A stretch of DNA of 64,000 nucleotides from Phytophthora sp. 'mugwort' (lineage: Eukaryota; Oomycota; Peronosporomycetes; Peronosporales; Peronosporaceae): positions 3,162,001-3,226,000 of the forward strand of contig JAUCEF010000016.1 in NCBI GenBank assembly GCA_033558025.1. The letters are read 5' to 3'. How positions within the stretch are numbered: the stretch's first letter is position 1; the number at the start of each line of letters is the position of its first letter. Positions 1 to 64,000 of the stretch are shown here, piece after piece. Both the position numbers and the translations under genes were made by a program. The notes beneath the pieces were generated by a model, which searched no databases, was not told the origin of the DNA, and saw only the letters and a list, made by a program, of their open reading frames with translations.

Positions 1-1016
1 CGGGCGTAATTGTCCGACGCTCCGGAATCGATCAATATGATCCATGGCTTCTCAAAGCCCTTCACCGTCGCCTCAACGACGAGGAAGACCGGCTTGCATA
101 CACGTTCCGTGTTAGAGGGTACGGCTTTCTCCGAGGCTGGGCCCTGTTGCCCTCCACCTCCATGAGGCTCAACAGAACTCAGTTCTTCCCCAGCAGGGCG
201 CCCCGCGCCTACTGAGTGTCGCCGTTTCCCCGCGACGAGCCGATGGCTTGGCTCGATGCAGAGCGAAGGCTCGTAGGAGCTTGACGCGACCTGCGTGACG
301 AGCAGGTTGCCGTCAAATGGGTGGTGCTTCGGCACATGAAGCACCGACCAATACCCATACGCTGCTCGGCAGCATGAAGCTCAGCTTCCTCATCTTCAGC
401 GTAGCTGAGGCCCATAGGGACCGGCCCGTCGGGCGGAGAAGCGTTGGTAACGCCTCAGCCAAGTCGAGACGACTTAGAGTTGAACTCGGCGTTCAACGCC
501 ACTCTCACGGCCTCTTCTAAAGAGGAAGGGTGAGTGCGGGGGACTTCCGGCCTGGCCACGCCAGGGTGGAGGCCCTCCATAGAGACTGTCACAGTCACTG
601 CCTCTGGCAGCGAAGCGACCGCTATGCCGGCGATCAGAGTTCGCAAGTCCTGGACGAAGTCCATCAAGTCCTTCTTACCCTGGCGGGTACTCAGAAAGCG
701 TGACCTCATGCGGTACGCCTGATTAGGCGGAGCAAACACCTGCGGAAGCTGGAGTTTCAGCTCTTCCCAGCTCGGTCGACGTGCCACACGTGAATGCCCA
801 TTCTCGTGCTCAGCCACCGAGCTTCGAGATCGCTAGTGCCACGCGCTGTTGCTCAGTACGGAGCATGGCCGATCCCATCGCCATTTCAATCTCACGGATC
901 CACAACATGAGGTTCTCCCCCTCCTTTCCTTCGAAAGTCTTGACGCTCACGATGAGCGGTTTAGGCCGGGAGGCCCCATCCTGCGATGTCGTCGACGTCG
1001 GTGCAGACGCCGACAT
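1..1016 (-). pseudogene. gag-protease of the gypsy-type element, frameshifted, 3' end outside window
   Basis: The coding sequence starts at ATG 1016 and is broken into at least three frames: 1016-810 (start of gag), about 790-455 (capsid-like part with the stretch FAPPNQAYRMRSRFL) and 415-209, which holds a zinc knuckle CFMCRSTTHLTATC (CX2CX4HX4C, lacking the usual glycine). At the very left edge the minus strand encodes LIDSGASDNYAR, the D-S-G active-site loop of a retropepsin. The frame changes near 810 and near 455 leave stop codons, so this copy should not make an intact Gag. Confidence 0.7.
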
Positions 1017-1234
1017 CCTCTGCTGGAGGTGCTCCGACAGAGCATTCTCGTAACGTTCACCGCGTCCGGTCCTTGTGAAGCAAGATGCGTTATGCCCTCA
1101 GGGCGGAGCAATACATAAGCTTTTTGAGCGCGTCTTGCTGGCTCTGGGACAGGTTAGAAAACGCTGTCTGCTCCATCCTCACCGAGGAATAGTCCTAAGA
1201 CCCAGGTGCGGGATTGACTACAACTGCTACCAGG

Positions 1235-1631
1235 TGCAGCGGGGCTGCGTAGCGTAGTGCGTCAGAGGAAGACGTATGACTCCCCGAGTCTTATCTGTGA
1301 TTATCCTAACCCCTAAGGTCTCCGCAGAGGCTTAGATCACTCTAGTTATACCACTAGAGACTCAAAGAGTCAGTATTCCTAAACCTAGGACAATACTCTC
1401 TTCAATGCTAAAATTGACTGTTACCTGTTTGCTTATCTGCGGCAAAACCGCCTGTGGTGTAAATGTATGACTCTAACTATTTACCATAGTTTAACCTAGT
1501 CAAATGCAAATCGAGTGGCCCTGTGGCCACGTACTGAAATCCCGTTAATCCAAGTGGTACCAAGTACCACTTACTGCAAGGTAACACGTAGCACGGCTAC
1601 ACTCGTGTTACCTTCGTGTAACCCCGTTACA
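1235..1631 (-). repeat. 5' LTR of the gypsy-type element
   Basis: On the minus strand the segment begins TGTAACGGGGTTACA and ends in CA at 1235-1236, about 397 bp in all. Two bases after it comes TGGTAGCAG (1224-1232, minus), which has the TGG start of a tRNA-type primer-binding site. The partner LTR is outside the window, so the boundaries rest on these termini only. Confidence 0.55.
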
Positions 1632-1640
1632 CTAGCGATT

Positions 1641-2150
1641 ATGTTCTACGTGCTCTCGCTGCCGTTCTTTATGATTGAGTCTCCCGCCTTCAGGGCGGTG
1701 TTCGTGTTCCTGAATTCGACTGTTAAGTTTCCGTCTCGCCATAAGTTGGCCGGCCCGCTGCTGGAGCGAGCGCGCGACGAATGCCGCAAGAAGGTCTACG
1801 AGCCTATAAGACGAAATCGAGTTGTATTTGTTGTTATGGGTAATGAACAGACACGAATGGAGCAAGCATCACAAACTTTACGGCAGTTGTGCCGGGGATG
1901 CGTCAATGTTTTGGTCGTCGTTGGCGTCTGGTACGGTACAGCATACACCTGACTACGTCGCAAAAGAGCTCGGCCGCGTCATCGACAAACCAGCAGTTAA
2001 CGGGGGCTGTTGTGGTTAGCGTCTTGACCGACAATGCCTCAAATATGGCCAAAGCCTGTGAGGTTTTGGAGGAAAACCAGACCCAATTTTTCGGGCAGTT
2101 GCGCAGCTCACGTTCTCAACCTTCTGCTGGAAGATGTTTATTACCATCAT
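1641..2150 (+). pseudogene. hAT-like (DUF659-type) transposase fragment
   Basis: Three frames read in series give a recognisable hAT-type N-terminal region: a stretch with PFFMIESPAFRAVF and LAGPLLERARDECRKKVYE at about 1660-1810, then YVAKELGRVIDK at about 1950-1990, then VVSVLTDNASNMAKACEVLEE at about 2013-2075. The last piece matches the conserved TDNASNM block of DUF659/hAT proteins. At least two frameshifts separate the pieces, and no C-terminal dimerisation domain is present, so this is a dead fragment. Confidence 0.6.
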
Positions 2151-2265
2151 CTCGGGCTGAAGCCGCGAGCTCTCATCATCTCGGGCTGATGCCGCGAGTT
2201 ATTGCCGTCTGGGGCTGACGCAACGATTTTCATCGCTCTCAGGCCGACGCAGACTGACTGATCTC
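2149..2265 (+). repeat. Degenerate ~28-bp minisatellite, about four units
   Basis: Four consecutive units begin CATCATCTCGGGCTG, CATCATCTCGGGCTG, TGCCGTCTGGGGCTG and CATCGCTCTCAGGCCG, with CCGCGAG or a decayed version in the second half of each. Unit length is about 28-29 bp and the later units are progressively diverged. Confidence 0.6.
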
Positions 2266-2518
2266 TTTGGTCTCCACTGAAAAACCAAAATTATGATGAT
2301 GTTTCTCATTCCTCGTAACTTGCTAATATTTAAGAATAGATTGCGATCAATTTTGGATATTGCTCCGAACTATCGCTAGCGCCATAACAAGTTCATCGTG
2401 CGTGTCTACAACTAATCCAACAAGCTCATCATCATCATCGTCTACAAACCTAACCCATCGAGGAAGTCTACAACTCGAGTGTATTTCTATTGTTATTTTT
2501 AGTGAGCCAATCAAAATC
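2266..2518. other. Unassigned spacer before the copia element
   Basis: AT-richer spacer with no coding signal that I can support. Its last five bases, AAATC (2514-2518), are one arm of the target duplication of the copia element. Confidence 0.5.
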
Positions 2519-2874
2519 TGTTGTCAAGGAGACGCCTCGAGCAGCTACGGTATACCGGTAGGATACCGGTATGACCTTCACTCAGTGGCACCGCAATCAT
2601 TCCTGTGATCACGAGACGAAGATTACGTCACGGTGTTTATGGGAAGGTGTTTACGCCACGGACGATTACGCCACGGGTGGGTACAAGATTGTGGGTACAT
2701 GATGGTCATCGACGTGGCACTCCCTGATTGGCTGAAGCAACTCAGTATCCAGTAGAGAATCCAGTAGAGTGTACCCAGTAGGTAGAACTGTAGGCTTAGA
2801 GGTAGCAAGGAGTTTGCGAACTAAGGACCTAAATCAATCACTTTGCATTTTGCCATCAAGTGACCAAGCCTTTT
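2519..2874 (+). repeat. Copia 5' LTR
   Basis: The LTR starts TGTTGTCAAGG and ends AAGCCTTTT. The exact ends are set by the flanking AAATC duplication and by the constant 4,444-bp offset to the 3' copy. The non-canonical TT end overlaps the probable primer-binding site TGGTTATGAGCCC starting at 2874. Confidence 0.9.
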
Positions 2875-2878
2875 GGTT

Positions 2879-5800
2879 ATGAGCCCAAGCCCCGCCTTCT
2901 CTGAAGACCCCGACTACGCCTTCGCCATGGACGCCACGCAGACATCCACCGCCCGCATCAACAAGTTCGACGGAACTAACTTCCACACGTGGAAGTTCAA
3001 GATGCAGATGGTGCTCGAGGAGCGCGAACTGTGGGAAGTAACAAGTGGGGAAGTGAAGCTGGAGCACTGCCAGACCGCGGCCGATCAAGCGCTCTTCCGG
3101 AAGAAGTCGCGCAAGGCGCTGGCGATGATCTGTCTCGCGATGGAGGATTCGCAGCTACCGCTGGTTCGCTCGGCGAAGGACGCGCATGATGCATGGTCAA
3201 GACGGGAAGGACACTTCGAGAAGAAGAGATTGGCCAACAAGCTTTTTCTTCGTCGACGTTTCTTCACGACGATGATGGACGAAGGTGATGATGTGCTGGA
3301 GCACATCAACAAGATCAAGACGCTGGCGGAGCAGCTCGACGCAGTGGGCGCTCCGGTCAGCGAGGACGACTTGGTGATCACGCTTTTGGGAAGTCTGAGC
3401 GAGTCGTACCAGTTCCTGATCACGGCGTTGGAGTCGAGAGCCGACTCACTGTCGTGGGAACTCGTGACGTCTCGGCTGCTGCATGAGGACATGAAGCGCA
3501 AGGAACAAGGTGGCGGTACGGACGGCACCGCGCACGGTCAAGCGTTCATGATGAAGGACAACAAGCGCAAGGGCAGACCGGTGAAGAAGACCGGGGCGTG
3601 CCACAATTGCGGCAAGTTTGGACATTGGATCGCGGAATGTCCATCGCGGATCCAGAACGACGCGGAGCGATATCGGTCGCAGCGTGCGAATGTCGCGCAG
3701 GATGAAGATTCTAGCGACTTCCTCTTCTCGGTTGGTGGTGGCAGCAACTCCGTCAAGTCGAATGGAGTGTGGCTGGTCGACTCGGGTGCGACGCAGCACA
3801 TGACGTACTCGAAGGAGTACATGAAGAACTACAAGAAGATCTCTCCGGTGGACTTGCATCTCGCGGACGACGGTGTGGTTCAGGCTGTGGGGACCGGCGA
3901 CATTGTGATGTCGATGAAGACCCCGCGCGGCATGAAGAAGGGTGTGCTCACGAACGCGTGGCACATTCCGAAGCTGTCACGCAACATGTTTTCGGTTGGT
4001 AGGTTCACCAAGGACGTCGGGCCAGTCATCTTCGAGAGCGACGGATGCTTCGCTGAAACGAAGAGTCTCAAGTGGAAGCTCGGCGCTCGTGAGGGCAAAG
4101 GGCTGTTCAAGCTGTGCATGACTCCGATGATGCCTGACAAGGCCAATGCGGCAAGTTCGAAGGATCGCCAAGGGGACACCACGTCGTACCTCTGGCACCT
4201 TCGACTTGGTCACATCGGCCATGGCGGTCTAGACGCCATCGTCAAGAAGGGCTACGGTGTTGGTATCGACATGGCGTCGGTGAAGCAGTGGGAGCTGTGC
4301 GACGGATGCGCACGCGGCAAGCAAACGCGAGTGAGCTACATAAAGACGTCGCCAAACCGTGCGAAGCAAGTGCTGGAAGTCGTACACAGTGATGTATGCG
4401 GTCCCATGCAGACGCCGACCTTTGGAGGCAAGCGCTATTTTGTCACGTTTATCGATGACAAGTCGCACTTCTGTGTGGTGTACCTATTGCGCAACAAGTC
4501 CGAGGTGGCCGACAAGTTCGCGCAATTCGTCGCGTTAACTGAGACCCAGACTGGCAAGCGCGTGAAAATGCTGCGGAGCGACAACGGTGGCGAGTACACG
4601 TCAAGTCAACTGGCGAAGTTCTGCAGTGACCGCGGCATCGTGCAAAAGTTCACTCCACCGTACACGCCTCAGCTCAATGGAGTCGCGGAACGAATGAATC
4701 GAATGTTGGTGGGGTGTGCGCGCTGCATGTTGGAACATGCCGGACTGTCGAAAGAGTATTGGGGCGAAGCCGTAATGACTGTCACGTTCCTACGCAATCG
4801 GTGTCCGACGCGCGCGATCAGCCACGACAAGTCGCCGCACCAAGTCTGGACGGGCAAGAAGCCACTGCTGGCAAATATGAAGGTATTCGGTTGCCACGCG
4901 TACATGCTTGTGCCAAAGGAAAAAGGTCCAAGTTTGACGCTCGATCGGTGCGTTGCCGTTTTCTCGGATACTCAGAACACAAGAAAGCGTATCGGTTTGA
5001 AGAACTCGAGAGTGGTCGCGTGCTGATAAGCCGCGACGCACAGTTTATGGAAGACGTTTTTGACAGTGGGAGACGCAATTACGCACTAAAGGAAGTGCTC
5101 GTGGACGTTCAAGACAAAGAAGATGAAGTTGCCACGGATGAAGAAATCCCATCGTCTAGATCGGATGGGGATGAAGAAGAAGTTGGACGGGATGAAGACT
5201 TCGAGCCCGGCAGCAAGCGACACCCGCGGACGCAATCGCTGGAGGAAGCGGTAGAGATTCCAGATGCCAAGCGGTATGCCTCGCAGAACCGATATCACAC
5301 ACTGGATGAGATGTCTGCGGTGGCGCAAGAAAACGCAAACGTCGAGGCTGCTTACGTCGTGGATTCAGTGGGAGAAATGCCGGCCACATTCAAGTCAGCG
5401 ATGGAATCCAACGACGCAAGCAAGTGGAAGGAAGCTTGTGACTCGGAACACGACTCGCTTTGCAAGAACGAGACGTGGGACGTGGTGCCGTTGCCTAAGG
5501 GACGCAAGGCGATCGGCTGCCGATGGGTGTTTCGAGTGAAGGAGAACCAAGCCGGAGAGATCGAGCGGTTCAAGGCGCGCCTGGTGGCCAAGGGGTTCTC
5601 GCAGAAGTACGGCATCGACTATGAGGAGACATTCGCACCAGTGGCCAAGTTCACGTCGATCCGGGTGGTGTTGAGCATGGCTGCCAAGTACGGTCTCAAG
5701 CTGCATCAGATGGATGTCAAGACGGCTTTCCTGAATGGCGTGCTGGACGAGGAAATCTACATGCAACAGCCCGACGGATACGTTGACGAAGACCACCCGG

Positions 5801-7005
5801 AGTACGTATGCAAGCTCAAGCGGTCATTGTACGGATTGAAACAGTCACCACGCATGTGGAACCAGACCATCGACGACTTTATGCTAAAGATCGAGTTCAC
5901 CAAGTGTAAGACCGGCCACTGCGTGTACATCAAGAGAGACGGCGACATCATGGTACTGGTGGTGCTCTACGTTGACGACCTCATCATTGCAAGCAACGAC
6001 GATCACTTGCTGGAATCGACCAAGCGGGCAATCAGCGATCGGTTCGAGATGACGGACCTTGGCGATCTCAGCTACTTTCTCGGCATGGAAATCAAGCAAG
6101 ATCGAGAAGTCGGCGTTGTAACAATTCGGCAGACCAAATTCGCGCAAAGTATCCTGAACAAGTTTGGCATGGAAGATTGCAAGCCCGTGAAAACACCACA
6201 AGATCCGGGACTCAAGCTAACCAAGAACATGTGCGAAGGAGACTGCAAGCACGAAGATACCATGAAGAACGTGCCGTACCGGAATGCTGTAGGCTGCCTC
6301 ATGTACTTAATGGTGGGCACACGTCCGGACCTGGCGACAGCAGTGGGCTCACTAAGTCAATTCGCGTCGGATCTATGTCCCACACACTGGCAGGCACTCA
6401 AGCGAGTACTTCGGTATATTCGAGGCACGACGACGCACGGCATCGAGTTCAGCGCGAAGGACAAAGAAGGTATTCGCGGCTACTCAGATGCGGACTGGGC
6501 GGGCGATATCGAGTCACGTCGCAGTACAAGTGGCTACGCATTCATGATGAACGGTGGATGCGTGAGCTGGCGCAGCAAGAAGCAGAGGACAGTGGCGCTA
6601 TCATCGACAGAGGCCGAGTATATGGCGCTCTCGGAAGCTACGCAAGAGGCGTTGTGGCTCAAGGCGTTCCTGCATGAAATCGGTGAGATCAAGAACGACG
6701 ACGCAGTGCTGATCTACAAGGACAACCAAGGCTCCATCGCGTTGGCCAAAAACCCGGAGTTCCACAAGCGCACCAAGCACATCGACATTCGCTACCACTT
6801 CGTGCGCGAAAAGGTGGAAGACGGTCAAGTGGTGCTGCAGTACGTCTCGACAACCGACATGCTGGCCGACATCATGACGAAGGCGATCACTGCTGTGCAG
6901 TTTGAAGTTCTTCGGAAAAAGCTCGGGATCCAAGGTACAACAACTGTCGAGTCGAGTGGGAGTGTTGTCAAGGTGATGCCTCGAGCAGCTACGGTATACC
7001 TGTAG
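2879..7005 (+). pseudogene. Copia gag-pol polyprotein, split by one frameshift
   Basis: From ATG 2879 (or ATG 2927, start of the MDATQ gag core) the frame encodes gag with zinc knuckle CHNCGKFGHWIAEC, protease loop LVDSGATQHM, a GAG-pre-integrase HxxxxH region (WHLRLGH) and a DDE integrase. Reading shifts by -1 at a run of five A at 4919-4925, where the first frame goes to a stop at 5026 and the homologous sequence continues in frame 1 to 7005. That second part has the reverse transcriptase motif YVDD (about 5970) and RNase H with the D-E-D pattern and the late KHIDIRYHF motif. One missing A in a homopolymer is either a real inactivating mutation or a sequencing error. It lies in the integrase C-terminal region, not at a usual programmed frameshift point. 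Confidence 0.9.
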
Positions 7006-7318
7006 GATACCGGTATGACCTTCACTCAGTGGCACCGCAATCATTCCTGTGATCACGAGACGAAGATTACGTCACGGTGTTTATGGGAAGGTGTTTACGC
7101 CACGGACGATTACGCCACGGGTGGGTACAAGATTGTGGGTACATGATGGTCATCGACGTGGCACTCCCTGATTGGCTGAAGCAACTCAGTATCCAGTAGA
7201 GAATCCAGTAGAGTGTACCCAGTAGGTAGAACTGTAGGCTTAGAGGTAGCAAGGAGTTTGCGAACTAAGGACCTAAATCAATCACTTTGCATTTTGCCAT
7301 CAAGTGACCAAGCCTTTT
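6963..7318 (+). repeat. Copia 3' LTR
   Basis: Second copy of the 356-bp LTR. It differs from the 5' copy at 6974 and 6977 and once more in the GGTATACC(G/T)GTAGG region, and is otherwise the same by eye. The polyprotein stop codon (7003-7005) lies inside this LTR. Confidence 0.92.
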
Positions 7319-7329
7319 AAATCATTTAA

Positions 7330-8790
7330 TTTGCGCGAAAGAAATAGCATAACCCATGCGAGTGGAGATGCTCTACTGTAATAACTGAAATACTGTACCC
7401 ATACATGATGCTAGCTGTCTCTTTCTGGCCAACGTTCAATGGAATAATAACCCGTGGATCACCGACCAAACAGGGCAAATGCTGACCACCACGAAGTACT
7501 CGAAGATCAGGGCGTGTACACTTGAGGAGTTGCAGATCCAACGGCGAGGGACAACAACGTACCAGATGACAATACCAACCCGCGGGGCTAAAGCGCACTT
7601 GCAACCAAAGCTACGACGCGGGGGAATCGCATCCTCAGCAGTCTACCGCAAATCGAGGACGGAGCAGCATTGCAAGAATCAAAGCAAGTGACGATGAGGC
7701 ATCCAACGATACTGTCACATGAGTACACCTGGGCAACGAGCGGAGCGGGACGGATCAGCGGAGTCTGGGAGAACAAGGTCAGCGGAGACAAAGTCAAGAT
7801 CGAACTTGAACAGCAACCCAATGGGATTAACTGGAGGTAGCAGACAACACCACAATAGCAGCGGCAATTACGCCGGACGCACGCAAACTTCAGATACACG
7901 AAAAGGAAGGCAGTATCGTATTCTTCGCGCACCCGAAACTCTACAGGTTTCCCTGGTCCGTACCAGAATCGATTGCCAACAAGCATATCGGGGCAGCCAT
8001 CAAGAAGCAAGTCACCAGACGATATCAAAAGGAAGGCTCGGCGATATCGGGAGTGTAAAGCAGTTGCGGCGCGGGCGAGCGAGTGGCAGGCAGCAGTTAT
8101 GCAACAAACACCGAAGAAGGTCTGGGCACACAACAACGAATTGACAGCGTACCAAGTCTGGGTGGAGTACTGCATAGCGGTTCGTCAATTCAACCTATTC
8201 AACGAAGGAAGGATACTCGACAACAGCTGCACGAAACTGCAGTGCTGCCACGGCAAGAAGGAGACAATGGAGCATATATTTTGGGAATGCCCATGCGCAC
8301 AGGCATGTTGGCAACAGCTCGTCTGTCACTGGACTGGAGAACGATGGAAGGTGGGTAAACTAGCTCAGTTCATGAGGCATTGTGCGAACAGGACAGCACT
8401 GCAGCTCTCCAAGTACAGGAGAAATCGCATCACCCGAGAAAACCCAGATGAAGTCAAGGAGTACGCAGAGGAGTGGACCAGAATTTGGAGAATCCTCAGC
8501 AGTATCTGCGTGGAACGTTTATGAGGCAGCGCGATGAGGTGGTGTTTCAAGGAGAAGAGGTCACAATAGAAGGCAGCAAGAAGGCGTTCTGGACAGCAGG
8601 GATGCGTCAACTGCAAGCAATCGAAAAAAGAGAGGGAAGACAACCGGGAACAATCAGCAACGGGACGCGAGTACTGTTATGTCAGCAGGCACTGGCAAGA
8701 CAGCCCCGGGAGAAGTCACCAACAGGGATAAGCCCCGGACCACCAGGAACCGGCGTTGCTAACCAGGCTCAGGATCTAGCAGACATCTAG
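7330..8790 (+). mobile_element. LINE-type retrotransposon 3' remnant
   Basis: Coding-like pieces in different frames lie in series: about 7839-8057 (with SIVFFAHPKLYRFPWSVPES), about 7973-8524 and 8473-8790. The middle piece contains CCHGKKETMEHIFWECPCAQ, the Cys/His cluster of the zf-RVT domain found at the C terminus of many LINE reverse transcriptases. The last piece (KKAFWTAGMRQLQAIEKREG) has a degenerate relative at 56.3 kb. No reverse transcriptase core remains and frames are broken. 7330-7830 shows no clear domain. Confidence 0.6.
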
Positions 8791-8837
8791 TTGCCGATAA
8801 AGGTCAAATAGGCAAATAGTCTGCCTCTATGATACTA

Positions 8838-10410
8838 CAGTGCGGGCATTAATTATACTGCCACCGATGAAAACTGTCCAATTTCAGCGGGTAGTTCGAT
8901 TTAGAATTTGGTTTTCTAACTAATGGAAATAGCTTGTCCAAACAAGGCGAATATCGTTGGAAGCGCTCCATTTCCGCAAATTCTCTTTGCGGGGCAAGCA
9001 AAACCGTCACCAGACAAATGAAAAAGCGGGAAAAAGCTATATTGCCGTTGCCATTTTCGTCCACCACAAGCGCATTGTGCTCCCGCTAGTATTTAGTTTT
9101 GGCTCCACGACGCTCAAGGACTTCGATGCACCGCTTGGGCATCGACTTGAGCAACTTGGCGATGAGCTCTGACCCGATCTTTGCCCATGAGTCTTGAATG
9201 TCCGCAATGAGGTCTGCCCGGGTTGAAAATTGCCGCCTGTTAGCGTAAACTGCACGGGCGAGGACGCCCCACATGTTCTCGATAGGATTTAGATCCGGCG
9301 ACTTCGCTGGCCACTCCATAAGCTCGACGTTTTGCTCTTGGAGGAACGCTTTGGTAGTCCCCGACGAGTGGATCGACGCATTATCCTGCTGAAAAATGCA
9401 GTCGCGCCCGTACAAACGATCGATAAAAGGCAAAAGATGCTCTGACAGGGTGAGGATGTATCCCTCGCTGTCTTGCGTACCGTCCAAAATCACGAGGTCG
9501 CTTTTACCGTGAGAGCAAAACGCACCCCACACCATGACGCTGCCGCCGCCACTCTGGCGCGTTGAGAAGAACTTTTTCTCGCGGCGGAGGTCATGCCAGT
9601 AGTACTCGAGACCATCCGGGCCGTCCAAGTTGAACTTCTTCTCGTCGGAAAGACGCACTTGGCCCACTTGGCCTCGTCCCAGGTCACCTTGTCACGCGCC
9701 CACTTGAGCCGATCTCCTTGTGCTTCTTGGTCAGCACTGGCGACGCCTTGCGCTTAGCGTACGTCAAGTGCGTGCTCTCCTGAAGCACCTGCTTGACTTG
9801 GCGTACTCCAACAGGCAGCTCAAGCTGCTCCTGCAGTCCTCTGGCGCTCAAATCCCCTTTCGACGCCTCGCACAAGAGGCGCCGCTTGGCAGCGGGGGTC
9901 AGCTTTGGTGGGCGGCCGGGCCGCTTGGTAGTGTTGTAAGACTTCAGAGAGTTCAGAAAGGTGTGGATTGCAGGTCGCGAGCGCCCTAGGTCCTGTGCGA
10001 TTGCTCGCTCGCTCATACCGTCTGTAGAGGGCTAAAATCGCTGCCTGCTCATTGTGAGGGTCGTTCCTCTAGGCATGCTAGCGCTAAGAAAAAAATATAG
10101 CGGCAGGCACCAAATGTATGAGCAAACGCGCAAAATCAGCGACTGCGCCACGTATAGGCATCACGCATAAGCAACGCCATTTAGCTCGTAATGTACGCAG
10201 TGGCAGTATAGCTTGTTCCCCTTCTGCAAGACGTCGCGATCGTTGTCGGTTTGGCTCGCAGCGAGTATTTGTCGAAATGGAGCGTTTTTAATGGTGTTCG
10301 CCTTAATTTCGAGCGCTCTTTTCATTGGTAAGAACGCCATGGTCGCTAAAGAACTATTGGCTGAAATTTGACCGTTTTCATGGGTGGCAGTATAATAAGT
10401 GCCCGCACTG
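8838..10410 (-). mobile_element. Tc1-like DNA transposon (DD34E)
   Basis: The element begins CAGTGCGGGCA at 8838 and ends TGCCCGCACTG at 10410, with TA on both sides (8836-8837 and 10411-10412). The inverted repeats stay similar for about 50 bp. It is 1,573 bp long and carries one transposase region on the minus strand. Its right-hand TA is also the left-hand TA of the next element. Confidence 0.9.
9086..10076 (-). pseudogene. Tc1-like transposase, frameshifted
   Basis: The probable original start is ATG at 10074-10076 (minus). The N-terminal region has a helix-turn-helix (RAIAQDLGRSRPAIHTFLNS) followed by a GRPPK linker. The catalytic part, 9667-9086, is open and contains a first Asp region, CIFQQDNASIHSS with the second Asp and PDLNPIENMWG with the Glu. 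There are 34 residues between the second Asp and the Glu, the DD34E spacing of Tc1 transposases. Frame breaks occur near 10030, near 9710 and near 9670, so the copy is inactive unless these are sequence errors. Confidence 0.88.
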
Positions 10411-10412
10411 TA

Positions 10413-11913
10413 GCTGTCCCACGAGCAACGCAAACGAGGTTTTACTAGAAAAAAACAAAAGTAGGTTTTATTACGAGAAAAAGTACGCTTCCCAAACTGC
10501 AAATTTCGTCCTGTTGTTATCCCAGAGACTGCAATATGCTAGTTGCCTAGCTCCATGTCCTCGTTTGTCTCGGCAGCAAAACAAGCGCACAAATAGTGCC
10601 GCTCCATCCTTGATACCAATCGTCGCGTAATGGCACCCTTCGCGACCTCGACGGCCTCTATCACGATAGCTATACAGTGCGCCGTGAAAGTGTCATACTC
10701 TCCTCGAACGAGCAGCTCCTCCTTTCTCCCTGCAACAAAGTGCTTGATACGGGTCTTCAGCACATTCCAGCAGCCTTCAATCGGGTTGAGCATCGGACTG
10801 TACGGCCCGAGCCGCAGAGGACGAGCTTCGAGCCGTTGACGATGCCTCCGCCACCAACATCTCCCACACCAAGGCCTCCACTTAGCTGTGGACCGGAGCA
10901 TTGTCCGCGACAATGACAACTTTGGTGGTTGGCTCCAGCTCACTGTACTCCTCGGTACTCTGCGCGGCCACAAACATGTCTGCCACAAATCTCGCATTCT
11001 CCTCCTTCCCAACCGACTCCTCGTGTGTACGCATCAACACGATGCCAGTCTCAGGAGACATACCACCTTAAATGTGCAAGTTTGCCTCTTGCGAAAGAGG
11101 AAGAGCAACCGATGCACGCTCACCGACGCGAGCCGGTCCTTCCCCACGAGCCAAGTACATGTTGAAGTTGGTTTCGTCCTGGTAGTTAATCGTGTCGCTC
11201 TTATTAACGTGCTTGTTAAGCAACTCAATGAACGTCTTCCTCTTTGCCTTGTTCACGGAGTTGTTCATCGCTGTCTTCTCGATCCTAAGCCTTTTGACGC
11301 TGTAGATCATGCCCTGCAAGTCGCGATGCACCGACGACTTGCTTACGGCCACGCCGAGATCACTGCGAAGGCGATGACCATTTGCTGGCAGGTACGGCGA
11401 CAGTCTTCGTCCAGATACTCTTCTATCTTGGACATCACCTCAACCGCCATTTTAACGCGACTGCCGCGAACACCACCAGCTCCGTCCGACTTGGCGGCCG
11501 CCGCTGAGCGCATTACGCAACGGCGCGCTGTCAAGTAGTTCACCTCGTTGCTTTCAGCGACTTCCTGCCAGTTGCGGCCTTCGCGGAAGGCGCGTACGAC
11601 GCGCTCCTTGGCGGCTTCACGTTTGGGCTTGTGGGGATGGCTGTGGGGTAGACGGCATTCTTGGCGAGGGACAAATTTCTAACTGACGCTGAGGGTGAAG
11701 GGAGATAGCCGACATCGTGTAGTAAATGAATGGCGGACGCGTTCGCCGTTTGGGCGCCGAAGCGCGCCAAAATGAATGGATCCAGTAGCATATTGCAGTC
11801 TCTGGGATAACAACAGGACGACATTTGCAGTTTTGAGAAGCGTACTTTTTCTCGTAATAAAACCTACTTTTGTTTTTCTAGTAAAACCTCGTTCGCATTG
11901 CTCGTGGGACAGC
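10413..11913 (-). mobile_element. Second Tc1/mariner-superfamily transposon with long TIRs
   Basis: The element starts GCTGTCCCACGAGCAA at 10413 and ends with the inverted form at 11913, flanked by TA (10411-10412 and 11914-11915). The terminal inverted repeats are unusually long, about 125 bp, and nearly identical. The body is 1,501 bp with a decayed minus-strand transposase. TIR sequence and transposase differ from the neighbouring element, so these are two families. Confidence 0.88.
10539..11700 (-). pseudogene. Tc1/mariner-superfamily transposase, multiply frameshifted
   Basis: Pieces read on the minus strand in order are a helix-turn-helix region (about 11640-11350, with REAAKERVVRAFREGRNW in one frame), KSSVHRDLQGM (about 11340), YQDETNFNMYLARGEG with the first Asp (about 11190-11145), VIVADNAPVHS with the second Asp (about 10920-10890) and GPYSPMLNPIEGCWN with the Glu (about 10810-10765). 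They lie in at least three frames. The motif set is that of the Tc1/mariner/IS630 DDE superfamily. Confidence 0.75.
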
Positions 11914-12059
11914 TAGCAACTTGGTTGGGAAATGGTGTATAACTAAAACGTTAGCATGTTGTAGCCTACCAATGGTTTTAGAAAAGTAAATAGAAATGAT
12001 GTACCATTTCTTAGGTACGGGATGGGAATACGAAGACACGTCGAGCGCCAAAAAAGCCA

Positions 12060-15000
12060 ATGGAGTTCCTCGTGCCGCTGCACGCGGCGGACCTGGAGCT
12101 GGCCAAGGCGGGACGCTACCACGTGCAGTCGGTGCTGACGTTCGAAGATGAGACGCCAGCGGAGATCTCGGCGCGAGTGCAGCGCCTGGAAGATCAGGTG
12201 CTGGGCAGCGAGGCGGGACTGGAGTTGTTACAGGAGGATGCACTAGACCTAACGTATAGCCTCGTTAAGAAGCTGCCGACGTTGTCAGAGCCGCTTCGAA
12301 TGCGCGTCGTGGAGATGCTGGCAGTCTTCGTGAGCAACGTGACGGAGGGTGTGTTATCCCGACGTCCAAACAACGAGGAAGCGGACGACGTGGCGTTGTA
12401 CCGCAGCGCCTTTAAGGCCAGCGTCTACTTTCTCATCACGGCGCTCACGAGCGTCAGTAGTACGCAGTTGCAGTCGGAGAAGAATATTCTAAAGCAAAAG
12501 GGAAGGAAGAGCCAGAATTCAACTATCAATCGCGTTAACTGGAGCAAAGTAGTGGAGGGCGCCATTCAGAAACTCAGTCGCTCCGTCAGCCCCAAGACGT
12601 TCAGTATGTGGAATATGAATGTACCCGAGGAGGTAAGAGGAAGGGCAGATGCTGTTGCTCATTGTGCGTGATGAAGTCTCATTCTGTTCTTGTTTAATGT
12701 CTGGTAGGAGTTTTCAATGCTTTATTGCAAGGCGGTCTTCGAATTATTGGGTAACGCAACCCTTTGTCGTGGGAAATCACTCAAACCCAAGCTCTACCAT
12801 GTGCGTTGTGTTGTATTTTTGGTCCTGGGGAACTGAAAATGCTCAAAAGAGGACACAAACAAGCTAACTCTTCATGGTTGTTGCTGTAGCTTCTCGCAAT
12901 GAGTCTCCAGAAGGCGCCTGCTATCCACATTTCGGTGGTCGCATCACTCATCGACCTCGTTTACACTCATGAACATTTAAGTGCTTCAATCGCAGAGCTT
13001 GTCGAGCTGCTGTATTTCAAATATTCCAACCTGACATTTGCATCGGACCTTATCAGTGAAATTGGGAAAATCTCTTCACGAGATGCGTCAAAAGACGTGG
13101 CGGGGACACGAAATATCGCCATGTTCCTTTCCAGTCTCTCGACTCTCACTCCGGCCTTGATTATGGGCAATCTGAGTTTTGTATTGGCTTTGCTGGACTC
13201 GGAAGCGTATCAGCTTCGAAATGCTGCAGTGACGTGTGTGACCCAGATTTTGCTCTGGAATTTCCGTCAGAGTGGCCACCACGAGCCTCTAGAAGCTCTA
13301 GCGTCTGCACCAACAGAACAAAAGTCGCAGAAGAAGAAGAAGAAGAAGAAGAGGAACGAGAGGACAAAGAGCGACGGATCTGACAGTGACGACAGTAGCG
13401 ATGAAGAGGACGATAGTAGCAGTGACTCGAATGGCGAAGAAGACGCTGAGAAGACTCATGCGAATGCCCCACGGACGTTTTCTCGTTCTACAAGAGACCA
13501 GCTACTCAGTGTGCTTGAGGATCGCACCCACGACATTAACTCGTTTGCACGAGGTCACGTGCTGAAAATGTGGGCTCTTTTGTGTGAGGAAGGGGCTCTG
13601 CCGCTGCAAATGCTCAAGAACGTGACACTGATGGCCGTCGGGCGGTTGCAGGACAAGGCGGCGGTGGTTCGTCGTCACAGTATCCACTTGTTGTCGTTGG
13701 TACTCGAAAGAAATCCATTTATGGGGAATCTGGACCGTGAATTTTACGAACAAAAGCGTGATGTGTTAACGCAAGAAATGACAAAGAAGCGCGATGAAGT
13801 GATTGCTGGCGCAGAGAAGGAAATGAGCGAAGCCATGGGGGAGATTACTATCGAGAGAGACGACGAGACAGGCCCTTCCTCTCCTCAGCACGTGATCTCG
13901 TCGGAAGAACAAGCTGCTGCACTTGAAAAAGAGCTACAAAGAACTGTACGGCTACTGAAATTTTATCAAGACGCAATCGACTTTATTGATGAGTTTGAGT
14001 TGCAAGCATTGCCATTGATGGGCCAATTACTGGGAAGCAAATCGATTTCTGATGTACTGGAGGCCATCCAGTTCTTTGAGAAAGCCTATCGCTTCCGTCT
14101 TGGCGCTGCCCACACTGGAATCAAGAAAATCTTGCCGTTAACGTGGCGATCTGATGTATCCATTCAAGATCAATTGTCGAGCACTTTTGTGGCTTTGTTT
14201 ATTCGCATTGATGAGGACGATTCGGAGCGGAACTCGCCGCAATTAGTGGCCGAAAATCTCGTCAAGTTTCTGGATGAATGCACCGTGGCTGAATTTACGT
14301 GTCTGGAGCGGATTATGGGGGAGCTACATCGCAGTCAAAAGGTGCCCATGGTGGTCATTACTTCGCTTTGGGGACTTGTGGATGTGACAGTGTACCCGAT
14401 TTCAGTTGTGAGCAATGCGTTGACACTTCTGAGTATGGTCGCGAATATTGATGACTCGATGCTCTTTGCTAACGATCGTCTGGGTCAAGTCCTTTCGATG
14501 GGTTTTGGGGAGGTGGCATGCAGCCCCGACTCCCGTTATCGTGTGCTTGGAGCGGCCTGTCGTTTGGTGCAATGCATTCAGTTGGAGCCCAAGAATGCGA
14601 CGGCGAAGAGCAACAGTCAGACGCAGCGACGCATTCAACGCTCGAACCTGGATGCGACCGAGCAAATTATCCTTCGCTTGCAGCGCTTTTTGGCTCTGGA
14701 TTTTGTGAGTGATGACGGAATTGAATTGGAATGTCTGCATTCCACGTGGTTTGACACGGTGCAACAAGCAATCGAGGCCATCTTCTCCATTTGTGAGCGT
14801 CCAGAAGACGTTTGTGGGGATGTTATCAAGCATTTATCCCTGCGGTTGTTTGAGAGCGAGACGAATGACGTGTCTCGTGTCGAGTTGGCGCACTTTTTGT
14901 TCGTATTGGGTCACTCGGCAGTCAAGGTGGCTATTCATGTGGAGAAACTGGCCGCAAAAGTGAAGAAAATGCGGGGTAATCGCAATGCTGCTGCAGGGCC

Positions 15001-16375
15001 TGCTGCATCCAATGGCGACGCTGAAGACGTGTCTGCAATGGAGGATGAGCTTGGCGTGGCGGCGGAGGTTGAGGCTGAAGAAGACACTTTTGTCAACAAT
15101 ATTATTCAAAAGGAGATTGCCTGCCGCAATTTGCTAGGAATGTATGGTCCACTTATCATCCGTGTGCTAGTGGGCAATGAAGAAGAGCTTAAGAGTGACG
15201 AACTGTTGACAGAATGTGCCGTGGTGGCGCTGAGCAAGTTTATGGCGGTATCAGAGGAGTTTTGTGAGAAGCACCTGCAGCTGCTGTTCACGATCCTGCA
15301 AGACTCGCCGCAGCCTTCGGTACGCGGTGATGTGATTATTGCGCTGGGAGATCTCTCGTTCCGGTTCCCGAATTTAGTGGAGCCTTGGACATCGCATCTG
15401 TATTATCGTCTACGTGATGTGAATCTCAATGTCCGGAAAAATACAATTGTTGTGCTTTCTCATCTGATTCTGAACGACATGATCAAGGTCAAAGGGCAGA
15501 TTAGTGAGATTGCCATCTCGTTGGTAGACGAAAATGACGGGATTCGGAATCTGGCCAAGCTTTTCTTCTTTGAGCTGTCGAAGAAAGGCAATAACCCCAT
15601 TTACAACATGCTTCCGGATGCAATTGGTCAGCTGTCTACAAGGTACTGTAACTTGTTGTATTGTATTGTTGTTTCTCTCTTCTTCTTGCTGATATTGCGG
15701 CGTATTGTGGTGCGCGTTTTGTTGGTAGTGAGCTGGTATCCACTTCCGACTTTGAGACGATAACGCGATTCCTTATTCAGTTTATTACGAAGGAAAAACA
15801 AATTGAAAGCATTGTTGAAAAGCTATCTCAGCGGTTCCCGACGGCGGCGAAGACGCAGCAGCAGCGTGATTTAGCCTATTGCTTGGCGCGTCTGCCGCAT
15901 ACGGAGAAGTCGCTCAAATTTCTGTACCAGAACCGCAAGCTTTACAGCGATGCGCTCCATGATGCGGTCGTTGCCGAAAACTTCACGTCGCTAATTAGCA
16001 AAGCTCGGCGTGGTAACAGTGCCCTCACAGCGACAGCTGAGATTAACGAAGCTATTGATAAGTTGGATCGGTTTGTGGTTGGAAAGAAGGAGGGCAAGGA
16101 AGAGGTAGGCAGGTTGTCAGGAGCTGGAGTGTGTGACTTGCTACTTAAAATTCTTTGATGCTGCATGACGCCAGGATGACACCATGGACAATGAACATAC
16201 GGAGCGTGTTTCATCGCCACTAGCCAAGGGCAAAGCGAAAAAACGCAAGCTCTCCGCCAAAGGTGCGAAGTCTACGCGAGTTACACCAAAGAAAAGAGAG
16301 CGAGCTAAACGAAAACCAACTCGTAAGCAGAAAGCGAGTCGTATCGTGAGCGAGGATTCTTCTGAAGAAGAATAG
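12060..16375 (+). CDS. NCAPD2: Condensin complex subunit 1 (CAP-D2/Cnd1)
   Basis: Non-SMC HEAT-repeat subunit of condensin I, which compacts mitotic chromosomes with SMC2/SMC4. Inferred exons are 12060-12632, 12708-12800, 12890-15642, 15729-16104 and 16175-16375, all with GT-AG borders and matching phases, giving 1,331 residues (human NCAPD2 is about 1,400). The exon 1-3 join gives the conserved run MWNMNVPEE / EFSMLYCKAVFELL / HLLAMSLQKA. A Lys-then-Asp/Ser-rich low-complexity insert lies at about residues 365-415. The conserved Cnd1 domain is at about 940-1140 (for example PSVRGDVIIALGDLSFRFP), followed by RQRFPTAAKTQQQRDLAY-like sequence (about 1175) and a basic tail with nuclear-localisation-like runs (KKRKLS, KKRERAKRK) from about 1280. 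It is convergent with the trehalose gene, and a transposon ends about 146 bp before its start codon. Confidence 0.93.
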
Positions 16376-16570
16376 GTAAGACAGAAAACAAAACAAGAAA
16401 TAAGTCGTCATAAATTTACTGCGTGTTCGTCAGATACGAGAAGCTAAATCTCCGATTCCAAGAAGTTCCGAACGTGAATTGACCAACGGAGTAGCAAATC
16501 GTTCGCACGCAGCGGTCGCCCTTGGCGTTTCGCATAAAATGTTTCAAAGCACTATCTCGATAGATTGTTG
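16376..16570. other. Convergent intergenic region (condensin / trehalose gene 3' ends)
   Basis: About 195 bp between two convergent stop codons. It must hold both 3' UTR ends. No other feature is visible. Confidence 0.5.
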
Positions 16571-19480
16571 TTACCCAGAAAGCGGCTGTCGTTCAGCTGC
16601 CAACAAGCTCGTGCACGCAGTCAGCACGCGAAGAACTTCATCCGGATCGTCCAGATAATACTGCGCACGACTCACTTTCATGCCCACCGCGCACGTGTAA
16701 CAATTGCTGCCCTGAACGACATCAAACATGTCTTCGTCTGTGCGTTCATCCCCCAGCGCCAGAATGAAATCAAAGTCCAGTGCAGTAAAGTACGGGGTTT
16801 CACTTTCATACTCCAAAATGCGGCTCACAGCGCGGCCTTTGTTGACGCGCCAGGGCCGAATCATCACGTACTTCTTAATCCGACACATGACCACACCGAC
16901 GGGCAGATCGCGCAGCATTTGATCAAAATGAAGCTGCATATCCTTCGCCTGCTTGAGTCCAAAAGTGGGGTCGGCGTCTCGAAAGTGCCACGTGTAGCAA
17001 CAATCCTTCACGTCCAGTAATGAACCAGGAGTACGCTCAGTAAAATGTTCCAAGATACTTTCCACTTCATCTCGCCACTCCAGCTCAACGTCACTGAACA
17101 TGCATTGCCATGGAGCTCTCTCAAATACTTCACTCTCAGAAGACGAACTGGCCACCAGATCCTCCTCAGCGGTGAGTGCAACTGGAACCAATTCTGCTGC
17201 GTGTGGTGAGTCTTCGCTAGTCACACCTGGTAGAAGATCTCCATTGCTGGTCAAAGCACCACCATGTCCTTCAACATCGAGCATAGATGGGTGCTTAGAG
17301 GCCGGACGGAACCAATAACCATGTTCTGCAGCCAGACCCACGCGTGGCAAGTGACCAAACCATTCCTGTCAAGTACAGAGATATCGTTACAGAGAACCTC
17401 TTCACGACTACTACACCAAAGAGCAAGCTGTAGGTCCTACCTGTAAGCGGTTCTTGTTCCTTCCACTGATGATGTAAACCGTGTTGTGTGGATCAGCAGT
17501 TAAATCTTCAAGACACGAAAGCAAAGCTGGAGAAGGTTCAGCCAGTTCCTCCATGCTTTGGTAATTCACAAGTGTCCCGTCATAGTCCAGCAAAAATAGA
17601 CGTCGTTGGCTTCGTTCATAATATCCCAACAGTTGCGCCGTGTCCAATTTATCAAGACGATTGTATTCTTGCGCAGTAGCAGCAGCCTGTGCCAGGAACA
17701 AGCAGTCAGCATGAAAATCGGGGTCAGCATACACACTAGAAGATCACCTCACCTCATTCAAGGCTGACATAATTCGTTGAGCCCACAGCGTCGACGTGTA
17801 CGTGTTTACATATCGCGATAACTGGTGGTGTCGGATCCGCTTTGTGGTGGTACTCATGCGAAGTGCCGTGTCGACACTTGCCGCGACCTGTTCAATGTGC
17901 ATTGGGTTCACCAAAAGTGCCCCCTGGAAAGACGACGCACACCTGTTCAGGAGCAAGAGATCCATTAGTCATATATAGCCTAGTTATATCCATCACCAGC
18001 GGCACTGTACCCTGCAAACTCGCTGTAAACAAGCACCCCATGACAGCTTTTCTTCTGAGCAGCTATGAATTCCATGGCCTGCAAGTTAATTCCTTCCTTG
18101 ATGCTGCTGACAATAGCCACATCCGCGCAGTTGTATAGCGCTACAAGCTGGTCGTGATCAATAGACTGCTTCAAATAGCGTATGGGGCAGTATTCGGCAG
18201 TACCGAATCGTCCATTCACACGACCAACGAGCTCATTGATCTGACGACTGAGCATTCGATACTGCAATGATGCTGTACGTCCTGTATCACGTACGATAGC
18301 ATACAAGACCACTTTGCCTCGATATTCTGGGTAATGCTGGAGCAGATATTCCATCGCCTCCAGCATCTCCGGGATACCCTTGCAGAAGTCGAGTTTATGG
18401 ACACCCACAAGGATCTTCATACCGTCTTGTTGTCGCTTGAGCATCTCCACGTGAGCCTCCACCTTGGGCGCCAAAGCATATTTGACTGGATCAATGCCCA
18501 TGGGGCAGATGCCGAGAGAGATGAGTCTCCCATTGTACTCAACACGACTGGGCGATGACTCGAGTCCAAGCATGCGCGTACACACATTGAGAAAGTGACG
18601 CACATAGTCAAAGTGATTAAACACGACCAGATCGGCTCCAAGTACCCCATGGAGTAGCGCCTCTCGGACTGGCAGCATCTGGAAGAACTCAGAGGACGGA
18701 AACGGACAGTGGAAGTAGAAGCCGCATGTGATCTCTGGGAAGCGTCTACGCAGCAGCCCAGGTAGTGCCATGAGCTGGTAGTCGCACACTAACACGAGGT
18801 CTCCGTCCTTGTAGATCTCTGACACGGCCTGCAGAGTAGCAACAATAACAATAACAGACACACGTCGTTAGTGTAAATTATAGCTGTAGCATCCTCTTCA
18901 ACTGCTGCTGCATCACCTCTAGAAACTTCTGGTTGGCTGAGCAGTAAGCGTCATATTTCTCGCCAAAGTTCTCGAGCAGGCGGCTGTCCGAGCGTTGCGG
19001 TAGCGAGTGGAAGAGCGGCCAGAGCACCACATTGCAGAACTGATTATGGTACAAATCCAGCGTCTCCTGACCCAGGAAAACCGGGTGACACGCAAAGTCC
19101 GACTCAAGACGGCGACGCACACCGTCCTGACTCGACTCGTCCACGGTCGCGCCAGGCCACGAGACCCAACGCACGGCGTTGCCCTTGCCCAAGTAGTCAA
19201 TGGCGCTCTTAAGTCCCGTATCCGACGCAATATATTGCCAACTGTCGCCTCGCTCCGTCTTGACCATGCGCACACAGCGACGCAGCGAGCACACAATGAT
19301 CTTGTTGCTGTCGTTGGCCATGGGGATGGGCCCAAGGTTACGCGCCAATGAATTGTAACGCTGCGAGTCCTGACGAACAGCCGCCAGTCGACGGTGCAGG
19401 TCCTGCAGCTGGTCCAGTAGCGAGCTCTCGCCCAGTTCCGCCAGGCCCGGCGACGCCGGCTCCACGTCTGAGGCAGGCAT
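16571..19480 (-). CDS. Trehalose-6-phosphate synthase / phosphatase fusion
   Basis: Predicted to combine a GT20 synthase domain (UDP-glucose + glucose-6-phosphate to trehalose-6-phosphate) with a HAD phosphatase domain, in the cytosol. Inferred exons on the minus strand are 19480-18917, 18828-18011, 17942-17753, 17686-17441 and 17365-16571, phases consistent, 870 residues. The GT20 part (about 55-520) includes FHCPFPSSEFF, VHKLDFCKG (conserved Lys) and KEGINLQAMEF. The phosphatase part has LLDYDGTLV (DxDGT), AAEHGYW, a Lys in RVNKG and LGDERTDEDMF. Several GT20 positions usually kept in active enzymes are changed: the motif normally HDYHL reads CDYQL, the Arg of the RLDxxKG block is Lys, and the Asp of DGxNL is Glu. 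As in many plant class II TPS proteins, the synthase half may be regulatory. Confidence 0.9.
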
Positions 19481-19668
19481 CTTTTACGACAATGACATGT
19501 TTTGGGGGGCGGCAAGACTACAACTTTTATTGGATAAAATACCGTTTTGCTTCAACAAGAACAAACCCATCAAGAGTAAGACTATGCGAGTCGAAATAAT
19601 GTTTAGAAATTGAAACATGTATTGCCATTTCTAATGCAACGGAGAAGCTACTTCTTCAGCACCCACCT
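19481..19668. other. Short intergenic region between giant annexin gene and TPS gene
   Basis: 188 bp between two minus-strand genes. It must contain the 3' end of the giant annexin transcript and the promoter and 5' UTR of the trehalose gene. I see no clear core promoter motif. Confidence 0.4.
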
Positions 19669-22600
19669 TTAGTGGCCGTCCACTATTGCCAGCAGCATGT
19701 CGCGGTACTCGCCGCTCGTGTCGCCGCGGATGCGTTTGCTCAGTTCCTTTCCGTAGAGTTTCGTGTACGCCGTCTTAATCTGAGGCAACATGACGTGGTA
19801 GCGTACTACCGCTGCGCTGAGCCCGTACTCATCCGTTCCTAGGCCCTTCATCGTGCTCTCCACGAGGTCCGCCAAGAGCTCAAACGGCTCGAAGACCATA
19901 CGGACATGATACAGAAGCGCAGCCTGGGCGTCGCCCTTGAATTCGCCCTTAATCGCCTTGATGATGCTCGTCTTCTTGTACTTCTTCGAGTAGGCAGTGT
20001 CAATGTTGCGCAGGTGCTCGGGTGGACTCGAGACGACGATACGAATGAAAGTTTCTTCGTCAGTTCCCCATTTCCCTTCTCCAGCCTTGTAAAGCACATC
20101 AGCATCGGTACCAGCCTTAGCACTCGTGTACACAGCCGAGTCGAAACTGGGCAAATCTCCCTTCATCGCGGCCATAACGACCTTCTTCAAATCACCGCTC
20201 AGTTCACGACGTAGAACGCTCACGAGGTCATCACCGTAGAGATCACGGTACGTCTTCTCTAACATGGCGATTTCAGCGTTCGAGCGAGCCATGACGACCG
20301 GGTAGATCCATTCCTCTGTTGTACCCACACCCTTTGTAGCCTTCCGTAGGATCTCGGCCTCGACGTATTCCACAGGGCTCGCGAGCATCTTCAGTAGAAT
20401 GCCATAGTCGCTTGTGCTCTTCACCCGCACTGTTAAACTCTGTTTGTATAGGATGTGGTAGCGCCACCAGATGAGGTAGCGCTGCTCAGCTGTCTTGGAC
20501 ACAAGGATGGACGCCAAAGTCTTTTCATCCGTCGCACCACCCGTGCACTTTGCGTGAATCTCTTGGACAGCAGCTTCAATGTCACCATAAAGAGCGAGGG
20601 TGGCACCTCCGGCCACATCGTGCGAGCTCTGTGCGTACAGGTTACCAAACGCGACAGAACGCACAATAGTCGTCGACATTGTCGACACCGTGGAGGTCGC
20701 CTCGTTACCGGCACTTGATAATGTAGTACTCACAGCAGTACTCTGCGAAATGCTCGCCTTCTCCTCCACCGACGCGCCCGAACCGATGCCAGCAACGCTC
20801 ACAGTAGCGCTCGAGCTGCTCACCGTCCCACTTGCCGACGTAGATCCTGAAGTAGACGCGCCGAATTCCACCTCCGCTGCGTCAAACACAGACAGAAGTA
20901 GCTGGCAGTACTCGCCGCTCACCACGCCCTGGATACGTGTGCGCAGCTCCTGCCGGTACAGACGCATGTACACGACGCGAATGCGCACAAGAAGGCGGTA
21001 GTACCGCACAACCCACGCACTCAGACCATACGCGTTCTTGCCAGCGCTCTTCAGCGTCGTCTCGAACAGCTCCGCAAGCAGCTCCACCGGCTCCAGCACC
21101 GAGTGCACCAGGAACAGCAGCGCATGCTTGGCGTCGCCAAAGAACTCCGTCTTGATCACATCCGCGAGGTCTTTCTTGTACTTCGTCACGTACGCACTGT
21201 TGATGTTGCGCACGTGCTCCGCCGGGTTCAGCACCAGGATGTTGATAAACGTCGTCTCGTCCGTCCCCATGCGGCCTTCGCCGGCCTTGTACAAGGCGTC
21301 CGCGTCCGCTGCAGCCTTCGCGCTCGTGTGGACAGACGCGTTGAAATCGGCCACCTCGCCGCGCATAGCGGTCAGGATCACCTTCTTCAAGTCGCCGCTC
21401 AACTCGCCGCTCAAGATCCCCACCAGGTCGTCGCCGTATTTCTCCTGGAACGTCTTCTTCAGCAGCGCAATCTCAGCGTTCGAGCGAGCCATCACGACCG
21501 GGTAGATCCATTCCTCCGTCGAGCCCAGGCCCTTCGTAGCCTTGCGCAGAATTTCGGCCTCCACGTGCTCCAGTGGGCTCGCGAGCATCTTCAGCAGAAT
21601 GCCGTACTCACTCGTGCTCTTCACCCACACCGTCAAGCTCTGCTTGTACAGGATGCGGTAGCGCCACCAAATCAGGTAGCGCTGCTCTGCAGTCTTCGAC
21701 AGCAGCAGCGACGCCAGCGCAGCCTCATCCGAAGCCGCACCAGTGCACACGCGCTGGATCTTCTGCGCAGCCGCATCGATATCGGCAGAGAACGTCATTG
21801 ACTCGATGCTGCTGCCCTCGCGTGCGTAGCGCGCGTATAGGCTGCTCATCTCCGCGGCGCCCGTAGCCACCAGCGAGGCAGAGCTCTCCTTGCCGCTCAG
21901 GGCGGACGTCGTCGACACCAAACCACCAGCAGCAGACACACTCTCCGTACTACTCACGCCCACAGCAGTACTCTGCGAAATGCTCGCCTTCTCCTCCACC
22001 GACGCGCCCGAACCGATGCCAGCAACGCTCACAGTAGCGCTCGAGCTGCTCACCGTCCCACTTGCCGACGTAGATCCTGAAGTAGACGCGCCGAATTCCA
22101 CCTCCGCTGCGTCGAACACAGACAGAAGTAGCTGGCAGTACTCGCCGCTCACCACGCCCTGGATACGTGTGCGCAGCTCCTGCCGGTACAGACGCATGTA
22201 CACGACGCGAATGCGCACAAGAAGGCGGTAGTACCGCACAACCCACGCACTCAGACCATACGCGTTCTTGCCAGCGCTCTTCAGCGTCGTCTCGAACAGC
22301 TCCGCAAGCAGCTCCACCGGCTCCAGCACCGAGCGCACCAGGAACAGCAGCGCATGCTTGGCGTCGCCAGAGAACTCCGTCTTGATCACATCCGCGAGGT
22401 CTTTCTTGTACTTCGTCACGTACGCACTGTTGATGTTGCGCACGTGCTCCGCCGGGTTCAGCACCAGGATGTTGATAAACGTCGTCTCGTCCGTCCCCAT
22501 GCGGCCTTCGCCGGCCTTGTACAAGGCGTCCGCGTCCGCTGCAGCCTTCGCGCTCGTGTGGACAGACGCGTTGAAATCGGCCACCTCGCCGCGCATAGCG

Positions 22601-25600
22601 GTCAGGATCACCTTCTTCAAGTCGCCGCTCAACTCGCCGCTCAAGATCCCCACCAGGTCGTCGCCGTATTTCTCCTGGAACGTCTTCTTCAGCAGCGCAA
22701 TCTCAGCGTTCGAGCGAGCCATCACGACCGGGTAGATCCATTCCTCCGTCGAGCCCAGGCCCTTCGTAGCCTTGCGCAGAATTTCGGCCTCCACGTGCTC
22801 CAGTGGGCTCGCGAGCATCTTCAGCAGAATGCCGTACTCACTCGTGCTCTTCACCCACACCGTCAAGCTCTGCTTGTACAGGATGCGGTAGCGCCACCAA
22901 ATCAGGTAGCGCTGCTCTGCAGTCTTCGACAGCAGCAGCGACGCCAGCGCAGCCTCATCCGAAGCCGCACCAGTGCACACGCGCTGGATCTTCTGCGCAG
23001 CCGCATCGATATCGGCAGAGAACGTCATTGACTCGATGCTGCTGCCCTCGCGTGCGTAGCGCGCGTATAGGCTGCTCATCTCCGCGGCGCCCGTAGCCAC
23101 CAGCGAGGCAGAGCTCTCCTTGCCGCTCAGGGCGGACGTCGTCGACACCAAACCACCAGCAGCAGACACACTCTCCGTACTACTCACGCCCACAGCAGTA
23201 CTCTGCGAAATGCTCGCCTTCTCCTCCACCGACGCGCCCGAACCGATGCCAGCAACGCTCACAGTAGCGCTCGAGCTGCTCACCGTCCCACTTGCCGACG
23301 TAGATCCTGAAGTAGACGCGCCGAATTCCACCTCCGCTGCGTCGAACACAGACAGAAGTAGCTGGCAGTACTCGCCGCTCACCACGCCCTGGATACGTGT
23401 GCGCAGCTCCTGCCGGTACAGACGCATGTACACGACGCGAATGCGCACAAGAAGGCGGTAGTACCGCACAACCCACGCACTCAGACCATACGCGTTCTTG
23501 CCAGCGCTCTTCAGCGTCGTCTCGAACAGCTCCGCAAGCAGCTCCACCGGCTCCAGCACCGAGCGCACCAGGAACAGCAGCGCATGCTTGGCGTCGCCAG
23601 AGAACTCCGTCTTGATCACATCCGCGAGGTCTTTCTTGTACTTCGTCACGTACGCACTGTTGATGTTGCGCACGTGCTCCGCCGGGTTCAGCACCAGGAT
23701 GTTGATAAACGTCGTCTCGTCCGTCCCCATGCGGCCTTCGCCGGCCTTGTACAAGGCGTCCGCGTCCGCTGCAGCCTTCGCGCTCGTGTGGACAGACGCG
23801 TTGAAATCGGCCACCTCGCCGCGCATAGCGGTCAGGATCACCTTCTTCAAGTCGCCGCTCAACTCGCCGCTCAAGATCCCCACCAGGTCGTCGCCGTATT
23901 TCTCCTGGAACGTCTTCTTCAGCAGCGCAATCTCAGCGTTCGAGCGAGCCATCACGACCGGGTAGATCCATTCCTCCGTCGTGCCCAGGCCCTTCGTAGC
24001 CTTGCGCAGAATTTCGGCCTCCACGTGCTCCAGTGGGCTCGCGAGCATCTTCAGCAGAATGCCGTACTCACTCGTGCTCTTCACCCACACCGTCAAGCTC
24101 TGCTTGTACAGGATGCGGTAGCGCCACCAAATCAGGTAGCGCTGCTCTGCAGTCTTCGACAGCAGCAGCGACGCCAGCGCAGCCTCATCCGAAGCCGCAC
24201 CAGTGCACACGCGCTGGATCTTCTGCGCAGCCGCATCGATATCGGCAGAGAACGTCATTGACTCGATGCTGCTGCCCTCGCGTGCGTAGCGCGCGTATAG
24301 GCTGCTCATCTCCGCGGCGCCCGTAGCCACCAGCGAGGCAGAGCTCTCCTTGCCGCTCAGGGCGGACGTCGTCGACACCAAACCACCAGCAGCAGACACA
24401 CTCTCCGTACTACTCACGCCCACAGCAGTACTCTGCGAAATGCTCGCCTTCTCCTCCACCGACGCGCCCGAACCGATGCCAGCAACGCTCACAGTAGCGC
24501 TCGAGCTGCTCACCGTCCCACTTGCCGACGTAGATCCTGAAGTAGACGCGCCGAATTCCACCTCCGCTGCGTCAAACACAGACAGAAGTAGCTGGCAGTA
24601 CTCGCCGCTCACCACGCCCTGGATACGTGTGCGCAGCTCCTGCCGGTACAGACGCATGTACACGACGCGAATGCGCACAAGAAGGCGGTAGTACCGCACA
24701 ACCCACGCACTCAGACCATACGCGTTCTTGCCAGCGCTCTTCAGCGTCGTCTCGAACAGCTCCGCAAGCAGCTCCACCGGCTCCAGCACCGAGCGCACCA
24801 GGAACAGCAGCGCATGCTTGGCGTCGCCAGAGAACTCCGTCTTGATCACATCCGCGAGGTCTTTCTTGTACTTCGCCACGTACGCACTGTTGATGTTGCG
24901 CACGTGCTCCGCCGGGTTCAGCACCAGGATGTTGATAAACGTCGTCTCGTCCGTCCCCATGCGGCCTTCGCCGGCCTTGTACAAGGCGTCCGCGTCCGCT
25001 GCAGCCTTCGCGCTCGTGTGGACAGACGCGTTGAAATCGGCCACCTCGCCGCGCATAGCGGTCAGGATCACCTTCTTCAAGTCGCCGCTCAACTCGCCGC
25101 TCAAGATCCCCACCAGGTCGTCGCCGTATTTCTCCTGGAACGTCTTCTTCAGCAGCGCAATCTCAGCGTTCGAGCGAGCCATCACGACCGGGTAGATCCA
25201 TTCCTCCGTCGTGCCCAGGCCCTTCGTAGCCTTGCGCAGAATTTCGGCCTCCACGTGCTCCAGTGGGCTCGCGAGCATCTTCAGCAGAATGCCGTACTCA
25301 CTCGTGCTCTTCACCCACACCGTCAAGCTCTGCTTGTACAGGATGCGGTAGCGCCACCAAATCAGGTAGCGCTGCTCTGCAGTCTTCGACAGCAGCAGCG
25401 ACGCCAGCGCAGCCTCATCCGAAGCCGCACCAGTGCACACGCGCTGGATCTTCTGCGCAGCCGCATCGATATCGGCAGAGAACGTCATTGACTCGATGCT
25501 GCTGCCCTCGCGTGCGTAGCGCGCGTATAGGCTGCTCATCTCCGCGGCGCCCATAGCCACCAGCGAGGCAGAGCTCTCCTTGCCGCTCAGGGCGGACGTC

Positions 25601-28600
25601 GTCGACACCGAACCACCACCAGCAGACACGCTTTCCGTACTACTCGCACTTACAAAAGTGCTTATTGTCGTGGGTTGTTGGCCTTCGTCGTGATTGTTAT
25701 CAGAAATGGATGTCTTGGCTAACTTGGATACGTTTGTTCCCGTAACGAAAACTGTATCATCGGGGAAGGTCACAAATGAGGAGAGACTTCGGATGCTGCG
25801 GTTCTCCTTCTCTTCGTTTGCACCATCAATAACAGCGACGTGATACTGAGTATTGCCGCTAGCACCAAGGCTAAGCAAGAACTCAATGTCATCGATGTCT
25901 TGTGGCTGCGCAAACCCAAGCTCTTGGAAGAATGTAATGAGAGACTTCGCTGACCCATAGAATACCGCTTCGCCGCCTTCCGTAATCAGCACATTTTCAT
26001 AGCCACCAGATAACTGCGGTGATTCCTTCAGCATTGAGGTCAGCACTTGTGCACTTGCGGCATCAGACACTTTCTTGTGCTCGCTAGACACTTCATCGAT
26101 CACCAAGATACGCTTATGCTGTCCAAACTCGATGCCAAATTCATGAACAGCAACCTCGGGGAATTGTACCGACAACGTTTGCGACACATTCCAAGCTGCG
26201 CGCTTCTCATCCAACGAGCCACTCTTGTACAAATTATCGCTAAAGCTTGACAGACTCTTCGCCCAGAAGTCGCGCGAAAGCTCACGGACCTGCTCCGAGC
26301 AAAGCGTCGCAACGTCTTTACCTCTCTTCTCGCAGAAACTCACAAACTGCGCTAGCCATGTCCACCCGAACGAAGTCTCCTTCACCTTCTGCAACTTTGA
26401 GTCTTCACTACTCCCGCCACTGAGACATAGAACAACAAGAGTGTTTTCACAATCCCGTTTAAAATGACCCAATCGTCCAGGGGTAACACACCCATCAGCC
26501 TCGGTTCGCACATCCCCACTCAACATCGGTTCCATCATCGCTGTCGAGCCGACATCGGCGGACGTGGTCGTGGAGCGGGTGGCACTCACAGCAGAGCCGA
26601 TAACAGCGCCTGTGGTAGCGGCCGTCGCGACATCGATGGCGGCCGTCTTCAGGCCGCTCACCTTTTTGCTGTCGTCAGAGACATCCTCCGACGTCACGGT
26701 CGTCTCCGACGTCTCCGTCGTCACGGCACTCACGCTGCCAGTCGTGTCCGCGCCAGTCACATCCGTGCTCGACACCGTCGTCACACCCTCCTCGTTCTCG
26801 GTGGTCTCCGTCGTCTCGGTGGTCTCCGTCGTCTGCTGGCTCGCGCCCGTGCCACTCGTCCAGCCAGACGTCACGGCGTAGCCGCCGCGCTCACCCACGC
26901 TGCGGGTCACGTCACCGCTCACGTCTTCACTGGTCACGGCGCTCACACCTTCATTTGTCACCGTCTCCGTCGTCTCGGTCACTTCAGTCGTCTCGGTCGA
27001 GCTGACATCGGCGGACGTGGTCGTGGAGCGGGTGGCACTCACAGCAGAGCCGATAACAGCGCCTGTGGTAGCGGCCGTCGCGACATCGATGGCGGCCGTC
27101 TTCAGGCCGCTCACCTTTTTGCTGTCGTCAGAGACATCCTCCGACGTCACGGTCGTCTCCGACGTCTCCGTCGTCACGGCACTCACGCTGCCAGTCGTGT
27201 CCTCGCCAGTCACATCCGTGCTCGACACCGTCGTCACACTCTCCTCGTTCTCGGTGGTCTCCGTCGTCTGCTGGCTTGCGCCCGTGCCACTCGTCCAGCC
27301 AGACGTCACGGCGTAGCCGCCGCGCTCACCCACGCTGCGGGTCACGTCGCCGCTCACGTCTTCACTGGTCACGGCGCTCACACCTTCATTTGTCACCGTC
27401 TCCGTCGTCTCGGTCACTTCAGTCGTCTCGGTCGAGCTGACATCGGCGGACGTGGTCGTGGAGCGGGTGGCACTCACAGCAGAGCCGATAACAGCGCCTG
27501 TGGTAGCGGCCGTCGCGACATCGATGGCGGCCGTCTTCAGGCCGCTCGCCTTTTTGCTGTCGTCAGAGACATCCTCCGACGTCACGGTCGTCTCCGACGT
27601 CTCCGTCGTCACGGCACTCACGCTGCCAGTCGTGTCCGCGCCAGTCACATCCGTGCTCGACACCGTCGTCACACCCTCCTCGTTCTCGGTGGTCTCCGTC
27701 GTCTCGGTGGTCTCCGTCGTCTGCTGGCTCGCGCCCGTGCCACTCGTCCAGCCAGACGTCACGGCGTAGCCGCCGCGCTCACCCACGCTGCGGGTCACGT
27801 CGCCGCTCACGTCTTCACTGGTCACGGCGCTCACACCTTCATTTGTCACCGTCTCCGTCGTCTCGGTCACTTCAGTCGTCTCGGTCGAGCTGACATCGGC
27901 GGACGTGGTCGTGGAGCGGGTGGCACTCACAGCAGAGCCGATAACAGCGCCTGTGGTAGCGGCCGTCGCGACATCGATGGCGGCCGTCTTCAGGCCGCTC
28001 ACCTTTTTGCTGTCGTCAGAGACATCCTCCGACGTCACGGTCGTCTCCGACGTCTCCGTCGTCACGGCACTCACGCTGCCAGTCGTGTCCGCGCCAGTCA
28101 CATCCGTGCTCGACACCGTCGTCACACTCTCCTCGTTCTCGGTGGTCTCCGTCGTCTGCTGGCTTGCGCCCGTGCCACTCGTCCAGCCAGACGTCACGGC
28201 GTAGCCGCCGCGCTCACCCACGCTGCGGGTCACGTCGCCGCTCGCGTCTTCACTGGTCACGGCGCTCACACCTTCATTTGTCACCGTCTCCGTCGTCTCG
28301 GTCACTTCAGTCGTCTCGGTCGAGCTGACATCGGCGGACGTGGTCGTGGAGCGGGTGGCACTCACAGCAGAGCCGATAACAGCGCCTGTGGTAGCGGCCG
28401 TCGCGACATCGATGGCGGCCGTCTTCAGGCCGCTCACCTTTTTGCTGTCGTCAGAGACATCCTCCGACGTCACGGTCGTCTCCGACGTCTCCGTCGTCAC
28501 GGCACTCACGCTGCCAGTCGTGTCCGCGCCAGTCACATCCGTGCTCGACACCGTCGTCACACCCTCCTCGTTCTCGGTGGTCTCCGTCGTCTCGGTGGTC

Positions 28601-31600
28601 TCCGTCGTCTCGGTGGTCTCCGTCGTCTGCTGGCTCGCGCCCGTGCCACTCGTCCAGCCAGACGTCACGGCGTAGCCGCCGCGCTCACCCACGCTGCGGG
28701 TCACGTCGCCGCTCACGTCTTCACTGGTCACGGCGCTCACACCTTCATTTGTCACCGTCTCCGTCGTCTCGGTCACTTCAGTCGTCTCGGTCGAGCTGAC
28801 ATCGGCGGACGTGGTCGTGGAGCGGGTGGCACTCACAGCAGAGCCGATAACAGCGCCTGTGGTAGCGGCCGTCGCGACATCGATGGCGGCCGTCTTCAGG
28901 CCGCTCACCTTTTTGCTGTCGTCAGAGACATCCTCCGACGTCACGGCCGTCTCCGACGTCTCCGTCGTCACGGCACTCACGCTGCCAGTCGTGTCCGCGC
29001 CAGTCACATCCGTGCTCGACACCGTCGTCACACCCTCCTCGTTCTCGGTGGTCTCCGTCGTCTCGGTGGTCTCCGTCGTCTGCTGGCTCGCGCCCGTGCC
29101 ACTCGTCCAGCCAGACGTCACGGCGTAGCCGCCGCGCTCACCCACGCTGCGGGTCACGTCGCCGCTCACGTCTTCACTGGTCACGGCGCTCACACCTTCA
29201 TTTGTCACCGTCTCCGTCGTCTCGGTCACTTCAGTCGTTTCGGTCGAGCTGACATCGGCGGACGTGGTCGTGGAGCGGGTGGCACTCACAGCAGAGCCGA
29301 TAACAGCGCCTGTGGTAGCGGCCGTCGCGACATCGATGGCGGCCGTCTTCAGGCCGCTCACCTTTTTGCTGTCGTCAGAGACATCCTCCGACGTCACGGT
29401 CGTCTCCGACGTCTCCGTCGTCACGGCACTCACGCTGCCAGTCGTGTCCGCGCCAGTCACATCCGTGCTCGACACCGTCGTCACACCCTCCTCGTTCTCG
29501 GTGGTCTCCGTCGTCTGCTGGCTCGCGCCCGTGCCACTCGTCCAGCCAGACGTCACGGCGTAGCCGCCGCGCTCACCCACGCTGCGGGTCACGTCGCCGC
29601 TCACGTCTTCACTGGTCACGGCGCTCACACCTTCATTTGTCACCGCCTCCGTCGTCTCGGTCACTTCAGTCGTCTCGGTCGAGCTGACATCGGCGGACGT
29701 GGTCGTGGAGCGGGTGGCACTCACAGCAGAGCCGATAACAGCGCCTGTGGTAGCGGCCGTCGCGACATCGATGGCGGCCGTCTTCAGGCCGCTCACCTTT
29801 TTGCTGTCGTCAGAGACATCCTCCGACGTCACGGTCGTCTCCGACGTCTCCGTCGTCACGGCACTCACGCTGCCAGTCGTGTCCGCGCCAGTCACATCCG
29901 TGCTCGACACCGTCGTCACACCCTCCTCGTTCTCGGTGGTCTCCGTCGTCTCGGTGGTCTCCGTCGTCTGCTGGCTCGCGCCCGTGCCACTCGTCCAGCC
30001 AGACGTCACGGCGTAGCCGCCGCGCTCACCCACGCTGCGGGTCACGTCGCCGCTCACGTCTTCACTGGTCACGGCGCTCACACCTTCATTTGTCACCGTC
30101 TCCGTCGTCTCGGTCACTTCAGTCGTCTCGGTCGAGCTGACATCGGCGGACGTGGTCGTGGAGCGGGTGGCACTCACAGCAGAGCCGATAACAGCGCCTG
30201 TGGTAGCGGCCGTCGCGACATCGATGGCGGCCGTCTTCAGGCCGCTCACCTTTTTGCTGTCGTCAGAGACATCCTCCGACGTCACGGTCGTCTCCGACGT
30301 CTCCGTCGTCACGGCACTCACGCTGCCAGTCGTGTCCGCGCCAGTCACATCCGTGCTCGACACCGTCGTCACACCCTCCTCGTTCTCGGTGGTCTCCGTC
30401 GTCTCGGTGGTCTCCGTCGTCTGCTGGCTCGCGCCCGTGCCACTCGTCCAGCCAGACGTCACGGCGTAGCCGCCGCGCTCACCCACGCTGCGGGTCACGT
30501 CGCCGCTCACGTCTTCACTGGTCACGGCGCTCACACCTTCATTTGTCACCGTCTCCGTCGTCTCGGTCACTTCAGTCGTCTCGGTCGAGCTGACATCGGC
30601 GGACGTGGTCGTGGAGCGGGTGGCACTCACAGCAGAGCCGATAACAGCGCCTGTGGTAGCGGCCGTCGCGACATCGATGGCGGCCGTCTTCAGGCCGCTC
30701 ACCTTTTTGCTGTCGTCAGAGACATCCTCCGACGTCACGGTCGTCTCCGACGTCTCCGTCGTCACGGCACTCACGCTGCCAGTCGTGTCCGCGCCAGTCA
30801 CATCCGTGCTCGACACCGTCGTCACACCCTCCTCGTTCTCGGTGGTCTCCGTCGTCTGCTGGCTCGCGCCCGTGCCACTCGTCCAGCCAGACGTCACGGC
30901 GTAGCCGCCGCGCTCACCCACGCTGCGGGTCACGTCGCCGCTCACGTCTCCACTGGTCACGGCGCTCACACCTTCATTTGTCACCGTCTCCGTCGTCTCG
31001 GTCACTTCAGTCGTCTCGGTCGAGCTGACATCGGCGGACGTGGTCGTGGAGCGGGTGGCACTCACAGCAGAGCCGATAACAGCGCCTGTGGTAGCGGCCG
31101 TCGCGACATCGATGGCGGCCGTCTTCAGGCCGCTCGCCTTTTTGCTGTCGTCAGAGACATCCTCCGACGTCACGGTCGTCTCCGACGTCTCCGTCGTCAC
31201 GGCACTCACGCTGCCAGTCGTGTCCGCGCCAGTCACATCCGTGCTCGACACCGTCGTCACACCCTCCTCGTTCTCGGTGGTCTCCGTCGTCTCGGTGGTC
31301 TCCGTCGTCTGCTGGCTCGCGCCCGTGCCACTCGTCCAGCCAGACGTCACGGCGTAGCCGCCGCGCTCACCCACGCTGCGGGTCACGTCGCCGCTCACGT
31401 CTTCACTGGTCACGGCGCTCACACCTTCATTTGTCACCGTCTCCGTCGTCTCGGTCACTTCAGTCGTCTCGGTCGAGCTGACATCGGCGGACGTGGTCGT
31501 GGAGCGGGTGGCACTCACAGCAGAGCCGATAACAGCGCCTGTGGTAGCGGCCGTCGCGACATCGATGGCGGCCGTCTTCAGGCCGCTCACCTTTTTGCTG

Positions 31601-34600
31601 TCGTCAGAGACATCCTCCGACGTCACGGTCGTCTCCGACGTCTCCGTCGTCACGGCACTCACGCTGCCAGTCGTGTCCGCGCCAGTCACATCCGTGCTCG
31701 ACACCGTCGTCACACCCTCCTCGTTCTCGGTGGTCTCCGTCGTCTCGGTGGTCTCCGTCGTCTCGGTGGTCTCCGTCGTCTGCTGGCTCGCGCCCGTGCC
31801 ACTCGTCCAGCCAGACGTCACGGCGTAGCCGCCGCGCTCACCCACGCTGCGGGTCACGTCGCCGCTCACGTCTTCACTGGTCACGGCGCTCACACCTTCA
31901 TTTGTCACCGTCTCCGTCGTCTCGGTCACTTCAGTCGTCTCGGTCGAGCTGACATCGGCGGACGTGGTCGTGGAGCGGGTGGCACTCACAGCAGAGCCGA
32001 TAACAGCGCCTGTGGTAGCGGCCGTCGCGACATCGATGGCGGCCGTCTTCAGGCCGCTCACCTTTTTGCTGTCGTCAGAGACATCCTCCGACGTCACGGT
32101 CGTCTCCGACGTCTCCGTCGTCACGGCACTCACGCTGCCAGTCGTGTCCGCGCCAGTCACATCCGTGCTCGACACCGTCGTCACACCCTCCTCGTTCTCG
32201 GTGGTCTCCGTCGTCTCGGTGGTCTCCGTCGTCTGCTGGCTCGCGCCCGTGCCACTCGTCCAGCCAGACGTCACGGCGTAGCCGCCGCGCTCACCCACGC
32301 TGCGGGTCACGTCGCCGCTCACGTCTTCACTGGTCACGGCGCTCACACCTTCATTTGTCACCGTCTCCGTCGTCTCGGTCACTTCAGTCGTCTCGGTCGA
32401 GCTGACATCGGCGGACGTGGTCGTGGAGCGGGTGGCACTCACAGCAGAGCCGATAACAGCGCCTGTGGTAGCGGCCGTCGCGACATCGATGGCGGCCGTC
32501 TTCAGGCCGCTCACCTTTTTGCTGTCGTCAGAGACATCCTCCGACGTCACGGTCGTCTCCGACGTCTCCGTCGTCACGGCACTCACGCTGCCAGTCGTGT
32601 CCGCGCCAGTCACATCCGTGCTCGACACCGTCGTCACACCCTCCTCGTTCTCGGTGGTCTCCGTCGTCTCGGTGGTCTCCGTCGTCTGCTGGCTCGCGCC
32701 CGTGCCACTCGTCCAGCCAGACGTCACGGCGTAGCCGCCGCGCTCACCCACGCTGCGGGTCACGTCGCCGCTCACGTCTTCACTGGTCACGGCGCTCACA
32801 CCTTCATTTGTCACCGTCTCCGTCGTCTCGGTCACTTCAGTCGTCTCGGTCGAGCTGACATCGGCGGACGTGGTCGTGGAGCGGGTGGCACTCACAGCAG
32901 AGCCGATAACAGCGCCTGTGGTAGCGGCCGTCGCGACATCGATGGCGGCCGTCTTCAGGCCGCTCACCTTTTTGCTGTCGTCAGAGACATCCTCCGACGT
33001 CACGGTCGTCTCCGACGTCTCCGTCGTCACGGCACTCACGCTGCCAGTCGTGTCCGCGCCAGTCACATCCGTGCTCGACACCGTCGTCACACCCTCCTCG
33101 TTCTCGGTGGTCTCCGTCGCCTCGGTGGTCTCCGTCGTCTCGGTGGTCTCCGTCGTCTGCTGGCTCGCGCCCGTGCCACTCGTCCAGCCAGACGTCACGG
33201 CGTAGCCGCCGCGCTCACCCACGCTGCGGGTCACGTCGCCGCTCACGTCTTCACTGGTCACGGCGCTCACACCTTCATTTGTCACCGTCTCCGTCGTCTC
33301 GGTCACTTCAGTCGTCTCGGTCGAGCTGACATCGGCGGACGTGGTCGTGGAGCGGGTGGCACTCACAGCAGAGCCGATAACAGCGCCTGTGGTAGCGGCC
33401 GTCGCGACATCGATGGCGGCCGTCTTCAGGCCGCTCACCTTTTTGCTGTCGTCAGAGACATCCTCCGACGTCACGGTCGTCTCCGACGTCTCCGTCGTCA
33501 CGGCACTCACGCTGCCAGTCGTGTCCGCGCCAGTCACATCCGTGCTCGACACCGTCGTCACACCCTCCTCGTTCTCGGTGGTCTCCGTCGTCTCGGTGGT
33601 CTCCGTCGTCTGCTGGCTCGCGCCCGTGCCACTCGTCCAGCCAGACGTCACGGCGTAGCCGCCGCGCTCACCCACGCTGCGGGTCACGTCGCCGCTCACG
33701 TCTTCACTGGTCACGGCGCTCACACCTTCATTTGTCACCGTCTCCGTCGTCTCGGTCACTTCAGTCGTCTCGGTCGAGCTGACATCGGCGGACGTGGTCG
33801 TGGAGCGGGTGGCACTCACAGCAGAGCCGATAACAGCGCCTGTGGTAGCGGCCGTCGCGACATCGATGGCGGCCGTCTTCAGGCCGCTCACCTTTTTGCT
33901 GTCGTCAGAGACATCCTCCGACGTCACGGTCGTCTCCGACGTCTCCGTCGTCACGGCACTCACGCTGCCAGTCGTGTCCGCGCCAGTCACATCCGTGCTC
34001 GACACCGTCGTCACACCCTCCTCGTTCTCGGTGGTCTCCGTCGTCTCGGTGGTCTCCGTCGTCTGCTGGCTCGCGCCCGTGCCACTCGTCCAGCCAGACG
34101 TCACGGCGTAGCCGCCGCGCTCACCCACGCTGCGGGTCACGTCGCCGCTCACGTCTTCACTGGTCACGGCGCTCACACCTTCATTTGTCACCGTCTCCGT
34201 CGTCTCGGTCACTTCAGTCGTCTCGGTCGAGCTGACATCGGCGGACGTGGTCGTGGAGCGGGTGGCACTCACAGCAGAGCCGATAACAGCGCCTGTGGTA
34301 GCGGCCGTCGCGACATCGATGGCGGCCGTCTTCAGGCCGCTCACCTTTTTGCTGTCGTCAGAGACATCCTCCGACGTCACGGTCGTCTCCGACGTCTCCG
34401 TCGTCACGGCACTCACGCTGCCAGTCGTGTCCGCGCCAGTCACATCCGTGCTCGACACCGTCGTCACACCCTCCTCGTTCTCGGTGGTCTCCGTCGTCTC
34501 GGTGGTCTCCGTCGTCTCGGTGGTCTCCGTCGTCTGCTGGCTCGCGCCCGTGCCACTCGTCCAGCCAGACGTCACGGCGTAGCCGCCGCGCTCACCCACG

Positions 34601-37600
34601 CTGCGGGTCACGTCGCCGCTCACGTCTTCACTGGTCACGGCGCTCACACCTTCATTTGTCACCGTCTCCGTCGTCTCGGTCACTTCAGTCGTCTCGGTCG
34701 AGCTGACATCGGCGGACGTGGTCGTGGAGCGGGTGGCACTCACAGCAGAGCCGATAACAGCGCCTGTGGTAGCGGCCGTCGCGACATCGATGGCGGCCGT
34801 CTTCAGGCCGCTCACCTTTTTGCTGTCGTCAGAGACATCCTCCGACGTCACGGTCGTCTCCGACGTCTCCGTCGTCACGGCACTCACGCTGCCAGTCGTG
34901 TCCGCGCCAGTCACATCCGTGCTCGACACCGTCGTCACACCCTCCTCGTTCTCGGTGGTCTCCGTCGTCTCGGTGGTCTCCGTCGTCTGCTGGCTCGCGC
35001 CCGTGCCACTCGTCCAGCCAGACGTCACGGCGTAGCCGCCGCGCTCACCCACGCTGCGGGTCACGTCGCCGCTCACGTCTTCACTGGTCACGGCGCTCAC
35101 ACCTTCATTTGTCACCGTCTCCGTCGTCTCGGTCACTTCAGTCGTCTCGGTCGAGCTGACATCGGCGGACGTGGTCGTGGAGCGGGTGGCACTCACAGCA
35201 GAGCCGATAACAGCGCCTGTGGTAGCGGCCGTCGCGACATCGATGGCGGCCGTCTTCAGGCCGCTCACCTTTTTGCTGTCGTCAGAGACATCCTCCGACG
35301 TCACGGTCGTCTCCGACGTCTCCGTCGTCACGGCACTCACGCTGCCAGTCGTGTCCGCGCCAGTCACATCCGTGCTCGACACCGTCGTCACACCCTCCTC
35401 GTTCTCGGTGGTCTCCGTCGTCTGCTGGCTCGCGCCCGTGCCACTCGTCCAGCCAGACGTCACGGCGTAGCCGCCGCGCTCACCCACGCTGCGGGTCACG
35501 TCGCCGCTCACGTCTCCACTGGTCACGGCGCTCACACCTTCATTTGTCACCGTCTCCGTCGTCTCGGTCACTTCAGTCGTCTCGGTCGAGCTGACATCGG
35601 CGGACGTGGTCGTGGAGCGGGTGGCACTCACAGCAGAGCCGATAACAGCGCCTGTGGTAGCGGCCGTCGCGACATCGATGGCGGCCGTCTTCAGGCCGCT
35701 CACCTTTTTGCTGTCGTCAGAGACATCCTCCGACGTCACGGTCGTCTCCGACGTCTCCGTCGTCACGGCACTCACGCTGCCAGTCGTGTCCGCGCCAGTC
35801 ACATCCGTGCTCGACACCGTCGTCACACCCTCCTCGTTCTCGGTGGTCTCCGTCGTCTCGGTGGTCTCCGTCGTCTGCTGGCTCGCGCCCGTGCCACTCG
35901 TCCAGCCAGACGTCACGGCGTAGCCGCCGCGCTCACCCACGCTGCGGGTCACGTCGCCGCTCACGTCTTCACTGGTCACGGCGCTCACACCTTCATTTGT
36001 CACCGTCTCCGTCGTCTCGGTCACTTCAGTCGTCTCGGTCGAGCTGACATCGGCGGACGTGGTCGTGGAGCGGGTGGCACTCACAGCAGAGCCGATAACA
36101 GCGCCTGTGGTAGCGGCCGTCGCGACATCGATGGCGGCCGTCTTCAGGCCGCTCACCTTTTTGCTGTCGTCAGAGACATCCTCCGACGTCACGGTCGTCT
36201 CCGACGTCTCCGTCGTCACGGCACTCACGCTGCCAGTCGTGTCCGCGCCAGTCACATCCGTGCTCGACACCGTCGTCACACCCTCCTCGTTCTCGGTGGT
36301 CTCCGTCGCCTCGGTGGTCTCCGTCGTCTCGGTGGTCTCCGTCGTCTGCTGGCTCGCGCCCGTGCCACTCGTCCAGCCAGACGTCACGGCGTAGCCGCCG
36401 CGCTCACCCACGCTGCGGGTCACGTCGCCGCTCACGTCTTCACTGGTCACGGCGCTCACACCTTCATTTGTCACCGTCTCCGTCGTCTCGGTCACTTCAG
36501 TCGTCTCGGTCGAGCTGACATCGGCGGACGTGGTCGTGGAGCGGGTGGCACTCACAGCAGAGCCGATAACAGCGCCTGTGGTAGCGGCCGTCGCGACATC
36601 GATGGCGGCCGTCTTCAGGCCGCTCACCTTTTTGCTGTCGTCAGAGACATCCTCCGACGTCACGGTCGTCTCCGACGTCTCCGTCGTCACGGCACTCACG
36701 CTGCCAGTCGTGTCCGCGCCAGTCACATCCGTGCTCGACACCGTCGTCACACCCTCCTCGTTCTCGGTGGTCTCCGTCGCCTCGGTGGTCTCCGTCGTCT
36801 CGGTGGTCTCCGTCGTCTGCTGGCTCGCGCCCGTGCCACTCGTCCAGCCAGACGTCACGGCGTAGCCGCCGCGCTCACCCACGCTGCGGGTCACGTCGCC
36901 GCTCACGTCTTCACTGGTCACGGCGCTCACACCTTCATTTGTCACCGTCTCCGTCGTCTCGGTCACTTCAGTCGTCTCGGTCGAGCTGACATCGGCGGAC
37001 GTGGTCGTGGAGCGGGTGGCATTCACAGCAGAGCCGATAACAGCGCCCGTGGTCTCTATTTCCGCCCGCTTGATGACGTCACCTTCCTCGGTCTCCGTCT
37101 CCTCACCCGTCTCCGTCTCCACCGTCGTGCTCTTTTCGCCCGACGTTGTCTCCGTCTCCGTCGTGGTCTCCACCTCGATCGTCCTCACCACCTCGCCGCT
37201 GGTAGACGTCGAAGTGCGTGTTGTCGTCTTCACCGTCTTCGTCACGATGCTGCCGTCCGCCTCTTGAGACTGGAACACTTCCGTCTGCACCGACTCACCA
37301 GGAGCGGCGCCGGCCTCCACGGTCGAGCGGATGGCGCGAGCGCCCGACACGCCCGTCGTGCTGCCGGACGTCGTCGCGAGGCCACTCTCCTCGGTCTCCG
37401 TCTCCTCACGCGTCTCCGTCTCCACCGTCGTGCTCTTTTCGCCCGACGTTGTCTCCGTCTCCGTCGTGGTCTCCACCTCGATCGTCCTCACCACCTCGCC
37501 GCTGGTAGACGTCGAAGTGCGTGTTGTCGTCTTCACCGCCTTCGTCACGATGCTGCCGTCCGCCTCTTGAGACTGGAACACTTCCGTCTGCACCGACTCA

Positions 37601-40600
37601 CCAGGAGCGGCGCCGGCCTCCACGGTCGAGCGGATGGCGCGAGCGCCCGACACGCCCGTCGTGCTGCCGGACGTCGTCGCGAGGCCACTCTCCTCGGTCT
37701 CCGTCTCCTCACGCGTCTCCGTCTCCACCGTCGTGCTCTTTTCGCCCGACGTTGTCTCCGTCTCCGTCGTGGTCTCCACCTCGATCGTCCTCACCACCTC
37801 GCCGCTGGTAGACGTCGAAGTGCGTGTTGTCGTCTTCACCGTCTTCGTCACGATGCTGCCGTCCGCCTCTTGAGACTGGAACACTTCCGTCTGCACCGAC
37901 TCACCAGGAGCGGCGCCGGCCTCCACGGTCGAGCGGATGGCGCGAGCGCCCGACACGCCCGTCGTGCTGCCGGACGTCGTCGCGAGGCCACTCTCCTCGG
38001 TCTCCGTCTCCTCACGCGTCTCCGTCTCCACCGTCGTGCTCTTTTCGCCCGACGTTGTCTCCGTCTCCGTCGTGGTCTCCACCTCGATCGTCCTCACCAC
38101 CTCGCCGCTGGTAGACGTCGAAGTGCGTGTTGTCGTCTTCACGGTCTTCGTCACGATGCTGCCGTCCGCCTCCTGAGACTGGAACACCTCCGTCTGCACC
38201 GACTCACCAGGAGCGGCGCCGGCCTCCACGGTCGAGCGGATGGCGCGAGCGCCCGACACGCCCGTCGTGCTGCCGGACGTCGTCGCGAGGCCACTCTCCT
38301 CGGTCTCCGTCTCCTCACGCGTCTCCGTCTCCACCGTCGTGCTCTTTTCGCCCGACGTTGTCTCCGTCTCCGTCGTGGTCTCCACCTCGATCGTCCTCAC
38401 CACCTCGCCGCTGGTAGACGTCGAAGTGCGTGTTGTCGTCTTCACGGTCTTCGTCACGATGCTGCCGTCCGCCTCCTGAGACTGGAACACCTCCGTCTGC
38501 ACCGACTCGCCAGGAGCGGCGCCGGCCTCCACGATCGAGCGGATGGCGCGAGCGCCCGACACGCCCGTCGTGCTGCCGGACGTCGTCGCGAGGCCACTCT
38601 CCTCGGTCTCCGTCTCCTCACGCGTCTCCGTCTCCACCGTCGTGCTCTTTTCGCCCGACGTTGTCTCCGTCTCCGTCGTGGTCTCCACCTCGATCGTCCT
38701 CACCACCTCGCCGCTGGTAGACGTCGAAGTGCGTGTTGTCGTCTTCACGGTCTTCGTCACGATGCTGCCGTCCGCCTCCTGAGACTGGAACACCTCCGTC
38801 TGCACCGACTCACCAGGAGCGGCGCCGGCCTCCACGGTCGAGCGGATGGCGCGAGCGCCCGACACGCCCGTCGTGCTGCCGGACGTCGTCGCGAGGCCAC
38901 TCTCCTCGGTCTCCGTCTCCTCACGCGTCTCCGTCTCCACCGTCGTGCTCTTTTCGCCCGACGTTGTTTCCGTCTCCGTCGTGGTCTCCACCTCGATCGT
39001 CCTCACCACCTCGCCGCTGGTAGACGTCGAAGTGCGTGTTGTCGTCTTCACGGTCTTCGTCACGATGCTGCCGTCCGCCTCCTGAGACTGGAACACCTCC
39101 GTCTGCACCGACGCACCAGGAGCGGCGCCGGCCTCCACGATCGAGCGGATGGCGCGAGCGCCCGACACGCCCGTCGTGCTGCCGGACGTCGTCGCGAGGC
39201 CACTCTCCTCGGTCTCCGTCTCCTCACGCGTCTCCGTCTCCACCGTCGTGCTCTTTTCGCCCGACGTTGTCTCCGTCTCCGTCGTGGTCTCCACCTCGAT
39301 CGTCCTCACCACCTCGCCGCTGGTAGACGTCGAAGTGCGTGTTGTCGTCTTCACGGTCTTCGTCACGATGCTGCCGTCCGCCTCTTGAGACTGGAACACT
39401 TCCGTCTGCACCGACTCACCAGGAGCGGCGCCGGCCTCCACGGTCGAGCGGATGGCGCGAGCGCCCGACACGCCCGTCGTGCTGCCGGACGTCGTCGCGA
39501 GGCCACTCTCCTCGGTCTCCGTCTCCTCACGCGTCTCCGTCTCCACCGTCGTGCTCTTTTCGCCCGACGTTGTCTCCGTCTCCGTCGTGGTCTCCACCTC
39601 GATCGTCCTCACCACCTCGCCGCTGGTAGACGTCGAAGTGCGTGTTGTCGTCTTCACGGTCTTCGTCACGATGCTGCCGTCCGCCTCCTGAGACTGGAAC
39701 ACCTCCGTCTGCACCGACTCACCAGGAGCGGCGCCGGCCTCCACGGTCGAGCGGATGGCGCGAGCGCCCGACACGCCCGTCGTGCTGCCGGACGTCGTCG
39801 CGAGGCCACTCTCCTCGGTCTCCGTCTCCTCACGCGTCTCCGTCTCCACCGTCGTGCTCTTTTCGCCCGACGTTGTCTCCGTCTCCGTCGTGGTCTCCAC
39901 CTCGATCGTCCTCACCACCTCGCCGCTGGTAGACGTCGAAGTGCGTGTTGTCGTCTTCACCGTCTTCGTCACGATGCTGCCGTCCGCCTCTTGAGACTGG
40001 AACACTTCCGTCTGCACCGACTCACCAGGAGCGGCGCCGGCCTCCACGGTCGAGCGGATGGCGCGAGCGCCCGACACGCCCGTCGTGCTGCCGGACGTCG
40101 TCGCGAGGCCACTCTCCTCGGTCTCCGTCTCCTCACGCGTCTCCGTCTCCACCGTCGTGCTCTTTTCGCCCGACGTTGTCTCCGTCTCCGTCGTGGTCTC
40201 CACCTCGATCGTCCTCACCACCTCGCCGCTGGTAGACGTCGAAGTGCGTGTTGTCGTCTTCACGGTCTTCGTCACGATGCTGCCGTCCGCCTCCTGAGAC
40301 TGGAACACCTCCGTCTGCACCGACTCACCAGGAGCGGCGCCGGCCTCCACGGTCGAGCGGATGGCGCGAGCGCCCGACACGCCCGTCGTGCTGCCGGACG
40401 TCGTCGCGAGGCCACTCTCCTCGGTCTCCGCCTCCTCACGCGTCTCCGTCTCCACCGTCGTGCTCTTTTCGCCCGACGTTGTCTCCGTCTCCGTCGTGGT
40501 CTCCACCTCGATCGTCCTCACCACCTCGCCGCTGGTAGACGTCGAAGTGCGTGTTGTCGTCTTCACGGTCTTCGTCACGATGCTGCCGTCCGCCTCCTGA

Positions 40601-43600
40601 GACTGGAACACCTCCGTCTGCACCGACTCACCAGGAGCGGCGCCGGCCTCCACGATCGAGCGGATGGCGCGAGCGCCCGACACGCCCGTCGTGCTGCCGG
40701 ACGTCGTCGCGAGGCCACTCTCCTCGGTCTCCGTCTCCTCACGCGTCTCCGTCTCCACCGTCGTGCTCTTTTCGCCCGACGTTGTCTCCGTCTCCGTCGT
40801 GGTCTCCACCTCGATCGTCCTCACCACCTCGCCGCTGGTAGACGTCGAAGTGCGTGTTGTCGTCTTCACGGTCTTCGTCACGATGCTGCCGTCCGCCTCC
40901 TGAGACTGGAACACCTCCGTCTGCACCGACTCACCAGGAGCGGCGCCGGCCTCCACGGTCGAGCGGATGGCGCGAGCGCCCGACACGCCCGTCGTGCTGC
41001 CGGACGTCGTCGCGAGGCCACTCTCCTCGGTCTCCGTCTCCTCACGCGTCTCCGTCTCCACCGTCGTGCTCTTTTCGCCCGACGTTGTCTCCGTCTCCGT
41101 CGTGGTCTCCACCTCGATCGTCCTCACCACCTCGCCGCTGGTAGACGTCGAAGTGCGTGTTGTCGTCTTCACGGTCTTCGTCACGATGCTGCCGTCCGCC
41201 TCCTGAGACTGGAACACCTCCGTCTGCACCGACTCACCAGGAGCGGCGCCGGCCTCCACGGTCGAGCGGATGGCGCGAGCGCCCGACACGCCCGTCGTGC
41301 TGCCGGACGTCGTCGCGAGGCCACTCTCCTCGGTCTCCGTCTCCTCACGCGTCTCCGTCTCCACCGTCGTGCTCTTTTCGCCCGACGTTGTCTCCGTCTC
41401 CGTCGTGGTCTCCACCTCGATCGTCCTCACCACCTCGCCGCTGGTAGACGTCGAAGTGCGTGTTGTCGTCTTCACGGTCTTCGTCACGATGCTGCCGTCC
41501 GCCTCCTGAGACTGGAACACTTCCGTCTGCACCGACTCACCAGGAGCGGCGCCGGCCTCCACGGTCGAGCGGATGGCGCGAGCGCCCGACACGCCCGTCG
41601 TGCTGCCGGACGTCGTCGCGAGGCCACTCTCCTCGGTCTCCGTCTCCTCACGCGTCTCCGTCTCCACCGTCGTGCTCTTTTCGCCCGACGTTGTCTCCGT
41701 CTCCGTCGTGGTCTCCACCTCGATCGTCCTCACCACCTCGCCGCTGGTAGACGTCGAAGTGCGTGTTGTCGTCTTCACGGTCTTCGTCACGATGCTGCCG
41801 TCCGCCTCCTGAGACTGGAACACTTCCGTCTGCACCGACTCACCAGGAGCGGCGCCGGCCTCCACGGTCGAGCGGATGGCGCGAGCGCCCGACACGCCCG
41901 TCGTGCTGCCGGACGTCGTCGCGAGGCCACTCTCCTCGGTCTCCGTCTCCTCACGCGTCTCCGTCTCCACCGTCGTGCTCTTTTCGCCCGACGTTGTCTC
42001 CGTCTCCGTCGTGGTCTCCACCTCGATCGTCCTCACCACCTCGCCGCTGGTAGACGTCGAAGTGCGTGTTGTCGTCTTCACCGTCTTCGTCACGATGCTG
42101 CCGTCCGCCTCCTGAGACTGGAACACTTCCGTCTGCACCGACTCACCAGGAGCGGCGCCGGCCTCCACGGTCGAGCGGATGGCGCGAGCGCCCGACACGC
42201 CCGTCGTGCTGCCGGACGTCGTCGCGAGGCCACTCTCCTCGGTCTCCGTCTCCTCACGCGTCTCCGTCTCCACCGTCGTGCTCTTTTCGCCCGACGTTGT
42301 CTCCGTCTCCGTCGTGGTCTCCACCTCGATCGTCCTCACCACCTCGCCGCTGGTAGACGTCGAAGTGCGTGTTGTCGTCTTCACGGTCTTCGTCACGATG
42401 CTGCCGTCCGCCTCCTGAGACTGGAACACCTCCGTCTGCACCGACTCACCAGGAGCGGCGCCGGCCTCCACGGTCGAGCGGATGGCGCGAGCGCCCGACA
42501 CGCCCGTCGTGCTGCCGGACGTCGTCGCGAGGCCACTCTCCTCGGTCTCCGTCTCCTCACGCGTCTCCGTCTCCACCGTCGTGCTCTTTTCGCCCGACGT
42601 TGTCTCCGTCTCCGTCGTGGTCTCCACCTCGATCGTCCTCACCACCTCGCCGCTGGTAGACGTCGAAGTGCGTGTTGTCGTCTTCACGGTCTTCGTCACG
42701 ATGCTGCCGTCCGCCTCCTGAGACTGGAACACCTCCGTCTGCACCGACTCACCAGGAGCGGCGCCGGCCTCCACGGTCGAGCGGATGGCGCGAGCGCCCG
42801 ACACGCCCGTCGTGCTGCCGGACGTCGTCGCGAGGCCACTCTCCTCGGTCTCCGTCTCCTCACGCGTCTCCGTCTCCACCGTCGTGCTCTTTTCGCCCGA
42901 CGTTGTCTCCGTCTCCGTCGTGGTCTCCACCTCGATCGTCCTCACCACCTCGCCGCTGGTAGACGTCGAAGTGCGTGTTGTCGTCTTCACGGTCTTCGTC
43001 ACGATGCTGCCGTCCGCCTCCTGAGACTGGAACACCTCCGTCTGCACCGACTCACCAGGAGCGGCGCCGGCCTCCACGGTCGAGCGGATGGCGCGAGCGC
43101 CCGACACGCCCGTCGTGCTGCCGGACGTCGTCGCGAGGCCACTCTCCTCGGTCTCCGTCTCCTCACGCGTCTCCGTCTCCACCGTCGTGCTCTTTTCGCC
43201 CGACGTTGTCTCCGTCTCCGTCGTGGTCTCCACCTCGATCGTCCTCACCACCTCGCCGCTGGTAGACGTCGAAGTGCGTGTTGTCGTCTTCACGGTCTTC
43301 GTCACGATGCTGCCGTCCGCCTCCTGAGACTGGAACACCTCCGTCTGCACCGACTCACCAGGAGCGGCGCCGGCCTCCACGGTCGAGCGGATGGCGCGAG
43401 CGCCCGACACGCCCGTCGTGCTGCCGGACGTCGTCGCGAGGCCACTCTCCTCGGTCTCCGTCTCCTCACGCGTCTCCGTCTCCACCGTCGTGCTCTTTTC
43501 GCCCGACGTTGTCTCCGTCTCCGTCGTGGTCTCCACCTCGATCGTCCTCACCACCTCGCCGCTGGTAGACGTCGAAGTGCGTGTTGTCGTCTTCACGGTC

Positions 43601-44532
43601 TTCGTCACGATGCTGCCGTCCGCCTCCTGAGACTGGAACACCTCCGTCTGCACCGACTCACCAGGAGCGGCGCCGGCCTCCACGGTCGAGCGGATGGCGC
43701 GAGCGCCCGACACGCCCGTCGTGCTGCCGGACGTCGTCGCGAGGCCACTCTCCTCGGTCTCCGTCTCCTCACGCGTCTCCGTCTCCACCGTCGTGCTCTT
43801 TTCGCCCGACGTTGTCTCCGTCTCCGTCGTGGTCTCCACCTCGATCGTCCTCACCACCTCGCCGCTGGTAGACGTCGAAGTGCGTGTTGTCGTCTTCACG
43901 GTCTTCGTCACGATGCTGCCGTCCGCCTCCTGAGACTGGAACACCTCCGTCTGCACCGACTCACCAGGAGCGGCGCCGGCCTCCACGATTGGGCGGATGG
44001 CACCAGTCGTAGCCAACTGGGTAGCACTCTGGTTTTTGTTCAGGTTGTGGCCTTGGTGGAGTCTTTTGCCGTCCATTTCTGTTGTTGTTTCCCTCTTAAC
44101 TGACGTTGTTTTTTCTCCGTTCGTAGCTTCCGTTTCCGTAGTCGTCTCTACTTCGATTGTTGTGACGAGCTCACCGGTAGCCGACACTTTCGTGCGTCGC
44201 GTCGTCTTGACCGTCTTAACGACGACGCACCCGTCGGGCTCCACCGTGCGGAAAACCTCCGTTTTAGTGTCTTCCTTGTCGGCGGTCGCCTTGTTGGGGT
44301 CGTTCGGCTCGGTCTCGGGCTCGTGGGGAGCCTTGACGCCCTTGCTGCCGCTCTTCTGCTCGCTTACGGCCTCGAAATCCGTGACGGGCATCTTTTTGTC
44401 CGTGGTCGCGGCCGCCGTGTACGTGGTCACGCCGCCCTCTACTCTCTTCACCTGCGCTTTCTTGGCCGTCCTCTTGCCGGCCGCCGCCGCTTTCTGCTTG
44501 GGATCCTTTTCGACCGACTCGGCTCCGCCCAT
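19669..44532 (-). CDS. Giant repeat protein with five annexin cores (8,287 residues)
   Basis: One uninterrupted reading frame of 24.9 kb, no introns. Residues 1-6 (MGGAES) fit the N-myristoylation pattern G-x3-S. About 85-181 is a diverged copy of repeat A; 182-2492 is array A (23 units of 101 residues, core EADGSIVTKTVKTTTR); 2493-5996 is array B (Thr-rich units of 145/151/157 residues). 5997-6295 is a unique segment resembling part of a PDR/ABCG ATPase. 6296-7935 holds four near-identical 410-residue modules, each a complete four-repeat annexin core plus a Ser-rich spacer, and 7936-8287 a fifth, diverged core. Annexin-type calcium motifs are visible (KGLGTTEE, GRMGTDE, KGLGTDE). Annexins bind acidic membranes with calcium; in oomycetes they are reported from cell-wall and membrane fractions. 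Neither signal peptide nor membrane segment is seen. Function is unknown: a membrane-anchored, multivalent scaffold is my inference. Copy numbers depend on correct assembly. Confidence 0.85.
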   Translation of the reverse strand: MGGAESVEKDPKQKAAAAGKRTAKKAQVKRVEGGVTTYTAAATTDKKMPVTDFEAVSEQKSGSKGVKAPHEPETEPNDPNKATADKEDTKTEVFRTVEPDGCVVVKTVKTTRRTKVSATGELVTTIEVETTTETEATNGEKTTSVKRETTTEMDGKRLHQGHNLNKNQSATQLATTGAIRPIVEAGAAPGESVQTEVFQSQEADGSIVTKTVKTTTRTSTSTSGEVVRTIEVETTTETETTSGEKSTTVETETREETETEESGLATTSGSTTGVSGARAIRSTVEAGAAPGESVQTEVFQSQEADGSIVTKTVKTTTRTSTSTSGEVVRTIEVETTTETETTSGEKSTTVETETREETETEESGLATTSGSTTGVSGARAIRSTVEAGAAPGESVQTEVFQSQEADGSIVTKTVKTTTRTSTSTSGEVVRTIEVETTTETETTSGEKSTTVETETREETETEESGLATTSGSTTGVSGARAIRSTVEAGAAPGESVQTEVFQSQEADGSIVTKTVKTTTRTSTSTSGEVVRTIEVETTTETETTSGEKSTTVETETREETETEESGLATTSGSTTGVSGARAIRSTVEAGAAPGESVQTEVFQSQEADGSIVTKTVKTTTRTSTSTSGEVVRTIEVETTTETETTSGEKSTTVETETREETETEESGLATTSGSTTGVSGARAIRSTVEAGAAPGESVQTEVFQSQEADGSIVTKTVKTTTRTSTSTSGEVVRTIEVETTTETETTSGEKSTTVETETREETETEESGLATTSGSTTGVSGARAIRSTVEAGAAPGESVQTEVFQSQEADGSIVTKTVKTTTRTSTSTSGEVVRTIEVETTTETETTSGEKSTTVETETREETETEESGLATTSGSTTGVSGARAIRSTVEAGAAPGESVQTEVFQSQEADGSIVTKTVKTTTRTSTSTSGEVVRTIEVETTTETETTSGEKSTTVETETREETETEESGLATTSGSTTGVSGARAIRSTVEAGAAPGESVQTEVFQSQEADGSIVTKTVKTTTRTSTSTSGEVVRTIEVETTTETETTSGEKSTTVETETREETETEESGLATTSGSTTGVSGARAIRSTVEAGAAPGESVQTEVFQSQEADGSIVTKTVKTTTRTSTSTSGEVVRTIEVETTTETETTSGEKSTTVETETREETETEESGLATTSGSTTGVSGARAIRSTVEAGAAPGESVQTEVFQSQEADGSIVTKTVKTTTRTSTSTSGEVVRTIEVETTTETETTSGEKSTTVETETREETETEESGLATTSGSTTGVSGARAIRSIVEAGAAPGESVQTEVFQSQEADGSIVTKTVKTTTRTSTSTSGEVVRTIEVETTTETETTSGEKSTTVETETREEAETEESGLATTSGSTTGVSGARAIRSTVEAGAAPGESVQTEVFQSQEADGSIVTKTVKTTTRTSTSTSGEVVRTIEVETTTETETTSGEKSTTVETETREETETEESGLATTSGSTTGVSGARAIRSTVEAGAAPGESVQTEVFQSQEADGSIVTKTVKTTTRTSTSTSGEVVRTIEVETTTETETTSGEKSTTVETETREETETEESGLATTSGSTTGVSGARAIRSTVEAGAAPGESVQTEVFQSQEADGSIVTKTVKTTTRTSTSTSGEVVRTIEVETTTETETTSGEKSTTVETETREETETEESGLATTSGSTTGVSGARAIRSTVEAGAAPGESVQTEVFQSQEADGSIVTKTVKTTTRTSTSTSGEVVRTIEVETTTETETTSGEKSTTVETETREETETEESGLATTSGSTTGVSGARAIRSIVEAGAAPGASVQTEVFQSQEADGSIVTKTVKTTTRTSTSTSGEVVRTIEVETTTETETTSGEKSTTVETETREETETEESGLATTSGSTTGVSGARAIRSTVEAGAAPGESVQTEVFQSQEADGSIVTKTVKTTTRTSTSTSGEVVRTIEVETTTETETTSGEKSTTVETETREETETEESGLATTSGSTTGVSGARAIRSIVEAGAAPGESVQTEVFQSQEADGSIVTKTVKTTTRTSTSTSGEVVRTIEVETTTETETTSGEKSTTVETETREETETEESGLATTSGSTTGVSGARAIRSTVEAGAAPGESVQTEVFQSQEADGSIVTKTVKTTTRTSTSTSGEVVRTIEVETTTETETTSGEKSTTVETETREETETEESGLATTSGSTTGVSGARAIRSTVEAGAAPGESVQTEVFQSQEADGSIVTKTVKTTTRTSTSTSGEVVRTIEVETTTETETTSGEKSTTVETETREETETEESGLATTSGSTTGVSGARAIRSTVEAGAAPGESVQTEVFQSQEADGSIVTKAVKTTTRTSTSTSGEVVRTIEVETTTETETTSGEKSTTVETETREETETEESGLATTSGSTTGVSGARAIRSTVEAGAAPGESVQTEVFQSQEADGSIVTKTVKTTTRTSTSTSGEVVRTIEVETTTETETTSGEKSTTVETETGEETETEEGDVIKRAEIETTGAVIGSAVNATRSTTTSADVSSTETTEVTETTETVTNEGVSAVTSEDVSGDVTRSVGERGGYAVTSGWTSGTGASQQTTETTETTETTEATETTENEEGVTTVSSTDVTGADTTGSVSAVTTETSETTVTSEDVSDDSKKVSGLKTAAIDVATAATTGAVIGSAVSATRSTTTSADVSSTETTEVTETTETVTNEGVSAVTSEDVSGDVTRSVGERGGYAVTSGWTSGTGASQQTTETTETTETTEATETTENEEGVTTVSSTDVTGADTTGSVSAVTTETSETTVTSEDVSDDSKKVSGLKTAAIDVATAATTGAVIGSAVSATRSTTTSADVSSTETTEVTETTETVTNEGVSAVTSEDVSGDVTRSVGERGGYAVTSGWTSGTGASQQTTETTETTETTENEEGVTTVSSTDVTGADTTGSVSAVTTETSETTVTSEDVSDDSKKVSGLKTAAIDVATAATTGAVIGSAVSATRSTTTSADVSSTETTEVTETTETVTNEGVSAVTSGDVSGDVTRSVGERGGYAVTSGWTSGTGASQQTTETTENEEGVTTVSSTDVTGADTTGSVSAVTTETSETTVTSEDVSDDSKKVSGLKTAAIDVATAATTGAVIGSAVSATRSTTTSADVSSTETTEVTETTETVTNEGVSAVTSEDVSGDVTRSVGERGGYAVTSGWTSGTGASQQTTETTETTETTENEEGVTTVSSTDVTGADTTGSVSAVTTETSETTVTSEDVSDDSKKVSGLKTAAIDVATAATTGAVIGSAVSATRSTTTSADVSSTETTEVTETTETVTNEGVSAVTSEDVSGDVTRSVGERGGYAVTSGWTSGTGASQQTTETTETTETTETTETTENEEGVTTVSSTDVTGADTTGSVSAVTTETSETTVTSEDVSDDSKKVSGLKTAAIDVATAATTGAVIGSAVSATRSTTTSADVSSTETTEVTETTETVTNEGVSAVTSEDVSGDVTRSVGERGGYAVTSGWTSGTGASQQTTETTETTETTENEEGVTTVSSTDVTGADTTGSVSAVTTETSETTVTSEDVSDDSKKVSGLKTAAIDVATAATTGAVIGSAVSATRSTTTSADVSSTETTEVTETTETVTNEGVSAVTSEDVSGDVTRSVGERGGYAVTSGWTSGTGASQQTTETTETTETTENEEGVTTVSSTDVTGADTTGSVSAVTTETSETTVTSEDVSDDSKKVSGLKTAAIDVATAATTGAVIGSAVSATRSTTTSADVSSTETTEVTETTETVTNEGVSAVTSEDVSGDVTRSVGERGGYAVTSGWTSGTGASQQTTETTETTETTEATETTENEEGVTTVSSTDVTGADTTGSVSAVTTETSETTVTSEDVSDDSKKVSGLKTAAIDVATAATTGAVIGSAVSATRSTTTSADVSSTETTEVTETTETVTNEGVSAVTSEDVSGDVTRSVGERGGYAVTSGWTSGTGASQQTTETTETTETTENEEGVTTVSSTDVTGADTTGSVSAVTTETSETTVTSEDVSDDSKKVSGLKTAAIDVATAATTGAVIGSAVSATRSTTTSADVSSTETTEVTETTETVTNEGVSAVTSEDVSGDVTRSVGERGGYAVTSGWTSGTGASQQTTETTETTETTENEEGVTTVSSTDVTGADTTGSVSAVTTETSETTVTSEDVSDDSKKVSGLKTAAIDVATAATTGAVIGSAVSATRSTTTSADVSSTETTEVTETTETVTNEGVSAVTSEDVSGDVTRSVGERGGYAVTSGWTSGTGASQQTTETTETTETTETTETTENEEGVTTVSSTDVTGADTTGSVSAVTTETSETTVTSEDVSDDSKKVSGLKTAAIDVATAATTGAVIGSAVSATRSTTTSADVSSTETTEVTETTETVTNEGVSAVTSEDVSGDVTRSVGERGGYAVTSGWTSGTGASQQTTETTETTETTENEEGVTTVSSTDVTGADTTGSVSAVTTETSETTVTSEDVSDDSKKASGLKTAAIDVATAATTGAVIGSAVSATRSTTTSADVSSTETTEVTETTETVTNEGVSAVTSGDVSGDVTRSVGERGGYAVTSGWTSGTGASQQTTETTENEEGVTTVSSTDVTGADTTGSVSAVTTETSETTVTSEDVSDDSKKVSGLKTAAIDVATAATTGAVIGSAVSATRSTTTSADVSSTETTEVTETTETVTNEGVSAVTSEDVSGDVTRSVGERGGYAVTSGWTSGTGASQQTTETTETTETTENEEGVTTVSSTDVTGADTTGSVSAVTTETSETTVTSEDVSDDSKKVSGLKTAAIDVATAATTGAVIGSAVSATRSTTTSADVSSTETTEVTETTETVTNEGVSAVTSEDVSGDVTRSVGERGGYAVTSGWTSGTGASQQTTETTETTETTENEEGVTTVSSTDVTGADTTGSVSAVTTETSETTVTSEDVSDDSKKVSGLKTAAIDVATAATTGAVIGSAVSATRSTTTSADVSSTETTEVTETTEAVTNEGVSAVTSEDVSGDVTRSVGERGGYAVTSGWTSGTGASQQTTETTENEEGVTTVSSTDVTGADTTGSVSAVTTETSETTVTSEDVSDDSKKVSGLKTAAIDVATAATTGAVIGSAVSATRSTTTSADVSSTETTEVTETTETVTNEGVSAVTSEDVSGDVTRSVGERGGYAVTSGWTSGTGASQQTTETTETTETTENEEGVTTVSSTDVTGADTTGSVSAVTTETSETAVTSEDVSDDSKKVSGLKTAAIDVATAATTGAVIGSAVSATRSTTTSADVSSTETTEVTETTETVTNEGVSAVTSEDVSGDVTRSVGERGGYAVTSGWTSGTGASQQTTETTETTETTETTETTENEEGVTTVSSTDVTGADTTGSVSAVTTETSETTVTSEDVSDDSKKVSGLKTAAIDVATAATTGAVIGSAVSATRSTTTSADVSSTETTEVTETTETVTNEGVSAVTSEDASGDVTRSVGERGGYAVTSGWTSGTGASQQTTETTENEESVTTVSSTDVTGADTTGSVSAVTTETSETTVTSEDVSDDSKKVSGLKTAAIDVATAATTGAVIGSAVSATRSTTTSADVSSTETTEVTETTETVTNEGVSAVTSEDVSGDVTRSVGERGGYAVTSGWTSGTGASQQTTETTETTETTENEEGVTTVSSTDVTGADTTGSVSAVTTETSETTVTSEDVSDDSKKASGLKTAAIDVATAATTGAVIGSAVSATRSTTTSADVSSTETTEVTETTETVTNEGVSAVTSEDVSGDVTRSVGERGGYAVTSGWTSGTGASQQTTETTENEESVTTVSSTDVTGEDTTGSVSAVTTETSETTVTSEDVSDDSKKVSGLKTAAIDVATAATTGAVIGSAVSATRSTTTSADVSSTETTEVTETTETVTNEGVSAVTSEDVSGDVTRSVGERGGYAVTSGWTSGTGASQQTTETTETTETTENEEGVTTVSSTDVTGADTTGSVSAVTTETSETTVTSEDVSDDSKKVSGLKTAAIDVATAATTGAVIGSAVSATRSTTTSADVGSTAMMEPMLSGDVRTEADGCVTPGRLGHFKRDCENTLVVLCLSGGSSEDSKLQKVKETSFGWTWLAQFVSFCEKRGKDVATLCSEQVRELSRDFWAKSLSSFSDNLYKSGSLDEKRAAWNVSQTLSVQFPEVAVHEFGIEFGQHKRILVIDEVSSEHKKVSDAASAQVLTSMLKESPQLSGGYENVLITEGGEAVFYGSAKSLITFFQELGFAQPQDIDDIEFLLSLGASGNTQYHVAVIDGANEEKENRSIRSLSSFVTFPDDTVFVTGTNVSKLAKTSISDNNHDEGQQPTTISTFVSASSTESVSAGGGSVSTTSALSGKESSASLVAMGAAEMSSLYARYAREGSSIESMTFSADIDAAAQKIQRVCTGAASDEAALASLLLSKTAEQRYLIWWRYRILYKQSLTVWVKSTSEYGILLKMLASPLEHVEAEILRKATKGLGTTEEWIYPVVMARSNAEIALLKKTFQEKYGDDLVGILSGELSGDLKKVILTAMRGEVADFNASVHTSAKAAADADALYKAGEGRMGTDETTFINILVLNPAEHVRNINSAYVAKYKKDLADVIKTEFSGDAKHALLFLVRSVLEPVELLAELFETTLKSAGKNAYGLSAWVVRYYRLLVRIRVVYMRLYRQELRTRIQGVVSGEYCQLLLSVFDAAEVEFGASTSGSTSASGTVSSSSATVSVAGIGSGASVEEKASISQSTAVGVSSTESVSAAGGLVSTTSALSGKESSASLVATGAAEMSSLYARYAREGSSIESMTFSADIDAAAQKIQRVCTGAASDEAALASLLLSKTAEQRYLIWWRYRILYKQSLTVWVKSTSEYGILLKMLASPLEHVEAEILRKATKGLGTTEEWIYPVVMARSNAEIALLKKTFQEKYGDDLVGILSGELSGDLKKVILTAMRGEVADFNASVHTSAKAAADADALYKAGEGRMGTDETTFINILVLNPAEHVRNINSAYVTKYKKDLADVIKTEFSGDAKHALLFLVRSVLEPVELLAELFETTLKSAGKNAYGLSAWVVRYYRLLVRIRVVYMRLYRQELRTRIQGVVSGEYCQLLLSVFDAAEVEFGASTSGSTSASGTVSSSSATVSVAGIGSGASVEEKASISQSTAVGVSSTESVSAAGGLVSTTSALSGKESSASLVATGAAEMSSLYARYAREGSSIESMTFSADIDAAAQKIQRVCTGAASDEAALASLLLSKTAEQRYLIWWRYRILYKQSLTVWVKSTSEYGILLKMLASPLEHVEAEILRKATKGLGSTEEWIYPVVMARSNAEIALLKKTFQEKYGDDLVGILSGELSGDLKKVILTAMRGEVADFNASVHTSAKAAADADALYKAGEGRMGTDETTFINILVLNPAEHVRNINSAYVTKYKKDLADVIKTEFSGDAKHALLFLVRSVLEPVELLAELFETTLKSAGKNAYGLSAWVVRYYRLLVRIRVVYMRLYRQELRTRIQGVVSGEYCQLLLSVFDAAEVEFGASTSGSTSASGTVSSSSATVSVAGIGSGASVEEKASISQSTAVGVSSTESVSAAGGLVSTTSALSGKESSASLVATGAAEMSSLYARYAREGSSIESMTFSADIDAAAQKIQRVCTGAASDEAALASLLLSKTAEQRYLIWWRYRILYKQSLTVWVKSTSEYGILLKMLASPLEHVEAEILRKATKGLGSTEEWIYPVVMARSNAEIALLKKTFQEKYGDDLVGILSGELSGDLKKVILTAMRGEVADFNASVHTSAKAAADADALYKAGEGRMGTDETTFINILVLNPAEHVRNINSAYVTKYKKDLADVIKTEFFGDAKHALLFLVHSVLEPVELLAELFETTLKSAGKNAYGLSAWVVRYYRLLVRIRVVYMRLYRQELRTRIQGVVSGEYCQLLLSVFDAAEVEFGASTSGSTSASGTVSSSSATVSVAGIGSGASVEEKASISQSTAVSTTLSSAGNEATSTVSTMSTTIVRSVAFGNLYAQSSHDVAGGATLALYGDIEAAVQEIHAKCTGGATDEKTLASILVSKTAEQRYLIWWRYHILYKQSLTVRVKSTSDYGILLKMLASPVEYVEAEILRKATKGVGTTEEWIYPVVMARSNAEIAMLEKTYRDLYGDDLVSVLRRELSGDLKKVVMAAMKGDLPSFDSAVYTSAKAGTDADVLYKAGEGKWGTDEETFIRIVVSSPPEHLRNIDTAYSKKYKKTSIIKAIKGEFKGDAQAALLYHVRMVFEPFELLADLVESTMKGLGTDEYGLSAAVVRYHVMLPQIKTAYTKLYGKELSKRIRGDTSGEYRDMLLAIVDGH
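20727..25646 (-). repeat. Four tandem 1,230-bp annexin modules
   Basis: Four consecutive copies of 410 codons, offset exactly 1,230 bp, nearly identical in DNA. Differences are few: GLGTTEE versus GLGSTEE, Ala versus Thr before KYKKDL, and in the most C-terminal copy EFFGD and HSVLEP where the others have EFSGD and RSVLEP. Each copy contains four annexin repeats followed by a Ser/Thr-rich spacer (STSGSTSASGTVSSSS). Confidence 0.95.
25647..26544 (-). other. PDR/ABCG-ATPase-like segment inside the giant protein
   Basis: Residues about 5997-6295 are the only long unique part between the arrays and the annexin modules. RILVIDEVSS looks like a Walker B strand (hhhhDE). The following ENVLITEGGEAVFYGSAKSL and ITFFQELGF...DIDDIEFLLSLG follow the order seen after Walker B in pleiotropic drug resistance transporters (a loop of the type LNEGxVxYHGP, then YFESLGF, then DVADFLLDLG). 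Walker A and the ABC signature are not found, so it cannot be a working ATPase. This is family resemblance by eye. Confidence 0.45.
26545..37055 (-). repeat. Tandem array B: 23 full units of 435, 453 or 471 bp plus a partial
   Basis: The unit start (coding TTGAVIGSAVSATRS) recurs at 37001, 36530, 36059, 35606 and so on to 26564. Spacing takes only three values, 435, 453 and 471 bp, which differ by 18 bp. The difference lies in a hexapeptide micro-repeat TTETTE present once, twice or three times just before TENEEGV. The remainder of the unit is almost invariant. The final partial unit runs into the unique segment. Confidence 0.95.
37056..43989 (-). repeat. Tandem array A: 23 units of 303 bp
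   Basis: The junction between units recurs at exactly 303-bp spacing from 37331 to 43694. Units are nearly identical; scattered single changes occur (Ile for Thr at the unit border, Ala for Thr, Ala for Glu). The unit encodes a Thr/Glu-rich stretch rich in TTTETET and ETET. The last unit before array B is cut short. Linked base variants (for example TTGAGACTGGAACACTTCC versus the CTGAG...CACCTCC form) mark sub-families of units. These group at 37.2-37.9 kb and recur near 39.4 and 40.0 kb, as expected from unequal exchange. Confidence 0.95.
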
Positions 44533-46300
44533 GATTACTCAATACTCAACACTGAACACACCCAACACGCTGCGCTTGCGCTGTGGATCGACTTGCTCTC
44601 GCTCGTCCGCACTCGACCTACTCCCGAGCGCGCAAAAGCGAATATGAAGAGGAGGGCTTCAAGGGCAGCAAGATACTGTATCGTCGTCACTTGGATAAGC
44701 GGCCGTTTTATGTGTGATTGGCCTCCATGAACGCATAACGGGAATTGAAGACTCAATCTAACGGATCAATAGTTGATGGCAGGATTATCGCTATAACAAA
44801 TGATGCGGCAATCTTGACTTGTGATAAATAGCCTTGCGCACAATAAATTGGCCGAAAAGATATTCATGTGCTATTCACCGTTACTATTCGTGCTGCCAGC
44901 ATTTGTGTGCCACAGATTGTTACCTAAGATCTCTACCCGATATTGATATTGCCGGCTAACATGTAATACAGGGGAGGATACTGAGCAGCATCAAATTTGG
45001 CAGCACCGCGTTAACAGTGTTCGGTACACCTAAATCAGTTTGCCACGCTTTTCGGCCAATCAGAATCAGCTGCTCGCGATATTGCCATAGAGCTTGACAA
45101 GCTTGCCCAGGCTATGGCGGTGATATCCGGCGGCACTCGAAACGATCGGCGTGCATGCTGCTCAGATCGTCCAGCGCTTGTCGCCGCCGGAGCATGCTCT
45201 GCACGCCGCCCAGGCCGCACCTACTTACACTACGATTCAGTACATTCCCGGAGGTGACGGATCTCCGCCGACAATGAATCACTCGTACGCCGAGTGTGAA
45301 GACGTCGAAGCTGACCGACCACCACCAGCCTTTCGGAAGTTTCCAGTCGTAATAAATGTATGCAAGTCAAATATCGAAGCTGGATGCCGAAAAATAAAAA
45401 ATCGTCCCGTTTGCTCAGACGCAGCTGAGCGTGAAGAGAGAGACCTACACGCTAGCTAAGCGATGGTTGGTTGCCCAGCGTCCGGTAAGGCAAGAGAGTT
45501 CGCGTGTCAGGTCTCAGATTGCATCGCTGTGGAGGTTGAACTCTTGTGAAGGCGCGGCTCACATAATGTGAGTCACATTTGATCGCGCCGGAGTAGCGGC
45601 AGGGGCGAGCGTCAACCGAACCCCGCCGGTCTCGGCATGACAAAAACGTCCTGCAACGCTTCCTTTGTGCTCCCGCCACTATCGCTATCACATGGAAGGC
45701 TTCCTAACGTCCAGAACGTTCCCCCGGTGTCACGCAAGAGTGCGCTGACCTGCGGACTGGTATGCGACGTCCACCTGCCTCGGCGCTCGATCGATCGGGG
45801 TGGCTCATTCATGCGAACAAGCTTGCGGTGCGGACGATTGGCCTGTCTCCTGAGGCGCTGTTAGGATTAAGACTGAAAATCATATTGGGACCCCAGCCTA
45901 ACTGACATTGATTGCCCAAGTGCCAGCTCTCACATGTGTTGCCCTACTTGTCATCGCTGCACTCGATGGCCAGTATTGCCGCGCCCACTCCTGCGCCTTA
46001 CTTTCTGACCCCCATCGTCCTCGGCGCAAGTCCAAAACTGGCCCACCACCTCCCCCAAATGAGGTGCTCATGCATCCCGCGCCTGCTTCGCACGCTCCAT
46101 ACCCGGCCGGTGCCTATTTCACGCGAGCGTTTTAATCGATATCCGCACGCTTTAAGGGTGGAGTGAGTCAGTGGGCAAGTGTGTACGAGCAAGATCGATG
46201 AAGGGGCAGTCCCAACAGCAAGGACGAGAGCAACCGCAAGGCGGCGTCGGCAGCGAGCGCCCGGGCATCGGGTTCGCACACGAGCAGCAGACAAAAGAGA
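44533..46300. other. Intergenic region upstream of the giant annexin gene
   Basis: Holds the promoter of the minus-strand giant gene at its left end; no certain core promoter element seen. At 45036-45459 (+) two frames read in series look weakly coding (DIAIELDKLAQAMAVISGG, then AAQIVQRLSPPEHALHAAQA). They would need one frameshift near 45150, so this may be a gene fragment of unknown identity. From 45460 to about 46180 I see nothing that I can name. Confidence 0.3.
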
Positions 46301-47980
46301 TTCATGGTCGAAGAGAGCGGTGATCGCCTGCGTATCGACCTAATGGAGGACAACTACGCAAAGAAAAAGAGACGAAGAAGCAGCTTGAAAAGGACACGAA
46401 CGTTCCAGACGCAGGTCTTCCGCTCGGGCAGGCGGATGGCAGCCGTAACCAAGACGGTGCGAGGACGAGGACGCGCTCTAGCTTGGTGAACTTTGTCACG
46501 ACCATCGAGGTCCAGGTCACGGAGACGAAGACCAGCACGAACGGAGGATGGGACGGTAACACGGAGTCGCTTACTCAGGAGGAGGTGCCTTTCGATAAAT
46601 AGTCGGAAAAAGAGCACGGGAGCCGTCGCTCGTTCATGTCAGGAAACAGCGGAAGTATCGCATCTATCTGAACCGCAAGAACAAGCAAGTCGAAAGTCTC
46701 CTTATGACGGATCGGTTAGTGTTGCGCGTTCATTTTGTCGCGAAAATTTTGCCGAGTTCCATCCGGAGCTCTTCGTTGGCAAATCAACTGAGGAGAGTAA
46801 GGCATACTGGGATGTGGTGGTGCAGCATGCGGTCCACTATCCATTAATGGCTGTGTATGCAATCAGTTGCGCAGGATTTTGACAAAATAATTTGCTCGTT
46901 ATGGATGAAGCTACTTGGGACTTTAACAGCAAAAAAGAAACGTTTGTTCAAGGAGTTTGGCAGTGTCGATGCTTGGATATTAATAAGACGGAAGCCTGCC
47001 AAGTATTTGCCGATCTCTTATTCTGAAAAGCGGGGAAGCGATGTACCACCGAGCTGGTGAAGATATATTAAGAAATATTTGCAACGGCTTGAGTTATCAA
47101 TTGCGGTTTAGGCCAACCGTGAGGCAATTTCTAATGAAATTGGCTAAAGAACAGCAAGATCGTCACCGTATCATGATATCTACCACGGGTTGCAAGTTCG
47201 ACGGTGCCGGCGTCCACTTCATAGTCATCTGAATTGTTTGGTGTTGAAGACGATGCTGAGATTGTTGAGTATGTCGAAGAATACGATGATACTACTACAG
47301 CCGTACTATACACCAACCGCAGCGAGAAAGGAAAACTGAAGAATCAAGGGAGGCTATGATAGAATGCCGTCCTCCGCGACCGAGACTGAACCACGAAGAC
47401 GACACACCCGGTAGATACGTCAGATGTGGCGTCGGCACCGTCCTCCATTGAGGAGACCGAGGAGACAACGACGTACACAACGGATACGTCCGAGGTGGCG
47501 TCTGACGTGCCGTCGAGAAGATCGAGACGACCGAGTCGTCGGAAGTGGCGTTGGCTTCTTCTATCGAGGAGGTCGAGGACGCCACGTCTTACACGACAGA
47601 TATGCTAACCCGAAAGATGACGGCGTCAGGAGCTAGGCTGAAGTAGCTCCGGGCGAGTCGGAGAAGATCCTCTGATAGAGGTACCCCACTCGGAGGAAGC
47701 TGACGGTAGTATCGTCATCAACACGGTCCGCACACGACGCGGACGGCGAAGTATAGTACGGATGCGACGACACCGAGGTGGAGATGATGGCCGAGACGGA
47801 TGGCATGACGAATACGACGATAGCGATGGAGACACGAAGGAAAACAGCTTCCGGACAGCAGTATTCGCCGACGTAGCCGTCGTAACTTCCGAGTCGGTTG
47901 GGGTTTTGCCACAAGACAGTCAATACCTGGGGCATCAAGAAGATGACCAAGACGGTCAAATACGGCAAATGAAGAATTCG
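46300..47980 (+). pseudogene. Decayed head-to-head relative of the giant annexin repeat gene
   Basis: Several plus-strand stretches match repeat A of the giant gene, in changing frames. At 46405-46610, QTQVFRS is followed, after a one-base shift, by VTTIEVQVTETKTSTNGG, parallel to QTEVFQS...VRTIEVETTTETETTSGE. At 47676-47730, EEADGSIVINTVRTRR parallels QEADGSIVTKTVKTTTR, followed after a shift by EVEMMAETDGMTNTTIAMET. At 47935-47975, MTKTVK. Between them, at 46735-46870, is a short open stretch (ELFVGKSTEESKAYWDVV) faintly like the unique segment of the giant protein, and at 47240-47640 are Thr/Glu/Ser-rich stretches with TYTTD. Frameshifts and stops throughout make it a pseudogene. Confidence 0.6.
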
Positions 47981-48119
47981 ATTGTGATGTGGCTGGCAAT
48001 CGGCGATTAGACGGATTGAATACTGAGTACGTGTGCAGCTGGGATCGTGTCCACGGTATCCGCACACTCGAGTAAGTATACTCATGCGCTGCTGGTGGGT
48101 GGACACTCGCTCAGGTTGG

Positions 48120-48566
48120 CATTCGACGATTTCACGTGCGCCGTTCGAGCAAACGAAGGCTCAAAGGTTGGATTGATGACGAGCATCTTGTTTGGTATGG
48201 AACGACCCCGGTGCGTGGAGCGTGTGTCCGAGTGCCTGTCTGCGCCAGGGCCACGATATCCCTGAAAGTCCGGCTTGCTTCGAGTTGTTGGGACTCACAG
48301 AGCTGGCTGGTCGTACATCAATACATCAATTCGTGCTCGATAGTAGCGGCTCGTGTGAGAGCTTGTATTCACTCCATCCATACTTCTTCTGGAGAAGTCT
48401 ACAAGCGGCCTCTGATGAGAAGAGTGCGCACACGAGTCGCACCTTAGTGTACCATCTCGTGATACGGGGTTGTCTTATGGAGTTGTGTACGTTTGATCGA
48501 GCACGAAGAAGAGAGATATTCAAGTGCTGGTTCGATGTCCACAGGTTCAAACACTATGAACCATGA
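48120..48566 (+). pseudogene. Coding-like remnant, unidentified
   Basis: One frame from about 48136 reads RRLKGWIDDEHLVWYGTTP and another to 48566 reads FELLGLTELAGRTSIHQFVL followed by YSLHPYFFWRSLQAASDEK. Composition looks like protein rather than noise, but a frame change is needed and I do not recognise the family. It may belong to the dead gene to its left or to another element. Confidence 0.25.
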
Positions 48567-49397
48567 GAAGGAGGCTCGATCTGTGCACTTGTTTTAACGC
48601 AGTGAATCAGACGTATGCTGCTTACCCAAATGCAGCACGTGGGTCACCTGCACCCAGACTCGAAAGAGCGACACATACCGGCATTATTAATAATCGAAGC
48701 ATACACAAGTGGAGATGTGACAGCTTATGGCGGCTTCGTGGCGCACAGAACTGATGTGGCTCCAATCATGGCCATTCGTTCAGGAGCTACAACATCTGGC
48801 AGTAGCAACGCCTGGGGGCAATGTGGTTGCTCCTGGTGTCGTTCGTGTAGCTCTGGTGGGTCTTCTTTGTGGCTAAGAGCACGCAACACGACACGTTCGA
48901 TGGAGTAAACTAAGGTGCTTCACTTTTATCTTGGTCGACGCAAGTGCTTCGAACTAGCTTCGCACCCGATGCTAAAGAGGGTGAAAGTAAATACTGCAGC
49001 CACAAACGTGATCACGAGTATGAAATAGCAGCTCCAATTTAAAGGAGCAAACGTGAAACGCCAATGCAGGATACCCTTGTCAAGCTTGCTCACGGCGCCA
49101 GCATGGCTCGCGCCAAGTGGAAGCATTGCTGTGCTGGTAACAATTTGCTTTCATTGTTGTCGTGCGTATGGTTCTGGAGGAAAAGGTGACATGGTTGCTG
49201 TCCAGGCACTGCAAGCATTTGTTTTTGGCTTATAATATCGACGAAGGCGGAGGTGAAGGTGCTAGTGCTAACGCGAACTTCGATGCTTGCTCATTCCTTT
49301 TGACGACAACCGGCACTGTAAGTAGCAGCAACTCGCCGTGCACTCGTAGGCAGAGCTCGAATACCTTATCCAACTGGTTTTTCGTGTCCTTCCGCTA
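48567..49397. other. Intergenic, no gene recognised
   Basis: Short open stretches occur in several frames but none has a recognisable motif or consistent frame. I see no feature here that I can support. Confidence 0.4.
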
Positions 49398-49554
49398 CCT
49401 TGTGGTCATGCCGCCAATTCCGATCCTAAATACTTTGGAGTAATACTCCTCCAAAGTATTTAGGATCGGAAAATATCCTCTAGGATCGGAAAATACTTTG
49501 GAGGAGTATTACTCCAAAGTATTTAGAATCGGAATTGGCGGCATGACCACAAGG
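49398..49554. mobile_element. Palindromic MITE with TA target duplication
   Basis: A 157-bp near-perfect palindrome starts CCTTGTGGTCATGCCGCC and ends with its reverse complement. TA lies immediately outside both ends (49396-49397 and 49555-49556). Arms are about 70 bp with a short centre near AAAATATCCTCTAGG. Each arm contains a smaller near-palindrome around CTTTGGAGTAATACTCC. The TA duplication suggests mobilisation by a Tc1/mariner-type transposase. It has no coding capacity. Confidence 0.85.
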
Positions 49555-49791
49555 TATTGCATGTGGAATTGAAGACGCCTCTAGGATAGTACGACGGATT
49601 CGCAAGGTGTAAAGTCTAAGTCGCAGTGTCGTGCATTATTATATCGTTGCGCTTCGTCACAACTAAAACGCACGATTACTGCGCATAGCCACATCGAAGC
49701 CCGGGTGAGGATGCCCACATATCATGTTGGCGTGCCACACGATCCCGTATGGCCCACAGTGCCAGAACTTTTATAGCGACGGCGGGTTTGC
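49555..49791. other. 3' flank of the UBX gene
   Basis: About 240 bp between the MITE and the stop codon of the minus-strand UBX gene. No further feature is visible. Confidence 0.35.
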
Positions 49792-51801
49792 TTACAGCCA
49801 TTTGACCATGAGCGACGCATTCTCGAGCTTGCCTTCTTCAATCGATAACGTGTCGTTATAGGCCACTGCGCTGGGCGGGAACGCAGTGCGTAGCTCGAAC
49901 GCGCGTGCTCGAGCTTCAGGGACCCGATCCTTCACGAACGTCCACACCATAGCAAGCGAGTCCGTCTTGAGGAAGCGTCGAGTCAGACGAGAGCCATCGG
50001 GCACGCGAATTTGAACTCGGGTAACGTTTGGTGCGCCAGCTAAGGTTATGCAAGCAGCAGCACATTTGTCACACGACTGAACAAGCAAACAAGAGCACAA
50101 CCTTGACAGTACCATCAGGCTCTGGGGTCAATTCCACAACCGCTTCCTGTGCCTTCTCCTCTTCGTGCTTCTCTTCTTGCTCCACAGCAATTTTGGCTTG
50201 CTTCATCTCGTCTTCATTGTCCCCGCTGTTGTCCTGCATCGAAGCAGCAATTGCCGCAGCCAGCTGGTCATCTTCGGACGCATCCATGATGTTGGGCTCA
50301 GCCTCCTGCATTAACCAAGAAAAAAAAGTCATTCCACTAACATCAATCGATATTCCACTACAAAAGCTCATACCTTCTTTTGCTCAGTCGGGGGTGTATC
50401 AAGCGTGTGCATACAACAGAAGTCTGACACTGTCGCAGAAGCATACACAGATCAAGTCGTTCAGAGACCGTCAGCCACGTAGTCCAATAACAGCCCTACA
50501 TTTTTCAGTCATATCCTGGGGTTCGTGAAAGCCCGTCCAGCGCTGCCGGATTTCTCCTGTCCGCGGATCGATAATCACCACGACCGGAAGCGAGTCGCGG
50601 TCAATCTGGTACAAGCTGCAAAACTTCTTGCCGTGCTCCGACGCCCAATAGTTCTGCACCGCCACAATCTCATGAGCTTCGGAACACTTGTGGATTCGAC
50701 ATAACAAGCCATACGCCGTACCTGCCAGAACACGAAGCCGCTTGCCACGAGATTTTGCACCACGTCGTCAGCCCACGTGTCCCGGTTAAGCATGTGACTT
50801 GCGAACACGATTTCGTCCTGTATGTTGACCAAGAGCCATTTTCCCTCGTTCTTGGCGAGCGTACGAGCCTGCAAACACCGCTAATAATTACAACCTCACA
50901 CAAGCAACAAACACTCCCGTGGGCAAAAAAGCACGCACATCTGAGTAAGTTCCTTGGAACATGATGGCTGTGGGCGGCTGAAACAGTGTGCTCAGATCAC
51001 GGGTACGCTCGTTGCTGGCGCCGTCTGCACTGTCCGCGTTGTCCAGTGTCTCACCGAAGGCGGTGGATATGCTGCCCGCCGTCATCGCTGCAATGCTCTC
51101 AGCCGCAAAGTCACGGTGTTGGTCACGTAGGTGGCGCATGGGCCGCACTGCATCCGCACAAGACATCAATTCCATCACTCAGTCACCTGCTTGTGTCACA
51201 CAAGCCAATCCGCAGCAGTCGGAGAACGCACTGAGGTCCATCTCCGAGTCCACGAGACGCTGACGCTTGGACGGATCGGGCGCTCGCACCGCGCTGTCAC
51301 TACAGCAGCAAAGCCAGCACAACAAAAACAGTCTCTCAGTGACGCTGCAGCTCGCAATAGCAGCCGCTTGGGGGAGGGGACGCACTCTTCTCCATAGGCG
51401 GCCGCGATGGCGGCGGCTGTGGCCGCGTCCATGTCCGTCGACGGGGCCGGCGGGGGGCTGAAACTGGCCGCACGAGCGCTAGAACTTGCTGCGGGTCGGA
51501 GAGGTGCTGCAAACGCCGTGCTGGCGCTCTGGCCCCCGCTCTCCATGTACAGATTAACCTGCAGACCAAGCACGACCCAAGAGCGAGTGAGTTTGAGCGT
51601 CTAGAGGATAATCATACGGCAATGAATGAGGCTAAGACGCACTGCCTCGCTCAGCTTCCAGTTGGTGAGCTGCAGTTTCGGCGTTTAAAGACAGGATTCC
51701 GACGTTAATACAGCGACAAGAGAGACAGAGGGCGTGGATATGGCTGGTCCAACCTCGAGGAACTGCAGCGCACTGCCGGAGTCGGCGCCGGTGATGCTCA
51801 T
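49792..51801 (-). CDS. UBA-UAS-UIM-UBX protein (UBXD7-like p97/Cdc48 adaptor)
   Basis: Predicted adaptor that links ubiquitylated clients to the AAA ATPase p97/Cdc48. Ten inferred exons: 51801-51754, 51669-51643, 51558-51386, 51293-51202, 51147-50939, 50868-50722, 50686-50500, 50429-50374, 50305-50113 and 50039-49792, phases consistent, 459 residues. The first three exons together build one UBA domain (ITGADSGSALQFLE, TNWKLSEA, VNLYMESG). A thioredoxin-like UAS domain lies at about 160-312 (DLSTLFQPPTAIMF, WLLVNIQDE, VVVIIDPRTGE). A UIM-like helix SEDDQLAAAIAASM is near 325 and the UBX beta-grasp fills the last 80 residues (TRVQIRVPDGSRLTRRF). The exon 4/5 join is least certain, since two donors in the same phase exist. 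Exon 2 is only 27 bp. Confidence 0.9.
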
Positions 51802-52323
51802 AAACCTGCAGAGATACGGGAAAGCAGGAGAAAACGTGAGAGAGGAGGACGAGAAGGATCGCAGTCTCGGACGAGGGTTACACACGAGGCCAGCGCGTCT
51901 TGCGAGTCGGGAGCATCCGCCATGGTGCCGCGCGATCAAAGAGAAAGTGAAGAAGATAGTCACTAAAACGCTTCGTTTCAGTGACATCGCTTTAGTTGGT
52001 TTTGGTATCGTCGACAGTTAACTGAAGTATGTTAATTGTCATCGACACAGCAGAAAACGAAAGTCATCAGAGTCGACGCCAACGTTTATTGCCTTAACTT
52101 ATGGGGAGGGGGGGGTCGAGTTGCTGCGTTGAAGTGTGGAAGCTTTCTTCGTCTGGCAGACCACCTCAGGTGCATAATTGATGCCTTGAGAAGTAACAAG
52201 CAACAAATGGATTAAGGCACAAATGAACTCACTTGTATCGTATAACCACCAAAAGCATGCTAGGCCAGCCGTTCGACTACTACAGCTTCTCCGCACACTA
52301 AGCGGCCTAACAATCATACCAGT
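51802..52323. other. Intergenic between UBX gene and first ROK gene
   Basis: Contains the 5' region of the UBX gene and the 3' flank of the ROK gene. No gene or repeat that I can support. Confidence 0.35.
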
Positions 52324-53214
52324 TTACTTCTGGTCCAGTTCCAGACGCGCCAGGTGCAGCGAGCTCACGAGACCGATGGCCGGGTGGAATGACGCACGGA
52401 TGTACTTCTCCACGGGCGGCTGCTGGCCGTACTCGCTCACACGGGCCACGAACTTCTCGCGGATCAGGTCGAACAGCTTCTCACGACGAGCGATGCCGCC
52501 GCCAATGACAATCACATCCGGGGACGTGATGAACGTCACGTTCATGCACAGGTTGGCCAGGTAGTGCGCGATCGTGTCCCACACTGGGTCGTCATCCGTG
52601 ATGCTAGCAAGATCACGGCGGTCCACGCCCGTACGCTCCGCGATGGAGCCTGAAGCCACCATTCCCTCAACGCAGTTGCCGTGGAACGGACACACGCCCT
52701 TGAAGCCGGTCTCAATGTCCTGCGGGGCCGGCGGCACAATGATGTGACCGCCCTCCGGGTGCATGAAGCCGTGGATGGCGTTGCCGTTGGTGCACACGCC
52801 GACACCGACGCCAGTTCCCACCGTGATGTACACGGCGCTAGTGATGTCGCCGTGGCCACCATACGCCACCTCGTACAACGCGGGAGCATTCACGTCCGTG
52901 TCGAAGCCAATGGGAACGCCCGGGAACGCGCGCTTGAACACACCCACCACGTCCGTGTTGGCCCAGTTGGGCTTGGGCGTGCTCGTGATGTAGCCGTATG
53001 TCGGTGACTTCTTGTTCAGGTCCACGGGGCCAAACGACGCGATGCCGATCGAGTCAAACTTGCGCTCCTTCAGCCATCCCAACACGGCACCCATAGTCTC
53101 GTCGGGCGTCGTCGTGTCCACTTCAAACTTCTCCAGGATGTTCTCCGGGTTGTTTTCGGCGATGGCCACCACCCACGTCGTGCCGCCAAGTTCCACGCCT
53201 GCGAAACGAGCCAT
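52324..53214 (-). CDS. ROK-family sugar kinase (fructokinase-like), copy 1
   Basis: Predicted ATP-dependent hexose kinase, probably fructokinase, in the cytosol; 296 residues. Features: phosphate-binding VELGGTTWV near residues 7-15, catalytic-base region FDTDVNAPAL (about 104-113, Asp 107), a second phosphate loop TVGTGVGVG (131-139), GGHIIV and the Cys/His cluster CPFHGNC (175-181) of zinc-containing ROK fructokinases (YdhR/GmuE type), and the C-terminal IVIGGGIA. Start ATG 53214 is chosen because copy 2 starts at the same place with the same 5' flank; the open frame continues further upstream without support. No introns. ROK kinases are mainly bacterial, so horizontal acquisition is likely (inference). 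Confidence 0.93.
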   Translation of the reverse strand: MARFAGVELGGTTWVVAIAENNPENILEKFEVDTTTPDETMGAVLGWLKERKFDSIGIASFGPVDLNKKSPTYGYITSTPKPNWANTDVVGVFKRAFPGVPIGFDTDVNAPALYEVAYGGHGDITSAVYITVGTGVGVGVCTNGNAIHGFMHPEGGHIIVPPAPQDIETGFKGVCPFHGNCVEGMVASGSIAERTGVDRRDLASITDDDPVWDTIAHYLANLCMNVTFITSPDVIVIGGGIARREKLFDLIREKFVARVSEYGQQPPVEKYIRASFHPAIGLVSSLHLARLELDQK

Positions 53215-54712
53215 TGTCTTGATGATGTTGGGAGTTGGTTGTCGGAGGATCGATGCACGGAGCTGCTTGGTTGGTTGCTTGGGACGAGACCAAATGCAAA
53301 ATGGCACTCCTCTCGATGCCCGACTACCTGTAGCGGACGCCGGCCTCGAGGAGTCCAGTCGTACATCACGAGGTCTGTGACGTGAGTCCACTGACAGAGA
53401 GTGTGTCCTGCTGCGGCTATGCTATGAATTTCTGAAGTTGGCCCGGCCTTATGACAACTTCAACGAGGATGTGCCTAGATACGCACGAGTGCCGCCTCCA
53501 AGCAGCAAGGTCAATGACCAGCTGCCTACTCGGTCGGGAGTTGACAAGCATCAGCGTTGACACGAACCGCCAATAGACATGGGTGGAATCGGCAGGGGGT
53601 GTCCAGAGAGTGCAGCTTCAAGCGCGTGGATGGATTGCTCGTCGTCAGGGATGATGATACAGGCGAAACTCACTGGAACTGGTATACCACGACGGTGTTG
53701 AGCTAACAACAATGAGCAGCCGCTGGCTCAACGTGGTATGCGGTCTGCGATTTCGAGCAGCCAAGGGCCTTTAAGCATCAAAGGGCCTTTGTTTGAGGTG
53801 ACGTGTCGAGCTGTGGTCAACCGACCGGATCTTGACTCAAGACCCGGCCCAAGACTAAATGAGTGCTCGATCTCACTTCACGGCAGAGCTTCAACTGGAA
53901 GCGGCTGGTTGATTTTGCATAGAGACGGCGCAGCAGAGTCAAGCGGGAAACAGAACTTACCTGAGTTGCCGCTCAACGACCAGTTGGCCTCCGTCAAGTG
54001 TAGCGACACAAAGCACACCCGACTGCAGCAGTTAATTCGACCAGGACGGCTCAGAATTGTCAAGTCAACTTTAGCTGAAAGGCTATTGTGTTTACTGCTC
54101 AATACATAGCGTGATTCTACATTCAGTAAGTCGGTATTTAAGACTACATCCACATATTGCCTGTAGCGTCGCAATACGACAAGTTTATTTTCAACTGAAT
54201 CAACGCATTCAGTACGTCGTCTCAAATTGCTACAGTCCGACTTCAACAATTCAACAAGTGGAAAGGCTGACACGACCCGCCTCGTTAAACAAGATCGGAG
54301 TCAACAATAACAATAAAACGTAGTTGCTTACTGATTGGTGTCAGTACACGCAGTCAACTGCAGTGCAGCCAGACAAAATGCTGACGTTTCACGACGGCGT
54401 TGCCTGCATCGCCAAAGCCTTCATCGAAGCACCGCTCGCTTCATTCCACGAACCCCCAGATACGCACTGCAAACCGACTGCTCAACCAACCTGCCCAGCA
54501 GGAAGAGCCCTCTTCTTCTTCATTGACTCAGCATTGCATCAGTCTTGTAGCAACTTGACTTAACAACGTCCCATTTAACAATCCAAACTCACATATACTC
54601 TAACCGCTACCACATCAGACCATAGCTAGCTACTTCGTACATTAATGCAGATCGGGGTAGGGCCATCTATGCTTTTCTAAGCGTTGCTCCATACACACGT
54701 ACAAGCTTACGC
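53215..54712. other. Intergenic between ROK copies 1 and 2
   Basis: The first 85 bp or so (53215-53300) match the 5' flank of copy 2. Near 53757-53790 AAGGGCCTTT occurs twice, a small palindromic repeat. The rest is AT-richer with scattered short open frames and nothing recognisable; a decayed LTR is possible but I could not find paired ends. Confidence 0.35.
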
Positions 54713-55609
54713 TTAGAGGACTGCAGCATCCAGCTCCAGACGCGCCAGGTGCAGCGAGCTCACGAGACCGATGGCCGGGTGGAATGACGCACGGATGTAC
54801 TTCTCCACGGGCGGCTGCTGGCCGTACTCGCTCACACGGGCCACGAACTTCTCGCGGATCAGGTCGAACAGCTTCTCACGACGAGCGATGCCGCCGCCAA
54901 TGACAATCACATCCGGGGACGTGATGAACGTCACGTTCATGCACAGGTTGGCCAGGTAGTGCGCGATCGTGTCCCACACTGGGTCGTCATCCGTGATGCT
55001 AGCAAGATCACGGCGGTCCACGCCCGTACGCTCCGCGATGGAGCCTGAAGCCACCATTCCCTCAACGCAGTTGCCGTGGAACGGACACACGCCCTTGAAG
55101 CCGGTCTCAATGTCCTGCGGGGCCGGCGGCACAATGATGTGACCGCCCTCCGGGTGCATGAAGCCGTGGATGGCGTTGCCGTTGGTGCACACGCCGACAC
55201 CGACGCCAGTTCCCACCGTGATGTACACGGCGCTAGTGATGTCGCCGTGGCCACCATACGCCACCTCGTACAACGCGGGAGCATTCACGTCCGTGTCGAA
55301 GCCAATGGGAACACCCGGGAACGCGCGCTTGAACACACCCACCACGTCCGTGTTGGCCCAGTTGGGCTTGGGCGTGCTCGTGATGTAGCCGTATGTCGGT
55401 GACTTCTTGTTCAGGTCCACGGGGCCAAACGACGCGATGCCGATCGAGTCAAACTTGCGCTCCTTCAGCCATCCCACCACGGCGCCCATAGTCTCGTCGG
55501 GCGTTGTCGTGTCCACTTCAAACTTCTCCAGGATGTTCTCCGGGTTGTTTTCGGCGATGGCCACCACCCACGTCGTGCCGCCAAGTTCCACGCCTGCGAA
55601 ACGAGCCAT
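54713..55609 (-). CDS. ROK-family sugar kinase (fructokinase-like), copy 2
   Basis: Nearly identical to copy 1, in the same orientation, 2.4 kb away; 298 residues, start ATG 55609. I see about four base changes through most of the coding sequence (one gives Val for Leu near residue 45). Only the last few codons differ: after LARLEL this copy continues DAAVL, copy 1 DQK. The same ROK motifs are intact, so the gene should be functional. Homology with copy 1 extends about 85 bp upstream of the ATG, including the putative 5' UTR, then stops abruptly. Confidence 0.93.
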   Translation of the reverse strand: MARFAGVELGGTTWVVAIAENNPENILEKFEVDTTTPDETMGAVVGWLKERKFDSIGIASFGPVDLNKKSPTYGYITSTPKPNWANTDVVGVFKRAFPGVPIGFDTDVNAPALYEVAYGGHGDITSAVYITVGTGVGVGVCTNGNAIHGFMHPEGGHIIVPPAPQDIETGFKGVCPFHGNCVEGMVASGSIAERTGVDRRDLASITDDDPVWDTIAHYLANLCMNVTFITSPDVIVIGGGIARREKLFDLIREKFVARVSEYGQQPPVEKYIRASFHPAIGLVSSLHLARLELDAAVL

Positions 55610-56318
55610 TGTCTTGATGATGTTGGGAGTTGGTTGTCGGAGGATCGATGCACGGAGCTGCTTGGTTGCTTGCTTGGGACGAGACCAAATGCAATGGCAA
55701 TGCTCAAGATACTGTACAAGTTTGGGTACGTTGAAGGCGGCGTTCTGACGTACTTGACGCTGCGTCTATGCATTCCTGAAGTTGGTCTGAATTGCTCCGG
55801 CTCTCCTTACTTCAACTGAGGCTAGATACGCGCCGCAAATCAAAAACAGACGCGATAAGCTGCTTGGAAGACTTGCAACTTGCAACTATATACTATCTTT
55901 TATATTTAGGACACTACAATACTGCAATGGAGATAGATGCTTGCAACGACAAAGCGGAGGTAGGTAGCACATATAAATATGCTATTGTGGAGTGTGGTGT
56001 GTGTGTGCTTGTCACCTCACCTCGTGCTTCAGCTAGACCTTGCCGGTATTTTGCATTTGGGAATGTCAGTAAACTGAAGCTGTTAGCACCCGATCGAGAA
56101 ACGCGGGGTGTTTACTAGCGACTGACCGGGCTTTTGCACGCCACGCGGCGCTCAGCCGTGCGAGATTCGGCCCTGTCTGAGTGACTTGTCAAATACTTGG
56201 TACTTCGAGAGAGAGAGAGACAGAGTTATCTATTTATCCTTATCGGCTGCAAGATGTCTGATCACTTGCGGTGACGTCTCTCTTGGTGAGTGGCTAGAAT
56301 GTTGACACACAGGAGAAG
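55610..56318. other. Intergenic between ROK copy 2 and LINE remnant
   Basis: Begins with the 85-bp 5' flank shared with copy 1. A short GA-rich microsatellite lies at about 56206-56225. No gene that I can support. Confidence 0.35.
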
Positions 56319-56516
56319 TCACGTGCCTTGAATTTGTAAGTCGGGCTTTCGCCTTTCTCGCTTCTCGAGGACAAGGAGCTGTCTGAGCCCTGTTTTCCAA
56401 AACGTTTGTATGGCTGCCTCTAGTAATCTTTTCTTGCTGGAAAATGACTTTGTTTCGCTGGATCCATAGCCCCCGTTACGCATACGCTGGCCAGTATTCG
56501 CCATATTCTTTTCCAT
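56319..56516 (-). pseudogene. LINE C-terminal remnant
   Basis: The minus strand encodes TFWKTGLRQLLVLEKRERRKP, which matches AFWTAGMRQLQAIEKREGRQP at the 3' end of the LINE remnant at 8.5-8.8 kb, including the preceding SKK and following GTR-like positions. Only about 65 codons remain. It is part of the same or a sister LINE family. Confidence 0.5.
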
Positions 56517-57105
56517 GTTGAGACATATGCCTCGTAGTTGTCTGGATCACTTGGTACTTCGAAGTATCTGGCAGCTCTGCTAACTCATTTTACCGCAGCA
56601 GGTGGTGCTGAGTACCGTGCTCTTGAGACGTTATGCTATTATATTAGTACAACTTGTAGCGGCCGAAGGCCATGCGATCTAATGCAACCTGATCCACCTC
56701 GCTTTAGAATTTAGAAGAACCCATTTGAAACTCCCAGCTGGATATCATTTCCGCGGCGATTTGAGCGGTTGCCCTGACAGGGACTGTTGCCAAAAGAAAG
56801 TCTGCTGGCAACAAGCTGTTGCGCGTCGCCATCTCTTTGTGACGTTTGAACTTGAAACCCCCAGCCCAGCCCACAAGAGGAACTTTGTAGTGACCGGCTC
56901 AAAACAGCTGGTTGACGTTGCAGCGTGCCCAAGCAGACCAAAGGGAGGGATGACCCGACACCCCGCATTTCCAAACGCAGTGATGCCGGCGGTTGACGCC
57001 ATGCAACGAGATCTTTGCCGCTCCCGCCCTCATCTGAGCTCAACTCATTTAGGAACTTCCCAAGTACCAAGCAAGCTCCTCCCTCCCCCCCAAGAACCAG
57101 ACAAG
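56517..57105. other. 5' region of ROK copy 3
   Basis: An open frame runs from 56725 into the ROK gene without a stop, but its sequence has no domain and the other two copies start at the equivalent internal ATG. I treat it as 5' UTR/promoter. A C-rich tract (CCTCCCCCCC) lies at about 57079-57091, just before the start. Confidence 0.4.
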
Positions 57106-57990
57106 ATGCCTCGTTACGCCGGAGTCGAAGTTGGAGGTACGACGTGGGTGGTGGCCATCGCCGAAAACAACCCGGAGAACATCCTGGAGAAGTTTGAAGT
57201 GGACACGACGACGCCCGACGAGACTATGGGCGCCGTGGTGGGATGGCTGAAGGAGCGCAAGTTTGACTCGATCGGCATCGCGTCGTTTGGCCCCGTGGAC
57301 CTGAACAAGAACTCGCCGACGTACGGCTACATCACGAGCACGCCCAAGCCCAACTGGGCCAACACGGACGTGGTGGGTGTGTTCAAGCGCGCGTTCCCGG
57401 GTGTTCCCATTGGCTTCGACACGGACGTGAATGCTCCCGCGTTGTACGAGGTGGCGTATGGTGGCCACGGTGACATCACTAGCGCCGTGTACATCACGGT
57501 GGGAACTGGCGTCGGTGTCGGCGTGTGCACCAACGGCAACGCCATCCACGGCTTCATGCACCCGGAGGGCGGTCACATCATTGTGCCGCCGGCCCCGCAG
57601 GACATTGAGACCGGCTTCAAGGGCGTGTGTCCGTTCCACGGCAACTGCGTTGAGGGAATGGTGGCTTCAGGCTCCATCGCGGAGCGTACGGGCGTGGACC
57701 GCCGTGATCTTGCTAGCATCAAGGATGACGACCCAGTGTGGGACACGATCGCGCACTACCTGGCCAACCTGTGCATGAACGTGACGTTCATCACGTCCCC
57801 GGATGTGATTGTCATTGGCGGCGGCATCGCTCGTCGTGAGAAGCTGTTCGACCTGATCCGCGAGAAGTTCGTGGCCCGCGTGAACAAGTACGGCCAGCAG
57901 CCGCCTGTGGAGAAGTACATCCGTGCGTCATTCCACCCGGCCATCGGTCTCGTGAGCTCGCTGCACCTGGCGCGTCTGGAGCTGCAGTAA
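57106..57990 (+). CDS. ROK-family sugar kinase (fructokinase-like), copy 3, inverted
   Basis: 294 residues in the opposite orientation to copies 1 and 2. The first 33 coding bases differ at about nine positions from the other copies (MPRYAGVEVGG versus MARFAGVELGG). From ACGACGTGG onward the sequence is almost identical to them through to LARLEL, with small changes (Asn for Lys after DLNK, Lys for Thr in ASIKDDD, NKY for SEY). The 5' flank is unrelated to that of copies 1 and 2. All ROK motifs are kept. Confidence 0.93.
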   Translation: MPRYAGVEVGGTTWVVAIAENNPENILEKFEVDTTTPDETMGAVVGWLKERKFDSIGIASFGPVDLNKNSPTYGYITSTPKPNWANTDVVGVFKRAFPGVPIGFDTDVNAPALYEVAYGGHGDITSAVYITVGTGVGVGVCTNGNAIHGFMHPEGGHIIVPPAPQDIETGFKGVCPFHGNCVEGMVASGSIAERTGVDRRDLASIKDDDPVWDTIAHYLANLCMNVTFITSPDVIVIGGGIARREKLFDLIREKFVARVNKYGQQPPVEKYIRASFHPAIGLVSSLHLARLELQ

Positions 57991-58229
57991 ATATGTTAAG
58001 AGGAGCCATCCTCACCGCATCGCTGGCTTCCCCGCACCCATAGTAGAAGGTAGTCAGATTGGGGTTGGGAAAGCTTCAGTATCTGAAGAAACTTGTACTA
58101 CTTTAGAAGTAGCTAGCGTTTCGTTGCTGAAATACATGCCGTGCTTTGTGTATCTGTAAATATTGCCTTTGTTCGTGTATATCTTTAACCGCTCGTGAGG
58201 CGACTCTTCATCTGTTGGACAAGGTGGCA
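57991..58229. other. Intergenic between ROK copy 3 and methyltransferase gene
   Basis: About 240 bp between two plus-strand genes, AT-rich. It must hold the ROK 3' UTR and the promoter of the next gene. No motif called. Confidence 0.35.
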
Positions 58230-59282
58230 ATGCCTACGTGGAGTGGAAGCTGGCAGTCTCTCTTTGAGTCTTGTTCGTCGACGGAATCGAAGCTCGGCGT
58301 CAACTACATTCAAGCGAGCGCACCCACCACAACCCTCGAGATTCGAGCCACGACCTCGTCGCTGGTTATCGGTCAAGACCTGGCCAGATATGGCATAGCT
58401 GGTGTCGTCTGGAATTGTGTACGTTTCAATATTCTCGACCTTGAACGTTGATGGCGCTTTCCCTTTAACTCTCTCGGACATACCGGTATTCAGGCGCGAG
58501 CGATGGTGTCGTTCTTTGAGGCCGAGCTGCAGATCGCAGCACATTGCCATGTACTGGAGCTAGGTGCAGGCCCAGGCGCGGTGGGGTTGGCTCTCGCGAG
58601 CGCGTGCGAAGTATCCTCACTGCTGCTCACGGATCTTGAGAGGGTGGTGTCCTTAACCCGAGACAATGTTCAGTCGGCTGCGCAGCAACACGACGCGGTT
58701 GCCATCTTGACTGCCAGCAACCGTCTTGACGTTTGTGCATTGTGTTGGTGCGATGCAGTCTAAAACCTACTTGAGTCGTCTGGGGCCTTATCTATATGTT
58801 CACTTGATTCCATAGGGGTGAATCTTTGGATAACTCCATTGCCGGTCGCCCTGTCGACGTTATCGTAGCTTCCGACTGCTTGTACGAGTCGGCATCGCAC
58901 TCGGCGCTACTTTCGACGCTGCTGGGGCTCACAGAGCTCTCTAAACGCAGCCAGCAAGCTCATCCCTTTCGACACTGCCCCATTGTGCTACTTGGCTACA
59001 AGCAACGAATTCCCGAGTGAGTATTCCCACAATCTAGATTGGACTCGAGATATGCTTGCTTGACTTACTATGGTTGCATTTCGCAGAAAGGAGAAGGTTT
59101 TCTTCGAGTCGGCTTCCGAACACTTTAATGTTGCTGTCTATTGCACCGACTCCAGCACGCCAAGTACTAATGAAAACTCTGGTGATGCCATTGAATACTA
59201 CGACGAGGCCATCTACATATGCAAGTTAGAGCGTCGCTTAAACGACAAGCAAGAAGCTGGACCAACAACAAATGAGCTGTAG
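58230..59282 (+). CDS. METTL21-type protein-lysine methyltransferase
   Basis: Seven-beta-strand SAM-dependent methyltransferase of the family that modifies lysines on chaperones and elongation factors; substrate unknown. Inferred exons 58230-58418, 58494-58747, 58816-59016 and 59087-59282 give 279 residues. GVVWNCARAMVSFF (about 59-71) corresponds to the family's conserved WxxA segment. VLELGAGPGAVGLAL (about 83-97) is SAM motif I. LLLTDLERV is the acidic motif II region, and VIVASDCLYES (about 163-173) is the (D/E)xxY-type post-II motif. YKQRIPEKEKVFFE is also typical of the family. It is convergent with VPS33, with 70 bp between the stop codons. Confidence 0.9.
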
Positions 59283-59352
59283 AAAAAGATAGTGATTCGA
59301 CATCTTTTGCCAGGGAAGTAACGTCTCGCCTTGTCCAATTTGATAGACGAGC

Positions 59353-61336
59353 TTACAGCTTCAAGAAGCGTAGCACTTCCTTATCAAAGCACGACTTCAG
59401 CAGCGTGTCGCCGTTAACGATCTTCGTCGTGGCCACAATAATGTCGTAGGGGCCTAAACAAGCAAATACAATAATTAAGTAAGCAAAGCAATTTAACTCA
59501 CAACAGCAAGACAAAAGATATATATGGATACTTCTGCATCCCAGGCAACTTACAGTCAGGCTGGCGAGACAGATGACGCAGTGCTGCGATCTCCATAAAG
59601 GTCACACCACCCAAATAGTACACGAGCAGCACCTTGCGTTCCTCGCTTGCGAAATTGTCTACCTTGGAAGAGGCAGCAGGTGCTGCGGGATCATCACTTG
59701 AATTCTTACTGGTGGTTTGCAAGACTTCTCCCGAGGGTCCGGGTAGCTGACGCAGAGCTTCCTGTACAGCGCTCCAGCCACGGGGTTTAATCGCGCTCTC
59801 GACAATCCGCACAGACAACGGGGCGTAACCAGCGGCGTGGCTCCGACTGACATAAGCACAATCGCGAGGGTTGCGCGGGTCCACATCCTCGTTAAGCAGA
59901 CGGAAGGATTTTCGAGCGAGACCAAAGCCGCTAGCCTCATTCCATAAAGTATCGCGGCGACTGAGTAATCCCGCTTTTTCCAGGTTGCTTAGAGCCAGCA
60001 TCATCTCGAAGCCGTAGGTCTGCACGAGCTCGCGGCTGAGATGCGTGTAGTTCTTCGTCTTGATACCGCCCGCAGCTACAGACTGGAGACAGAGCTGGCG
60101 CAGCACGCCAAGCAGCGGTTCCTGATCACCGATGCGCTCCTCGAGCTGCTCGAAAATGGTCTCGCCCGTTAGGACCAGGTTTTCCGCGTCTTTGAGGTCA
60201 CGGAACCGCTTCGAGTCCGTGGTCTTCTTGATTAGCTCTGCGAGGTTAATGTGCTGCTGCAGTGACTGGTAGTTCTGCTTGAGACCCGGAATACGCTTGA
60301 CGAACTCGCGGATCTCGCTGATCGAGGCGTCGCGGTTCTTGCGGAACTCGTCGTAGCGCTCGCGGATCTCGCGCGCCTGCTGCTGCAGATTCATACCAAG
60401 ACGTTCGACGTGATAGTCGCGCACTTCGGCGTACAGTTTATCGTTCGAATTGAGCGGCACCGACACCTGTGCAGGGCGGTTGCTGTTGCTCGAGTTGGGT
60501 CCGTCATCGTCGGCAATGAGTTCCGCGTCCACGGTGACGAATCCGTGAGTGATGCCCAAAATCTCGTCCAGTAGTCCCTCGTACGTCATGGGGGTGCACA
60601 TGGGCGTGACGAGATCCACGTTGCGGTCGATAAGCACAACCGTGTCGATCTCGGGGTCCAGTACGGCGATGGGATTGCCCGCCACCTCCTGCTCGCGGCG
60701 GAAGTGCGCCAACATTTGATAGATGACCTTGGCCATGGCGCCTTTGTACTTGACGTGCGGGATCATGCCAAACACTGTCTGCAGCTTGATGAGAGATGCC
60801 GCGACAGTGTGCAGGTTCGTCTTGTCGCCGTCCACATAAAAGTCCTTGAAGCACGAGTCCAGCTCGAGTGTGAGCACGTCGTCATCGAAGGGGATGAGGT
60901 CCAGCTTGTATTCCCCCACACTGAGACTGCCAAACACCCCCTCCTTCTTAAGCACCTCGTCACACACGAGTGTGCGGCGGCTCACATAGTAGAGGTGAAA
61001 GCGCTTCTTGGATGAGCCTTTGTCCGCCCCCAAGTCGCGGACGTACTTGGCCACGTAGCGCATGGCACGCACCGACGGCCGCACAAGGAACAGTACAAAC
61101 TCGCAGCTGGTCTTGACGGTCTTACCGAACGCGTGGAAGTCCTTGACGCCGTGGCCCTTGAGCACCGCAGTGCCGTCCACCAGCACGTGGTTCAGCGGCC
61201 CGTTAAGCTCCGGATCCAGCACGAAGCAGATGTCCTTGCCAATCGAGTCCAAGATCGAGAACAGCTCACGCCGAGAATCCTCACGCAGCACCGCTAGGTT
61301 CAGCACCCCATTCTCCAGCGTGCACGCCTTCGACAT
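59353..61336 (-). CDS. VPS33: VPS33, Sec1/Munc18-family HOPS/CORVET subunit
   Basis: SM protein that templates SNARE assembly for late endosome/vacuole fusion within HOPS and CORVET. Two inferred exons, 61336-59554 and 59453-59353, separated by a 100-bp intron, 627 residues (human VPS33A is 596). VVLIDRNVDLVTPM with TYEGLLDEILGI (about 232-260) is the signature distinguishing VPS33 from other SM proteins. HVKYKGAMAK, LKQNYQSLQQHINLAE and, near the C terminus, LLVYYLGGVTFMEIAALRHL are conserved. The second exon (PYDIIVATTKIVNGDTLL) supplies the last conserved beta strand and helix. It diverges from the NDUFAF7-like gene with 136 bp between the start codons. Confidence 0.93.
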
Positions 61337-61472
61337 GGTTTCCCTCCTTTCTCCTCAAATACAGGTACAGATTATGAGGGGTACGAGTTAGATGTACCCC
61401 TATTTATGACTGATGAGGTACAAGTTAGACGTGGTATTACACCCCTATTTCTGACACTCGCTATTAAGACTC
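61337..61472. promoter_or_regulatory. Bidirectional promoter region of VPS33 and NDUFAF7-like genes
   Basis: 136 bp between divergent start codons. It contains two similar ~40-bp segments in tandem, the first from about 61376 (GAGGGGTACGAGTTAGA ... CCCCTATTTATGAC), the second from about 61415 (GAGGTACAAGTTAGACG ... CCCCTATTTCTGAC). Shared-promoter function is inferred from position. Confidence 0.45.
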
Positions 61473-62970
61473 ATGTTCGTGTGCGGTGCTGCGGCGCGGC
61501 GGCCGGCGTGGCGGCCGGTATCTCGCCTGCTGGCGACGCATGCGTACTCTCCCTCTATTGCTGGATCTGATTTCGATGCCGTGCTGGTGCGTGAGTTCAT
61601 CTACGCGTCGTTGTATGCCAAGGAAGCTGGCTACTTCACGACGCAGCAGCGCGAAGTGCTGCACGCGCCCACACAGGGCATTGACTTCGGTAATCTGTGG
61701 GGCGCCGGCGAGTACCGCAATGTGGTGGCGCAGCTGTACAAGGAGAGTCCGGAAGCCTGGCTTACACCGGTGGAAGTGTTCGCGCCGCACTACTCACAGG
61801 CACTGGCCCGCTACATGCTCAGCTCTCCGTTCTTCCGGCAGGAGCTCGGGATCTTCGAGATTGGTGGCGGCTCCGGGTCCAATGCGCTGCACATCCTCAA
61901 CTACCTTAAGAAGCAGGCGCCCGACGTGTATGCCAAAACCAAGTACACGCTCATCGAGATTAGCCCCGTGATGGCCGAGCGTCAGCGCAAGCGCGTGGCC
62001 GCCGTGCATCCGCAGCAGTGCACGGTCATTAACCAGGACATCCTGACGTTCGCAGACACACACGCGCCCGTTAATTCGCAGTGCTTCTTCCTGGCGCTCG
62101 AGGTGCTGGACAACCTACCACATGACAAGGTCGCGCTGCAGAACGGCAAGTGGTACGAGACCATCGTCAAACTGCAGAACGGGACGGACAACCCAGCTCT
62201 GGAGGAGGCCGTGCGTCCCGTCGAGGACATGCTGATCCGCCAGACACTCCGCTATTTTGGCTGCGAACTACCGCTGCGCGTATTGTACAAGAACAACAGC
62301 GGTCTGGCACAACGTCTACGGCGTCTGCTGGGCAAGGATAACCCCGTCCTGAACTCGGCTTTCATCCCTACGGGCGCCATGCAGCTGCTTAACACACTTC
62401 GCACAGCGTTCCCGAAGCACCATCTCATTGCTGCTGATTTTGACTCACTTCCGGCTCCAAACCTGGATGAAAACTCCCCGATCAAAGCGATCGAGCACCC
62501 GCTCAGCTCCACGGCCACTTCGTCTGGAACGCTTTTCGCTGGAAATGCACCACTTGTCGCATCGAAAGTCAAAGGTATGGAGAGCTGCCCCCTTCAAGAC
62601 CTGAATCTGTGCTTGTTGATCCTCGAGTCTGCTCCACTGACGTGATGTCTTCTCTTGTGTGCAGGTGTGACGAAGGACCACGACACGTACCTGGTGCAAG
62701 GCGGGATCGCCGACATCTTTTTCGCCACGGACTTCAGCAAACTCAAGAAAGCGTATTGCTCCGCACTGCAACGCCAGACTGATGAGGTATTGCCAACTGT
62801 ACAGATCATCTGAAGATAAATGCTGATTGAAGCCGCTTACCTTATGCTTGCAGGTTTCGATTGTAAAATCGTCCGAGTTTGTGAAGGAGTTTGCTGACGT
62901 CCAGAAGACCAAGTCGATCACTCGGTCGGTACTTGGTCGCTTGCCTGCCGTTCGAACTGTGTCATTGTAG
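61473..62970 (+). CDS. NDUFAF7: NDUFAF7/MidA-like mitochondrial arginine methyltransferase
   Basis: Homologue of the complex I assembly factor that dimethylates an arginine of NDUFS2. Inferred exons are 61473-62574, 62665-62786 and 62854-62970, 446 residues. The N terminus (FVCGAAARRPAWRPVSRLLA) is Arg/Ala-rich without acidic residues, as in a mitochondrial presequence. IFEIGGGSGSNALHIL (about 127-142) is the SAM-binding loop, LIEISPVMAERQ is the next motif, and FFLALEVLDNLPHD matches the family's NE(L/V)xDxLP region with changes. The C-terminal exons continue the DUF185 fold (DTYLVQGGIADIFFATDF). It could also be a fungal/protist DUF185 paralogue with another substrate. Confidence 0.85.
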
Positions 62971-63175
62971 TAGCTAACAAAATTTACTGGTTCGTGGTAT
63001 CCAGATATAATCCAATGCTAGAGGACTACTCCAACACGAGCTTCATCTTGTCTTAACACTCGCAAGTGCTGCCCACCATGACTTACAAAGAAGAAACTCG
63101 TATAGAGGCTAAATGATGTGAGAGCTCGTTTCAGATAGAGATGTTGCAAAGCCTGCCCTTGAATAATACTGAGAA
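62971..63175. other. Convergent intergenic region
   Basis: About 205 bp between the stop codons of the NDUFAF7-like gene (+) and the PHD gene (-). No other feature. Confidence 0.4.
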
Positions 63176-64000
63176 TCAAAGCTTGCCAGTCCGTCGTCGC
63201 AAGAGCTTGGAGTGGAAATCCGACCCAATCTTCTTTTGTTTCAACGCGTTCTGAGCCTGCTGGATGCACCTTGGACACAAAACATACGTCGACGTGGGAA
63301 TGTCTTTTGTTGCGTGACCAAGCTTCTTCACCTCTGTCGGCAAATGATCCTAATAAGCAGATACGTACACACGATTGTGAGATTATCTACACTGTCAAAA
63401 AGTAGCTAAGGGACAGTAACGAACAATGTGCGCGTCGTGGCTTACCTCGCAATAAGACGTGACACAAAAGCGGCAAGAGTACTGAGCAATGATGCCGCAG
63501 TCCTGGCAGCGATGACGCGGGCACACCCACGTCTTACCCTCTGGTACTTTATAGCCCAAGCAGTCTTCAATCACAGCACATCCATACAGTAAGCCAAACC
63601 CTTACGATTTAAAAGGTCAGTCAGAATATTCAGTGCTCTCTCACCTTCATGGTACACCTTTGGACAGCGTGCAAAAGCACCATTCATCCCCTTCCAGTCA
63701 CACTCGATCACATCTCCGCCATCCTTGCAGCAGAAACACACGTCCTCCGATTCGTCGAACTCGTCCTCTATCTCACGCTTCAATAGAAACTTGAAATATG
63801 TCACGGCGTAGTCGATCGGTTGCATGTCTGATGCCGAACTGGCCGGCTTCGACGCTTCTGGTCCGTCTTCATCTGCCGTGCTGTGATCTTCGATCTCATT
63901 GCGTCGCTTTCGCTTCTTCTGCTTGGATGTTACTTTAACAGGCTCAACACAAACAGCTTCCGCACCATTCGCCTCTTCGCTGGCAGGAACATCGTCGTCT
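63176..64000 (-). CDS. PHD-finger protein, N terminus outside window
   Basis: Probable chromatin reader. Inferred exons on the minus strand are 63176-63349, 63446-63564 and 63645 to beyond 64000, with consistent phases. The N-terminal visible part is acidic with a basic nuclear-localisation-like run KQKKRKRR (about 63912-63935). Then comes a PHD-type zinc finger (VCFCCKDGGDVIECDW ... CPKVYHEDCLGY ... TWVCPRH) followed directly by further Cys pairs (CQDCG, CRFC, SYCEDHL). This gives a PHD-C5HCH-like pair as in NSD-type proteins. After it come CPRCIQQA and a basic C terminus. Whether a SET or other domain lies upstream cannot be seen. Confidence 0.8.

What the first reader, a model, noticed from the sequence alone, without database searches (positions are those of the whole stretch)
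19669..44532. An 8,287-residue intronless protein joins about 5,800 residues of Thr-rich tandem arrays to five annexin cores
The sequence shows one open frame of 24.9 kb on the minus strand with two separate tandem arrays, a unique segment and twenty annexin repeats. Known annexins usually have four repeats (one core), annexin A6 eight. I know of no described annexin of this size or build. The order suggests a multivalent calcium-dependent membrane binder held at the end of a very long, Thr/Glu-rich, probably extended and perhaps heavily O-modified stalk. That function is inference.
Basis: partly seen in the sequence, partly recalled or inferred. Interest (0 to 1): 0.95.

Follow-up and report, generated by a model that had tools for sequence, protein, structure and literature searches.

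The report
Giant annexin with repeat-built spacer
A water-mould (Phytophthora-type) gene encodes an enormous protein that joins a likely fatty-acid anchor, thousands of residues of threonine-rich repeats, a dead piece of a drug-pump motor and five calcium-dependent membrane-binding annexin units; relatives with much the same layout exist in other Phytophthora species, and no description of it turned up in the literature searched.

Summary
Window 19669-44532 (-) is one open frame of 8,287 codons: start MGGAES, 24 array-1 units (101 aa; the first diverged), 23 array-2 units (145/151/157 aa), a 'unique segment', five four-repeat annexin cores. It is conserved: a P. ramorum model has array 2, the segment and six cores; models of seven further Phytophthora species join array, segment and core(s). 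Core 1 vs core 5 dN/dS is 0.19 (dS near saturation).

New points: (1) The 'unique segment' is a decayed ATPase domain of a PDR-type ABCG transporter, without P-loop and with a broken signature. (2) All five related models that hold the N-terminal module start MGGAES, an N-myristoylation-type start without signal peptide; this argues against an O-glycosylated extracellular stalk. (3) A second giant frame (11,527 codons, same contig) shares start, array units and ABC-like domains but no annexin. (4) 11 of 20 annexin repeats keep type II calcium sites.

Best reading: a membrane-anchored, very long, calcium-operated membrane tether. Anatomy is near certain; function is inferred. No transcript, read-level or structure-model evidence was available.

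The parts
19669..44532 (-). open frame of the giant annexin, 8,287 codons, calculated 852 kDa, pI 4.3
44257..44532 (-). N-terminal segment aa 1-92, start MGGAES (N-myristoylation-type), no signal peptide-like stretch
   Evidence: pattern recalled (PROSITE PS00008)
43960..44256 (-). diverged first array-1 unit, about aa 93-191 (59% to the homogenised unit)
37063..43959 (-). array 1, aa 192 to about 2490, 23 units of 101 aa (the last one short), Thr 27%, Glu 17%
26548..37062 (-). array 2, about aa 2491-5995, 23 anchors, spacings 145/151/157 aa; a Gly/Ala-rich mildly hydrophobic stretch (AAIDVATAATTGAVIGSAV) in 22 of 22 aligned units
25663..26547 (-). 'unique segment' aa 5996-6290: decayed ABCG/PDR nucleotide-binding domain (aligned part aa 6054-6239)
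24544..25533 (-). annexin core 1, aa 6334-6663; type II Ca sites kept in repeats 2 and 3
23314..24303 (-). annexin core 2, aa 6744-7073; sites kept in repeats 2 and 3
22084..23073 (-). annexin core 3, aa 7154-7483; sites kept in repeats 2 (GLGS) and 3
20854..21843 (-). annexin core 4, aa 7564-7893; sites kept in repeats 2 (GLGS) and 3
19672..20643 (-). terminal annexin core 5, aa 7964-8287; sites kept in repeats 2, 3 and 4; separate lineage from cores 1-4
16571..19480 (-). neighbour: trehalose-6-phosphate synthase/phosphatase frames, also adjacent to the giant annexin in a P. cactorum gene model (P0011)

Best explanation
A cytosolic giant tether. SHOWN by sequence: an N-terminus of N-myristoylation type, two homogenised Thr-rich arrays (about 5,800 residues), an ABCG-type ATPase remnant that lacks the P-loop, and five annexin cores, with these parts found in related species. 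INFERRED: the N-terminus is myristoylated and sits in the cytosolic face of one membrane; the arrays are a flexible, acidic spacer (at most about 2 micrometres if fully extended, about 40 nm as an ideal coil); the ABC-like module is a binding module rather than an enzyme; when calcium rises, the annexin cores (11 kept type II sites) bind acidic phospholipid of the same or a second membrane and hold the two together. Spacer length and core number change by unequal exchange within the arrays, while the ends (start, terminal core) stay more constant. The physiological step (for example holding cortical vesicles before calcium-triggered encystment) is a guess.
For: MGGAES start in 5 of 5 related models that hold the N-terminal module (P0004, P0006, P0025, P0033, P0044; four species) and MGGTES in the second giant; the stretch V-x-DFE-[AS]-VSE in this protein, P0004, P0006, P0025, P0044 and the second giant. 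Two N-myristoyltransferase-family matches in the same genome. No signal peptide-like stretch. Giant-type cores of one origin (30 of the 43 rows chosen for the tree, 100/100). Ca sites: R2 and R3 kept in all five cores, R4 only in core 5, R1 in none; the same pattern in the two P. ramorum and two P. fragariae cores compared. Core 1 vs core 5 dN/dS 0.187. One unit of each array on the disordered side of the charge-hydropathy line. Internal cores cluster by species where several were available. Precedent: mammalian annexin A13 is N-myristoylated and binds membranes without calcium by that route (PMC3588008, passages).
Against: No transcript, protein, localisation or lipid-binding data. The array units are only marginally on the disordered side. 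Array-2 units each hold a Gly/Ala-rich stretch (highest mean hydropathy 1.42) that might fold or insert in membrane. The five MGGAES models are those selected for holding the N-terminal module; other Met-starting models (e.g. P0001, P0015, P0023) begin inside later modules and say nothing about the start. dS between core 1 and core 5 (1.47) is near saturation. Terminal cores of P. cactorum and P. kernoviae and the single P. boehmeriae core fall with internal cores. A Peronosclerospora sorghi model has only the N-terminus and a partial core, so a long spacer is not essential in every lineage unless that model is incomplete. Papers attribute wall association (PMC4656261) and host adhesion (PMC11376283; PMC11154991; passages) to Phytophthora annexins, which would fit an outside location.
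Confidence: 0.42

Rival explanations
1. An extracellular or wall-associated adhesive or scaffold: annexin cores leave the cell by an unconventional route and the Thr-rich arrays form an extended, perhaps O-modified stalk.
For: Thr/Ser-rich arrays; annexin homologues reported in cell-wall proteomes of P. ramorum and P. infestans, and a Saprolegnia annexin that activates glucan synthase (PMC4656261, passages); statements that Phytophthora annexin is involved in adhesion to the host (PMC11376283, passage) and that zoospores bind roots via annexin (PMC11154991, passage). None of these passages identifies this protein.
Against: No signal peptide-like stretch and an N-myristoylation-type start shared by related models; an 852-kDa protein is a poor candidate for unconventional export (inference).
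Confidence: 0.2
2. The arrays are passive: coding minisatellites that expand and shrink by unequal exchange with little effect, while the working protein is just N-terminus plus annexin core(s).
For: Copy numbers vary between models; a P. sorghi model with N-terminus and partial core only and a P. boehmeriae model with single-core layout and few units; unit homogenisation in the window.
Against: The homogenised array-1 unit is kept at 82-93% identity to P. idaei, P. kernoviae and P. boehmeriae units (68-residue pieces; the first units of the arrays only 56-59%); synonymous differences exceed non-synonymous ones among array-1 units; a second giant gene keeps long arrays too; short models may be collapsed assemblies.
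Confidence: 0.25
3. Assembly or annotation artefact: arrays and annexin part are separate genes, or the frame is not expressed as one protein.
For: No read or transcript evidence here; the P. ramorum model starts inside array 2 and several others are partial.
Against: Array unit(s), ABC-like segment and core(s) lie in one predicted protein in models of eight other species (P0001-P0006, P0023, P0025), with the N-terminal module too in P. idaei, P. kernoviae and P. boehmeriae; the frame is kept through the unit-length changes of array 2.
Confidence: 0.06

Closest known systems
Classical oomycete annexins (e.g. own-genome C8 annexin, P. rubi P0041; Saprolegnia monoica glucan-synthase-activating annexin)
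   Same: four-repeat core; 41-56% identity to the giant's cores; same region of the tree
   Different: about 330 residues, one core, no arrays, no ABC-like segment; all four calcium sites kept in the C8 protein
Annexin A6 (vertebrates)
   Same: more than one annexin core in one chain; best PDB match of core 5 (1avc, 1m9i)
   Different: two cores, no arrays, no lipid-anchor start
Annexin A13 (mammals)
   Same: annexin behind an N-myristoylation signal (PMC3588008, passages; an unnamed annexin hit P0121 starts MGNRHS)
   Different: one core, short N-terminus, no arrays; myristoylation is reported there and only predicted here
PDR/ABCG transporters (own-genome frames, mostly about 1,350-1,500 codons)
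   Same: the 'unique segment' aligns to their first ATPase domain over 186 columns, 26% identity (probability 99.8, E 2e-28)
   Different: no P-loop, signature broken by a deletion, no transmembrane part
Titin-type PEVK springs (recalled)
   Same: very long, repetitive, low-complexity spacer; the second giant's central array is rich in Pro, Glu, Val and Lys
   Different: no sequence relationship was tested
Protein kinase-annexin models of P. cactorum, P. idaei, P. nicotianae, P. aleatoria
   Same: single core of the giant's internal type; an array-1 remnant in the P. cactorum, P. idaei and P. aleatoria models
   Different: kinase domains, no long arrays, no ABC-like segment; may be merged gene models

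Membership tests
Annexin superfamily | core of four ~70-residue repeats (PF00191) | tested here: met
   four stretches each in core 1 and core 5, 5.7e-44 and 9.1e-56; cores 2-4 98% identical to core 1; only 12 of the 20 repeats listed in the six-frame search
Annexin superfamily | type II calcium sites, G-x-G-T plus acidic residue about 38 further on | tested here: met
   11 of 20 repeats keep loop and acidic residue (two of these loops read GLGS); 9 do not
Annexin superfamily | common descent with known annexins | tested here: met
   tree of 43 chosen rows; giant-type cores one group 100/100 beside oomycete annexins, whose deeper forks are only moderately supported
Annexin superfamily | calcium-dependent phospholipid binding | not testable with these tools
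   needs a liposome assay
N-myristoylated proteins (as annexin A13) | Gly2 with permitted residues 3-7 | tested here: met
   window protein matches the recalled pattern; 6 of 119 Met-starting rows among 132 returned proteins match: the five models with the N-terminal module and P0121
N-myristoylated proteins (as annexin A13) | the modification itself | not testable with these tools
   only the enzyme family was found in the genome
ABCG/PDR transporter | P-loop (Walker A) | tested here: not met
   the aligned part begins some 30-40 residues after the transporters' P-loop
ABCG/PDR transporter | ABC signature motif | tested here: not met
   VSG of the transporters' VSGGERKR falls in a deletion and GERKR aligns to GQHKR; two LSGG strings in the segment lie at other alignment positions
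ABCG/PDR transporter | Walker B | tested here: inconclusive
   VIDEV aligns with LMDEI of the transporters, but without the neighbouring motifs
ABCG/PDR transporter | transmembrane domain | tested here: not met
   the segment (295 aa) has no 19-residue window of mean hydropathy 1.6 or more
Secreted mucin-like / CAR-type surface proteins | N-terminal signal peptide | tested here: not met
   highest 19-residue mean hydropathy in the first ~100 residues -0.06; no dedicated signal-peptide predictor was run

The most novel reading that the evidence does not exclude
Peronosporaceae carry a small family of cytosolic giant proteins (about 0.85 MDa and larger) built from recycled parts (lipid-anchored N-terminus, spring-like arrays, dead ABCG ATPase domains, and in one branch a string of annexins) that act as calcium-operated long-range membrane tethers; end modules are held constant while spacer length and membrane-binding valency are tuned by concerted evolution.
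Probability: 0.33. Interest if true: 0.85.

Novelty: new variant of a known kind. Interest (0 to 1): 0.72.

Why it matters
Vertebrate annexins have four repeats, annexin A6 eight (PMC3588008, abstract start in the listing), and a 2025 review states four to ten (PMC12249911, passages). A conserved twenty-repeat annexin behind a 5,800-residue spacer, with a lipid-anchor-type start at the far end, would be the largest annexin described as far as these searches reach, and a natural system for asking how tether length and valency evolve. It also suggests a transporter ATPase domain reused as a non-catalytic module. Several public gene models of it are partial, so it is easily overlooked.

Tried and rejected
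Chance open frame: rejected (conservation, dN/dS). The 5,879-codon antisense frame is treated as a by-product of the arrays: each array has one open frame on the other strand; no relative was sought for it. Oomycete Inr/FPR promoter consensus (recalled): 5 matches in the window with up to 3 mismatches against 4.89 expected, none at the gene's start. Known structures for array pieces by sequence: none in the PDB at E<=1; Pfam and NCBIfam matches of array pieces lie below their cut-offs and look like chance. A beta-strand-like lag-2 hydropathy signal was looked for in one unit of each array and not found. Species: not resolved; the neighbours of cores 1-4 in the tree are P. fragariae and P. sojae, but among the returned proteins none was near-identical: own classical annexins reach 87.5% (P. 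rubi P0041) and 94.8% (P. cactorum P0049). Literature: ten searches, listings seen, and passages of PMC4656261, PMC4111850, PMC12249911, PMC10351607, PMC11376283, PMC11154991 and PMC3588008; none described such a protein. PMC10351607 reports in-frame indels in annexin genes between P. cactorum strains and PMC4111850 an annexin transcript rising in P. parasitica; neither was tied to this gene. The two cell-wall proteome papers cited there are not held.

Full report
OBSERVATION. The genome is 86.3 Mb in 154 contigs; the window lies on contig C16, 4.36 Mb.

CONSERVATION. A search with residues 5996-8287, limited by the tool to proteins of roughly 4,560-14,500 residues and to the 587 candidates sharing most words, gave one protein: P. 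ramorum PRIC1_010452, 4,577 aa, 75% identity, 100% coverage. Its model starts inside array 2 and holds array 2, the segment and six cores. A search for 1,261-4,011 residues (7,981 candidates scored) gave 11 proteins, all Phytophthora: P. fragariae, P. cactorum, P. idaei, P. aleatoria, P. kernoviae and P. nicotianae; of these 11, five are kinase-annexin models and one is fused to the trehalose synthase neighbour. A third search (329-1,046 residues, 7,994 scored) gave 195 proteins, 120 listed. In the 48 rows mapped for modules out of 132 returned (P0001-P0048), the N-terminal module is found in P0004 (P. idaei), P0006 and P0044 (P. kernoviae), P0025 (P. boehmeriae) and P0033 (Peronosclerospora sorghi); array unit(s), ABC-like segment and core(s) are joined in P0001-P0006, P0023 (P. 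infestans) and P0025, eight species, and also in P0042 and P0044. Internal-type cores also occur in the downy mildews Hyaloperonospora, Peronospora and Plasmopara. The Saprolegniales and Pythium-type hits seen in the list are of classical length. Because of the length limits, the word filter and fragmentary models this does not prove absence elsewhere.

EVOLUTION. In the window, cores 1-4 differ pairwise by 1-4 changes, mostly non-synonymous (13 of 17 summed over pairs); core 1 vs core 5 has dS 1.47 (near saturation), dN 0.275, ratio 0.187, with repeat 4 weaker (0.44). A tree of 43 rows that I chose puts all 30 giant-type cores, kinase-fused ones included, in one group (100/100); within it internal cores cluster by species where several were available (window 4 of 4, P. 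ramorum 5 of 5 identical, P. fragariae 2 of 2) and seven terminal cores form a weakly supported group (86/86). Against a clean picture, the terminal cores of P. cactorum and P. kernoviae and the only core of P. boehmeriae fall with the internal ones; by eye these look like internal-terminal chimaeras, from real exchange or from collapsed assembly. Array-1 units: 22 compared, 10 distinct, 16 synonymous and 6 non-synonymous codon differences (shared variants counted more than once); array-2 lengths change only by 6-codon steps. Over 68-residue pieces the array-1 unit is 91-93% identical to the two later P. idaei units, 82-84% to P. kernoviae and P. boehmeriae units and 75-76% to the second giant's first array; the first unit of the array is diverged (59%, and 56-59% in P. 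idaei and P. kernoviae) and escapes homogenisation.

THE 'UNIQUE SEGMENT'. Pfam gave nothing above cut-off. The PDB gave ABCG25 at E 0.04, NCBIfam TIGR00955 at 1.1e-5 and TIGR00956 at 4.5e-4, both far below their curated cut-offs, and the own genome 42 further matches outside the two giant frames, best 6e-9, many in frames of PDR size. Profile-profile comparison of nine family segments (seven kept by the program) with eight own-genome PDR frames gave probability 99.8, E 2.1e-28 over 186 columns; the control against the annexin cores gave 0.1. The PDR frames were picked as hits of this same segment, which favours a match. The alignment starts after the P-loop, and a deletion takes VSG of the signature; LSGG strings in the segment lie elsewhere. 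The domain occurs once here and twice in the second giant, so it is maintained although it can hardly be an ordinary ATPase (inference).

SECOND GIANT. C16:2814433-2849013 (-) is an open frame of 11,527 codons, about 11,490 from the Met of MGGTES. I read about 16.6 kb of its 34.6 kb: ABC-like domain, 95-residue units related to array 1, a linker, a long array of 89-92-residue units with KKPKSKKHRKPKRKP (matches over 2819374-2840073), a 103-residue array, a second ABC-like domain and a Ser/Thr-rich tail. No annexin match was listed in it. All 60 matches of an array-1 unit lie in these two frames. Relics of the annexin or array-2 type lie on C5, C11, C12 and C17, with broken frames in C11 and C12.

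CALCIUM SITES AND ENDS. Repeat 1 has lost its loop and acidic cap in all five cores; repeats 2 and 3 are kept in all; repeat 4 only in core 5: 11 of 20 (cores 3 and 4 read GLGS in repeat 2). The first ~100 residues have no hydrophobic stretch and the start matches the N-myristoylation pattern (recalled, PS00008); the five related models with the N-terminal module share MGGAES; the genome has two NMT-family matches.

MECHANISM. I commit to a lipid-anchored, calcium-operated, long cytosolic tether (0.42). The anatomy is shown; anchoring, spacer behaviour, docking and tethering are inferred. Rivals: passive arrays (0.25), extracellular stalk (0.2), artefact (0.06). Passages that attribute adhesion or wall association to Phytophthora annexins speak for the stalk, without naming this protein.

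NOVELTY. Annexin family membership is met on the sequence features tested; the architecture has no described counterpart in the ten literature searches listed in Tried and rejected, which cover open-licence papers only. I therefore class it as a new variant of a known kind.

Noticed in passing
G000:C16:2814433-2849013 (L081-L085): a second giant frame of 11,527 codons with MGGTES start, three kinds of Thr-rich array and two ABC-like remnants, no annexin match listed
   Followed up: partly
P0007-P0010, P0012, P0026-P0028, P0030: protein kinase domains and/or an array-1 remnant joined to a single giant-type annexin core in P. cactorum, P. idaei, P. nicotianae and P. aleatoria models; real fusion or merged gene models
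   Followed up: partly
G000 C11:1654383-1655642, C12:620019-620539, C17:4159080, C5:6467788 and C5:6472995: fragments of giant-type annexin cores or of array 2; frames broken in C11 and C12
   Followed up: partly
window 26464-44103 (+): antisense open frame of 5,879 codons that coincides with the arrays
   Followed up: partly
window 52324-57990: three ROK-family kinase genes side by side
   Followed up: no
window 2873-7005 (+): copia-type LTR retrotransposon polyprotein frames (first frame scanned)
   Followed up: no
G000:C7:10051179-10052261 (L069): classical annexin with a ~360-residue Gln/Pro/Tyr-rich C-terminal tail in a 712-codon frame
   Followed up: no
G000:C16:4093092-4096131 (L067, L068): two classical annexin genes in inverted orientation with equal Pfam scores
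   Followed up: no
P0033 (Peronosclerospora sorghi, 367 aa): model with the giant's N-terminus and a partial terminal core but no arrays; true reduction or incomplete model
   Followed up: no
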